A stretch of DNA of 64,000 bases. Origin: Sipunculus nudus (taxonomy: Eukaryota > Annelida > Sipuncula > Golfingiida > Sipunculidae). Below, piece by piece: positions 1 through 64,000 of this stretch. The notes beneath the pieces are model-generated. The model had not been told where the DNA came from. It saw nothing but the letters and a program-made list of their open reading frames with translations, and searched no databases. How positions within the stretch are numbered: the first letter of the stretch is position 1; each line of letters begins with the position of its first letter. The stretch is from the NCBI GenBank assembly GCA_026874595.1, contig CM049310.1, forward strand, positions 36,533,558 through 36,597,557, in the 5' to 3' direction. A program made the position numbers and the translations under genes.

Positions 1-521
1 CACAGTAATTCTCATGTGTCACATGATGACATAGAAGAGTCACGTGGTGAAGATCTGTTCAGCCATTTTGAATTATACCTCAACTTACTGATTTAATGCT
101 ATCTTTCCACGTATCCAAACACGTTCTTATAAAATTGGAAATTATATATTCAGATACATGGAAGTAAAACTTGTCTTCAGGAATGAATCGGATGAAGCAC
201 CTCACTAGTACTGAATTCCTTGAAGATAAACTGGTAAATTTCTTGTGATTTGCTGGATACATTGATGATCATTGATGATGAGCCACAGGTACAAGTTATG
301 TGACCAGAAGCCGCTTTCAGGGCTGTGTGTATAGCTTTGCCATTTCCATATCAGTAACCGTTGTCGAATATGGAAAGCTTGCATTGAGTGTATAAAGGGA
401 TATAACTCTGAAGAAGTGTATTCCTACATGCGAAATAAACATATACGTGGCTTTCCCCTTTAAAACCGGTTTCTGACTTCATAATCCATTTGCGTTTTGA
501 GAGCATACTGTGCGCATAATA

Positions 522-526
<5 letters not shown>
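1..526. other. Unannotated AT-rich sequence
   Basis: No gene, RNA or repeat was recognised. The short minus-strand frame at 80-262 has no recognisable domain. Confidence 0.4.

Positions 527-569
<43 letters not shown>
527..569. repeat. (AT)n microsatellite
   Basis: A pure TA/AT run of about 43 bp. Confidence 0.97.
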
Positions 570-571
<2 letters not shown>

Positions 572-726
572 ATATAAATGGATACATGACAAGTCTGAAG
601 CTTTAATGATCACACAGCCTATCACCACATTTCTTGTTTTAATGTTTGCTTGTCTATTTATTTGCCTGCACAGCGGGGCTGTATCATGTCTCTGCTTAAA
701 GTGACACCGACTTCCGTGAATGTTGA

Positions 727-1617
727 TTTTAGCTCAGCTGACTTCCAGTCATGCTGTGCTATAGCGATGGGTCATATTGTCCGTCCTCATTCCGTCCGGC
801 CGTCCGTAAGTAGGGCACAAATCGTAACCGTAAGGGCTAGGATCATGAACCCAATGGAACCTGAAAGTAAGGCTCTGTTACCCATATCCTCTGAACTATG
901 GAGCTCAGAAGAAACCCCTCCCCCCCAAGAATAATTAAAAATTTGGTACAAAAGCTCCAGTACCGGAACAACTTATGCATTGATCACCATGATTCTTTGC
1001 ATGTATAGTGATCATGGAGTGTTTCATCTGTTCCTGCAGACATGTGACGCCACCTTGATTTTGTTCGATATTTCCTGCATTTTTTTCTCTATTTTGAGAC
1101 CTTTAAAGATGCGGGCGTCCGTTTACAGGGCACAAATCGTAATCACTGGAGTTATAATCTTGTAACTGGACATCCTGGGAGGTCCGTGAAAAGTTTCCTT
1201 GGAAACCTGAAATTAGGTCTCTGTTACCAATATTCTTTCAGATATGGGGCTTATAATAACTCCCAGAATAATTGAAAATTTGATACCAAAGCAGGGCACA
1301 AATCGTAATCACTGGACCTAGAATGTTCTTCTAGCTCAGCTGAAAAATAATCCTTGCAAACCTAAATTAAGGTCATGATGATCTGTGTTTTGGAAACATC
1401 AATTTCACTGTTTGTACCTGTAGCAAATGTTAAGTCATGCCTTGTATCACTTTTTCGCAATGAACCATCAAGTAATGTGCTTTATGCGTACAAATCGTCC
1501 TGCCCCTCACCAAAACTTTAACAACATTTACAATAATTTTCTTCTAAATAAGACAACAATTTTCAGGCCATTATCTCATGCTTGTCAGCTGAGCCTCATG
1601 ACCAATGGGTCACTTGT
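727..1617 (-). mobile_element. Pearl-like element, copy C
   Basis: Read on the minus strand it begins near ACAAGTGACCCATTGG (1617) and ends TCAGCTGAGCTAAAA (727), the same terminal modules as copies A and B. Next to the end lies a degraded GGACGG tract and the motif CGATTTGTGCCCT, which recurs at about 813, 1126 and 1284. No coding capacity. Confidence 0.5.
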
Positions 1618-1945
1618 TTTTGCACCTTCTTAAATAACGACAAGCTCATACATATAGCTATTCACTCTTAAAAAGAGTGTGTGTTTTTCATAAAAGGATA
1701 TCAAAATCAAAATCTGGTGCTGAATACGGCATTTTTGAATAGATCATATGTCAAAGTATGGTAAAGAAAATTCATTGCAGATGATACCAAATGTTATGTC
1801 CATGTCAGATGCATATATACAGAGCATTCCAAAATTATGGGAATCGATGCTTTAAGTTAAATTATAATAATCGGTAATTATACTACTGAATATGTGCATA
1901 TATTATATATTAAGTATAGAGTGTATCATTACGTTATATATTACT

Positions 1946-1948
<3 letters not shown>

Positions 1949-2009
<61 letters not shown>
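1949..2009. repeat. (AT)n microsatellite
   Basis: A pure array of about 61 bp. Confidence 0.97.
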
Positions 2010-2010
<1 letters not shown>

Positions 2011-2391
2011 TAGAATGATCCAAGGGTTAAATCTATCAATAATCAGATTTTCTTCTAAGTTCTAACATTTAACGTAAACTTATGGCCTTCTCATTTTAAT
2101 TATTCAGTCAATATTACTTTGGCAATGACTCATTCATGGAGAGAAAGCTTTCATCTTTGCAATGTACAAAGCATCAATTGATGGAGTATTGCTACCGCCA
2201 CTCTATGACAATATTGTGTACATCACTATAAGCAGGCGCGGAAAGTATGGGGATAGAATAACACACGCTTAATATAGAAAAGCAATGCCGGATTTTGCAT
2301 CTTGCGATGTTTTCTTCCTTACTTTTGCATGGGTGAGTTATGTATAAAGTGTACTAGCACTCCCGGCATACTTGTGTCAGGGTGTTGAGCA
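2010..2391. other. Unannotated sequence
   Basis: Nothing supported. An ATG at 2287 opens MPDFASCDVFFLTFAW up to a donor-like GTGAGT at 2335, too weak to call. Confidence 0.3.
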
Positions 2392-2407
2392 CCCCCCCCC
2401 CCCCCCC
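2392..2407. repeat. Poly-C tract
   Basis: A run of 16 C, one of several similar runs in the window. Confidence 0.95.
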
Positions 2408-2662
2408 TCAAACCCCTGATAATGTCGGTGAAAACATGTCCCATACCAGGAGAATAAGTCACCATTTGCAGTCAGTCCGTCTGTTTTCTGTTTCTAGCTT
2501 AAAGTATCAGCACCAGTATATGGGAGAACAGTATTTTATCTACTACATACTTCTGCTAACCCTCTGAATGTCAACAAACACAAGTAACAAACTCTGAAGC
2601 TCGTTTGCATTGTATTAATTTCAAATGTTATAACAGTATTGCTTAATTCAGCATGTACTCAC

Positions 2663-2711
2663 CGGACGTTTTCTCTTGTACAAAATGCCATTTTAAATCT
2701 CTTAATTTAGC
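2663..2711 (-). CDS. Candidate 49-bp exon, gene unknown
   Basis: On the minus strand TTCCAATATGCAG is followed by 49 open bases reading AKLRDLKWHFVQEKTS and the donor GTCCG/GTGAGT. It lies downstream of the Ig/tail-anchor gene, so it would belong to another transcript. Only the splice borders and the open frame support it. Confidence 0.2.
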
Positions 2712-3553
2712 CTGCATATTGGAAGTCATAAATCTTGGTATACAAAAAAATTTAGAGAAATCATAATTAAACGTTATTCTTGTATAATTGGAAGACTCTC
2801 ACATTTTCTCTCCTGGTGTATTGGAATTTATCTACTTAATTATGTTGAGTATCAAACTAAAATTTCAGATGTTCTTGTCTTTAAGATGCTAGATACAGAC
2901 GGCAGTGGGAACCTGTTGAATGTCTGTGTATATTTGTGGACTGGATCACGTTTATGATATTAACAAACGGGTGTTTTTATTTCGCCAAAAATGCGATGTT
3001 TAATGTATCCATGTATCTTATGTATATTTATATTTTGTGTATCGTGCGGGACACAAGTTTATGTATAGCAGTTAGATATAAAGTTTTGTGTATATTTATG
3101 TATATGGAAAGTTATCAATTCTGCTTTGATCTTCATTTAGAATCGAAGTCTAGTGAGACTGACCAATTTGTGTTACATATACGATTGAACAATTATTAAA
3201 CTGGTTTTATGTTTATCTCAAATTGTTTGTGTTGTGTGCACAGGCTTATCGTATTTTAAATGGGTAGGGTTTTTTTTTCATGCATTTTTAAGACATAAAG
3301 AGTTAAACCTGCGGAATAGGCGTATAATACCTAATGATATTGACATTGAGACGTCAAGTATGTACAAGTACCACTTACTAAAGTACGTGGACTATGAGAA
3401 TGATACGTGGCTGAAGGCTACATCACACACCGGCCGGACATGCTATGCTCAGGCCAACCACAATTTCAGTGGCTTTCACAGCTTGGTTTACAAATGAGGG
3501 AACGATAGAAGATGATTTTCATAGAAATATAGTCTATATAGGCCTATGTAATT

Positions 3554-3914
3554 GCCTCCGCCAGGAAAGTATGCGTTTATACCCGTTTGTATGTGTGTGT
3601 ATGCGTATGTGTGTATGTAATTGTACAAGTCATAACTCACGCAGTCAGGAACAGAATCTCATGAAATTTTCAGGGGATTTCGGGGATAGGCCAAGGAAGA
3701 ATCAATTAGATTTATTGTGGATCGCCTCATTATCCAGATCCAGGTGGGACTTCCAGGAAAATTCACAAATGTAAAGTCACTAATGCACGAATGGACCTGA
3801 AAATATGGGCCGAATAGGTGAATGTAAACACGGGTTAAACTTCAGCGCGAACGGGAGAATGAAAAAACGTTTTGGGGAGCATCCCTCGTCAAGGACCGCC
3901 CACATGGCGGAGGC
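3554..3914 (+). mobile_element. CCTCCGCCA-family repeat, complete copy
   Basis: It starts GCCTCCGCCAGGA and ends TGGCGGAGGC, so the termini are inverted repeats. Inside are a (TG)-rich stretch and the core ATGAAATTTTCAGGGGATTT. The same core and termini recur at 41945-42223, 48811-49134 and 61425-61640. I have seen this sequence style in other marine invertebrates but recall no family name. Noncoding. Confidence 0.6.
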
Positions 3915-4183
3915 CTGCTTTCCTAAGAATACATATGTTTAGTTAATAATGAATTATCTAAGGACAAAGTCTATTTAGAAGGAACCTTTTTTTAACAATC
4001 GGCATTTCATAATATAAAATGCCTGCTGTACACGGACCGGTTTTAGCCATACCCATTGTATGTCGGCTCTGAGATAGACCTGATTGTAAAAATTCGGAAA
4101 TGCAAGGCCGTATTCGTATTCACTTTATATAAGAAACACATTCATCATACAGACATATAACTAAGGATAGTTTTTCTTCAGAG

Positions 4184-4184
<1 letters not shown>

Positions 4185-4234
<50 letters not shown>
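4185..4234. repeat. (AT)n microsatellite
   Basis: A pure array of about 50 bp. Confidence 0.97.
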
Positions 4235-4237
<3 letters not shown>

Positions 4238-5051
4238 CAGCTATTTATGGCTATTTGAATGGATCATGTTGCGATAAATTTTGATACCATACTGTATATG
4301 AGAGTAAAACCTGATGTAAAGATTTTATTTATACAAGAAAACTGACTCATATTTTCCGGACTCTTTAGTATAATCAGACTAAGAATAAATCTCTACGTGG
4401 ACAGGCATAATTTTTCTTCAGATGGTTATTGTTTTCTTAGTACCCCTGTGCAGTAAAAATAGCAGTTATTAGTTATATTTAAAAAGCGACCAACTGCCCT
4501 GAGTGAGATTGAATTTGAAAAACATGTTGTTGCTATTGATTCTTGAGGTTGGTCATTCCTCCCCTGTTTATCAGTCTGGTTAATGTCTCATGTGGATTCA
4601 TCATTACTTATTAATAACGACATTTCCACTTGAATGACATTTTCATAGCCCATTCCCCCAATAAAATGAGCAGGTGCTTCTGAAACAGGACTTAAAAGCC
4701 AATCATATTTGTCGTTCTATAATTAAAAATGATGTTTGATTTATTCAATAAATATGATATAATGCCCTTGTTATACACATGCACCAAATACACAAGTTAT
4801 ATATGCAAAATGATACATTTTATGCTGACAATTTAAAAACGCACAATGTATCCCCTCCTTGTTCCTCAGCTTATGTATGCATGTGTTGAAGTAAATATAC
4901 AGACTATTCTTTCAGAATATTTCTTTTATTTAATTATAAATATCTTCGAAATTCCTATCCATCTGCGTTGTATCGGTAAAATAAAAGTAAGACTCATAGA
5001 AACTGTCCATTCGTCTTTTAAACTGGTGATTGCACTACGGAGTGTCAACGA

Positions 5052-5058
<7 letters not shown>
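4235..5058. other. Probable 3' flank or 3' UTR, otherwise unannotated
   Basis: AT-rich, with no recognised domain or repeat. It may include the 3' end of the minus-strand gene. Confidence 0.3.
4925..4930 (-). terminator. Possible polyadenylation signal of the Ig/tail-anchor gene
   Basis: This is the first canonical AATAAA on the minus strand downstream of the stop at 5507. It would give a 3' UTR of about 580 bp that includes the (AT)n array at 5059-5119. A variant TATAAA nearer the stop (around 5380) is an alternative. Confidence 0.25.

Positions 5059-5119
<61 letters not shown>
5059..5119. repeat. (AT)n microsatellite
   Basis: A pure array of about 61 bp, probably in or just beyond the 3' UTR of the Ig/tail-anchor gene. 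Confidence 0.97.
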
Positions 5120-5121
<2 letters not shown>

Positions 5122-5506
5122 CGTAAGTTACCAAAGCAATCTTTAAGAAAAAATTAAAGAAATATAAAAAAAAATCAATGAGCGTTTAAAGCTTTTTTTA
5201 AGAAGAATTGAGTGCCAACAAACATAAAAATGGCTAAGTCATAAACACCAATACAAAGAGATTAATGTAATTAAATAGATTAGCGGTTTTTCTTAGACTG
5301 ATTTCATCCTTAATATTACTATGGTGAAGGTGTGGAGACTCAGTTTTGAGACTGGCGCCGGTTTAGTGTCTGACGAGGGGTTTATAGAAGGTTTGGTAAA
5401 GCAATATCTATTTGAAGGTGTCCTCGAAACCTTTTCAGCAATAATAATTAAAGCAATATCTGTCTAGAGATGTTCATGAGGGAAATAATTGAGTGGCGCC
5501 ATAAAA

Positions 5507-7485
5507 TCAACCCAATTTGCCAATGATGTCCCATGTGATGAACGACAAGATGGAAGCTATAGAGACAGACACCACGAACATTCCAGCGTCAATATCGAGG
5601 AGTAAAGCACTGGTCACGGCAATCATGATTACTGCGCAGAAGAAGAGTAACGCAGTTTCCGAAATTCTCGAAGATGTCTTTTGCGTAATGTCTCTTTTCT
5701 TGGCACAAACAGTGGAATAAGCGGTCACATGAGATGCACCTTGTGGCGCCACCTTGCTTGGTTCTCTAAAAGCGTCCTTTGATTGTTCTTTGGACATTGT
5801 CTCCACTGCTTCAGTGACAAGAGACTCTAGTTTTCGTGCATCAAGAGGAACCTCTGCCATTGAGCTTGGGACAGTTTCCTCGAGACGCTGCACGTCAGGC
5901 ATTATAATTTCAGTTTCTAAATAACCCTTCATGTTTCGAGTCGTATCCTGAGCGGTATTGTTAACGTCTGTTACACCAGATGGCGCTGCAACCGGCATAG
6001 TGTATTGATCAAACAGAGCAGATGCATAATCACGAGGGTCTATGTCGCCAGAGGGCAGTACCTCTGCCTCCAGCTCCTTTTCATTGATTTCACCAAGCAT
6101 ATTATAATCATCGTCCGACGCTTCCACGTCATTCACATGTTCCTCTGCCTGGACCTCTGCTTGCTGCAACTCATCAAGAACCTCTTCCCTAGTTTCAGCC
6201 ACAATGTCTGTAGGAACTTCTTGTTCTCTAGCTACCTCAGCCGAAATCAAATCTTCAGTTTCGATATTTTCCGAGGCCGCTGGTACTTCTGAAACTTCTG
6301 GTTCTGTAACTTTCTCGGCCGGAATCAAATCCTCAGATTCCATATTATCCGCTGCAATGGCCGGCGGCGGTTCTTCTGGTTCCGCTTCCGGTTGTTCATG
6401 TGCCTCTATAACGGCTTGATCGTGATCTATATCCTCTACTCTATCAACAGGTGTTTCCTCTGGTTCGTACGCTTGTTTTCCTTGTTCCTCGGTTAATGTC
6501 AGTTCATCTAGCGTGTCTTCGGGTTGAGTCTGTGGTTGGCTTTGCTCATCAGCCTCATTTATACTTTCATCAAGAACTTCTGTGTCTGATTCTGTTATTT
6601 CCAAAAGCACTTCCTGTTCAAGAATTTCTGGCGAGGTTTTCTGTTCTATGAATTCTTGTTGCTCTTTCTGCTCCGGTATTTCTACTGGTATGTTCTTTGA
6701 CATGGTTTCTTGGGGAGTTCCCAGCTCGTGCGTTTCTGGTTCAGTTTCCTGTACCTGTGCGCCCTGTGGCGTGTCCTGTGTTTGTGTTTCTGGTTGCGCT
6801 TCCTTTACCTGTTCGATCTGTGGCGTTTCCTGTTCATACGGTTTTTGTTGAGCTTGCGTTTCTGGTTGAGTTTCCTGTACCTGTGCGTCCTGTGGCGTTT
6901 CCTGTACTTGTGTTTCCTTTGGTACTTCCTGTCCCTCCGTTTCCTTTTGCGTTTTCTGTTCACGTGTTTCTTCCTGTGTTTCCTGTGCTGTCTCCTGCAC
7001 CGGCCTTTCTGTTGGATTTATCTGTTGCTGCATTTCTGTAGGATTTCCCGGTTGCATCATTTCTGTAGGATTTTCCGGTTGCATCATTTCTGTAGGATTT
7101 TGCGGTTGCATCATTTCTGTAGGATTTTGCGGTCGCACCATTTCTTTTGGATTTTCCTGTTTCTGCTGTGGCCGTGGGTTTCCTGGTATTTCTTGTACAT
7201 TATCGTGTTCCTCTATTCCTTTTGGGTTTCCCTCTTTCTGCACTTCATTCTCCTCACGTTTAAATAACGGCGTTTCGTCCGGTCGGATTTCCTGTTCAGC
7301 CTTTGGTAGTTCTTCTTCGGTTTCTATCTGAAGAATATCTCGTTCAATATTCTTGTTTATATCTTGGTTAATATTTTCTTCTTCACTGGATTGTATATCT
7401 GCTGTTTGGTTCACATCCTCCTCTGTCCCGGCAGTCGTAGTATTGGTTGCATCTGGTGCAGCCATATGTTTCTCTGTGGGAATTC
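5507..7485 (-). CDS. Exon 4 (last): Glu/Gln-rich repeats plus C-terminal hydrophobic hairpin
   Basis: The exon begins after the acceptor TTTTTTATTTGACAG (ending 7486) and runs 1979 bp to a TGA at 5507. The frame is closed upstream by a stop inside the intron, and there is no good initiator at the border; the first ATG (7465) would be a start only in an unspliced transcript. Residues about 330-379 of the assembled protein are a decapeptide repeat around NPTEMMQP; 381-480 are rich in QETQ/PETQ blocks; a roughly 30-residue block around ENIETEDLISAE is duplicated. The C-terminus has two hydrophobic segments, about 830-849 (starting TALLFFCAVIMI) and 855-874 (starting GMFVVSVSIASI), separated by DIDAG. 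This suggests a tail-anchored hairpin with the acidic region in the cytosol. The long frames on the opposite strand are shadows of low stop density. Confidence 0.85.
7012..7155 (-). repeat. Coding 30-bp minisatellite
   Basis: About five 30-bp units on the plus strand around CATTTCTGTAGGATTTT encode the decapeptide repeat NPTEMMQP(Q/E/G) of the last exon. Confidence 0.85.
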
Positions 7486-8079
7486 CTGTCAAATAAAAAA
7501 TGTAGTTTGTAAATCAAACGAACTAAAGAATACTGCATAAATTAAGCAGGTGCATAGGAGTCATTTAAACTGTCACTTCCTGTTCAAGCTGTTCCTCCTC
7601 TTCACGAGAAACTAATGTACAGTCGTGTTACTACAGGCCGTACTGTGTCGAGACTCCCACTGCGTCACCTATGGGACATGGTAAATACTACGGGCTTGTT
7701 TTATTATGATAATGGTGGTCCCATTATTGATATAAGTGTAAGTTTCACTGAATGTATTGGTTACTGGTGGAATTAAAAGAGGTTAGACCCATGTTATGAA
7801 TTATTGTTCATTTTTAAAATTAAAATAAAATTATTCCAAAACAGTGTAATGGTATAAAAATGTCGTCAGTGAGATCAAAGCTCGTAAAAGCTATCGCCAC
7901 ATGTGAAAATGTTGGACTAAGGGGGTTAAAAATTAGGATCTAAAAATTCAAATATACGATTTTAATCAAATAAAATGATTTTTATCATTTGAATTTGTTT
8001 ATATGATCACGCTTCATAATATAACAGATGAAAAGTAACATGTACATCACATAATACACAGGAGATAAAGGAATGTTAC

Positions 8080-8112
8080 CTGTCACTTTTCCACGGTCTT
8101 GTTTGTTAGTAG
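8080..8112 (-). CDS. Candidate 33-bp phase 1-1 microexon in intron 3
   Basis: On the minus strand ATACACAG, preceded by a TAACTAA branch-like motif, is followed by 33 bases and then GACAG/GTAACA. Read in the phase of the flanking exons it encodes the hydrophilic ATNKQDRGKVT and keeps the frame open between exon 3 and exon 4. The pyrimidine tract is poor, and a 33-base open frame arises easily by chance. It is offered as an optional cassette only. Confidence 0.28.
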
Positions 8113-8742
8113 CTGTGTATATTTTAGTTATATACACTAAATATTATCTATACATATTGTTCCATTTCAAGCAATAAGATAACCATTCACATGCAGTTTA
8201 ACAGGAATAGTCTGTTAAATCAAGTCTATTTCAGTAATGTGCCAGTCTACATGCAAATGTGTCCATCATACATGTAATAATTAGTATTCATGAAAACGTA
8301 TTACACTATATGCTTTATGAACATGTTTACAAACAGCGTATCTTTGCATAAGTATCGACGCATTATATACAAGTATTTTTTCATCAAGAGACCATTCCAA
8401 ACAGGAAATTGTTGCTTGCACACAATTTGCTCGAGGATATTATAAACGCCTCTACAAGTGGCTTTTAGCTATGAAAACATGTATCTTCACAAAATGCCAT
8501 ACCCATGGCCGCAAATTTCTTGTTTTGATGGAAGGATCTTCATAATTCATAAATATTGTAAAATATGTACGGTGAAACAGAGATATCGGCATCGTTTCAA
8601 GACTGCGTTGTATTATGGACAATTTTCCTCTGTAATTGTTTGCCCTGTCTTAAACGTGTAATATTTAAACTTAGTGCGCATTCTTGAAAGTGACCATTCT
8701 CTTTGATGAAAAGCGTTTCAAAGCATAACAACACATCATGTT

Positions 8743-9746
8743 ATAACCAATGGGTCTCGACGCTCGGCAGAATTTGTCTATAAGTAAATGATTATGAGCT
8801 TTTTCAAATTGTGGGTCCTGTGAACTTGACCCTTGACTTTGTGACAGAAAAATCTGAGAACTAAGTATCTTTGATCTTGCAGCATTTTGATTGTCATAAC
8901 AATCTTTTAAAAGAAGTGTGTCAAGTGATCTTGACCTTTGACCAAGTAACCTTAAAATCTACATATTTGTTCCACTTTGGGCAGGTAAGCCATATGTGAA
9001 AGATAGGGAGATTTGGGATGAAAAGTTTGATTTATAATGCATCCACATTTTTTGTGATGTGGGCCCTGTGTTCGTCATCTTTGACCTCAGGACCCAAAAA
9101 TCAAAATGATTCTTACTTTATTGGTAGGTCTGAAGCCATTCTGCCTATCCAAACCAGAGTTATCATCCATAAACTAATTTGCGGATGGGCCCTTTTACCT
9201 TGACCTTTGATCTTGTGACCCTAAAATCAAAAAGAATCTTCCCCTATGGGCAGATGAGCAAAACATGGAATATGGAAGATCTGTGATTGCTTAAAATGCA
9301 TGTACAATCTTTTTAAAGAATGGGTTCTATGACCTTGACCTTTAACCTCATTATCCCAAAATCAATAGATTTCTTACTTTTGTGGTGGGCCATAAATAGG
9401 CCAAGTTTGAAAGAACTATGTCAAACCAAAATAGAGTTATAATCTGGAAACTTATTTTTTGGACCTAGACCTTTGACCTTGTGTTCCCAAATTCAATAGG
9501 CTCTTCCCCTATTACCAGGTCAGCTATATGCACAAGATGGAAGATTTGGGATGAAAAGTTTGGCTTAAAATGCATCTACAATCTTTTTTAAATAAGTGGG
9601 CCCTGTGACCTTGACCTTTAACCTGATGACCCCAAAGTCATTAAGACTCCTGCGTCGTGGTGGGCCATACACAAATACAAACTGGAGTTATCATCTAGAG
9701 CCAAATTTATGGGATGGACGGACGGACACACAGACGGGCAGACGGA
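8743..9746 (+). mobile_element. Pearl-like element with tandem core
   Basis: The start ACCAATGGGTCTCGACGCTC resembles the pearl-like 5' module of copy A. It is followed by about seven degenerate units of roughly 130 bp around CCTTGACCTTTGACC, in a higher-order period near 266 bp (GGGATGAAAAGTTTG at about 9016 and 9548). It ends in a GGAC/AGAC tract at 9714-9746. The usual 3' hairpin end is missing because a SINE begins here. Confidence 0.55.
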
Positions 9747-9749
9747 GCA

Positions 9750-10085
9750 TGGTGCGTGGTGGCGTAATGGATAGGGCGCTGGACTTGTGACCGTGAGGTT
9801 GTGGGTTCGCGTCCCGTCCTGACCGCCGTCTGCGCTAAGACTCCTAGGCAAAGTGTTTACTCTCGACCCAGGAGTGAATGGGTACTGGTCATTGGAGGAA
9901 GGCAAATGGAAAATTAATAACATTCTAGCGCCTGATATGGCTGCTTGGGTTCTATGCTTTCCAGGGAGCCGGGAAATACTACAAGAATGAACAGGCCCGA
10001 AAGATCAAGAAGGCGAAGTGTAAAGTCGGATGAGACTGACATCGTCGGTGATATCAGACTATAAACCCCCACCTTTACCTTTAAG
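9750..10085 (+). mobile_element. tRNA-derived SINE, family 1, copy 1
   Basis: The tRNA-like head has box A GTGGCGTAATGG and box B GGTTCGCGTCC. The body carries CCCAGGAGTGAATGGGTACT and ATGAGACTGAC, and ends near ACCTTTACCTTTAAG. The same body occurs inverted at 53188-53516. The reverse-strand peptide DGTRTHNLTVTSPAPYPLRH is translation of the SINE head, not a gene. Confidence 0.75.
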
Positions 10086-10329
10086 ATATAGGGCATCCAC
10101 TTGTGATCAATAAACCCACCAGGTTTCGGGACACTAGATGAAACCACAGCTAAGAAACTGACATGATTTCTGTCATTTTATAGACTAAACACAAGATAAA
10201 AAATCGTAAAAATTATAAAAAAATACAGGTGGCGCCACCAGTTTTCGGGAACTGACAAAACTAGTCATGGTCAACATTCAAGGCCAGATTCATGACAATC
10301 TATGCATTAAATATTAAGATACTGGAGGT

Positions 10330-10573
10330 TATGTATCAAATTTTTAATTGATCTTGGGGGGTGGGGGCAGTTACAAGGCCAAAAGCTCGGAGGATATAGG
10401 TCGTAGTGACCTAATTTCAGGTTTCCAAGGAGATTTTTTAATTTACCACTATTCATTTAACTTAGAAATTTCTATGATCAATGGTTACGATTTGTTAACG
10501 TTGCTAACGGACGGTCGATCAGACAAAGCGCCATACCTATGCCTCAGTTGACTTTCAGTCAGCTGAGCTAAAA
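10330..10573 (+). mobile_element. Pearl-like element fragment, copy D
   Basis: It shares AATTTTTAATTGATCTTGG, the ACGGACGG tract and the end GTCAGCTGAGCTAAAA with copy C in opposite orientation. No 5' module was found. Confidence 0.5.
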
Positions 10574-11420
10574 ACGTTATTGATACAAATAGTAACAGCG
10601 TCTCGACTGGTACCCTGCTCATGCACATATAAAAATTAATTCTTCGAAGTTCCTGGTAAAGACAAATAAAATCTAATTTTGCACATTGATAAAATACAAC
10701 ATCAGGTACTCCTTAAGTTCAAACTGTTCTTAAAAATCCAACGTAATTTTCTTGGTATCTATTCTTGATGCAAGCCTAAATTTTTTGTGTATGTAAGGAA
10801 ATGCATGGGCCTGAACAAGGTACCACTTTAGTAAGGATTATAGTTAAGTCTCCACGAGTAACACGCCTATCATCAAGTTATTCTTCACCAACCAAAAGTT
10901 TGCACAAGCATAAATATAGCACTGATTAACTGTTAGTAATGTTTATCATTTGTCGTTTGTGTGATTGTGATCAAGACAAAGGAAACGAGTGCTTTTTACA
11001 CTAACAGCTAATGTGTCGACAGTCTGATCACGTGAGCATCTATGCGCTCTTCACGTTTAGATATTGACACTATACACCACCGTGAAACCGTCTGTTTGCT
11101 CCAGGTATTTGATCAACAGTTACCGCTGCGAACTACGACCGCCTTCACAATCCAAGGTAAAGAAACAGCTGAATTCATTTGATCAAACTTTCCATTTGAA
11201 ACCAATTTAATGCAAAAATATTCTAAAAACTCTTTACAAGTTCCGCTGCAAATGTGATATCCATACACGAAAATTAAAATAGGCAAAGAAGAAGCACGAA
11301 AACGGGAATAAAGCATCGCAAACTTGAACGTTTTACACATATTACTCTTGTTTCTTTCTTTTGTTGTAAAAATGGCTTTTTCTTAGTCTGGATTGTGATG
11401 GCGTAGTCTAAAGCTGGACT
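10574..11420. other. Intron 3 sequence, unannotated
   Basis: Nothing recognised up to the X-box pair. CTCGACTGGTACCCTGCTC at about 10603 resembles the foldback arm at 39505 over 20 bases. Confidence 0.3.
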
Positions 11421-11453
11421 GTTTCCCAGGCAACCATCTGCGGCCATAGCAAC
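11421..11453 (+). promoter_or_regulatory. Twin RFX X-box-like motifs
   Basis: GTTTCCCAGGCAAC at 11421-11434 (reverse GTTGCCTGGGAAAC) and GCGGCCATAGCAAC at 11440-11453 each match the X-box palindrome GTTGCCATGGCAAC-type consensus at about 12 of 14 positions. RFX factors bind such sites in promoters of ciliary genes across animals. The pair lies about 120 bp upstream of a good plus-strand splice donor at 11575. The sites sit in a short GC-richer patch. Binding and direction are inferred. Confidence 0.42.
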
Positions 11454-11479
11454 GCTGCGCCGGCTTACCGATTTAATTT

Positions 11480-11574
11480 GTCGTCTTGCCAGCAAAACAA
11501 CGGTGTAGGTCCACTCCTTGAATTAGGAAAATTGTTTATAAATGAACTCCTTTAGATAATGCAAACTCATAAAG
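11480..11574 (+). other. Candidate noncoding first exon of a nested plus-strand gene
   Basis: The donor ATAAAG/GTAAGA at 11575 follows the X-box pair by about 120 bp. No coding frame with a start is convincing here, so a 5' UTR exon is the simplest reading. The start is a guess. It lies inside intron 3 of the minus-strand gene. Confidence 0.3.
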
Positions 11575-11710
11575 GTAAGACTAAGCCATTTAAGAACATT
11601 GTTTACAACTTCTTTTATGCTGACAAAGGAAGCTGGCATTTTTATTTCCCCCTATTTATATGGCATTTGCAGATATGAAGTTATATATAGCTGATGTACA
11701 ACAAACACAC

Positions 11711-11714
<4 letters not shown>

Positions 11715-11763
<49 letters not shown>
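11715..11763. repeat. (GA)n microsatellite
   Basis: An uninterrupted GA run of about 49 bp between the nested-gene exon candidates. Confidence 0.95.
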
Positions 11764-11766
<3 letters not shown>

Positions 11767-11943
11767 AAGTGTCATGAAGACTTTTCATTTTAACTTATCG
11801 AATGGTACGAAGGTGTCTTCTAATACCTGCGGCCACACAGTCCGCTGGAAAACTGTCTGGATTTTGGAAACTTGTTTGGAATTATTTCAAGATACAGTTG
11901 TAGAAAGTTCTGGGGATAATATTAGTATGTATTAATTTAGCAG

Positions 11944-11992
11944 AGGTCATATAACATGGCACTGGCTGAGAAGTTAAATGAGCAAACTAAGG
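11944..11992 (+). CDS. Candidate start exon 1a of nested plus-strand gene
   Basis: The acceptor ATTAATTTAGCAG is followed by a 5' leader, an ATG in good context (AACATGG) at 11956, the peptide MALAEKLNEQTK and a donor AAGG/GTAAGA, leaving in phase 1. The peptide is hydrophilic and helix-like. I do not recognise the protein, and no downstream phase 1 exon was identified, so this remains an exon candidate. Confidence 0.33.
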
Positions 11993-12474
11993 GTAAGAAC
12001 ATTCCGTTTAAACGTGGGGACAGTTAATTAATTAGTATTATATCAGTAACTGGGGAACTGTTACTAAATTAATTTTTGTTATCATATTACAGCCGATTAT
12101 ATTAATAAGAAATATTAGTATATATTTGTATTTCATTCCAATCAACAATAGACTTTAGGCATGTAATTGAAAATATGGTAATTTCACAGATCATTATTTT
12201 GTACAGTTAAAAAAAAAGATTCTCATTGGGTGCTGTCCAGTAGTAACAGAAACTGAAACGTCGTAAGATCAGCGCAACTTCGCAGATAATGTACATAAAT
12301 GCCAGATGGCTCAAACAGTGCCCGGAATGCACGTTTAAAGCCCTCATATTTAATGATATCTACAGTATTGCATATATATATACGGGAATTTTCGGAAGTT
12401 TAAAAGCCGCAAAAATCTACAATTTCCTTCATAAGGTTCGGTGCCTATTTAAAGCAAGTTGACTTAGGTAGCAG

Positions 12475-12541
12475 TACCAAACCATGGGAGGCCCAAATAT
12501 AATCTTATCTAGGAGCATGCATGGGACACGAAATATGATTG
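12475..12541 (+). CDS. Candidate alternative start exon 1b of nested plus-strand gene
   Basis: ACCATGG at 12482-12488 is a perfect initiation context. The frame reads MGGPNIILSRSMHGTRNMI and ends at a perfect donor, GATTG/GTAAGTC, again in phase 1. The acceptor (GACTTAGGTAGCAG) is mediocre. Spliced after exon 1a the frame would close at a TAG, so 1a and 1b look mutually exclusive: two starts feeding the same downstream phase. Confidence 0.33.
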
Positions 12542-13029
12542 GTAAGTCTATATCCTTTAATAAATCAACATTGAATTAATAAAGATGTCCATGCGATATA
12601 CTCATAGCTCTCTTCCACCATTGGACCTTATACAAATTCATTTGAATGAAGACTTTTAAATCATGGCATTCGACTAAATTAGTCGCAGTTTATCATTTTT
12701 AACGCAGATACTGTAAGTTCAAATCAAACAACGTATCTAATATTCATAAACAGCAATTTTTGGGAAAAGTATGAGAGCCAATAGGTTAGGAGGCATATAT
12801 ACATGTAAATTGGCAACGAAATTAGGATTACTCTGTATACAGATCGCAACAGTTTGTGGATAACGCTACGACTCCTGCCAGCTAATGTTCCCAGATATAA
12901 GTTATGTTTTTCGTATAACGTGGTAAATGAAGTTGTACTTGGTGTACGGAGCCGCAGGGCATGAAGTGGTACTTTATATACTTAATATACATATAATTCT
13001 TATTATATTTCGGTTACAGGTAAGGATAC

Positions 13030-13254
13030 CTTGAAAAACAGGGACCGGTGAGTCGTCGGCTGATTCTTCCTTCTCTTCCAGGAGATTGATTTCCGGTTGG
13101 CTTCGCCTCTTGTCTATGTAGGCATGCACGTCTTTCTCCTCGTCCTTCTCCTCCAAACTGTACTGCTCCTTGATGCTCCGGAGATGAGGAGGCTGAGAAA
13201 CTGCGTGGTCAGCGTTTTTTCTGGGCTGATAATCCAGCGGCCTCATGTTTTCAC
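13030..13254 (-). CDS. Exon 3: charged acidic linker
   Basis: This 225-bp phase 1-1 exon encodes 74 whole residues, from ENMRPLDYQPRK to ESADDSPVPVFQ. The acceptor is GACTTTTCTTGAAG (ending 13255) and the donor CAAG followed by GTATCC. The stretch EEKDEEKDVHAYIDKRR and the later LLEEKEESADD are strongly charged and likely disordered or helical. It has no recognisable domain. Its frame joins the Ig exon (...LQVK-G-ENMRP) and the last exon (...PVFQ-G-IPTEKH) without a stop, which is the main support for the exon. An alternative acceptor about 30 bp upstream would add a few residues but has a poorer pyrimidine tract. Confidence 0.68.
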
Positions 13255-14185
13255 CTTCAAGAAAAGTCGCATGCATGCAGTGCAAGGAGCTGCTATTTTT
13301 TATCTCCCTATACAGTTATTTACAAACATGCCAAGCCGGGGTTTGCTGTTACTGATACAAAAGTTGGGAACGATAGTTATCTAGATTCTTACTACCTAGT
13401 ATACTTTTCATTAAATTTATACTCAGGTGCAATAATTTCCTGATTGGATCATATGTAACGATTGATACCTGGGCTAAACGTTTAAATCGAAGGCTTACAA
13501 TTTGGCACCCTAATCGCACTTCAAGAGAACACTTGTCGGATTCAATAGCCAGCGCCATACACTGATTATTCTGTTTAAACAGTATCCACGCATTAGAAGT
13601 GTATTGTCATTAAACTTGATCACTTACGAATGGACAGGCAAAAATGGAAAAGCAAAAATTTAAGTATTGTGTTCAGCAAGAAAAAACCAAGATGGTGCTG
13701 CTTTTTGATCTTTCCAAAATGAACCAGCAGAAGTCTTAGTTAAAAATGTGCATGGCATCTGTTATTCATTATTTCAATATTCACGCCGAATCGAAAAGAA
13801 ACTTGGCTCAGAGCGGACACGTAGGACAATAGCTAACGCTAACAAGTAAATGAGGAAGTATTAGGAAGTAATAACAAAGGCCAATCAAGTTACTCAATTC
13901 TTTCGTTAAGGCTAATGACTGATATAAGTGGATATGTGTTACTCAAAATAGTGAAGCCGTTTTGGTGATTTCACTTAGACTGATGTGTATTTATACATGC
14001 TAACTAGACTATTATCAATCTATGAACAATCTAGTTGTAGTCCTGTCCTAGCTAGTACGTCAAAACTGCACCTGAAAAACAGGAAAGGTAGGATCCAGAC
14101 TGATAAACCATGATTCGATTCTATAATGTCCAGGGTATTTTGCACTCATTTTTTTTCTAAAAATAAAATGAAAAAAAAAAAAAAT
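13255..14185. other. Intron 2 sequence, unannotated
   Basis: No repeat or exon was recognised. Confidence 0.35.
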
Positions 14186-15733
14186 ACAAGGGACCCATGG
14201 GTTACGGCGCTCTGCTGAATATTGAAAAATTTTAACAAATGCAAAATATAACTGATTTTTTTTACAAAATTAGGAAATAAAACATTTACTTATTTCTATT
14301 GATTTTTTTTATATAAATTAGCACTTGAAAAGTTCAGAGGAGATGGACGTGCTATCTGGTGATAATCAAATACTAAATATATGTGTGCCAAACTATTAAT
14401 GTGCAATCTAATGGACTATATCAAAGATGTTGGGGTCTCTCATTATAAATTTTTTTGAAGTATCAGTATTTCAGCTATGTTATATTTATATGTGCGTAAA
14501 ATAACCACTCCACTGGGAATATATGAACCCCTCTCAGTTACAGAATAAGGGGGAAAGTGGAGATTAGTATATTAATAATTTATATATAAATAATTAAATA
14601 ATAATAATATAATATAAATAATTTATTTATATATAAATATTATTTAGTATATTATAATAATACACATTAATTAAATATAAACTTTATTTATTTTACATGG
14701 ATTGTATAACTAGTTATAATAACTAATACGAGGCACTCTTCATGGCACGGATGTTGGCGCTCGGTAGTCGGTAAGGGTGGAGGAAACCACCGACTTTGGA
14801 CGGGCCACTACAACCAACTCTCATAGCCACACCGGGAATCGAACCCGGGCCGCCAGCAGAGAAGGCCGAGCGTTTTACCACTCAGCTGTCCAGGTCCCTC
14901 CTAATTTATTAACTGAAAGAAAATGCTGTAAAAGAGTTAAATTTTTCCATTTTCAAATGAGCATAAACTAAATCTGATAAGAACATATTGCACTGTGTAA
15001 TACGTAAAAAATTGTTCCTAAAAGAATTAAATAACTAGCCTAATCCTTGAGCTTTTTATATTCAAACATATTAAATACTAACATGTACATGCTATAAAAA
15101 TAAAATCAACAGTACCCATAGAAAAAAACATGGCATGGTCAAAGTTGGGCAAAATTAAAGGTACTGATTTATATTTATGCTAACATAATTTAAAAAAATC
15201 AGATTTAATTTTGGGTGAACAATTAAATCTGGATTGATTAAAGTTATAGCCCTGAAAAAAGTCTTTAGCTTTAACTGTTATTATGTTAAGTGAGTAAATA
15301 TATTTCCTAATTTTATACAAAGTGATTTATGTTCGTGCCCATAACTTCAAGAAATTACTCTAATACTGACCTAAATTCTGGCATATACATTAGGAAACAT
15401 ATAAATGAATATTTATGCTATAAAGGAACAAAACAGCTCTTGTAGTTTTATATATTAGGTAGTCTTAACCAAAACTAACAGTGTAACAATATTCATTATT
15501 AGAAAATTGAGGTTTTTCACTTAATTTCTCAAAGGAACGAAGTTGCAGTGACCCAGTTTTTGGTTTTGATAGGAGAACTTAGGGACATCAAATAGTATGT
15601 TGATTTTTGTATTCGTAGGGCCAACGGTTTTAAGACGTTCCCTGTTAACGGACGGGCGCCAGGACGGACGGCCGGACGACAGTCAAAAGACCATCGCTAT
15701 AGCTAAGATGACTTATAGTCAGCTGAGCTAAAA
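14186..15733 (+). mobile_element. Pearl-like element, copy A (with nested SINE)
   Basis: It begins ACAAGGGACCCATGGG and ends TATAGTCAGCTGAGCTAAAA. Preceding the end is a GGACGG-rich tract and the phrase ATAGCTAAGATGACTTATAG. It shares TGGTCAAAGTTGGGCAAA (about 15137) and ATAACTAGC with copy B. The subterminal GCTC(A/T)GCTGA and TCAGCTGAGC are inverted relative to each other. No ORF: a non-autonomous element, perhaps Helitron-like. It sits in intron 2. Confidence 0.6.
14715..14901 (-). mobile_element. tRNA-derived SINE, family 2
   Basis: On the minus strand the head runs GGGACCTGGACAGCTGAGTGG (box A) to GGTTCGATTCC (perfect box B), then a body with GGTTTCCTCCACCC. It is inserted inside pearl-like copy A. 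A decayed tRNA gene is possible, but the 100-bp body favours a SINE. Confidence 0.65.
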
Positions 15734-15967
15734 TATACTCTTTATCTTAAACTTCAGATTGGTTTTTAAAATAACACCTTGTTATGTTATCACCACCAGG
15801 CATTTCATTCTTTTGGTTGTCTGTCATTATTTAACACCAAGCCTTATTATAGGCTTGATTTACAGGTCTTCAAACGGCAGGGCTTTCATTGATATCGCAT
15901 GGAGAGTGTACTAAAGTCTGAATCTGGATCCCATCTCCAACCAATTAGTATATCTACGGGTTAGTAC

Positions 15968-16246
15968 CTTTGACCTGAAGATAGCCCGTTGAGGAGGTGG
16001 ACCCCTCCTCATTCATCAGTCTACAACGATACGTGCCTTCGTCCCATTTCTGCGCCTCCTTGATTAACAGCACGAGGTGCTGACCTTCTTCCTTGAACTT
16101 GATATTGTCGTTCGGACTTAGTTCTATGTCATCTTTAAACCACGTGACCCCAGGGCGTGGCAGACTCTTGAACTCGCAGACCAGTTCCACCGATCCCCCC
16201 GCCTGAACTTCAATATATGGTTCAAGACGTTTCGTGAATTCTGGAG
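15968..16246 (-). CDS. Exon 2: immunoglobulin I-set domain
   Basis: This 279-bp, phase 1-1 exon encodes one complete I-set Ig domain. The acceptor reads TTTTAATTGCAG (ending 16247) and the donor AAAG followed by GTACTAAC. Translation starts PEFTKRLEPYIEVQAGGSVE. The domain hallmarks are all present: B-strand Cys in LVCEF (residue 75 of the assembled protein), the core Trp in GVTWFKDD (87), and the F-strand motif DEGTYRC with Tyr124 and Cys126, closing with GYLQVK. The sequence resembles the muscle I-set class (titin, obscurin, palladin, myosin light chain kinase) rather than secreted receptors. Such domains usually bind cytoskeletal or sarcomeric partners. Only one Ig exon is seen, whereas muscle giants carry tandem arrays. 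Confidence 0.88.
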
Positions 16247-17185
16247 CTGCAATTAAAACATAAGACGAAGATTAACATTAAAGATTGAAGATGATACTGT
16301 AAAAGGTATCCCTGCGCTGCCTGAACCGGAAAACTGAACCAGCCGTGTCACAAAATCTGATTGGCTACTGGAAGGCTTTTTTTTCAGAACAACATGGAGG
16401 CACGTTAGTTACATGCATTTCCCGCACTTCATACTTAACGCCTCAAAGAAGGGTGAAAAGGTCAACAAAAAATAGTCTAACTAGAGTAGCTTCACAATCT
16501 TATCAGTCTTAACAAGGCTTCGTTCAGTGCATTCAAAATAATAATCATACCTCCTTCCAGAAATAATGTTAATGTTGTAATTTTGATCAAATTATGACTG
16601 GGTTTATTTACTTTAACATTGCTCAATTTAATGTATTAAGAATACACAAACTTTTCTACTACCCATATTGATGTTTATGTTGTTAATTCATTCAAGTTAT
16701 GATTGTCAACTCGCGTGTCTTTTTCAAATACATTGTGACAAACTAAAATTAGCAATTGTCCCTGTGCAGATCCGAGTAGTGATTTGCGCTGGTACAATTG
16801 ACATTTTGCCGGTACAAAGGCAATTTTGATTTCTCCCATACAAATCACAATAGCCATCTACACCGGTACAATTACCAATCGAACAGGATTGTAATGTGTG
16901 CCATGACATATAATCGGTCTTCTTCGTGGTTGGCATTCATGAGAAAAGTGTTAATGAAAACAGAAAATTAGCCCGGCGGGGGTGACAGATGGTGTGTACG
17001 GTAACTGGTTAAGGTACAAGGTACAACACGATATCGAAATCCCATCGGGGGTGGGAGAACTGTAGTGAGATTGCGACATTTGTGCCGCTGCCACCTGATA
17101 TGTTTAATTTCACGTTATAACGTGAAACATGTTGTTTGATGTTTAACATTACGTCATATTCCCTGGGAAAGGAGCTCGGCCTTTA
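16247..17185. other. Intron 1 sequence, unannotated
   Basis: A local motif, GGTACAATT / CCGGTACAA, recurs three times at 16790-16870; nothing else was seen. Confidence 0.3.
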
Positions 17186-17505
17186 GAACCCACTCGAAAA
17201 TACGAATCAGGAAATCAGGAAATATGTTCGTTTTATAATTGTGAAACCAAAGCAAAGGTGCAGTTTCGGTTTCGGTTTTGCTAAAACCGTCCACTCATAA
17301 TTACACTGGCATGTTGGCGAAATCAGACCAAAACAGTTCAACAGGCAGTAAATTAGGTCTAAACATTTAATTTAATTAATTAATTTACGACATTATTACA
17401 TATTGTCTATTAAAATCGAAACCGCCCACTCATTTACACCAGGCGGAACCATTAGGAACCACTTTTTCTTTAACCGAAACTGGTTTCGTATTTTCGAGTG
17501 GGGTC
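17186..17505. mobile_element. MITE, PIF/Harbinger-like
   Basis: A 320-bp element with about 20-bp terminal inverted repeats (GAACCCACTCGAAAATACGA and GACCCCACTCGAAAATACGA) is flanked by TTA on both sides, as expected for the 3-bp target duplication of PIF/Harbinger elements. Noncoding. Confidence 0.7.
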
Positions 17506-17564
17506 TTACTGTTAACGTGTTGAGTTGAAAAGTAAACCTGACATATTTTGTATGCCTTTAATGT

Positions 17565-17577
17565 CCCCCCCCCCCCC
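17565..17577. repeat. Poly-C tract
   Basis: A run of 13 C. Confidence 0.95.
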
Positions 17578-17968
17578 ACTTCATAGAGATTCGATGAACT
17601 AACTTAATTCAATGTGGACGGACGAGATTGGTGGTTATGGTGATTTATACGACTCAATTTTCAAAGTGGTTGTATCAGGCCTGAAGATTTTAACTACTCT
17701 CTGAGGACGGCTGGTGCATCTTTTTTTAAGTAAACTTAAAACGTGAATCATCCAGTTTCAATCATTCAGTTATCTAAAATGATGTACTCACATTACAGAG
17801 TATTCAAGTTAGTCCCTGCAAGTAGACGGGCTTGTTCGACAGACACGACAAAGTATTTTCACTCGCCTTGTTTTTAGAAACATGACATGAAAATTGACCT
17901 GACATATTGCTCACAATTTAATAAAAGCAACTTATACTGCAGATTGGCTCCCTGCTCTGTTTGCAACA

Positions 17969-17970
<2 letters not shown>

Positions 17971-18030
<60 letters not shown>
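17971..18030. repeat. (AT)n microsatellite, left flank of LTR-like unit 1
   Basis: A pure 60-bp array directly abutting the LTR end TGTTACGG. Confidence 0.97.
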
Positions 18031-18034
<4 letters not shown>

Positions 18035-18893
18035 ACGGAACCTAATATTAACAGATCACGTATGCGTGATGAACATAAATTGTGTCAAGGAGATAAAATA
18101 AATCAGATTCTGTAACACTACCCAGCGTGAAATGCCTAGGGGAATAAATAAAGAAGAGGTTTTTTTGTTAACAAATAAATATAATTTATTCTTTAAACAA
18201 TCCTAACATTACAATACACTATATCAATACAATTACACAGCATAACAGCGGTATACCAAACAAATCAATACAATCACACAGTAAAATAAACAAAGTTCAC
18301 AGTACCTGGATACCGCCACTGTCACAACGACAAGTCCTTTAAAATGTATAAGCCGGCGAACAGTTCACACGAATTCTCTCGGAGAATAACAGTCCAATGT
18401 AAAGCTCTTGTAACAATCCAGAAAGTAAACTTGAGACAGGCAGCACTAAATTGTAAAGTGTTAGTAATAGTAGAATCCCTGAAATTACTGGATAATCAGA
18501 TAGGTCCCACAAACTGACATAAACACGTCTGTGTCCGCTGGAATATTCTCTCACCTCTCTCTCGGCCTTAAAACACAGCCCCCTATTTATAACTTTTCAC
18601 CTTCAGCCGAGAACCTTCCATTGCTCGAACATTCTAAAGAATCTAACACAGTACACACGTTCAAAGAACATACCAGAACAACGAATGCCGTGTCTCAACA
18701 TATTAGGTTTACACGTGAGCTCGCCCCGGCTCGGCCAGGCGAAAAAGCGCTAAGCTAGCATGACAACGAGAGTTCAACCAGTACGGATTAAACTGAGAGT
18801 GCAACACCCGGCCAGGCGAGGCAGCCACAACACGAGCCACGCCCGTGATACACAACAAAAAAGACGTGTGCACACAATAAAAAGGGCACCTGT

Positions 18894-18897
<4 letters not shown>
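18031..18897 (-). mobile_element. Solo LTR-like unit 1
   Basis: An 867-bp unit bounded by TGTTAC and GTAACA, that is TG..CA with 6-bp inverted ends. On the minus strand TATAAATAG (18602-18594) is followed about 410 bp later by AATAAA (18190-18185), giving a U3-R-U5 order. No internal retroelement genes are adjacent, so it is read as a solo LTR. Both ends join (AT)n, so it inserted into a microsatellite. Confidence 0.6.

Positions 18898-18951
<54 letters not shown>
18898..18951. repeat. (AT)n microsatellite, right flank of LTR-like unit 1
   Basis: Pure TA run continuing the array interrupted by the LTR-like unit. Confidence 0.97.
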
Positions 18952-18953
<2 letters not shown>

Positions 18954-18993
18954 TGTCAAAGTGCACAGGCTGCAAAATATTTGCAAACCTAAA

Positions 18994-20498
18994 ACAAGGG
19001 ACCTATGGGTCACTGTGCTCAGCTGACGTTAACCTTGAAGGTAAAAATCTAAAATAATATCAAATGGAGATAAAGTGTAAGAGGAAGAGGTAATAAAAGC
19101 CAAGTTTGATTTATATGATTGGTTTGTATTGATGAGCAAGAAATTGTTGCAAATAATATTTTGTGACCTGACCATGTGTTTCCAAATGTTGAAACTGAAG
19201 CATGTGAGCAGTTTGTGAACAAATGATCTGTACAATTACCATGATCATCAGTTGGCTTTTCGATTAACTGTTGACATTTCAGTAGTTTACACATTTGTTC
19301 AATCGAATCTTTTTTTTTTGTATAATATATATTATTAAATATATGTTTTTTTAATGAAATGTATACAGTTGAAATATAGCTAATTAACAACATAAAACAT
19401 GGCAAACAAAGCCTGAGCTCAAATTCTGCTGATGCAGGAAAATAATGAACAAATGTTTGTAAAAATTCCTCATTTTTTTATCACATCAATATTTTTTTAT
19501 TATTTAAGTTTGTATTTCTATACATTTTCAATATAACATATATATCTGAATATAAAAGTTGATTCATAATTCTCAATTGCATCATCATAAATCTCAATCT
19601 TGTCAGATAACACCACATCATGCATACAAATGTTTATTTATTTTTAACAACAAAAATATATCTTTTAAATCTACAAAACAATAAATATCTAAAAAAAATA
19701 CTTGATTTAGATTTCACAATTTTTAATTGTGTCTTTATTTATCCATAATGTGCTTCATATTTTATCATAATTTAAGCATACTGATGAGTTCCATTATGAT
19801 TGGTTAAATCATTTAAAAGAAAAATGATTTCATTAAAAATGCTACATTACACAACATTGCATCTTCTGGATTACACCTTGAATTACTTTTTCAAGGAAAG
19901 TTTTTGCATATCAGAGTGGAAACAGCATTACAATTAAGGAGATACAGTGAAAACAATAACAATACTGCATAACACTTGGTGGGTTGGGTTTGGGGGTGGG
20001 GGGTGATTGGGGTGGTGATATGAGAATAACTGTACACCTGTCACAGCAGGGGATCTCCCCAGTGACTGTAACAAATCAGAAACCCTGGCATAGCTGACTT
20101 CCAGTGACCTGGAGTGGGACCCTGCATCTGTAATCTGTAATCAAAGCAAATGACTACAATAGAGCCTCAAGAAAAAAATCAATAACTAGCTTAATTTTCA
20201 AGCTTTTATTTCCAAATTTCAGATTTAAACAAATTAAAATATTTATGTTTACATGCTGTGAAAATTACTTACAGGAAAAAAAGTGCCATGGTCAAAGTTG
20301 GGCAAAGTCGCAAAGACCCAGTTTTAGGCTTGGTAGGAGATCTTGGGGACATCTAACATGCTGAATTTTGGATTCCTAGGTCTTACGGTTTCAAAACGTG
20401 CCACATCTACGGACGGACGGACGGACGGACAGACGGACGGACGACGGACAATGGACCACGACTATAGCTCAGATGACTTATAGTCAGCTGAGCTAAAA
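18994..20498 (+). mobile_element. Pearl-like element, copy B
   Basis: It begins ACAAGGGACCTATGGGTCAC and ends TATAGTCAGCTGAGCTAAAA. A (GGAC)n tract lies at 20410-20452. The 3' 330 bp align with copy A around TGCCATGGTCAAAGTTGGGC. No coding frame. Confidence 0.6.
19979..20014 (+). other. G-quadruplex-capable tract
   Basis: Five G-runs of 3-6 separated by 1-5 bases, including GGGTTGGGTTTGGGGGTGGG, inside pearl-like copy B. Confidence 0.6.
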
Positions 20499-20612
20499 AT
20501 GTTGTCGAATATAAACCAGCAACTAACCTCATGCAAGGATTGGAAGCACTGTTTGAGCAAAACAAATAATAATGATCCCGTAAGAATATAAGAAATTCAG
20601 ATTCCATTCTAC

Positions 20613-20614
<2 letters not shown>

Positions 20615-20662
<48 letters not shown>
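20615..20662. repeat. (GA)n microsatellite
   Basis: A GA run of about 48 bp. Confidence 0.95.
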
Positions 20663-20666
<4 letters not shown>

Positions 20667-21514
20667 TGATATAGAAAAGCTTGTTGATGGAAAATAGGAT
20701 GAGACAAGAAAAGAATAAAAAGAAACAGGAGGCGTTGAAAAATAAGAGATGTTGTTGGTCATAGGTACATGAGCGAGAGGAAAAACGTAGAAGACAGAGA
20801 AATGATATGTTTTTAAAGAAAATGATGAGTATGAGTTAGAAGATGAAGAAAATAAGAGAAAGTGTTAAAATAAGAAATGTTGTAGCCGAGACTAAAAGTT
20901 AGCGATAAATAACCACCAGACAAACAAAGATTAAATTCTTGATTATCGGAAGCGCATACATCGGTTTCTTTTAAAAAACCATGATGACAGCTGTAAATGT
21001 CAAGATATTCCTCTACGTAAGATAGGCGGTGTAATCAATAAATGTTAGTTTACCATCAAGACAAATCACAGGCTTCATCAACCCGGTTGAAAATAAATGA
21101 TTGCGTTTGGTTTAGTCCGCTGTTCCTCTGAAAGTAAAACGTGATTGGAATGCCGATGCCCTAAACCATAGCGTTTATTGATTCTGTGCGGTTCTAATCA
21201 TGCCCAGCCTCATATTGACAATGTTTTTATATCATGGTCTATACCCTGGTGAATGGGTGTTTAGCAAGGAGGTTATGTTTCCTTTAATGTTTGTTTCACA
21301 CACATAATGTAGCTTTCTTGTCACCAATTTTATCCCCTGCCAGATTCAAGAGTTTAAAGCACACATGCGAATTGGGTGGCGAGTTAGCCCGTGCACTCTA
21401 TGTTCCTCTCTTCTTTGAATCGGTAAGAAATCTACGAGGTCAGTACGAATATATAATCGTGCCTTCCAAGTTTTGTACGAGTACTCTCCGAGTGATGGTA
21501 CCGAGTAGCCGTTG
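20663..21514. other. Intron 1 sequence, unannotated
   Basis: GTTTAGCAAGGAGGTTATG at about 21260 may be a fragment of the CCTCCGCCA-type family; nothing else. Confidence 0.3.
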
Positions 21515-21990
21515 ACAATCGTTTGGCATTTATATTGGGCTGGTAAGCCTAACCTGAGATGTGATACATGCCATACTGGGGAATGTACTGCAAGGCCATC
21601 CATCCTGTTGAATTGATATCGTGGAAACAGCCGATATTCTTACGATTAGGCCACGAATGATGAATTAACACAAAATGATACATGTGAACTTAAAAAAAAA
21701 ACTAAAAATCTTTGTCTGTGATAAAGTGTTATTTCCAGTATCGCGTATAAACTGGCTGCCATACAATAACACTTGCAAACCATGCTTTTATTCATGCGGT
21801 CAAAAATTCAACAAATATGCAGAGGGATTTACCAATATGCTTACTTAAAACGATTTTTTTCACGCACATGGTTGGCATTGTTAGATTAACAAAAGTATAC
21901 TAAACAGCTAACGATTGGTCTGGTTTATGTCAAGTGACAGCGTGACAGTTGCATCCTCATAGCGCTATAAGCCCAAAACAGAATAACGTG
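21515..21990 (+). repeat. Dispersed 480-bp repeat, copy 1
   Basis: It aligns with the reverse complement of 40628-41112. Shared blocks include TTGGGCTGGTAAGCCT, AAATTCAACAAA, GAGGGATTTACC, GTCTGGTTTATGTCAAGTGA and TGCATCCTCATAGCGC. No terminal repeats or frame were identified. Confidence 0.7.
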
Positions 21991-22309
21991 ACGCGCGCGG
22001 CTCGCGACAAATTCAAAACACACTAACGCGGCTACAACGCGCACGACAGGGGGCAGATTAGATGGTAATAACAAAGCACCTTTAGTATTTTTTGTTTATC
22101 TTTGTAAAAATAGTAATTTTGATAATCAGTTTGGGTTTAATTGTATACACATATGTATCTGTTTGTGACCAAACTTTTTCTTAATATGACAGAACTCAGT
22201 TACTCTTCTAAACGTTCGATAGTTATATATTTTTGTTGCTTTGTTGCACGTTTTCTATCCAGATACAAATTAATAATTATAGTTCAATGAATTATAACGA
22301 ACGTTTTAC
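21991..22309. other. CpG-rich patch
   Basis: GTGACGCGCGCGGC at 21988-22002 and the near-inverse GCGCGCGTCACGCC at about 22398 bracket this segment; function unknown. Confidence 0.35.
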
Positions 22310-22343
22310 CTTCAACCCGCAGTTTAATATTGAAGTGCGAGTG
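22310..22343 (-). CDS. Candidate 34-bp exon with strong splice sites in intron 1
   Basis: The acceptor ATTTCTCTCCTCAG and donor GAAG/GTAAAA on the minus strand are both strong. In one frame the exon reads HSHFNIKLRVE, entering in phase 0 and leaving in phase 1. It does not fit directly after coding exon 1 (phase 1), but it would fit after the phase 0 candidate first exons near 48536 and 56884 and would then enter the Ig exon in frame. Speculative. Confidence 0.28.
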
Positions 22344-23004
22344 CTGAGGAGAGAAATCCTTTTTTAGTTATGTCATTATCAGGAATCCCAACGCGGAAAG
22401 CGCGCGTCACGCCTAAAAAATCGCTCCAGGAGCGACGCGATAGTCTGTTATATCATTGATAAATAGAGCGACTTTTTCTAGATTTTACGCTTGACGCGTG
22501 ACGCTTGACGCGCGGGTTATTGTGTGTGGGCTTTTTAGTACGGTCCTCGTTATAGGGATGTAAAAACACTCTGACGCTGAGTATGCTTGTCGTAAACTCT
22601 CTAATATCAGAGGACCGAAATGGCGCAACTCGGTAGGAGCTGTATTAAAGATTAAAGGAATATCCACGAGGAGTAATGCTATGTTGAGTATAGGAGCTTG
22701 GACGAGCTGGTACGGTTTAGTAAGATTTAGTACGATTTGATACGATTTAGTACGAGTTAATGCACGACATTCATGGTTGACAGGGATACCTGACAACATG
22801 ACTGCAAGGTGAGACAAGCACACTTTGAATAAGCCGACGGGCCACAATAATATTCATTCTCAGCCACAAGAATATTCATTACGACTTGACACATGTCCGC
22901 ATGTAGATCGGTGTTGTGGGGGTTGCAGTCCTCCTTACAACCCTTGAAAATATTATTTTTTATTTTTTTTTAACAAATATTGTAAAATATATTCATTTCA
23001 GTTT

Positions 23005-23008
<4 letters not shown>
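22344..23008. other. Intron 1 sequence with a short tandem motif
   Basis: TACGATTTAGTACGA-like 10-12 bp units repeat at 22708-22760. The paired blocks CGGTCCTC and GAGGACCG at 22541-22618 could form a stem. Confidence 0.4.

Positions 23009-23069
<61 letters not shown>
23009..23069. repeat. (AT)n microsatellite
   Basis: A pure array of about 60 bp. Confidence 0.97.
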
Positions 23070-23071
<2 letters not shown>

Positions 23072-25240
23072 AGTAATGTACCTGTTGTTAGTTGACTTGA
23101 ATTGAGAAGGTTTTAATAACCTTTTCATCAATTATCCCTCCGCAGCTCCCGAGTCCTGGGTCTGGACGTGTGACAAGAGCTTGCCGATTATAGGTTACTA
23201 CGAGTCACATCATGGCGCTGATGTATGATGGCGCTTAGGTATGAAGGGTATTTTAAAATTGTGCATAGCAGTGGGGATGAAGGTTAACTTTTCCTTTAAA
23301 TCTGCCAAGCTATATCCGGGTTGTCATGAGTTTCCTAGGAGCTGTGTCGAATTAGCTCGGGACACAAGCCATCCGTATTCTTTTAATACGGTAACAAACG
23401 TCGCTCCCCTGCCTCTTTATTTTTTTTCATTACACAGCCGTGTTCCTACCTTTCGGCAATTTAAATGCAGCAGGAAATAATATTATGCACGCGCTATTGC
23501 TTCTGTAGCAAACACAATTCAAATCCGTTTTCGAATCACGTTACGTTTGTACACCAGGCATAGATCGAATATCCTAAACAATATAATGTTGAATATATCT
23601 TGTTTGTGCAGTGTAAACTTGAAGTGGATCAAGTGTCCAGTGTTGGTAATGTTCTCAAACATAAACATATGGCTGACAGCTGACCCTTACATTTTACTTT
23701 CACCCGACATATTATGACACGACATTTAATCACGTAACTATATGAAAAATACGCAAAACACTTTGATATCAATCCCCTCCCCTTTGTGACTGTGCAAAAA
23801 TTTTGCCTCAACGTGCTAGACTCCCTTTACTATTGAACGTCCTTTCATATGTGGGCATTAAACAGTAATCGTTGAAGAAAAATAAATCCTGAATCACAGT
23901 GGAGACACCAGTTTGGATATTAATTAATTCTGTTTAACTCATGTCTGAATGTGTGATGGCACCGGTATGGAGTTTACTGAGTGATCGGTTCTGCATTATA
24001 CTTACAGTATGTTATACAGTATGTCATAATGTGTGTTATACAGTATGTCATAATGTGTGTTATACAATATAATACTGTGTGCGTTTTTTGGGCTGACTGT
24101 GAAAATAAAGAAATACTTCACATCTTCCTCAGAACTCTAAGCATCACACACCCCAGAATTAGAATAAAACACTTTGTTTCGTGCATGTGTCAACATTAAC
24201 TAAAGTAGACAAAGTAGAATGAAGCGAATTAATAATTGCGAGCGTAACTTCCGTTGGTTGGGGCAAAGCACCAGGATTTTCATCAACAAACTTAGGCATG
24301 AGCAGAGATCGTTGTTGCTAGTGAAGGACATTGCAGGTATAGATCTGCTTAAATGTTGGAATGGTAAGACTTAGATGTGGCAACAAACATGAAAAAAATC
24401 CGCTTTCAAGATATAATAATCCTGATATTCTGGAATTTATCCAAAAGGTGAATCACCACAACAATTATGTTTTTTTACGATAGCATTTGTCACGTCTGTC
24501 ATTTAGGCTCTCGTTTGCTCGCAGGTACCATACGCACTCTAAAAATACACGTCAGTCCAGACCAGTTTCCAATGGCAACCTGTAATTTGCACCAGTGACA
24601 GATACTCTACATCATGATTATATTTTATGCCAGTTCCCGTCCTCTGGTCTCAGCTGGTTTTGATGCTTATCATCCTGGCCTAGCTTGGTTCATTTGGCAA
24701 AATGTAGCTTAATTACTCCCTTGCTACGAGTTTTTCACTTACAAACTCCCTAATAATTATCATTTTCATACGTTATTTCTTTACAGTCCTTTATTTTAGA
24801 TACTTGTTAAATACTGCGCACGTTTCTCTTGGAAACAAAATTTGAAAAAAAAATAAAGTGTATGTTTTCTGATTTTACAATGAAGTAACTTAAAAGCAGG
24901 AAGACCAATCGCAGAGTCAGGGAACAATGTAAATCTAATGACCATATCCAGACTAAAATACAATAGTACTACAGTTAGATTAAAACACAGCTTTGATGGT
25001 GCGACTAAAATATCGTTCTAATCTAGTGATGATTTTGGTCCTCATACTAAACTCAGACTTATATGTATTTCTGGTAGTTAGGCTACACGTTAGCCTGACA
25101 GTCAGGATGCAATGACGTTTTGCTGATGGTCAGATTAAAAAGTAATTTTGATTGCAAGAACAGAACAGAACTTTATTCAGGAACAATTATACAAATATTG
25201 TTAAACAACCGAGGTCTTTTTTGAATGATTGAACAAGGAG
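23070..25240. other. Intron 1 sequence, unannotated
   Basis: Only a 24-bp tandem repeat (GTTATACAGTATGTCATAATG units, about 24010-24068) was seen. Confidence 0.35.
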
Positions 25241-25349
25241 AAAGTTGAACTGTGGAACAGATCTAGCATGTCCCCCGCCTGATGTGGGAATATTGAGAAG
25301 AAAAGTGTAAATACATGTATAAAATTTGAGATGGGTCAATGTCACACAC

Positions 25350-25600
25350 CAAGATTACCTCTGTGACCTTAAAAACTGAATTTAGGTCATCAATATTCGA
25401 ACTTGACCTAGTCCTTGATAAGGTGCTTCGATGCTGCAAGTTTGGTGACTGTGCCTCAAATTCTTTTTGAGTTATTGCGTAAACAACCGTGTGACAGACG
25501 GACGGAAGGACGGACGGATGGATGGAAAGACGGACGGACGCTAACCATTTCTAGGGGGACCCCCCCCCCCCCCCCCACGGCGCCTTCGGCGAAGAAGGGG
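25350..25600 (+). mobile_element. Pearl-like fragment with GGAC tract and poly-C
   Basis: It contains CTGTGACCTTAAAAACTGAA and TCGAACTTGACC, as in the 31670 element, then GACGGACGG repeats at 25497-25540, a 17-C run at 25560-25576 and the small stem CGCCTTCGGCG. Confidence 0.45.
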
Positions 25601-25710
25601 AACAACTTATCTGTATAATCTGAATACAATCAGATAAATTTAGTAAACAGAAAGCACTGAATCAACAAAATTGATAAAGTCTGGTTAAAATGTTTCTCAT
25701 AAATGTTATA

Positions 25711-26832
25711 CAGTGGAACCTCTCCTAGTGGGCACCTCTATAAAGTGGGCACCTCTATAAAGTGGGCACTTTTGGGCAGTCCTGTTTTTTCTTCTCTTTA
25801 TTATGTTTAGCTAATGTGGGCACCTCTGTATTCTGTAAAGTGGGCAGTTTTCCAGAGCTAATATGGGCACTTCACGGATTTTCGAGGTTAAACTATCTCC
25901 TTACAGCAACTTTGTAAGCCGTCTTTATAGCACTTTTAAAGTTATAAGATAATATTAATTCTTAATTATTTAATAACAATATTAATACATTTTAATTATA
26001 ACAATCAAAACAAATGAATCAATTTCAGAGGTGTAAAAGTGAACATTGCATAATTATGATTATACTTAACTCAAGACTTAGCTTGGGATGCATGCATACA
26101 ATTAGATTAATATGCCTGCACCGGCTCAAGTCAGAGATCACCCTAGACTAGATGCCCCTATGCTAATTAATTAATATTTATTTGTTTGGCTACCAAAAGT
26201 GGAAGGAAGCCCTGCTGACACAGCTAAATGTCCCATCTTGCCCATCACAGCTAGTCAGGTATATGCCCACCAGACCAGGGCAGTGTTTATTTAACAGTTG
26301 TTACATTACGATTCATACTGTTGAAATGGAATCAATCTGGACTCTCTAAAAGCAAATGCAGAGCTGCAATTTTCACTTTGCTCCAAACAATCTACAATCA
26401 CAGACTTTTTCAACAAGTATAAGAATTGTGACAATTTAACACATTCATTCAAAGTGAATCAAACACTTTAAATGTTTAATGGATTTCCAGTGACTGGATT
26501 AATGTTTGTGTCTTACCTACTTGTTATAGAATGTTTTCTTAAGATGATATTATTTAGATTAGTGAATAGTGACGCACTGTCTTTGCTTTTTCACTTGTGT
26601 ATTTTTCTATCAGTAAATGACTTTTCTTTCAAAGAATATATCATTAAGAATTATTACTTCCCATGGTAATGCTAAATACCGCATGCTGCTTTGCCATTTT
26701 GTGCTAATAAAATATCAATAAAAAAGAATATATCGCACTGGGGGCAGCACTCATTACCTCTATATAGTGGGCACCTCTATAAAGTGGGCACTTTGGTCCA
26801 GTCCCAAGGGTGCCAACATACAGATTGGACTG
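25711..26832. mobile_element. Pogo/Tigger-like deletion derivative
   Basis: A 1122-bp element with termini CAGTGGAACCTCTC and CAGTCCAATCTGT is flanked by TA on both sides. Subterminal GTGGGCACCTCTATAAAG repeats occur at both ends in inverted orientation. A relic frame at 26349-26471 contains SKQSTITDFFNKY before a stop, like the C-terminal end of pogo-family transposases. The catalytic part is gone. Confidence 0.65.
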
Positions 26833-28375
26833 TATTTACTTGACTAAATATTAAATTAACTCCCTAATGTAGAAATAGATAGTGAATAATTGCACAGTTA
26901 CTATAGACAACATAAAATAATGCAGAAACACGCAGAGATATGCATACTGTATACGTTGTGTTCCTGCAAATATTTAACAATTACCAATGCATATCAAATG
27001 AGTAGACAATAAAAATAAACAAACAAAAAGATAATCAAATGAAAAAAAAGATAAAAACAAAATAATACGTAGGGATTATGAGCTGGGGAAATGTGCCGTA
27101 AGAACGTTTAGTGAACAATTACAATATAACAGTTATATAATGCAATGTTCATATAATCAAACCGCAATGCTGATAAGCTGTTCTCCGTCTGAATATTTTT
27201 ATTAAATGTTGATTTTTTTGCTCGGGCTAAATTATACAACTTATGTTTAAACATAAGTGTGGTTATAGTGTAACTAAATAAAAAAGATAACAGAAAAAAG
27301 ACACGCACTGGAAAACATTTTTAAAAAGAATAAGAAAACGTTATAAATCGTGCTTTCGCTAAAGCAACTTGTTTCAAATCTGGTCAAGACTGTTGCGTCG
27401 AGAACTTAATTAATGTACGGTATCTGGGAATGTGTTCATGGTAATCCGTCTTGGAAATTGTCACGTTTCTATTGAGATCTCGGGTTTCATGTCAGGAATG
27501 ATTTCCTGTGGCTGGTCTCGTCTCTGTCTGGAGACTACCCATTTTAATATCGTGAAGATACGTCTCAGTAAAACTGACACACAAAACGTACGTCACATAA
27601 GTATCTTGATCATATATTGAAAATTATAAATAAAAATAAATATTAATCTATCTGGAACTAGACTGTTGATGTAGAATCCACGGTAATCACATTTCTAATG
27701 ATAGATAATGTAATCTTAAATGATAGAACCGTCGTCCATGACAAACATGTAAATATATGATTAATGTCACAGCTTCTTGACAGATGTTGGTCATAACTTA
27801 GATATAAACTACTTTAAAACGTATTATTAACCCTGTAAAATAAAAACTACTCTGGTGGATTTTACATCAACAAAATATTCGTCCAATACAGGCAAATCCT
27901 GGATCATCTTCTGATTTTTTCCTTGCTTTGATTTAAAGCTCTGGATGATGCTGTATGATAGAGTCTTCATTTTTTATGACAAATCAAGTGTCTCCAGCTG
28001 GCACTGTATTTAACGAAGATGAAGGTGACCACATTTCCGAATAACATGTTATTAAGTTTTCAGAAGTACAAGTTTCCGATGCTTGTTGTTAGGGGAGTCC
28101 TCATTCCTATCTCCTGTCCTTTCTTTATAACCATTTTATCAAGTTTCGTTCTCTAACTCTTCTTCCTTATTTCTTGCATGTACTACATCTTTTCTTTATC
28201 ATTGTCTATTTTTCGTTACGTTCTTTCTTGTATACTTCAGTTTCCATTTTCTTAAATTTACTACTTTCCTATTTTTTTTCGGTATGGCTCGATTGATTTG
28301 TATGGTTTGTTTATTCTTTATCGCTTCTATCCGTCTTCCTGTTTTTTTTCTCTTCTGTCTTTTCGTTATGCTCTA
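26833..28375. other. Intron 1 sequence, unannotated
   Basis: No supported feature. Confidence 0.35.
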
Positions 28376-28737
28376 TCATCTATTCAGTTTCTGTCCTTCT
28401 TTCTTGCTTGCTTTGTCCCTCGCGCTTTGTCTTTCTTATCTTGATGCTTTATCATCTGTTCAGTTTCTGTCCTTCTTTATTGCATGGTTTGTCTCTCACG
28501 CTCTGTCTTTCTTGTCTTGATGCAATATCATCTATTAAGTTTTTTGTCATCCTTTCTTGATTGCTTTGTCTCTCACGCTCTGTCTTTCTTGTCTTTATAC
28601 ATTATCATCTATTCAGTTTCTGTCCTTCTTTCTTGCTTGGTTTGTCTCTCATGCTCTGTCTTTCTTGTCTTGATGCAATATCATCTATTCAGTTTTTTGT
28701 CCTCCTTTCTTGCTGACTTTGTCTCTCACTCTCTGTT
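28376..28737. repeat. 76-bp minisatellite
   Basis: Five units start at 28376, 28452, 28528, 28605 and 28681 with TCATCTATTCAGTTT and the internal TCTGTCTTTCTTGTCTTGATG. The array is pyrimidine-rich on the plus strand. The hydrophobic frame across it is a by-product of T-richness. Confidence 0.85.
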
Positions 28738-31669
28738 TTCAAATGTTTTTATCCTATTCTTTCTTATTTTTTCGTTCCTTACACATTTAGTTAACTCATG
28801 GTCCATTAACCAAAATCTGCCCTCACAAAATCGGCATCTTGGAGGAAAATTTTGTATGCTCATTAAATTAATATTTGGCGTTTTGGCCTCTGTTTATTTT
28901 TCAAACTTTTCCCTTGAGCCAAGTTCTCTCTTTCGCCCTTGGGAAAGGTTTATGCAGTTATCAAACTGTGCCAAGCACCTGCCATGCTGCTTATACTACC
29001 TTCTTGAAAGAAGATAACGCTTATTTCAAGTGGGCTACACAAGAACCGAAAGCCCCAACATACGGTTTCAATAGTTAGCGAATTCACTGAGGGCGACCTC
29101 ATTATTTTCTTATCAATATGAAGCAATCTGTTAAAGCCTAAAAGACTGCCGTGATTGTTTAAGGTACATGGATTCCAATGACATGCTGACCTTCCGGGAC
29201 TCCTCATTAGCCTTCTGGCGCCAGACTTCTCGCAACTCCATTCATTTTCTCGTAAAAATGGCAAGGGCAATTTCAGGTGCTACGTTCTGTTACTACAAGT
29301 TATTAGCACTTGCGGGCTGCAAAATTATTAATTGTTTTAAGAGAAAAAAAAGAGTCTGTCAGTCTATTTTATTTTCCTTCATGACTTTTAGGCAATATAC
29401 GAATTGATACATCATCTATATGAACGTTTTCATACTGAATGTGATATGCAAACGAAACTATAACTTGGAACTTCCATTTTGTTGAAAATTTACAGTTCTT
29501 TAGAAAAATGATTTCATAACGGTTTGCTAGGCCAAGAACGTAACGTGCTCACGGAATAAGCTATTTAAAGCTATTTAAGCTATTTTATTATAAAATACAC
29601 AAACAATACCTCCTCATAAAAACATTTGCTGCCGAAGCAGCACTGATTGAGCCTTAAAAAAGGTAGAAATATATAACAGCAGGTCCACGGTTTGTAAATT
29701 AAAGATACAGAAAAACTTTCTAGATCTGTGCATGGTAGCGGACAATACTTATACAAAACAATATTAACCATCTAGTCATTCTATCATTTCTTCGATTGTG
29801 TATAGAATAAACTATTAATGGGTGTGTATATACCCGAGGAAAAAGCATGCAGTTCGGCAGGTATTATAATAATATGGCAAACCCAGGCATAAAAATTACA
29901 ATAAATAATAAAAGTAAGCTTAGCCAGGTGAGCTAACCATGAGATACACCGTGCACTTAATTGAAAGAACACTTAAATGAATGTGTTAGAAGAAAATTAT
30001 CATTTATATCCGGTAGGTGAGGAAACCGTAAAAATAGACCTGTGGTGCCAATTAAAAAGTTTATCCATTGGCATATAAACGAAAGTGATTTTAACAATTG
30101 ATTAAGAATGCGAGACAAGTGAGACCAACACTAACGAGAGGATCCTGATTTTACAATTTGAAGCATGTGACTTTGATAAATAGTTATTGAGACAAGATGT
30201 CACGTGGGGAAGGATCACGACAGGGGAGACAAATAAACGGACGGAGCAATATGAAAGTGACTTCCACGAGTCACCAATGACCATGGACCAGGAAACACGT
30301 TTCATCAATGTAAAAAATATGGAAAAACAAGCTTGAAAGGGTTAACATAGTTAACTTTACATATTTAAAAGTGTCAAACAACAATACACGTTTTAAATGG
30401 TCAAATCAGTTGACTTTACAGGTTATACAGGTGTCAAACAGTTGAGAGTACATATGTGTCAACAATCTTGATATTACAGGTGGTATAACAGCTAAAATGT
30501 TCAGAGTACCAGGTATTAAGTGACTTAAAAAAGGAAACAGCGGTATATTTTATTTTCATAAAAAGAAAATATTTTAAAATTGTTAGATCAAGGTACCAAT
30601 GAAAAACAAGTACCTATTCCTTACACCTGTTTAATCTCTGCAAAGAGGTTAGGTTGTGTTTTGTATAAATTCATAAAATATGTATTGAGAATTCCAATTT
30701 AACGTTGTGGACAGCTAGTTCATAGATGAATAGCCATAACTACATTTTAGATTACATTTACATGTAGATCCATCAGTACACACTGCACCTGTTGTTAATG
30801 TCACATCCAGTCAGTACCTATATTAATATCAAGTATGTCTGGCAGGTAGCAGTAGCGCAGGTGTCACATTTCATCTAAATAAATGGATTGGTGTGCGAAG
30901 CCACTCAGAATTCAGGATTAATCATGTTGTTGTTCGCTCTGTAGCTTCAAAGTACAAGGCACCAACCTGTATCCTACGAGCAAACCGCAAAAAAAAAAAA
31001 AAAACAACTTGCTGAAACCACGCGTTGAATCCTTCAGCTCTTTCCTCATGCAGCTGCTGTCTTTGCCTGAGAATTAAGTGTCTTCTCCCCTCTCAACCCC
31101 TCCCCAAATTAACATTCAAAAGTATCATGTTTATATTTCTAAAGAAAGGATCTTGATATCCAGTATAATCATATAACAGATATAACATAAATAGAGGAAG
31201 TATGACTCTCGCGTAGCCGATCCTGCAGTATGTCGTCATCAAAATAAATCAAATAGATTACTATATGTGAGAACTACCGTATTCTGTAACCGTAGCACTG
31301 TGCGATGGTATGACCCGTATTCTCGTAATGTGTTTGTAATAGTATACTTATATTTAGTCAAATTCATTATCACACCACTAAAAAAATTTTTTAATGATAT
31401 TTTATTTATTATATAAGATTTACGTGTCTGGTACACACCTTTGAATAAGGTATCAAAAATTGATTCTGTTGACTGCCATAGCATATGCGCTTATTTATTC
31501 TTCATATAATGTATGCCTAACAAACAACGTTCGTCACGCCTAGCTCCTACAACGCCTGCGTGTACATAGTATACCTGCATTACGGTGGAGTGAATGTGGT
31601 ATTAGCGAATTAAGGCAGTTACCAAACAACACCTCAATGATTCGAACTAGAATATCAGCAGAAGCTGAC
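28738..31669. other. Intron 1 sequence, unannotated
   Basis: Around 30340-30520 short units of about 65 bp with GTCAAACA and GTTGACTTTACAGG recur weakly. No gene was recognised. Confidence 0.35.
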
Positions 31670-32688
31670 AAAAGCCCTCAGCCAAAACAACAGTGTTTAG
31701 AGGTGGTAACAGTAACAAGTACTAAATATCTGTTCTCACATGGATGTATATCTGTACATGTCTAAGTTATAAATTTAAAAAGCAGAGGTATGTACCATGA
31801 TTCATAACAATCCACCAAATGCTTCCTGAAAAATAAGCTTCTAAGTTTTATTCTATTATAAGCTCTGTGACCTTGAAAAGTAGGTCAAGGTCACCCATCT
31901 TCGAACTTGACCGAGATTTTGTAGATATACGTCTTCACCAAAGAAATAAAATTCCTCTTGTGAATCCTTTTAGAGATATCCCGCTCACAAGGCCAAAGTT
32001 GAAAAATCCAAGAAAAATTCATTAAAAATCAGAAATTGCAGGTGGCGCCCCCAAACTTGTGCAGCAGTTACAGACCATCAGTCCCTATGATCATAGTAAA
32101 AATTGTGAAAATCCACCCAATGGTTTCTGAGAAATAAGCTTCTAAATGTTTTTTTCTATAATCAGCTCTAAAACGTAGAAAAATAGGTCAAGGTCACCCA
32201 TCTTCGAACTTGACCGAGATTTTGTCAATATACATCTTCACCGAAAAAATAAAATTCCTACGGTGAATCCTTTTAAAGATATCCCGCTCACAAGCCCAAA
32301 GTTGAAAAATCCGATAAAAATTCATTAAAAATCAGAAATTGTAGGTGGCGCCACCAAACTTGTGAAGCAGGTACAGACCATCAGTCCTAATAATCATAGT
32401 AAGTTTTGTGAAAATCCACCAAATGGTTCCTGAGTAATAAGCATCTAAGTGTTTTTCTATAATCAGCTCTAAAATGTAGAAAAATAGGTCAAGTTTCACC
32501 CATCTTCGAACTTGACCGAGATTTTGTCGATATACATCTTTACCGAGGAAATAAAATTCTGACGGTGAATCCTTTTCAAGATATCCCGCTCACAAGGTAA
32601 AAGTTAACGGACGCCGGACGGACGGACGGACGGACGGACAGCTTGGGTGACGACAATAGCCCATCAGCCTAGGGGCTGAGGGCTAAAA
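31670..32688 (+). mobile_element. Pearl-like element with 302-bp tandem core
   Basis: The start AAAGCCCTCAGCC is the inverse of the end GGCTGAGGGCTAAAA. Three core units begin near 31882, 32185 and 32486 with AGGTCAAGGTCACCCATC; the third is cut short by (GGAC)n at 32608-32640. The unit also carries GGTGGCGCCACCAAACTTGTG. Same layout as the 8743 and 14186 elements, different sequence. Confidence 0.65.
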
Positions 32689-32861
32689 AGTCTGTGGAAT
32701 CGAAACCAAAGAAACGGTATTCGAAACCGCTGACACAGCGAATATAAGATGTGGTGCCGCGTGGTTGCGCTGTTCGCGCTTTCCAGGAAGTCCTGGTTTG
32801 TACGTTTTCTCCCTAGTAAACGTTACACGCTTTGATCACTTTGTATTCGGGTATAAAAACG

Positions 32862-32950
32862 TGTCACTGTGCACTGTCAAATATTCAGTCCTTTGCGTTC
32901 AGAGAGAATCGATTTTTATTGGGTTCATGCAGCCAAAGTAAGAAGTTTGC
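32862..32950 (+). promoter_or_regulatory. Possible core promoter (TATA plus initiator)
   Basis: GTATAAAAAC at 32861 is followed 25 bases later by TCAGTC, an initiator-like motif. An ATG at 32937 precedes a donor-like CCAAAGTAAGA. No further exon was identified. Confidence 0.2.
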
Positions 32951-33566
32951 AGCAGCTTGTTAGAGGTCAGGTGAATCGTCATTTATGAAAAGCAGATATA
33001 TTGACATGCATGAGGTGCTGGTATAGGAGGTGCTGGTATAGGATGAGGAAGTAGAAAAAGCACGGAGGAAGTGCAAAAGGATGAAGATGTGCAAATAACT
33101 CTAACACCTTAACGCTTGACCTTTTCCTGACATTTCTCTGTAATACTTAATTAGGACAGCGGAAATACCAATTTGCGCGTCCATATTGTGCCTGTGAAGT
33201 GTCATAAACAGTATACAAAGGACTGACATTAAATTATGCGAACCTCTTTCACTCCTCATCTAAACGCGTATACGTTATAAATTAAATACAATTGTAAGGG
33301 TAATTATGAAGTGTAAATAAACTTCCCACTGAATCGCATGAATCCTCTCTGATTTGTAGGACGTGTTCGGTATATACCCCATCTTAATAAATATAATACA
33401 TAAATTTGTATCAGAAGCGCGGTGGGTCCTTGTTATTCGTAAGAACTAGAGACACAATCTACAGATTTATTGTAGCGAACTCGTACTGGCTGCGCCAGGG
33501 CCTCCGAGAGGATTCTTTTAAGGCGGTACAAAAACGTTGTCGGGCCCCTGCCCCCTGCAAGCACTA

Positions 33567-33570
<4 letters not shown>

Positions 33571-33618
<48 letters not shown>
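33571..33618. repeat. (AT)n microsatellite
   Basis: A pure array of about 48 bp. Confidence 0.97.
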
Positions 33619-33622
<4 letters not shown>

Positions 33623-33627
33623 TTTAC

Positions 33628-34362
33628 CAGGCCGGGCCCCCTTTGACACCCCCCCCCCCCCAACCTCGCAGCGATCAGTCTGGATTAAAAGCAGTATAGC
33701 CCTTAAAAACAAATTAAACATATTCCATATTTTATGTATTTAGGTCCAACTTCCCCAGAAAACTTTGGCCGTCTCGAGCCCCTTTGAACGGTCCCGCATG
33801 ATTAAAGTCATACAAAAAGATACACACAAACCAAAAAAATTGTCATTTAAAGTAATTTTTAGACTGATAAATCCTTTGGCCTCCCAAGGCCACCTGACAT
33901 CCTCCTGATTGACAACATACAACCAAATGAAATATACATAGTCCCCGAGACCAATACAACTCCTTGGTGGCCGAGGCCCAACAGACCTCCCTGATTCAAA
34001 ACATGTATAAGTTATTGCAAAAACGAAAGTCTTCCTTATTTTCAGTTACAAGCTTTTTATTGGACAATATATTCACTATAGGGTCCCCTTTGATAACTGG
34101 TTCCACTTTATATATACACGTTAAAATATAATGTTCATGCATTGCATAGGGTCCTGTGAAAATCCTGGTCGGCCGGGCCCTTTCTTTGCATTCCGGAATC
34201 CGGATTAAGAACAATATGTCACTTAAATGAATAATTTAGATAAGTTTTCCATACTTCCAACTTGTTTATGCCTTCTTGGAAATTTTTCGCCAGCCCGGGC
34301 CCCTTTTCGGTCCACGGGGCCCCGGTACGATGTACCGGCTGACCCCCCCCCCCCCCCCCCCC
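33628..34362. repeat. Degenerate GGCC/GGGCCC repeat cluster with poly-C
   Basis: Motifs like CCGGGCCCCCTTTGA, GGCCGAGGCCC and GGCCGGGCCC recur about six times at irregular 90-200 bp spacing, with a 13-C run at 33649 and a 20-C run at 34343. It looks like an eroded tandem repeat. Confidence 0.4.
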
Positions 34363-35441
34363 AGGCCCTGGGCTGCGCAGTCTTCGTAAATGATTCTCGT
34401 CTATGTCCTTGCCATGTCAATATAGCCGCAATTTCCGAAATTTCGTAAACGTCGATATCTTTCCTGTTTGTAGCGCGTAGGGAGCTCAATTCGTAGAAAT
34501 GAGAAAGCCCCTTCAGTGTGTCCTAATGTAACAGAACGGTAGGGAGCCCTAAATCGATCACTGTATTTAGGTTTAGATAATAAATCTCTACAAAATAACG
34601 GCGAATTGTAAGGATATTGTGATTTTTCAAATAAAAAATGATTTCAGTGCTCAATATTCACAATATACATTGATGAATTATGGTCACAGATCCATGCAGG
34701 AAACGTTTTATGCCTAACTTCACTGCACAGTTAATATGGTCCTTACGTATGGACAAAACGTTTTACATGACACGGTTACGATATAACATTTATGTAGTAT
34801 TCAAGTCTTGTAAATAAATAAACCGCGCTGACACGTCCTTGTCATCATCGACCTTAACGCGGTCGATCATCAGAATCATTTAAAGAAGATAAATCTAGTT
34901 GGGTAAAAATTGACTAACATACGAAGCTGTCACGAAACGCTTGAGATCTAACGAATAATCCCTAAACCCAACCTCTTTGGGTCCTAGGTTCTCAACGGGC
35001 CAAATAATGCACGGGTGTATCATGTCTGTGCGTCGGACGCAGGTAATCGGTTGTTTACACACACAGCAGCACCTCATGATCAGCTATTTCATTGCTCACA
35101 TACAAACGCAATTTAAAACGACGAAATATCCGTTGAAAATGACGACGTATTATAATGAAGCCACTTATCCTGTTTCCACACCAGGTTATGAAAATAGCGT
35201 TCAGGGTGTACTGTCATGACAAATATTTCAGATACAATATGTTAACTAGAGGATATGAACTAAATAAGATGAAAAAAAAACACGTACGTGATGGGTACAG
35301 CTGATTATTTATGCAACCAGAGAATGCTTCTTTCACCCGGAGCAGCCGACTACTGCTTTCCGTAGGCAATGTAGATATGACAGAATATTAAGTTCAAACG
35401 TGTTGTGCTCCGCTGGGCCTGCGATATGTGACAGGTCTGAG

Positions 35442-35879
35442 TATAAAAGGTCACCAGCGGTGTCATGATAAACAGAGAAAACAGGATTCCGCAGACAAAA
35501 TGGCGTACGTGTTTACGTCGCATCAAACGACATGTTGTGCATACTGAGCTCATGTGATGTTTTTGACTGCCAAGTGGGACGCAAAACGACGTGGAATCAG
35601 TCCAGATGGGGCTGTTATGCTCACACCATATGCCGTACCACGTGTGCCAAGTTTCTTTCCAGTCGGAAACACTGTTTTTATCCCATGCCGAACGGAGCAC
35701 ATCATGGCTGGCCCGAAAAGAGTGAATGAATCATTATTGCAGATGTTGATGGACCTTCATATGAGTAGTTAACAAAGTCTACCTTATCTTTATATACAAG
35801 ACATATTCCTGATTAAATATGAACAATATTCAGACCTGGAATGTTGAACAAGTCAACTAGTTCTGAAAGGCAGAATAAA
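35442..35879 (+). other. Possible small TATA-driven intronless unit
   Basis: A canonical TATAAAAG at 35442 is followed by a short ORF at 35500 (starting MAYVFTSHQ, 15 codons), a 65-codon cysteine-rich frame at 35532-35729 (seven Cys), an overlapping 72-codon frame at 35554-35772 with WDAKRRGISPDG and FFPVGNTVFIPC, and AATAAA at 35874. Order and spacing suit a tiny transcription unit or a retro-derived fragment. Neither frame is recognised and which, if any, is coding cannot be decided. Confidence 0.22.
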
Positions 35880-36179
35880 TATATTTATATTGAACTGAAA
35901 GGTAAAAAAAGAGGGAGATTATTTGAAAATACATAATAACGAAGAGTTTGTGGATAACGTGTACAATTTTGTAAATAAAATTAAACGTTATCTTATCTTA
36001 TTATATGTTCACAGAGTAATGATAATTCTCATGGACGTATGGCAAATAAAATACCGCAATCCTGCAATGATGTTTGTTTGCCCCATTCTAATCCTGATGT
36101 AAATATACACAAATTATTACGCTAATTATTAATACACATTCATGTTAGTTACACCGACTACCTAGTCGTATGCCGGGAA

Positions 36180-36203
36180 CCCCCCCCCCCCCCCCCCCCC
36201 CCC
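36180..36203. repeat. Poly-C tract (24 C)
   Basis: The longest C run in the window. Confidence 0.95.
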
Positions 36204-36452
36204 GCCCTCCGGTTCCCGCAATGAATGTTTTGCCATGGGTCATGCTGTAATGAAACCTGCCAAGAGCAGACATATGTGTGTTTTATTCAGTATACTGCCA
36301 GGAAAATGGACAATATATGCGTCAGGTATTTTTCTTTGTTAGCAGTCAAAGACATTGCGGATATTTTTTGGCCTGAACGTTATGTGAGCAAATGAGGTAC
36401 TTAAGCCTCCCCTGGTCTTATTGCGGTGTAAAAAAGACAGGCTTACGGAAAA

Positions 36453-36472
36453 TATACATATATATATAAATA

Positions 36473-36513
<41 letters not shown>
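36453..36513. repeat. (AT)n microsatellite, interrupted
   Basis: AT run with a few breaks in the first 30 bp. Confidence 0.9.
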
Positions 36514-36516
<3 letters not shown>

Positions 36517-37300
36517 GTAGAATATATGCAATGTAGTATAAAACAGTCTATGATTTTTATAACTTAACGACTATAATAAAACTTCTGCAGTTGACACTCT
36601 CCTATAAAATAACTTATAATTAAAGTGTCGAGACCAGAAATCGACATATGAATATTAATAGAACAGATAAAGTCACGTGATCTTGGGATACGTCTAAGGT
36701 TCCTCTCAGATAAGCAGGTCCTAACAATACATATGATACTAATTGGATTCCTCAGTATACATTAACTAGTATGGAATGCTGCTGAGTGAGTGGTAATGAT
36801 GTAACACAAAGCCATTAATCAGACCCCAGCATTATTTACTTCTAACACTGGAACATATTGTTTTTGTTTTGTGTACCCCATTCACTGTTTATTGGTCTGA
36901 CCTGGATCATGGATCAAGCCACTTTCCAGTCTTTCTCAACTTGGTTGGTAAGGAACGCCGGTATTAGACTACTTTAAATATAGGAAGTCGTGAACATAGT
37001 ATTTAACATTGTGGGCATACCTCGGGCGCCTGACATATACACGTAACGTTCATAAACCACACAAAACGATCCCATTCCTGTACCAGGACAGGATATAAGA
37101 TTTACTTGTAAATCCTAGCCCGACTACTTTGAAAACATATCCAGCAACCAAACGCCCATGTACACAGGAATGAGCTGCTATTTAAATGATTCAAGTTTCT
37201 GGAATGTACATATATTATATAAGATATTTCCGTTTGTTTCCAATGAAAATATGCTGTGTAATCCTAGGTGTCTCAGAATGATGCTACATGGTACAGTGGG

Positions 37301-37305
<5 letters not shown>
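36514..37305. other. Intron 1 sequence, unannotated
   Basis: No supported feature. Confidence 0.35.

Positions 37306-37359
<54 letters not shown>
37306..37359. repeat. (AT)n microsatellite
   Basis: A pure array of about 54 bp. Confidence 0.97.
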
Positions 37360-37360
<1 letters not shown>

Positions 37361-37482
37361 CTGATATTAGGTAAAATCAATGCTATTTAAATTCTGAAAG
37401 CATTTTGCATTGAGAGTGGGTGCTTTTAAAAAACAAATACTTAAGTATTTAAACTTACTGGACAATATCCATATGTTATGCT

Positions 37483-37485
<3 letters not shown>

Positions 37486-37521
<36 letters not shown>
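37486..37521. repeat. (AT)n microsatellite
   Basis: A 36-bp array flanked on both sides by TGTTATGCTAT. Confidence 0.95.
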
Positions 37522-37525
<4 letters not shown>

Positions 37526-37895
37526 ATGCTATTAAATTATTTATATATATTAATCTATTATATATATGAACATACATAAATAAATAAATACATATATACA
37601 TACCCACATGAATATTACAAAAGATATAAGCGGCTTACAGTTAACAAATAGGCTACAATATCACACAATCCTTTTTCATCTGGTTGAAGCAGACCTCGCT
37701 GAATTAACCTTGTTTAAAAGTCAAGGTTAGTTGTAACGTTAACAACTCTACATGTTTCCATAGAGCGCCGGTCTACCTCCCTAAAACACCACCCAAACTC
37801 CTGCTAGCCAGGGGTCACGACCGCAGGGCGTCTGTGAATAATGTAGCCCCCTGTATTCAGTGACAGACAGACAACATGCAGATTAGCCTACGTAC

Positions 37896-38049
37896 CTTCG
37901 TAGAACCTTTTGCGTATTATCCCAAGAGGTCGCGTTCTAGACAATATTTTTTCTACATCAATGTCCAAGTTATCAATATCTGGCTCCTTAGCGGGTGTCG
38001 TCTGCTCTTGGGTCGGGCACGGCCCCTCCCCCTCGGGATCTGTCTCCAT
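37896..38049 (-). CDS. Exon 1 (first coding exon) of the Ig/tail-anchor gene
   Basis: The ATG at 38049 has A at -3 and G at +4, and an in-frame TGA lies seven codons upstream, so this is the natural start. The exon encodes 51 residues beginning METDPEGEGPCP and ending RPLGIIRKRFYE, then one base of the next codon. The acidic stretch includes DIDNLDIDVEK and is followed by a basic patch. The donor reads GAAG followed by GTACGT, close to consensus. No signal peptide or membrane segment is present, which supports a cytosolic N-terminus. It has no start-to-stop frame of notable length, so a plain ORF scan misses it. Its phase matches the Ig exon 21.6 kb downstream, giving ...RFYE-A-PEFTKRLEP across the junction. 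An intervening phase 1-1 exon cannot be excluded. Confidence 0.65.
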
Positions 38050-38420
38050 TTTTACCCTAGTTCCCAATCAAGCCTCGCTATGTTCAGCGGGTATTCCGGG
38101 CCGGGGTACTAGGCAGGAAGGGGGAGGTTTTGAGTTGGGCTTTTCTGAGGCCGAGCTTTTCGCTCTGCATGGCTGTTGGCATGCTGCATCTGCTATTTTT
38201 GGATGTATCATTAGGAACGGAGGATGACTGTTGCGCCTAGGCCTCCAGCACCCATGCAGTTTCCCAAGTTGCAGCGCGCTCACAGCTGGCTAACAGGTAA
38301 ACCCTAAATTATCCGCCAAACGCTGATTGGTTCCGCGCGCACAGCGAGCAGACGAATTCCCCCGTGTGTTTGTACACCAGAAACCGCGGGCTCCATCATA
38401 ACAGACCCTGGATAAACTAA
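38050..38420 (-). promoter_or_regulatory. GC-rich promoter region with CCAAT box
   Basis: Immediately upstream of the exon 1 ATG lies GC- and CpG-rich sequence unlike the AT-rich surroundings. On the minus strand AACCAATCAG at 38332-38323 is a perfect NF-Y type CCAAT box, about 275 bp before the ATG. I see no TATA box, so this looks like a CpG-type promoter; the transcription start is unknown. Several short ATGs occur in the presumed 5' leader (for example inside 38100-38220), so upstream ORFs are possible. A near-CTCF motif lies further upstream at 38635-38647. Confidence 0.5.
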
Positions 38421-38634
38421 AACGTACGGCTCGAATAATATATGGTAAATTGTGCGTACATTTCCATGTTCTTAAAACAAAACCAGAAAATATAACGCTC
38501 ATGTCACATTGGACGAAGCAAATATTGCCAGTGTAAATTGAATGATGTCTGAAAATGACAGCAGTGTTAACGATTTAACTGCATACATATTGTTTCACTG
38601 ATAAGGTCAGTGTGTTTTGTTTGCGCAAGCGGCA

Positions 38635-38647
38635 GCGCCCCTGGTGG
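38635..38647 (-). promoter_or_regulatory. Near-CTCF motif upstream of the promoter
   Basis: The minus strand reads CCACCAGGGGCGC, one G short of the usual CTCF core, about 590 bp upstream of the exon 1 ATG. Confidence 0.25.
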
Positions 38648-39390
38648 TAGAACATTAAATGTATCTGTACTTCAAAGTCCGTTTACCCCGCCATTGCCGC
38701 GGTCCGTTACCCACCGAACTTTGTGGGAATAACATTAACCACCCTTTACAATGTTCTATGCCCAGGCTTTAGATTTCTGAACTTTTTGTGGCAGCGGGAA
38801 CACAGCAAACCACGGCAGTCTCTACCAATATCAAAGGCAGATAGATAACTTTAAAAAAAAAGCAGCGCACTACCTTAGCCCCGGCGTGCTTGGACTGTCA
38901 GCAGACATTATACAGAACTGTCGCCTGCAGAAGTATAGGACACATGGCTGTATTTATTTTTCCTATATAACATCTATAAAACACCTGAAGTCTGGGCCTC
39001 TTTTGGACAATTTTAAAATAAATTCTGATATTATAATTTTGTTACCTGAGAGTTTGTTGTTTCTTCAGTCAAACTGGACCAAGAAAATGGGGCTTGTGTA
39101 TCTCTTTTTGTTACCATCCTGGCCCGAATGCAGTGAAGCTCAGAATACCCCTCCAAGCAGTCCCAAACAAGCATTTGGACAACATGTTTTTGATTGGCCA
39201 CCGATTACTGTCAATCTTATTGAAGATTTTGTTAAACATACTTAAAAACAAAACAATAGGGTGTTTTGATGCTCCATTATATGATGGCTAGAGCCAACAA
39301 GAGAAAGCCAGACCATTCACTACTCTATTTCCATATATGTCATTTATAGCGCCATTCAGGCCCTTTAACATAAGAGAACCTACGACCAGC
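38648..39390. other. Upstream intergenic sequence, unannotated
   Basis: The plus-strand frame at 38886-39245 (119 codons) has no domain I recognise and a composition like its flanks; not called. Confidence 0.3.
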
Positions 39391-39501
39391 TTAAGCCTCG
39401 GTCACAACCCGCTGCGGTCACCGCATACCGTGGATCACCGTTAGGTTTTGAAAACGCAGGAATACATGTTCGGCCGAAGCGTGGGAACGGCAAGGTGTCT
39501 T

Positions 39502-40043
39502 CTAGACTGGTACCCTGCTCTATTATGGCCCTCAGCCAAGCATAGAGACAGGCGTATAACGCCATCTTAAGTACTCCCAGTTGCAACTCCTGACTTACCA
39601 GTAGACTAGTTCCAACTCCAGTATGCATGCTCATACCGGTTGTCATGGACGTTCACGCCATCCTGGTTGATTATCCGTGAAGATTTCTTATAAAATAACT
39701 TTCTTTGGTTATTTCTAGTTTTCAAATATTGAAAAATGAGTTGTTCCACAAAAATTGAAAATGGATGTATAAAAAAATACGATATACTGAATCTTTGATG
39801 TTCCACTGTGCATAGGAGTGATTTATTATTTAATGTCTATTAGTCTAATCATTAATGTCACACGTAATGTACAGCTAACTTTTGGTAACTTCTCTAAGGA
39901 TATGAAATGCTTATTTTTATCATGTATAATACACACTGGAGTTGGAACCAGTCTGCCGGGAGTACATAAGATGGCGTTGTACGCCCGTCTCTATGATAGG
40001 CTTAGAACAGCGGTGCCATAATAGAGCGGGGTACCGGTCTAGG
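39502..40043. repeat. Foldback inside the TTAA element
   Basis: The left arm, about 39502-39622 (CTAGACTGGTACCCTGCTCT, AACGCCATCTTA), pairs with the right arm at 39930-40043 in reverse complement; the spacer is about 300 bp. Confidence 0.65.
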
Positions 40044-40086
40044 TGTCTTCCTCATTCTCACGGCCTTCGCATGGTAAATTAAGCTA

Positions 40087-40302
40087 AGGCGCTGTCACAC
40101 TCTAGCGTAGAGGGCCAGCGTATGAGGAACGTATGGACTTTTTTTGGCATATGCTGACGGTACGCTAGGCTCACGTTACTCTAACGGTCATTAACCCAAA
40201 ATCGACCTCATACACTGAAAAGTTGTGCGTATAAACAATATTTCGAAATATTCGATACGTTCCTCATACGCTGGCTCTATACGCTAGAGTGTGACAGCGC
40301 CT
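40087..40302. mobile_element. TA-flanked MITE
   Basis: A 216-bp element with 40-bp inverted termini (AGGCGCTGTCACACTCTAGC on both ends) and TA duplications. The inner ends share CCAGCGTATGAGGAACGTA. Noncoding, Tc1/mariner-type target site. Confidence 0.75.
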
Positions 40303-40627
40303 TAACGCCGTACGTCCCTCGGGTAGCCAAGTAGGCTTTAAAAATCGCACGGGCATCCTACGACATCCGTACGTCTACTGTACGGTGCCCGTACGGAGCC
40401 CGCAGAAGGCTGCCTCACGCACGGCCGACGCATTAACTTAAGCGCTTGCGCTAATGTCAATTACGGTCGTTGCGGAGTCCCTGCGACCTTCGAAAAACGC
40501 ATGGTTGCCATACGTCAACCGCACGGAATAGCCCAAAACACCCGCCGTACGGCGACCGTATCCCGGTTGTGGCCGAGGCTTAACTGGCTCTCTGAGTGCC
40601 GCTACATCCTTCAGCGAGGAACGCACT

Positions 40628-41112
40628 TAAGGCGCTATGAGGATGCAAATATGATCGTCGTTTTTGTCAATGCCTAGTGGACTGCAAGTACGCTGTCACT
40701 TGACATAAACCAGACTATTCGTTAGCTTTTTTAGGTATATTTTTTCAACGACACTAAACTTTGGCGAGAAAAATTCCGTGTTAACTCAGATTAAAGGTAA
40801 ATCCCTCCGCTTGTTTGTTGAATTTCTGACCGCATAAATACAAGCATCCATGGCTCGCACGGGTTACTGGACCCCAACTTGTACGCGATACAGTAAATAC
40901 TGGAGTTTCTGTTTGGGTTGTGGGTTCATATGTATTCTTTTGTGTTCATCCATCATTCGTAGCCTAATGTTAAGATTATGGGTTGTTTACCACGACATGA
41001 ATGCAACATGATAGAAAACCACTGCGATGCATTCCTCGATATGGCTTGTATCACGACTCAAGTGAGGCTTACCAGCCCAAAATAAGTGCCCTCTGAATCG
41101 TGTTGTCACGGC
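40628..41112 (-). repeat. Dispersed 480-bp repeat, copy 2
   Basis: Reverse complement of the 21515-21990 copy, starting 45 bp beyond the TTAA element. Interspersed gaps show substantial divergence. Confidence 0.7.
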
Positions 41113-41944
41113 TAGTAGGCAAGCAGACGGACACTTTATTTCGGTAATAAGCTTGTTTTTTTCATTATTTTTATACAGTTAGGTCGCCCCTTTATAAATC
41201 AGTCGCCATCGATCCCTTTATGCGATTGCCGAACGTCTCATCCGTCAACATTTTTAATTTGTCAGATTATGTAGGGCAAGAGCTTGGGATCGCACTGGGG
41301 TCGAATATACAGCTGCTGGCCAATTTGTCCAATCATCAGGGTCACATATATGTGAAGATCATATAGGTCTCGTAAAATTATGATAAGGATGGTGCTTATT
41401 ATACAAATGTGTCAGTCACCAAAATGTTTGCGTTACAATTTACGTTTAAGTATTGCAGATGAAGAATGCCATAAATTAATTTTGTCAGGAATATTAAATG
41501 TTTAATTATAACCTACAGAAAAAAATCATAGCACCCATGAATATCATCATAAAATATCCGTTCTTAACAAAAGTCAGATGATCCCTTTACGAATGTCTAT
41601 CACGTGTGATCAATACACTTGCTTCTTCAACGAATTATCCTTAGAAAAGTGATTTATGTCACAATCAATTCATGTTTTATGGACGAATTTCTGAGTAATA
41701 AGAAAACGTATCTAGGAAAATTGCAAATGATTCATAGATGAATTTCTTCCGGACAAAGGTTTTTAGGGGGAATTATCTCTATATTATTTTTTTCTTAGAT
41801 GACTATATCCTTTCACGAATATATAAGAATGGTTCATGGCGACCTCTAAATGAAAGAAATCTTAGTCAAAGATCCCCATAAGAAATGTAATTAGATAAAA
41901 AAAAGAACTTTTACCATTCCAACTAAAAAAAATATTTCTAATGC
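41113..41944. other. Intergenic sequence, unannotated
   Basis: No supported feature. Confidence 0.35.
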
Positions 41945-42223
41945 AAGCCCCTCATTAATTCCATATGCCTAAGTTCATTCGTGCATAAGTGTAGATTTGT
42001 AACTATTCCTTGATGGTGTTCCAGGATCCGGATCATGTGCCGGATTGACACCAAAATAACCGATTCTTCATTGGCTAACTTCCGAAATGCCCTGTAAATG
42101 TCATGTGATTTCGTTCAGGATAGCGTGACTTATGTTGTGAACACACGCTCACACACTGTCACACACACACACACACCCACAGACAAACGAACTGGGATGC
42201 ACGCATACCCTCCCGGCAGAGGC
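41945..42223 (-). mobile_element. CCTCCGCCA-family repeat, copy 2
   Basis: Matches the 3554 copy in reverse: GGATCCGGATCATGTGCCGG, a (CA)n stretch at 42157-42178 and the end CGGCAGAGGCAAT. The far end is eroded. Confidence 0.55.
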
Positions 42224-43491
42224 AATAATCCATGGTTCAACTGTTTAGAGGAAAATAATGCCCATACGCTGGTGTATTGGACAGCGATAACGTTTAAAAG
42301 TTATTTTTGAAAACACAGCAGCCCTCGTAATTCTCTTGTTGCAGCATGCAACACATGCCGACATGCACTAACGCATGCTGACGCATGTGTACGTTATGAT
42401 TAGAGAGCTGCCACGGATGCGTTTGACATAATGACATGCCTCCCGGGGCGTTTGCCTATACCTTCAACATATTTACCTCATTAGCGTGGTCCACCTGCCA
42501 ACACGTGGCCGATATAAATAGAAACCTGAATCGTGAAACGGTCAAGGGCTATCGACACGGAACTCCGTTGGACTTGGGGAAGCGGAACTTGCATACACCG
42601 AGCTCATGTTCACACACATATATATATATATATATATATGTATATTATTTTACATCTTATATGTTACATTTATTACAGACTGGTCCATATAAAAAGAGAA
42701 ACATAAAATATAAGATTGTTACGGCTTTTGCTTGTTGTTTCCAGTGAAGTACTTGCAGTAACAAGCACCACTTTCCACGACATAATATACCAGCTGTTTC
42801 ATGCTCATCTTCGAGCGATGAAAGCAACTACATTAACATATTTATGTTCACAAGCTAAGTATAATCACTGGTACAGAAAAATATTATCCGTCCTTGTGCT
42901 TAATGGTTAAACGGGAATATAAATTGATAAACATTAATAAAAATCAGTTTTTACTACATTTACCAGCGTTTTCTGATTAAATGATTGGCAGAGCTCTATT
43001 TTGTTTAATTTTCTCTTTAACTGTTTCTATGAAGGCTATATTTTTCCATTGCATAAATACTATTAGGTCTTTTAGTAATTACTATAACTCAATCATTTTC
43101 ACACATTACTGCTGCTCAGAAGCTTTCAAGGTGGACCTCCTTAAACATTCCTGACAGGAGACTCTTCCGGGTATTTTAAAAGAATGATAAAAGAAATAAC
43201 ATATATGTAGGAAATGTTTAATGTACACTGCTGCGTTTTACCTGTGTGATATTAAAACCTTTGGACACAGTTGTAAAAAAATGAACCATCTATTTGTTAG
43301 CCTTTTTCATTATATTACCGTGTAGAAAAGGACAAATCATTACTTAAAGCATTGGTTCTATGTATATTGATATATAATGATTATATAATGATTCTGTATG
43401 GGAATCAGTCAGCCAGGTCAGTAGGTTTGATTCCCTTTCTGTGAACCGACGTATGTATGTAATCCTGATATATATATATATATACAGTATA
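42224..43491. other. Intergenic sequence with a short (AT)n
   Basis: (AT)n at 42619-42639 and 43469-43486. TATAAATAG at about 42513 has no convincing downstream exon. Confidence 0.35.
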
Positions 43492-44226
43492 TAATCCGTA
43501 CTGGTTGAACTCTCGTTGTCATGCTAGCTTGGGGCTTTCTCGCCTGGCCGAGGTCACGTGTGGACCCTGGTATGTAGTGACACAGCGATGTTTTTTTTTT
43601 TCTAGATGATTCCTGTAACGCGTGTTTACTGTGTATTATGTAAGATTCTTTAGACTGTTCGAGAAGTGGAAAATTCTCGGCTTGGGGCAAGAAATTATAA
43701 ATAGGGGGCTGTGTTTTAAACCGAGTGAGAGAGAGTGAAGATTCCAGCGGACACAGACGTGTGTATGTCAGTTTGTGGGACCTGTCCGATTATCCAGTAA
43801 TTTCAGGGATTCTACTATTACTAACTCTATACAATTTAATGCTGCCTGCCTCAAGTTTACTTCCTGGATTGTTACAAGAGCTTTACATTGGACTGTTATT
43901 CTCCGAGAGTATACATTTGAATGAACTTATCGCTGTGGCTGTGATGGTATCCAGGTACTGTGCACTTTGTTTATTAGGCTATGTGATTATATTGATTTGA
44001 TGTTTTACTGTTATTGTACTGAGTAATTGTATTGATTTAGTGTATTGTAATGTAAGGGTTGTTTTAAGAATAAATTATAGTTATTTGTTAAAAAAAAAAC
44101 ACTGACTTCTTTATTCATTCCCCTAGACATTTCACGCTGCCTATTGTTACAGAATCTGATTTTTTTATCCCCATTACAAAATTTTTGTTCATCACGCATA
44201 CGTGATCTGTTTATATTAGCTTCCGT

Positions 44227-44230
<4 letters not shown>
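43492..44230 (+). mobile_element. Solo LTR-like unit 2, 5'-truncated
   Basis: Homologous to unit 1 in inverted orientation from TAATCCGTACTGG to the terminal CCGTAACA. About 107 bp of the 5' end is missing. TATAAATAG is at 43696 and AATAAA at 44069. Its 3' end directly abuts (AT)n at 44231. Confidence 0.6.

Positions 44231-44307
<77 letters not shown>
44231..44307. repeat. (AT)n microsatellite
   Basis: The longest pure array in the window, about 77 bp, joined to LTR-like unit 2. Confidence 0.97.
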
Positions 44308-44308
<1 letters not shown>

Positions 44309-44450
44309 GAACGATGAAGAACAAATAACTTTATTTAATACAATGCCCTTTAATCCGTCTCAACCCCACATTTCAGCTCCCTTCGGCCTTGATTCATTCA
44401 TCTCCAAATCACTGACTGGTTCCATATGCCAGGCTTGAAACCCACAGAAG

Positions 44451-44464
44451 CCACCAGGTGGCAG
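44451..44464 (+). promoter_or_regulatory. CTCF-like motif
   Basis: CCACCAGGTGGCAG matches the consensus CCASYAGRKGGCRS at all 14 positions. Confidence 0.35.
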
Positions 44465-46343
44465 CATCATATTGTTTTTCCCTCTTAGTACAGCTGCCTG
44501 TGTATACACCAGCACACCACAGTTGCTGGCTCTGTGCTTGTCACCTTGCTAGCCTGGTCCTAAAGGGTAAATCAAGATTAATGACTGGATTGAAAGATGT
44601 GTACAAGCTAGAAGGCAGGGTTCAAAGGCAGCACAAAGAAATTCAGTGGTTCATTAGTTTTAAATTAGTTTTAAACATATTTTATTTCAAATATGTTTAG
44701 ACTTATTTTGTTTTTCTGTAACAAGAACAAATTAAAATAATGTAAATTTCATTTCAGTGTGACTAAGTAAAATATATTAAACATGTATGTGTAAGTTGTC
44801 TGTAGTGAGAAATTTCCAGAAATTATTTTAGTAACCCATCAGGTTCATATGTCATGGCCTGACACTGCATTGACCCAGAATCTTTATTCAGCCATGCAGC
44901 ATAACAGCTTCACACTGTTGAAAACCTGTGAAGAAAATACCTGTGTGTGGTGTGGTATTTACATTTTGAGTCATGTAGGTGTTATTCCTGACATTACTTG
45001 GATAAAAACTGCATTTTCAAATCCGTTATTTCAGAACCAATATAGAATGTTTAATATAAGCAGAATAAACAGAGGTTCAGCAGGTCAGCGGGGGTATGTT
45101 TTGGTGAGTACCAACATTTTGTACAGTCTAATGACACATCATGCCCTGCCTGTACAGGGAGCCACGTGCAGTTGTTTATAAACAATCTGGATGCCATATG
45201 ATTTGCGCCTGCTGTGACTTTGCACCTCCCCTGCTAAATTTGAACTGGGACTTTTCCTGCAGAAACCACTTAAAATCATACATGAAACATAATCATAATT
45301 TATTTCAGTTATTTGCAGTATTAGGAACATATCTGGCAAAATTCAGCTCAGATAACCACTTCTTTCCCAGCTAATACCCAGAATGCAGTTAGAGCCCAAG
45401 TGAACAGTTGCAGGTTTATGATTAACTCAATGTTGCCCAGGAACGCCCCCTGGTATTTATAGTGGAACCCGGTCTTTAAGATATATGGTGATTTTGCAAT
45501 GTATTTCAGGGCCGAGTAAATGTAGTTTCAACATGTTACCATTCTGCTCACTTTGTCTTTATTCGTGACAATAATAGTATAACAGATAAAACTGTATCAA
45601 TAATAATAATAATAATAATAAAATAATAGCAACAACAACAACAACAATAACAATGTAAAATGTAATCGCGTATTGTGTTCTGAGTACATCAGCACTAAGC
45701 CAGCTTCAGACAAATGAAATCCCGATATTTCTTCTTCCAAAGGGCACACAACATAGTTCATGCAATTGTCAACAGATGGCGATATATACTGCATGTAGTA
45801 TTCGAGGAACAGCAAAATGCACAAATTTACCTCTGCATTTAAAGTTTACCTATTTACATAATTATTATTTAATTAATTTCATCATGCTTATTTAATTACA
45901 TAAACGAAACTGAAAAGGGATCAAAATCGTACTTTGTATTTTAACTAAATTGTTAGTTTTAAAACTGAGAAAATAATCTTTTTAAAGAGATGTTGAACTT
46001 ATAACGCATGCAAGCATATGCCAGGCGTCTCGCTGATGTCTGTGAAGGCGTAGCTGCCGCAGACATGGTAGTATCAAGATGGTTTAATCATACGGTTAAC
46101 AATATCATATGCATATTGTTAAACATACGTCCATGTATAATAAACATACGTGTTGTGTTTTCCAATATTTTGACATTTTTACCTCTAAAATACATGAAGT
46201 CTGCGGAAATTAATTTTCTTTGATCTGTTTGAAAATTAAATTCTATTCAATCTGTAGAAAGAGAGGCGATGTAATTTCTATAGATCATATTTTTTAAGGT
46301 TGTTTGACACACATTTCGGTTTCCATTAAAAAGTAACAGGACT
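44465..46343. other. Intergenic sequence, unannotated
   Basis: A second CTCF-like site (12 of 14, minus) lies at 45443-45456. A mixed (AAT)n/(CAA)n microsatellite runs from 45599 to 45650. Confidence 0.4.
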
Positions 46344-46629
46344 GGATCTGCTCATAACGCCCTGAGCATCCTGCAGTTCCTGGCCGAGAAGAACAATGCC
46401 GTGCTGGAGCGATCTCCCTGTTCACCTGATCCTGTTCCGTGTAACTGTTTTCTTTTCCCCAAGCTCAACTGGATCATGCAGGGGACCTGTTTTGAAGGTG
46501 TGGAAACATTAAGAGGGCAAAACGACGGAACTGAGGGTCATCCACGGAGAATCCTTCCAGCAGTGCATAGAAGTGTAGCAGAGAAGGACGGAAAAGTGCA
46601 TTAGACTCGGGGAGGATTTAGACAAGTAC
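46344..46629 (+). pseudogene. Mariner-family transposase fragment, broken
   Basis: The frame reads AHNALSILQFLAEKNNAVLE, then CSPDPVPCNCFLFPKL and GTCFEGVE, matching the C-terminal third of mariner transposases (SPDLAPCDFFLFPKLK-type block). The third catalytic Asp is replaced by Asn (PCN). A frameshift near 46518 and an in-frame TAG replacing a Trp in the C-terminal block (about 46575) disrupt the rest. No N-terminal DNA-binding part was found. Confidence 0.8.
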
Positions 46630-46708
46630 AGTGGCGTATTCAGGATTTAAATTAAAGGGGGCGCAGCCCTAAAGTCTGGAGGGCGGCTGTTCTGCGTCTT
46701 TTAGATAT

Positions 46709-46710
46709 GT

Positions 46711-46751
<41 letters not shown>
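46709..46751. repeat. (AT)n microsatellite, one break
   Basis: AT run with a single C interruption. Confidence 0.93.
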
Positions 46752-48239
46752 TAATAAATCTTTTTTTTCAGATTATATTCTTGTCCCTCAAAGCCCTATT
46801 AGTACCATATATTATATCATATATTAGAAATCATATTTAAACTTGTTTGAACACCCTGTGGCTGTAAAATTGTCTCCCACTAAACATTTTAATTCCTGTT
46901 CGTTCGGGTATTCTAATTATGATTATTATTAGTAAATATGTAAGATATCCATTTCAAGTTGTTAATTATGTTAACCGTCGGGCCCTCATCTATGTATATG
47001 ATGCATTATTTAAACAACAGAAAAATACATGCATCAATAAGTTTAGTTTTGTAACGTAATTGTAATTTTCAAGTATAGAAGATGGTCCGCACAAATGCAA
47101 AGGAACTGAAATAGAGTAACTATTATATGTCACTGAATCTGTCAAAGGTGACTGCATCTATTTTTTTATGTGGAGCCTCTATAGTTATGAATTCCATAAT
47201 ATAGGTCTTTCATATAGATAAATTATTTTTTACAGCAATTCAGTTCGAGCTGGAGCCATTTGGAGTTAAAAAGGAATAAAGACAGTCTGACCTGAGGTAA
47301 TTAAAGTACATACAAAAACAAATTATATTAGAAGTGAAAAATACTAATTGACCATTTTCAGGTTTATTTTATTATCGAAAACGTAGCTTTCTAACATCAG
47401 GAATGGCAATCAAGGCCAGTGACAGTAGCTGGGTATTAAGAGGTGATTTTAATTACCCAGAAGCAAGAAACCGGAAGTTTTACTATAGTCTGATTTTTTA
47501 ATGAGGCATGGCAAGCATCTAGTGAAAGTACAAATAGCTTGCATGGATTTTTTAACATTTTTTTTGCCATTCATCATGATTTTACAGAACAACCATAGGG
47601 TTTGGGACTTCACTTTTGCACAAAAACAAAATAGAAAGTGAGATAGTAAAAAGATGAGAGAAATGTGTTAGTATATAATCCCTTTATTGTTTAATATTAT
47701 TTTAGGATTTTTCAAAGTCTGACACTCTTTACATTTACATTACAGACAATATGCTAAGCTTTTGTTCTTTCTTCACAAAATTTCAACAAATACAACAAAT
47801 TGTTTTCTCTTTTGGTCATTAGGAACCTTCAGAACTGATAAATATACATAATTAAACCAGATATATATCTATATTTACATTGCAGACAATATCTTGCTAA
47901 GCTTTTGTTCTTTCTTTTCCATATAGGACTAACATTACCACACTCGTGCATAAAGACATGAAAATATTTATTTACTTATACGCCTTATTTTTTCTAAGTG
48001 TGTGTATACTTAAATAATCGAACATAAAATGAATGTGAGTAAACAAACATAACACTTGCCAGTAGTTGTATATCATACAGTATTATTAAAAAAAACTGAC
48101 CTTGCCATTTAAAGGCAAAGACTAAATAATACGAATATATCGTTTCGGTCACATTTAATATATTGTCCCTCTCTCCCTCTGGGAAATACAGAATATGGTG
48201 GATAACATGCCTATTGGCCGCAAGGTAGTTCAGGAATCT
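46752..48239. other. Intergenic sequence, unannotated
   Basis: TACATTTACATTACAGACAA and a close copy at about 47731 and 47875, each followed by CTAAGCTTTTGTTCTTTCTT, form a short direct repeat. Confidence 0.4.
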
Positions 48240-48253
48240 CCATCAGAGGGCAC
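48240..48253 (+). promoter_or_regulatory. CTCF-like motif
   Basis: CCATCAGAGGGCAC, 13 of 14 consensus positions. Confidence 0.3.
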
Positions 48254-48535
48254 CACCGCTGCCCTAAAAGATCACCTCTGTTTATTATTATATCAGGGGT
48301 ACATGTATCTCTAAAAAAATAAAAATTTCCGTAAAGTGGTTTATACATGAGGACATAGAAATGAGGCCGTTTAAAAAAATATATTTAATTTATCATTCTG
48401 GTTTATCACTTTTAACTACATTAGCGAAGGATGAAACATGATAAAAAATTTTCATCCATACAAAAATAGAGCATGGCGAGAAGCGGAAAATATATAAAAC
48501 AAAAAAGTCGACCCTTACCTTTCCACTGAAGGTCT

Positions 48536-48583
48536 CCCGTTGGATCATAATTTATTGTGTGTTATACTCTTCTTGCTCCAGAT
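48536..48583 (-). CDS. Candidate alternative first exon B
   Basis: A minus-strand donor, GGAAAG/GTAAGG, ends at about 48536. An ATG shortly before it opens MIQRETFSGK and leaves in phase 0. Upstream of that ATG the frames are closed, so this would be a 5' exon. The last 35-40 bases before the donor resemble candidate exon A at about 56884. No promoter element was recognised. Confidence 0.2.
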
Positions 48584-48751
48584 GACATAATACCTATCGT
48601 AAATACCAAGTCGGTGTAGTGGACATGGGTTTATTGATACTCAAACGGCTTTATCCCGGACGACTTCTGAAATGAACAGGGGAGTTCAAATTGTCTTGGT
48701 TCGAGATATAGTACATTCATCACACATCCGAGGCAGTTGTCTAACACTTCA

Positions 48752-48767
48752 CCCCCCCCCCCCCCCC
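48752..48767. repeat. Poly-C tract
   Basis: A run of 16 C, followed nearby by (TG)n and a G run at 48825-48850. Confidence 0.93.
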
Positions 48768-48810
48768 TCCCCCGGGAAAAAAATAACATAGAAAACTAAT
48801 TTATAACGAA

Positions 48811-49134
48811 GGCAAGTCTCCGCCATGTGTGTGTGTGTGTGGGGGGGGGGTGTCCCTATTATGGGATGGTCCCATAATTGCATTCACTTATTTGGCCCAT
48901 ATTCCCTGGTTCATTAGTGAATATGTGACTGCACGTGTGAATGCTTCTTGATGGCGTTCCTGAATCCGGATCATGTGCCAGCTCCAAACCAAAATCTTAT
49001 CGACTCTTCGTCCTTTCCCGAAATGCTCTGAAAATTTCATCAGATTCCGTTCATGATTCCACGAGGTATGTTGTGAACAAACAAACACACACACACACAC
49101 GAACGGGGATGAACATTCACATCCTGGCGGAGGC
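48811..49134 (-). mobile_element. CCTCCGCCA-family repeat, copy 3 (complete)
   Basis: The ends GGCAAGTCTCCGCCATGTGT and TCCTGGCGGAGGCAAT are inverted termini as in the 3554 copy. The interior includes CCGGATCATGTGCC, GAAAATTTCATCAGATTCCG and (CA)n. Confidence 0.6.
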
Positions 49135-49625
49135 AATAATCGAACAAGAATGCGTGTGTGCATTGGGTTTGTTACAGAAGGTTGGGGACTGGTTCCACTT
49201 CTTTTTTTTAGAGGGGAACAAGTATCTTTTGAACATATTAAGTTATGCTAAAATTCCTTTAGTTTTTACCTGCCGAACTTATTTTCATATACTTCATAGG
49301 CACGTTTCACACTAGTGAACTCTATAGTACAGATTTTGGGTCAAACAGTAACGTCTAGAGGTAATATGGTCTGTTTTAATATGATACTTTGTAACAATAA
49401 AAGCTTTTAAAAAAAAGTTTATTAGTTAACATATTTCTGTCAAACGTTTGAATTACTCATTAAAAGTACCGCAAACTCTTTCTTTTTATTTATGTAAAAT
49501 GTTATGATTTTTATAGTGGACATTTAAAAAACTGCAATTAAGATGTATATTTATAAAAAAAATTAAAACTGAGAAAAAGCAAGATTTTTGTATTTTTGAA
49601 AGCAGCAAGTATAGGTACGGAGATG

Positions 49626-49639
49626 GTGCCATCTGTTGG
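49626..49639 (-). promoter_or_regulatory. CTCF-like motif
   Basis: The minus strand reads CCAACAGATGGCAC, 13 of 14 consensus positions. Confidence 0.28.
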
Positions 49640-52600
49640 GAAAATACAAAATTAAACATATGACATGTGACACCAGTCTATTGGCCGTATTTAACTGTAT
49701 TATATCGACCTGCCAATCATGCTGAGATACACGCCCAGATAAGCAGATGTTATTTGATATGAGACCATCATTTTATAAAAAGATGTATGTTATTAATGTA
49801 TTTATTAAGTCTATCCTTAACCCCTTTTCCCGTCAAGCCGGGTCTGGCTTACCATGCCGCGGAACACATTTAAATCCGATTTAATTTAAAGTTACAGAAG
49901 TTATACGATCATAAAAGAAGCCTAAAAACAAAGAAAGCATTACAGACCAATATGTTGTGCAGGCTTTTTAATGATAAGAAAATGTTTCTGCATTATTTCG
50001 ATGTCTTTATTCACATTTGCTTACGTGCTCTCACGTAATGAAGCCATGGTTACGGCCGACAATACTTAATATATAGAATACTGTATATTACACTGCTGAC
50101 ACACAATCTGTCACACTATGACCTGGAACGGCTATTAATATATGCTGTCCCATAAAACATTTAGATTATTAAGAGAAACTTATGTAAATCCAGAATACAA
50201 TAGATAGCATGTTAACATAAACATTTGTGGTAGGAAAGGCAGGTCCTCTTCTTATATTTTGTTGACACTTAATCAGCATACAGTCGAAGTTCATGGCTCT
50301 GTTAGCAAGAGCCAAACAATTTATCTGAATGCAATGCATTCTTACTTACATTGTTTACCTATAACCTCAGTGCGATACATGTATAAATGAAGGTAACGCC
50401 TCTGTCTTCCTCAATAGTTCACTCTATAACTTTCTAGCTTGTTGAAAACGAGACCTAGGGAAAGACACATGATCAGTATCATTATCTGTTGATAATCTTA
50501 AATGTTTTGAGTGTTTGGTCTCGGAATATTGAATGTTTATGAAATTTATTTCGGTAAGCCCACTTATCTACAAAAAAATGAATCTTTTAAGAAGGATGTA
50601 ATATAATCCAGCAAATAATCCAAGGTTAACATTTGGAGTCTTCTTCAAGGACTCTCTGTTCCTTTGAAGATCTCGAAACAGCCTGCTGAGACGTGCGCCG
50701 CAGATTCGTTTTTTTTTTTAAGTTGAATTATGGGTATATCCTGGAAAGATCCATTTGGTGGTACAGCCCAGACATGCTTTTTACAACTGAGAGTCTTGTA
50801 CTTACACGGATTTTCTTTAAGTCCTAGATATCGATCAGTCTCAATTACTAATCCGGAAGCACCCTGGGACCTTTAAAAAAATCAACCCCTAATCCTATTT
50901 TTCCCCCCGAGTTTGTAGCCGGAAATGCCAGTAGTTAGTCTTCAATCATTCACTTATATAATTTGTAGATTTTATTTTCTTGCCTTAATGTTTCATTCCA
51001 CATAATACCGCCATTTTTTAAACTTTTCAGCCATTTTGACTTTACATCTGGATATGTCACCTTTTTTTTTTTATAAGTGATCTCAAATAATATTTTATTA
51101 ATTGACCCTTTATTTCTTTTTCTGCAGTGCCGGATAAATTCATAGAAATTATTCCCAAAGTCATTTCCCGATGTAGAAAACTGAACTGGAAGAGATGTAT
51201 ATTGACAATTATATAACCTGTAGGAAACGCATCTGCAAGAAACAAATTATTTAATCTCTCCGTCTCCTTGACCTTTTTTCCATGACCATATTAACACACC
51301 ACTAGGGATGGGAACCACCAGGTTCTTTTAACTGTCAAACCAACTGGCTGAAACTTATGCATACGTACACTCCAAAAGCTAAATAAACCATGAGCTAACA
51401 AAAACAAATCTATATATTAAAGAAAATATACATTTACGTTTCTCTAGGGAGGCTCTACATACATATCAGTACTGATGTTCGATAATTATCACAGAGACTA
51501 CCTGCAAGTCCGTTAAACACAGTACACACAGTGTTCCCTTATTTATACTTCTCCTGATCACCTGACACACGTGACATCGGTATGTTGCATTGTCCGGCTA
51601 ACCGTTTGTTCGCGCTGTGTTCACAGTACAATCAGTCCACCATCAGATACACGAAGCTCCGACCACTAACAATCCCATGTTTGAGTAATGGAATAACTCT
51701 CAGGACAAAGTTTACGCAGCACTCACTAATTAGAACACAGACGATTCTATCTTGACTTAGAGTCAATGTCTTTCACAGCTGATGTCTCCTGAAATCACCC
51801 AGCTCTAGGTAACCGAAAATGCTTCCACACAATGATATCCAGTACCTCCACAGTTACGCGGTTAAATAATGTCCTTGGTCTGTTACTGGAATCGCTCACA
51901 GCAGCTAGGTTTAAATCGCCAGATTTACCAGTCCGTCGGCAAAATGCGATACTCGCTCTAAGGTCCGTTGAAGAGAAAACACCGTAGCCTTCCTCAGACA
52001 CCGACAATCTTCGCCTATAGACAAAATCTCTCAGCTGTCTAGACCTGCTCCTGGACTGCAGGAATTGTAAGGCTACACGAACTGGCCCTCTGATCGGGCA
52101 TTTGCAGCGAATTTAGTCATAATAACGCCTTATATATGCTTGCTGACGTCTCAAGTCCTGATCATCTTCTGGCCAGTCACCACTTTCAAGATGGACACGC
52201 TAGAGAAAAAACCATGAGAAAAAACAGGTGCTCACCCTTTGAAGTCTACAACAAACAATCGTTACTATATAGAGACCGCCAAACAGAGCGGTTCCCCTGG
52301 AATTAACCTGTACTCCATATGATACTCCATATTTATGTACAATTAATTATTAAAATTACATATGGCAACATGGAATGCAATAACCAAGTCACAGTCCTCT
52401 GGTGACACATATATGACACAAGCTAGTTATTAAACAAGTATTCACTTCCAAAGTAAAATTTTAATTCAATGGATAGTACGACAAAATAAATAAGTGGAAT
52501 CAGTCTTTTTACTTTCAAGTGTATTAATTTGTAACCATCTGTGGAACACCTATCTCTGTATAGTGATAAACGATTATACATTTGCAAAATTCTTGTCATG

Positions 52601-53187
52601 GTAAAACTTACGCCGTTCAATCATATAGCTAGGAACATTTTTTCTAACATGCGCAACAATTTGCATGTGTGGATGGCAGAAATGTTTCCGGGTCCCAATA
52701 TTCCTTGCATTATGACGGTTTTTCTGGCGACATTAGGCATAGTGTCCGGATTATTTCTCAGAAGTTAAAATAACTGGTTGTCAAACAGAATCACTGGATG
52801 TCAGAACGTTTCGGGCACATATCGTATGTATGGGTCGTGATTCAAGAATTATGTTGCGTATTATGTCAATATGGTCATGGCTGGCTTTAGACGTAGGTTC
52901 CTTCGAGTAAGACGATCCTTTACCTACATAGATTTTCTTTTTGTTATTTTGCCGAAACGCCGGGGACCTTCCTCCTCTGAAATAACCAAAAACCGGTCTT
53001 CCATTGTCATCTCCAAACTATCAGATTAAAAAGACTCGAATATCCGCAAGCTTTAGATAAGATTTACGGCACCCTCTGCAAGTTAATAAATGGAGAAAAG
53101 ATAGCGCTACAGATGTCGGTCATAGGTACGGCGGACCAGTGGAGATGTGTGCCGATAGAACTCTCGTTACAAAAGATGTGAGCCTGG
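49640..53187. other. Intergenic sequence, unannotated
   Basis: No supported gene. A minus-strand TATATAAGG at about 52137 begins a GC-richer stretch down to about 51560 that could be an LTR or a promoter, but no ends were found. Confidence 0.3.
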
Positions 53188-53516
53188 ATTTACAAAGACA
53201 GGAGATTTATATTCGACATTAGTGACCACGTCAGTCTCATCCGATTTTATACCCTACCTTCCTAGTATGTCAGGCCTGATCTTTTCAGGGCCTCTCTCGG
53301 ATTCCTGGGGAATATTCGCACCGGGTAACCGTCACAGGCGCTGAAACAGTATCCGTTAACGTTTGTCTGGCGGCCATGAATAGTACCCATTCACTCCTGG
53401 GTAAAGAGGCCCTGCCCTTGTGGTACAGACTGGTCAGGATTCAGTCAGATCTGGACGCGACCCGTGTGATCAGTAGTCCAGCGCGCCAACCGTTACGTCA
53501 CCAAGCTACATCTGTT
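53188..53516 (-). mobile_element. tRNA-derived SINE, family 1, copy 2
   Basis: On the minus strand it begins TTGGTGACGTAACGG (box A) and GGTCGCGTCC (box B), then CCCAGGAGTGAATGGGTACT and CGGATGAGACTGAC, and ends near AATATAAATCTCCTG. It aligns with 9750-10085 along its length. Confidence 0.72.
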
Positions 53517-54325
53517 TGTTGACGTAATACTAAAAAGAATTGGACACACCAGGGCAAACGTATAAATAACAGATAAATACAAGGGCAAACGTATGAATAA
53601 AAGGAGAGGTCTAAAAAAATCCTAGCTCTTCTGCAAGTTTAGCGGTGTCTTTCAGTGTGTTCTGTCATTGAAGTATTACTATCAGCACAATGATTTCAGA
53701 GGCAACATTATATTAGGAACTTTTGAATGCTACATTAAATGAAAAAACATATGAAGCCTGGCTGATAAATGAACTCATTTGAGATTATTATGACTGAGCA
53801 GATGTGTAAATCCTGAGAGATTCCTGGTATGACTTGTCCCCAGTTGACCCGTACTTTGAACAGAAATAGCACTGGCGGTACCTATAGATCAAGTCTACTT
53901 CTTAGCCCACTTCTAATCAATCAAAATATATTCATCAGACAGAGTGTTGTCTTCTTGTGAAAGAGATATATCATGAAATGGTCATGACCTACAAACTCCA
54001 GCTTTCATTGTCATTTTATTAGAGCCCAGGGTAAGCAGGAAGGGAAAAAGAAACATGGAAGTCCTTTGATTTTCTCAAACTGAGAGGCACATAAGAACTC
54101 TGAATAAAAGATACTCTTTTTATTGTATATAAAAGTTGGGCAATCACTTTATCTTTTCTTGACCAAATTGAACTCAGTACAATTGAGTTTGATTTATTAT
54201 TCCATCAAATGTTAATTTCCATAAGTTCTTTTAATATTCTATCATAGAAATATGTACTTTATTGAGCTTAGATCTTTCTACGCATTAAACCTTCGATGCC
54301 ATGATTATACTGATATCTGTACATA
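53517..54325. other. Intergenic sequence, unannotated
   Basis: A short local duplication, CAAGGGCAAACGTATGAATA-like, occurs at 53550-53600. Confidence 0.35.
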
Positions 54326-54356
<31 letters not shown>

Positions 54357-54379
54357 AGAGAGAGAGAGAGAGAGAGAGA
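54326..54379. repeat. (GA)n microsatellite
   Basis: About 54 bp of GA with a short AGAGGG interruption. Confidence 0.95.
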
Positions 54380-54404
54380 AAAGAGTGGCTCTTTTTGAGT
54401 TTAT

Positions 54405-54500
54405 TTTTTTCGGGCGAGTGCTGCACTGCCCAAACAGGTTGAAAGGTTCTTTTAGGCTTGACCGACCATCTAAATTCTTCCTTCAGGTAAAAATGTTTTC
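54405..54500 (+). repeat. Short dispersed repeat, copy 1
   Basis: CGGGCGAGTGCTG, CAGGTTGAAAGGTTCTT and TTCAGGTAAA align with 55915-56012. Confidence 0.5.
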
Positions 54501-55914
54501 TTCTACCATTATTTCTGAAATATAAAAAGCAGAATCATTGAGCATATAAGTGATTTTGCATTGCGAAATGAACTTTAACTCGATGTCATTATAACGGAAG
54601 TAAAACTGGAATGATGTGTCTTAACAAAGACAAAAGTAAACTGGTGTCTTTTCAATATCAAATTTTTTTTCACTACAATAGAACGGCTAAATTGTTCAAA
54701 AGAAAATAGATCGTTGGTAAAATATCATTTTTTCCATTATTTGCAAGATATTTATAATTAATCATTATTCTAAGACACCCTTCATTAAGAGTTTTGAATG
54801 GTTGCAATACAAAAACCTGTATCCAATGGATGAAAAGAATATAAATTTAAGTAGAAATGTACTGTTAACGGAGAGATCCTCACAAAGATAGCGATAAGCA
54901 ATTTAAAAAAGTAATCAAAAGATACTGAAATCCAAGAAAATGGATGAAATGGAAACAATGATAATTTGTAAAATATATACAAAAATATTTGACACCCATG
55001 TTACCCTGTTGTGTTCGTCAAAATATAAATGAAATATGAGGTGAGCTGCTGTTGATTATTTATTTACTTCGCAGCGAGCCCCAGGCGGTGTCCTAGACAA
55101 GCAAAAACATATATGAAGGAGTTATACATAAGAAAATAGCTGTTACCATCAAAAGAGGGTAATATTTAACGCTCGGCTCTCTTCGGTGGCGACCCCGGTT
55201 GGATCGCTGACGGGCTTTGAGAGTACAGGCTTGTATAGTGGACCGTCAAAGGTTGACACTACCGAACGCCATCATCTGAGCTATGGAGGGTGCCTGTATT
55301 AGTTATATTTACTATTTGTTCAAGGTAAAATTAATAATGTTGATAGTTCAAAGTTCACGAAAAGAGGAAAAAGAGCAAAAATCTGAACCTGAACCCAGAT
55401 ACACCCTTCAAAAGGCATAACATAAAACCCTTAACTGCTGGTTTAACCTTATACAATTTTTGTTTTGATAAACACTGGAACCATTTAATGTATATGCCTT
55501 GACATATTACAAATAAGATTAACAAATTAATTACGACCCATGGTATCTGAAGAAAGAAGAGTATGCACAGTGAGTATAAAACTACGTTTATTTTATTCAT
55601 ATAAACCTCAGTTCTGTACATGAGGTTTGATACTTTATATATTTATAATTTCATCATTTAATTTAGAATTATGGTTTTGATATTATTCCCTTTTTATACA
55701 GATTTATACCCTTTTCTGAGGTCATGCGGCTCGGATATGTAAGCTATGTCAGCGGTCTTTGATTGCTGTAAACCTGAGGCTTGGTCAGCTGATCCATACA
55801 TTTTCCTCTTTCCCAGCTGGTCAGGTTAATATTTATAACATCTATCATTTTCTCTGCACGGCCGAAAACTTGCATTAAGGAACATTTGAGACAAAGTGGA
55901 TAGACCCCAGCGGA
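54501..55914. other. Intergenic sequence, unannotated
   Basis: CGGTGGCGACCCCGGTTGGATC at about 55183 is faintly tRNA-like but cannot be folded convincingly. Confidence 0.3.
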
Positions 55915-56012
55915 GTTTATTTCACGGGCGAGTGCTGTGCTTGTCCGAGCAGGTTTTGAGGTCCTTAGTGGTATGACAGGTCGTCTGAGCGATTCGTTCA
56001 GGTAAATAACCT
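55915..56012 (+). repeat. Short dispersed repeat, copy 2
   Basis: Same orientation as copy 1, about 65 percent alike by eye. The 145-codon minus-strand frame that spans it (55744-56181) has a non-ATG start and no domain. Confidence 0.5.
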
Positions 56013-56312
56013 GCCTCTCGAATCGAAGGAGGACTTTATGAGCCTGTCCAAATGGCGATGTAGCCAAATGACAGATCTCAAAGCAGAAGGCCCGGGACAG
56101 CCGGGATCCAAGACCAAAGCGTTTGAATGTATTTATTCCGTTTGGTTTGCCACAGGGGTCATATAGAACCTTGTCAGACAACCACTTTGTTAGTCTGATT
56201 CTTAAGGGGTTTGCCCAGTTGACTGGACGGTCTTAATATAGCTGGGTATATATAATGACTGATTTCGATGTCTGGCGGGCTTCAGGAAGTCGCATCAAGG
56301 AAAAACACATCC

Positions 56313-56318
<6 letters not shown>

Positions 56319-56358
<40 letters not shown>
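56319..56358. repeat. (AT)n microsatellite
   Basis: A pure array of about 40 bp. Confidence 0.97.
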
Positions 56359-56360
<2 letters not shown>

Positions 56361-56883
56361 CGGGTATATAAATAACTTCAAGAATATAAATAAAAATCGA
56401 ATTCTAATGTATTCAATTATGGGTGATGGAAATGTAAAATTGTTGTCAGGATGTTGGCTGTCATCATTAAAACATATAAGTGATTCAAACGTTACTACTT
56501 TATAAGATCTCTCAAAACCTAAAACAGAAAATCTGACCTCAGCAAGTGAATTATTATTATTAAAGTACAAAAATGTTCAATGTTTTATCGGAGGTCATGG
56601 TTTTATCTTATTTTCGCTCTGCTTTGATGTATGAGTCATCCGAGCTCCAGCGATATCGCTTTTTACCTTGTACAGAAGTAAAGACTCTTCCCCGTTAAAA
56701 TACATATAAAAGCTAAGATTTCTAAGGAACGGCTGAATGCAGTATAATGAAATTTGCTGTGACTGGCGGCCTCGAATAATTTAAATTTTTCCAACCCCCA
56801 AGAGGCGTGAAACACCGTAAAAGACACCCCGATGGATATATAGTCGTTCTGATCGAAACACATCAGCGACACGTATACTTACC

Positions 56884-57050
56884 TTTATCACCGAAGCCAG
56901 CGGGATGATCATAAACGTTATCCAAGATATAGTGGCCGTATATCGCGAGCTTGGAGCTTTAGGACGGACTGTAGGACGGGCTGAGGCGGGAATTGATTCC
57001 GTCTGTGTTTTTCGCCTGTTCCGCAGACAGTGCTATTTGTCATGCTGCGC
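56884..57050 (-). CDS. Candidate alternative first exon A
   Basis: AAAG/GTAAGTAT on the minus strand is an almost perfect donor. Two readings are possible: a phase 0 start MIIPLASVIK ending at the donor, or an earlier ATG opening MTNSTVCGTGEKHRRNQ, which stops about 40 bases before the donor and would be an upstream ORF. Base composition is richer in G+C than the flanks. There is no downstream exon I can join with confidence. Confidence 0.22.
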
Positions 57051-57059
57051 GAGACACGT

Positions 57060-60000
57060 GCGCTAACCCAAAGCAGTGCGACAATAAATCCTTAAATATC
57101 TGAATCTGAACAGAGTGCTGTTCCTTCATGATAACAGTATACCTGTCAGACCAGCTATCTTCCTTTATCAAATCCCTTAGCTTGGTGATTGGGTTTTCTT
57201 CAGCTGATTTAGATTCAAATGAGCTTATTTTGAGTGTTTAAAGAGTATATCCATTGCCTTTTAACAATTTGGTGATACTCGTAGCAGTCATATTTCAGTA
57301 ATTAAGAACAGTTATTTTGGGATTCGATCCAGTTATATGACATAATTTATTGCTGCGTTAATCAATTTGATTGAATTTCTTATCACCTTGTAACGGTCGG
57401 AGATGCATTTTCAGAAATAAAATGTAACTAAACTTTTTGATAAAAAAGCAATTAATACAAATTGTTTAAGATATAATTTTCATGATGAAAAAAAATATTA
57501 CTTAGGCCAAAAAAAAAAAAATAAATAAATAAAAGATATGGCTCTCAGTCACCGCCCGCGTCAATTTTAACCCCCCGCATCAAATGTTTTTTTTTTATCT
57601 TTCAAGAAGATAAAACAATACAATTTGGATAAGATTTCCTTTGTTAAATAGTGCTTTTACTAGTTAAGCAAATAATGCTGTTTCTTTCATGCTTTTGGCT
57701 GATGATATAACGTTTTTTAATCTAAAATCACATCATACTGATTTATAAAAAAGTGCCTGAAACCATACCTTTTTGCCTAAAAGATAAAAGCGTAAGAAAT
57801 GGATTCTTTCCCTGAAGGGTATATTAACTAGATTTATACGATTAGCGTACAATAATCGTAAACTCCAATACCGGAGCATGTGAGTGTCCTGAAATCGAGT
57901 CATGATGTTTTCCGTTTGCTCCCAAAGAAACGGTTAAAAAGAAACTATTCCATCCGTTTCATTCAGTACATTTACAGGGGTTGCCTTTTTGATCGCAAGG
58001 GTTACAAATTCGCAGAAATTCGCGAAAATTAAAACTTCGTGAATAATAAGCCCCGTCGTCGGAGGCAATTTGGAAGGAAAAAGATTGTTATAATAAATAT
58101 TGTAGATCTTTCAAATATCTGCTAATAATGAAGAGTGATTTCTACTCGTTCCATATGCACGGGGGTTCCCATACTTTATGATTTTGCGTAAATATTAACT
58201 AATGTCATAAATCCATATAATAGTTGACATGCTCTGTGTAGAGTATGATATAGCTCGATCGCGAAAATGGAACCCTCGCGAAACAATGAAAACATTGAAA
58301 TCGCGAAATTTTAACCTCAGGAATATGAAGAGAACCACAGTATATCCAACATCAACTAATTTAGACTCTCTCCCCTTTCCCTTCAAAAGACATCTTGTGA
58401 AGTGTTTCCTCTTATAGATCTCATCTATGTCTTTTGTTCTCCTAGGGGAAGCCCGTGTCATCATTATATGGGAAGCAACATAATTACTTAAACCTCCCGC
58501 TTTATGGATCTCTAATGAGGATTTATTGCATTATCGGGTCCAAACAGGTCTCAAAGGAAGGTATATAGCGTCATTAGGGCCACATTGTTTTTACCATCAG
58601 CTTTTTTATGCTCGTGTTTTCCGAGATACACTCATTTGAATTAAATCAGAATAACGCAATGTTGAGCAAAACAAAAACAAAAACTGCACAAACAGAGTTA
58701 TCCACGTCACATTTTGCCAAATAAACATAAAAAATAAAATAAATGAATCCTTTAACTATGCGGAAAACCATTGTTTGTAACCAATATGGGTATTACTTAC
58801 AGATGGTTTTATTTGAAGAGTTGCTGTATGGGGTACAGAGTATCTTCGCGCGTGTTATACACATTGTTGGGCAAACCTTTGAGGAAGTCTTACCAGAAGA
58901 ACAATATACAAAAATAAAATGATGGAAAATGAATGCAATTGAAAGTGCAGTAGAATAAATGGAACAATCACTAAACACAGAGACTATTAACAAAAGAAAC
59001 AAACAAATGGCTGTATGTTAAGTAACGTGTTATCATATATTGGACATATATACTCAAAATCATACAATATGAAACCATTCACAATATAATATGTTTTATT
59101 ACTTCGCAACCGAATGCGCAGAAAATTCTATGGGGATGAAATAACGAGTCCGAGGACTGTCTGACATCGAGTCCTAAATGAACCCCTTCATTTTCCGAAG
59201 AAAAAAAACAATACTTTTGTCTGTATTGGTTCTTGTCTGGACAAAGTTTGCAGAATGTTGTAATAAACTATGATGGATCAGATTTATAAAATTAAGACAC
59301 ATATTAGCAATAACCTAGTCTGAAATAATGGGATTGATAATTGATAAGTTTGACTGCTTTCAGTTCTGACTTTGCTCTAGCTAATTTATTGCAAACTTCT
59401 CCCTGGTTCTTTTGGAAATTCGTGGTTTTGTTGCTACTGTGATGCTGGTGGTCTCATTCCATACATTTCCGAAATAAGAATCGATTCCTACCCAAGGAAA
59501 AAAAACCTTGGTGTATGTTGTTGAGCCAGCCAAGGCCAGTATGGCAGTTTGTAATACGTCGTCAGTAAAATAATTTTTTTTCGCCTGTATCTGGCAGAGC
59601 GGATACAGTTTTTAGATGGAGAGACAGCCAGTTTTTAGTATTGCAGAAAAATCTAAAAAAGAGGACGAAAGATTTACCGTGAAGCAGCACCGTATTGTTA
59701 AATATCGTGACATCACTGGAACATAGGTTTACCTCTTCTTTTATTAATCTTGTGTTGAGTGTCAGCTCTTATCTTTTTCATTTCTCTCGTCTGGCACTAC
59801 CCTCTTTTCAAGGGGGTTGGATGTGCTGTCATTTTAAACCTAGCCTAGGAGAAACGTCACGGCATGTACACCAGGGAATTAGATTTTTAACAAATATAGC
59901 CCATTTTGTTTGTTGAGTCGGTTGCGTTATATCTAATCCAGAGGTAGAAAAAAACAACTAATATATACGAGCATGTCTGAGAGCATGTCCCTGGCTGGTA

Positions 60001-61424
60001 CAAACTACCAGAAACACAAGTTGCAGCATTTCGGTCAGTTCTAATAAATGTTAATATTTTTTTAAAATTTCACAAATGTATCATCCTTCGTTAGGAAAAA
60101 GATGCTGGCATCAGTTTGTATTTTAATAGAGTATGAATGATTCATTTCAATTGAACATATTCTGGCATATTTTTGGAGGTTATAAAAATAAATACTCAAT
60201 ACTTTTAAGTGATTCAAATATCTTACTCATGATTTTATGACACGAGTTCCTTGCAGAGAAAGCAAGAATTAAAAAAAAAATTAAATTAAAAAATAAAAAA
60301 ATAAAAGAATAATCAAACTGAGATTAAACGATTGGATTGCTGAGAGCACCACCTATCGCAACAACTCTTGGCCAAAAATCTGATATTATCACAGATACAT
60401 TTCTTTCATTTATATCCCGATCTGTCGATCATACTGAAATGCTTATGACCTGTACTGTTTTACTGTGCCCATAAATCAATATTAAAGCACAAAATACAAT
60501 GCATCTCAAAAATGATATACCGGTATAGGCCATATATGCATGCAGCATGTAATATATAAGACAGACAGTGGGCATCCTGAACTTTGCCATGGATGAAAAT
60601 GCCATTCAAGTAAGAAATATCCTTATTTAATATCAATTCGCTGGGTTAAGGTTGATTTTATATGAGACAGCCTGACCAAAGAACAGAGGCTTTGAATCAA
60701 ATTATGTACAAACACTGTACATAAATTTATTTATCTAACTATCTGGGCCCACGAGTGATCTAACTGGCTCAGTGGACAATTTATGCTTCTTTAGGTCTGT
60801 CCTGTTCGCAGGAGATTGCTTTTCTTACGTCTCCAAGACTAAATCAAACACATCGTCATACATAGCACGGCACCACTAATGATTAACTGATGGACGGACG
60901 ATGCCCCCGCATCGAGAATTTGAGATGGTACTTCGAAGGGCGGAATAGAAACACTGTGGTCGTAGGAGAGGGACCATTGTTTATGGAGCATAATTGTCTA
61001 ATTCTAAATATAAGGTCGCGGCGGAAACGAAAGTTTTTAAATAGTTGCAAGCAGAGCTTTTTAAACCTTCTGTTAAAATGTTGCCTCGAAGCCAAGAGAT
61101 CGGCCAGTTATCAACCCCACGTCAAAATATATCCCGGATCGTTGTATATTAATAAATTTGAACCATAAACAAATGACTTTAATGCATCTAAAATCATAAG
61201 ATATATCATATAAAACCAGTTCTTATACCCGATTGTAATAATCTGTAGTTTGCATGACGATGAAAATAGCAAAATTGTAATTGATATGAAATGTGTAAGA
61301 TAGAAAGGAAAATCCATCAGTGTAAAAGACATGTACTTATAATATAAAAAGGCCCTTTTTTAAAAATGACGTGGGGTGAATAACCTAAATTTGTATATTG
61401 AACAAGAAATAAGTATCTAAGGTG
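57060..61424. other. Intergenic sequence, unannotated
   Basis: AT-rich; short frames have no recognisable domains, and no repeats were recognised. Confidence 0.35.
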
Positions 61425-61640
61425 TGCCAAGTGTTAACATTCGCTCATTCGGCTCATATTTCAAGATTAATTCGTGCACAAGTGACCATGCATTTGTGAA
61501 TATTCCTGGATTCGGACTATGTGCCGGATCCGCATCCAAAATGTGATTGACTCTTCCTGCAAGATTGCTAAATTTTTGTGAACAAACACACGCAAACACA
61601 TACGAACGGGGGAAAACGCATACCCTCCTGGCGGAGAAAA
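61425..61640 (-). mobile_element. CCTCCGCCA-family repeat, copy 4
   Basis: TTCGGACTATGTGCCGGATC, the CA-rich stretch AACAAACACACGCAAACACA and CCTCCTGGCGGAG match the other copies. One end is eroded. Confidence 0.5.
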
Positions 61641-62419
61641 TATATTTGACGGGGCAGCTTAGACAAGATTACTGCGACTGTAATATGTTTGTTCTTATAT
61701 GGATATTTTTTTTGTCCCTGGGATGTAGCATTCTCAATTATTCAGCCGAATGGACCAGGAGGTTTTTTGTTTCTAGTGAAAACCTGCACAGACGCTTACG
61801 TTTTTTTTTCTGTCCGCATGGGCTAACCACCAGGTTTATCTAGAGGAAATATATTTTATCCAATCCGAGACAAAAATGCTGAAATGATACCGTGGCAGAT
61901 GAAATTCCTGCCTTTGAAAAGTGGAGATTTGGGTAAATATGACTCGCGACAAGTGATATACAGCGGGATATATAAAACCAAGCCACACTGGAAAGAGAAC
62001 ATTGATTTTAACGCAGTTGGTACATACAGGCCGCTGCTCGAGAGTCATCTAGCGGAAAGGGGCATAGCCTTGTGTCCGCTGGCAATGTCTGAAAGTCCTC
62101 AGTCTTTTTGTGTATTTTTTAGGTAACTGCCTACGTTTTTTAATGCCCCCCCCCCCAAAAAAAAAACAACAACACAAAAATGGTTCATTAATGCCGATTA
62201 AGCGTTAATCTTATCCTGCATGTACATATCTGCATGTACATCGTTCCGTTTTGTCAGGACGGTAGCACTCGATTCCTAGCTGTCATTTTACCCACGGACT
62301 GATAGTCGGGGATACTATGGTTTCAGGTCGCACCACCGCCACCGCCGAGAATCTTTGGGAAAGTATATTGCAAGGATATTTTTAAACTGGACTTGTGCAT
62401 ATTAATGGGTATGAGGACG
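61641..62419. other. Intergenic sequence, unannotated
   Basis: No supported feature. Confidence 0.35.
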
Positions 62420-63100
62420 AAGCTTATATAAAATGGGGTCATGACATTTAACAAGAGAGAGACCATGGTCTAGAATAGATCAACTTTTTGTGAAAATCAC
62501 ACAAAATGTAAAAATATTTCTTGAATGTCTGGATGAATTAGTGTGAAATCAGGTTGACCAAAGCTTTTGTATCGCTTTGTCCTCAACGGTGTGCTGGTGG
62601 CGCCATCTATAATTCTTGTTTTTAGCGGCTTTAAATACCACCTTCAATGTGAATTGACAACAGGAATACCACTCACAAGTGGTACAGATATTTCGTTCAT
62701 ATTATGCAATATGCATGGAATGGAGTCTATTTATAATATAGGATGGAGTCTATTAAAACTGGGGTCATGACCTTTACTACCAGATTGGCCTTGACTATTG
62801 CCCATTCAATATTTGGCGAAAAACACATAAAACATGATAATTCTCAAGTTGATGTATTGTTCTGAAAATCAAAATGACAGATCACAGTAAGTTGTCGCAT
62901 GAGTTCGGTAATCGATGTCCTTGACCTTGTTCTTTAAGGTCAAATCAGCAAAAATAGAGGATTATTGTTAAACTATATTTTAGCATATGTTTATTCAAAT
63001 GAGATACACAAATTGTTTCAATCAAGTTTTCGGACAAATGACATAATGATGCACTTGACCTTGTAAAGTGGTCATATATACTGAAGAAGAAGTGGCATAT
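62420..63100. repeat. Diverged tandem duplication, tandem-core type
   Basis: GGGGTCATGAC(A/C)TTTA at about 62440 and 62762 starts two units of roughly 325 bp. CCTTGACCTTGT-type phrases recall the tandem-core pearl-like elements. Confidence 0.4.
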
Positions 63101-64000
63101 TTTAAAGGGGTATACCAAATTTCTGGAGATACTACGGCCATTCGAGGCCAGACAATTCTTGCTGAAATATCGGTGTTTCTACCGCACTTGCGGCTCCTGA
63201 GTATGAAATCACCACAGTTAATGGGTTATAACAGCGAGGAACTAGACAACACTCACTTGCGAGTGCAGAACGCTCGATATGATTGGGGGCCGACCGTGAA
63301 AAATCTCCGCTTAAGCTGCGTTTACCAGGCGCGTGGTATGCGTTAAAATGTTTACGCTCTAGATAGTTAATTTATCATATACCGTTATCAGACACTCGGT
63401 AGAATGGAATTATCTGTGGAGAATACGGGATATCGCTTGTGCAGCCTCTCGTGTAGATGGAGGATAAATACGACTGACCGGCGCAGAAGGAAGCCCGTTG
63501 TGCAGGCGAGCGTGATTCAGCCGGATATTCAATAGCATGGAAGGACCTGATACTCCCTACTTTTAGCTTATATACGCTATGGACTATAATTAATAAATAC
63601 GAGGTTACAATTGTTTGCTACCAGAATGTACGACAAATTCAAGGAAACTTGCAAAATTTGACTTTTATCAATGACTGAAGACCCTGTGTACGTTTCCCCT
63701 AAATCATCTTAAAAGTTAGTTGATTCAAGATCAAATTCTAATGCAAATCGTGCCGAATGCAGCAATATCCGCCTACTTTCTTGTTCCTGTCATATGTTTT
63801 AACACAACATGATAAATATGATAAATAATAAGTATCAGGATGATCGGAAATTAAAAACACTATGACCAGTGCCGAAACTGTTGTGTTGAATGAATGGGTT
63901 GGTCAGACTGGACGCTAAGGGACAATGTTTTCCCGCCTTCCAACTTTATGGCCGGACGATTTTATTTCGCATTCTGCATACCGCGTTCCGCTGCTGCGAT
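63101..64000. other. Intergenic sequence, unannotated
   Basis: No supported feature; the frame at 63068-63346 has no domain. Confidence 0.35.

What the first reader, a model, noticed from the sequence alone, without database searches (positions are those of the whole stretch)
5507..38049. Cytosolic Ig domain fused to an acidic repeat region and a C-terminal membrane hairpin
Seen: four exons with matching phase 1 junctions give one 878-residue frame with a single muscle-type I-set domain, about 600 residues of Glu/Gln-rich repeats, and two hydrophobic segments separated by only DIDAG at the very end. Known: I-set domains of this type are usually in tandem arrays in sarcomeric proteins. Inference: this protein could tether an endomembrane (for example sarcoplasmic reticulum) to the cytoskeleton. 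I know of no described protein with this order.
Basis: partly seen in the sequence, partly recalled or inferred. Interest (0 to 1): 0.78.

Follow-up and report, generated by a model that had tools for sequence, protein, structure and literature searches.

The report
Membrane-anchored protein with one Ig domain
This animal gene appears to encode a protein with one muscle-type immunoglobulin domain at the front, a long flexible acidic stretch, and a membrane anchor at the very end, so it might tie an internal membrane to the cell's skeleton; transcripts and relatives from other species are still needed.

Summary
On the minus strand, four stretches (38049-37896, 16246-15968, 13254-13030, 7485-5507) join at phase-1 junctions into one 878-residue frame with one I-set domain, a 658-residue acidic last exon, and two hydrophobic C-terminal segments separated by DIDAG. 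The last exon is certainly coding. With a codon model from other Ig genes of this genome, exons 2-4 exceed all background stretches compared; exon 1 is weaker.

No other Ig domain was found in the window or 20 kb either side. The nearest scored I-set hits on that contig are over 25 Mb away (150 of 912 candidates scored), so it is unlikely to be a fragment of a titin-type array. The gene looks single-copy. The N-terminus is hydrophilic and an in-frame stop lies just upstream of the ATG, so the Ig is probably cytosolic.

The first anchor segment is strong, the second marginal; AlphaFold gave two C-terminal helices at low confidence. The SR-tether idea fits but is untested. I could not search animal protein databases, so novelty of the order is unproved.

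The parts
37896..38049 (-). Exon 1 (residues 1-51 plus one base): acidic start, then a basic stretch just before the Ig; an in-frame TGA lies seven codons upstream of the ATG
   Evidence: Translation and upstream frame; donor 5.5 bits; 2nd-best stretch with the exon-4 codon model; equalled or beaten by 1.35% of 1701 background stretches with the independent model; only its own place matched in the own genome
15968..16246 (-). Exon 2: one complete I-set Ig domain (domain 16244-15972, residues 53-143), phase 1-1
   Evidence: Pfam I-set 67.5 bits within the joined N-terminal 246 residues, 70.4 bits for the open frame alone; only Ig above threshold in the window and 20 kb either side
13030..13254 (-). 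Exon 3: 75-residue charged linker, phase 1-1; its removal would keep the frame
   Evidence: Weak splice scores; 3rd-best stretch with the exon-4 model; above all 573 background stretches with the independent model; only its own place matched in the own genome
5507..7485 (-). Exon 4: 658 residues, Glu/Gln/Thr/Pro-rich, ending with the membrane segments and the stop
   Evidence: 668-codon open frame; acceptor 5.1 bits; no Pfam (E up to 1), NCBIfam (E up to 10) or PDB (E up to 1) match
7006..7161 (-). 27-bp (9-residue, NPTEMMQPx-like) tandem array inside exon 4
   Evidence: Tandem Repeats Finder; copies listed
6729..6962 (-). Second internal duplication in exon 4: two copies of about 108 bp (6962-6855 and 6836-6729), 80% identical
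   Evidence: BLAST of the exons against window plus flanks
5597..5653 (-). Hydrophobic segment 1 (residues 831-849), strong membrane-spanning candidate
   Evidence: Approximate insertion energy -3.6 on a recalled scale; helix in the AlphaFold model, low confidence
5522..5581 (-). Hydrophobic segment 2 (residues 855-874), marginal spanning segment, separated from the first by DIDAG (5596-5582)
   Evidence: Best energy +0.3 on the same scale; helix in the AlphaFold model, low confidence

Best explanation
A single-copy animal gene makes an 878-residue protein held in an internal (ER/SR-type) membrane by a C-terminal hydrophobic hairpin or tail anchor, with everything before it in the cytosol. About 600 disordered, acidic residues act as a flexible spacer. 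The N-terminal I-set domain, of the kind found in long Ig arrays of this genome, sits at the far end and binds a filament-associated partner. The protein would thus tether endomembrane to the contractile or cytoskeletal apparatus at a distance. Shown by sequence: the open frames, the solitary I-set domain, the composition and the hydrophobic end. Inferred: exon joining, cytosolic side, hairpin topology. Guessed: ER/SR membrane, muscle, partner.
For: Joined 878-residue frame and upstream in-frame stop. Coding scores. I-set domain, the only one found in the window and 20 kb either side. Of 35 matches to the N-terminal 219 residues in the own genome (150 of 204 candidates scored), 3 are its own exons; of the other 32, 21 lie on C16, which carries long Ig arrays, and the two best are on C16 and in a C1 array. 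Hydrophobic end; two C-terminal helices in the model. Net charge is -14 to -16 per 50 residues over 501-700 and turns to +2 over 801-850, just before the anchor. Precedents: obscurin with sAnk1, and UNC-89 in C. elegans, for Ig proteins organising the SR (12 of 40 passages of PMC12812942); junctophilin for a C-terminal ER/SR anchor behind a long cytosolic part (12 of 26 passages of PMC8934682).
Against: No transcript, expression data or orthologue. Ig donor and both exon-3 sites score weakly. One search did not separate exons 1 and 3 from noise. Second hydrophobic segment is marginal. AlphaFold on a single sequence had mean pLDDT 43.5, 60-67 in the blocks over the C-terminal helices and about 50 at their ends. 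Nothing in the sequence names the ER/SR as the membrane, and no KKxx-type end was found. The two best non-self Ig relatives share only 35-36% identity, and two loci that look contactin-like to me rank 6th and 7th of the 32, so 'muscle-type' is not proved.
Confidence: 0.35

Rival explanations
1. Same protein, but not a muscle tether: a C-terminal anchored protein of the ER or another organelle (mitochondrial outer membrane, nuclear envelope) in non-muscle cells, with the Ig domain as a general binding module; one version is an ER-turnover receptor using a LIR-like site in the acidic region.
For: Membrane type and tissue are unknown. One LIR-like site (DDDYNML, from residue 677) was found by pattern.
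Against: The LIR-like site is a single loose match without a chance estimate, and an Asn follows the Tyr, which stricter motif definitions as I recall them do not allow. The Ig is most like those of long Ig arrays.
Confidence: 0.3
2. The exons belong to two genes: the Ig exon (with or without exons 1 and 3) to one, the acidic membrane-anchored exon to another.
For: Introns of about 21.6, 2.7 and 5.5 kb from the coordinates; several splice sites are weak; joining rests on phase and strand only.
Against: Exon 4 has a good acceptor, so it probably has an upstream exon; all four exons share strand and phase. The codon scans show no other long coding-like stretch on that strand between them, though an 11-codon acidic stretch at 7603-7571 and a 21-codon one at 27526-27464 score 17.8-18.3 and 11.6-12.0 bits.
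Confidence: 0.13
3. The Ig domain is outside the cell: a missed upstream exon supplies a signal peptide and the C-terminal hydrophobic end is the anchor of a surface protein.
For: Many animal I-set domains with both canonical cysteines, as here, are extracellular (recalled).
Against: In-frame stop seven codons upstream of the ATG and no hydrophobic segment before residue 820; no extracellular domain matched in exon 4.
Confidence: 0.07
4. A question of topology, compatible with the best explanation: only segment 1 spans the membrane, segment 2 lies in the lumen or along the membrane, so it is a single-pass tail anchor.
For: Segment 2 has a marginal insertion score of +0.3.
Against: Two helices with a three-residue break in the model, at low confidence.
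Confidence: 0.3

Closest known systems
Obscurin / UNC-89
   Same: Cytosolic Ig-domain protein; links SR to the sarcomere (12 of 40 passages of PMC12812942)
   Different: Giant, with tandem Ig/FN3 and signalling domains (recalled, and in part); binds the SR protein sAnk1 rather than carrying its own anchor; here one Ig only
Junctophilin
   Same: Long cytosolic part and a C-terminal ER/SR tail anchor (12 of 26 passages of PMC8934682)
   Different: MORN domains and a single-pass anchor; no Ig domain (recalled)
Titin/twitchin-class proteins of the same genome (class inferred, not tested)
   Same: Best non-self Ig relatives lie in Ig arrays on C16 and C1
   Different: Arrays of many Ig exons; here a solitary one, with no scored I-set hit within 25 Mb on C5 (150 of 912 candidates scored)
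Glycogen-targeting PPP1R3A (recalled)
   Same: Folded N-terminal domain, long disordered part, C-terminal SR anchor (recalled)
   Different: Carbohydrate-binding domain and phosphatase-binding motif instead of Ig (recalled); no match to an RVxF-like pattern here

Membership tests
I-set immunoglobulin domain proteins | I-set domain above curated cut-off | tested here: met
   67.5 bits against 23.7, profile positions 1-90 of 90
Titin/twitchin/obscurin giant muscle proteins | Tandem arrays of Ig (and FN3) domains | tested here: not met
   One Ig in 104 kb; no scored I-set hit within 25 Mb on C5, 150 of 912 candidates scored. FN3 exons were not searched for outside the joined frame
Titin/twitchin/obscurin giant muscle proteins | Kinase or RhoGEF domain in the protein | tested here: not met
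   No such Pfam match in the joined N-terminal 246 residues (E up to 10) or in exon 4 (E up to 1); the rest of the window was not scanned for them
Tail-anchored membrane proteins | Membrane segment at the extreme C-terminus and no N-terminal hydrophobic signal | tested here: met
   19-residue windows with mean hydropathy above 1.0 occur only at residues 823-878
Tail-anchored membrane proteins | Single spanning segment | tested here: inconclusive
   Two segments, the second marginal
Junctophilins | MORN repeats | tested here: not met
   No MORN match in the Pfam scans of the N-terminal 246 residues, exon 3, exon 4 and the C-terminal 141 residues
Muscle SR tether (function) | Muscle expression, SR location, filament partner | not testable with these tools
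   No expression or localisation data

The most novel reading that the evidence does not exclude
A previously undescribed, one-protein membrane-to-sarcomere tether: a solitary muscle-type Ig domain, acquired on a symmetric phase-1 exon, fused to a disordered acidic spacer and its own hairpin anchor, doing in one chain what obscurin plus sAnk1 do with two proteins.
Probability: 0.2. Interest if true: 0.65.

Novelty: new variant of a known kind. Interest (0 to 1): 0.42.

Why it matters
How internal membranes are held in register with contractile filaments is, to my knowledge, known mainly from vertebrates and nematodes, and in nematodes it is still unknown whether small ankyrins take part in the UNC-89 link (passage of PMC12812942). 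A single-chain tether in another animal would show a different solution and give a simple protein for measuring how spacer length sets the distance between membrane and filament. If it is not a muscle protein, it would still be an unusual arrangement, as far as I know: an Ig domain tied to an endomembrane by a C-terminal anchor.

Tried and rejected
Rejected: fragment of a titin relative; exon 4 as a separate first exon (it has a good acceptor, though a start at the ATG inside exon 4 cannot be excluded); close paralogues in the genome. A weak match of exon 3 to a Myb-like Pfam model (14 bits against a cut-off of 31, E 0.047) and one of the C-terminus to DUF6405 (E 4) are taken as chance.

Led nowhere: viral contig scans with the C-terminus (6 pattern matches, none confirmed) and with the Ig (none); Rfam and tRNA scans of the window; PDB search with exon 4; NCBIfam; haemocyanin search to fix the phylum (controls silent). 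The six paper searches, of which I read only the listings, showed no paper that I recognised as describing an Ig domain with a C-terminal membrane hairpin; most subscription journals are not held and the listings showed only 6 to 10 papers each, so this is weak. I ran no fold search because the model is of low confidence, and no genome-contig scan because that collection holds only bacteria and archaea.

Results against my reading: one search put exons 1 and 3 within the range of 40 shuffles, with a codon model whose training set held antisense frames; one search is the cleaner version. In one search a stretch on the opposite strand of exon 4 (24.9 bits) scored above all shuffles, so that measure also picks up antisense of a coding exon. 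In one search an 11-codon acidic stretch outside the gene model slightly exceeds the shuffles. The Ig profile includes the window's own Ig, so its score there is inflated; the Pfam score is not. For the synonymous count I used five of the eight rows listed and left out the three less regular ones.
Full report
What is there. The longest open frame of the window is 668 codons on the minus strand, 7513 to 5507. It ends with two hydrophobic stretches, TALLFFCAVIMIAVTSALLL-DIDAG-MFVVSVSIASILSFITWDII-GKLG. A good splice acceptor (5.1 bits) opens the exon at 7485. Upstream on the same strand are a 225-base open exon (13254-13030), an exon with one complete I-set domain (16246-15968), and an exon beginning with ATG at 38049 and ending at a good donor (37896; 5.5 bits). 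All junctions are phase 1, and the joined sequence is 2637 bases: 878 residues and a stop.

Is it more than chance? Exon 4 is beyond doubt by length. For the others, splice scores do not suffice: there are 1184 open phase 1-1 candidates in the interval, and the Ig donor and exon-3 sites are weak. Coding composition helps. A codon model from exon 4 alone puts stretches of exons 1 and 3 second and third in all six frames (21.1 and 20.1 bits; maxima of 20 shuffles 11.1 to 18.1), and part of the Ig exon tenth (12.7); but that model rewards acidic residues, and an 11-codon acidic stretch at 7603-7571 outside the gene model scores 18.3. A model from 17 Ig domains in eight other loci of the same genome puts exons 2, 3 and 4 above every background stretch compared (0 of 543, 0 of 573, 0 of 543; overlapping stretches of at most 75 codons) and exon 1 in the top 1.35% of 1701. 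An earlier run with antisense frames in the training set left exons 1 and 3 within the range of 40 shuffles. I take exons 2 and 4 as safe, and exons 1 and 3 as probable. Since exon 3 is symmetric, skipping it would keep the frame.

Is it part of a bigger gene? A profile of nine Ig domains (eight titin domains and this one) finds only this one above threshold among 2159 open segments of the window, and none in 20 kb on either side. In the whole genome (1.43 Gb, 153 contigs; the window is C5:36533558-36597557) the 150 scored I-set hits include this one and, on C5, otherwise only hits at about 5.2 Mb and 62.3 Mb; 762 of 912 candidates were not scored. The C-terminal 141 residues match only themselves (next best E 8.1). 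The N-terminal 219 residues give 35 matches: their own three exons and 32 other Ig exons, 21 of these on C16 (150 of 204 candidates scored). The gene looks single-copy.

Which side of the membrane? The N-terminus is hydrophilic, an in-frame stop lies seven codons upstream of the ATG, and no segment before residue 820 is hydrophobic. The Ig is thus probably cytosolic. Its two best non-self relatives, 36 and 35% identical, lie in Ig arrays on C16 and C1. I infer, without testing for kinase domains, that these are giant muscle proteins; the best PDB matches of the Ig are titin and myosin-binding protein C, though multi-domain chains are favoured by summed scores. Two loci on C1 that look contactin-like to me (L025, L026) rank sixth and seventh of the 32, so 'muscle-type' is likely but not proved on one 90-residue domain.

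The middle and the end. Exon 4 is 17.5% Glu, 10% Gln, 9% Thr and 8% Pro, with 9-residue periodicity (18% self-identity at shift 9 against a mean of 10%, residues 221-820), a 27-base array and a second duplication of about 108 bases. Over all pairs of five copies of the 27-base array there were 28 replacing and 4 silent codon differences, so the array shows no sign of strong protein constraint, as one would expect of a spacer; the sample is small. AlphaFold on the single open frame (exon 4 plus nine residues read from the intron) gives little order (mean pLDDT 43.5) and two C-terminal helices, residues 619-638 and 642-667 of the 668 modelled (829-848 and 852-877 of the protein), with block means of 60-67 over most of them and about 50 at the ends. 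By a recalled insertion scale the first segment is strong (-3.6) and the second marginal (+0.3). A hairpin is the simplest reading; a single pass is not excluded.

How it may work. The anatomy is binding domain, long flexible acidic spacer, membrane anchor. The best-supported guess is a tether between an endomembrane and a structure bound by the Ig domain. [quoted passage not shown] elegans, where it is unknown whether small ankyrins take part (passages of PMC12812942). Junctophilins have a C-terminal ER/SR tail anchor (passages of PMC8934682). Neither has this order. Muscle and SR remain guesses.

Novelty. I could not search animal protein databases, so 'no described protein with this order' stays unproved. 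The six paper searches (listings only, plus passages of two papers) showed none. I rate it a new variant of a known kind, a tail-anchored linker, with moderate interest.

Noticed in passing
window 55744-56232 (-) and L011:992-1405 (+): Two open stretches share a similar peptide (YLNE.LRRP...TSKPARTSTAL), apparently copies of a dispersed repeat.
   Followed up: no
window 7571-7603 (-): Eleven-codon acidic stretch (EEEEQLEQEVT) just upstream of exon 4 that scores like coding sequence; not in the gene model, perhaps chance.
   Followed up: no
window 31809-32596: 2.6 copies of a 303-base tandem repeat, 88% matches, inside the long first intron.
   Followed up: no
window 28374-28740: Tandem array of 76/153-base units in the first intron.
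   Followed up: no
window 9618-10004 (-): Open stretch with the peptide DGTRTHNLTVTSPAPYPLRHHAP, which looks like part of a common repeat element (impression from memory).
   Followed up: no
window 6095-6115 (-), residues 677-683 of the joined protein: Acidic DDDYNML, a loose match to an autophagy-receptor (LIR) motif; no chance estimate made.
   Followed up: no
L023 (G000:C1:84146000-84155999): Array of six Ig domains, several of which seem to lack the usual second cysteine; it holds some of the closest relatives of the window's Ig.
   Followed up: partly
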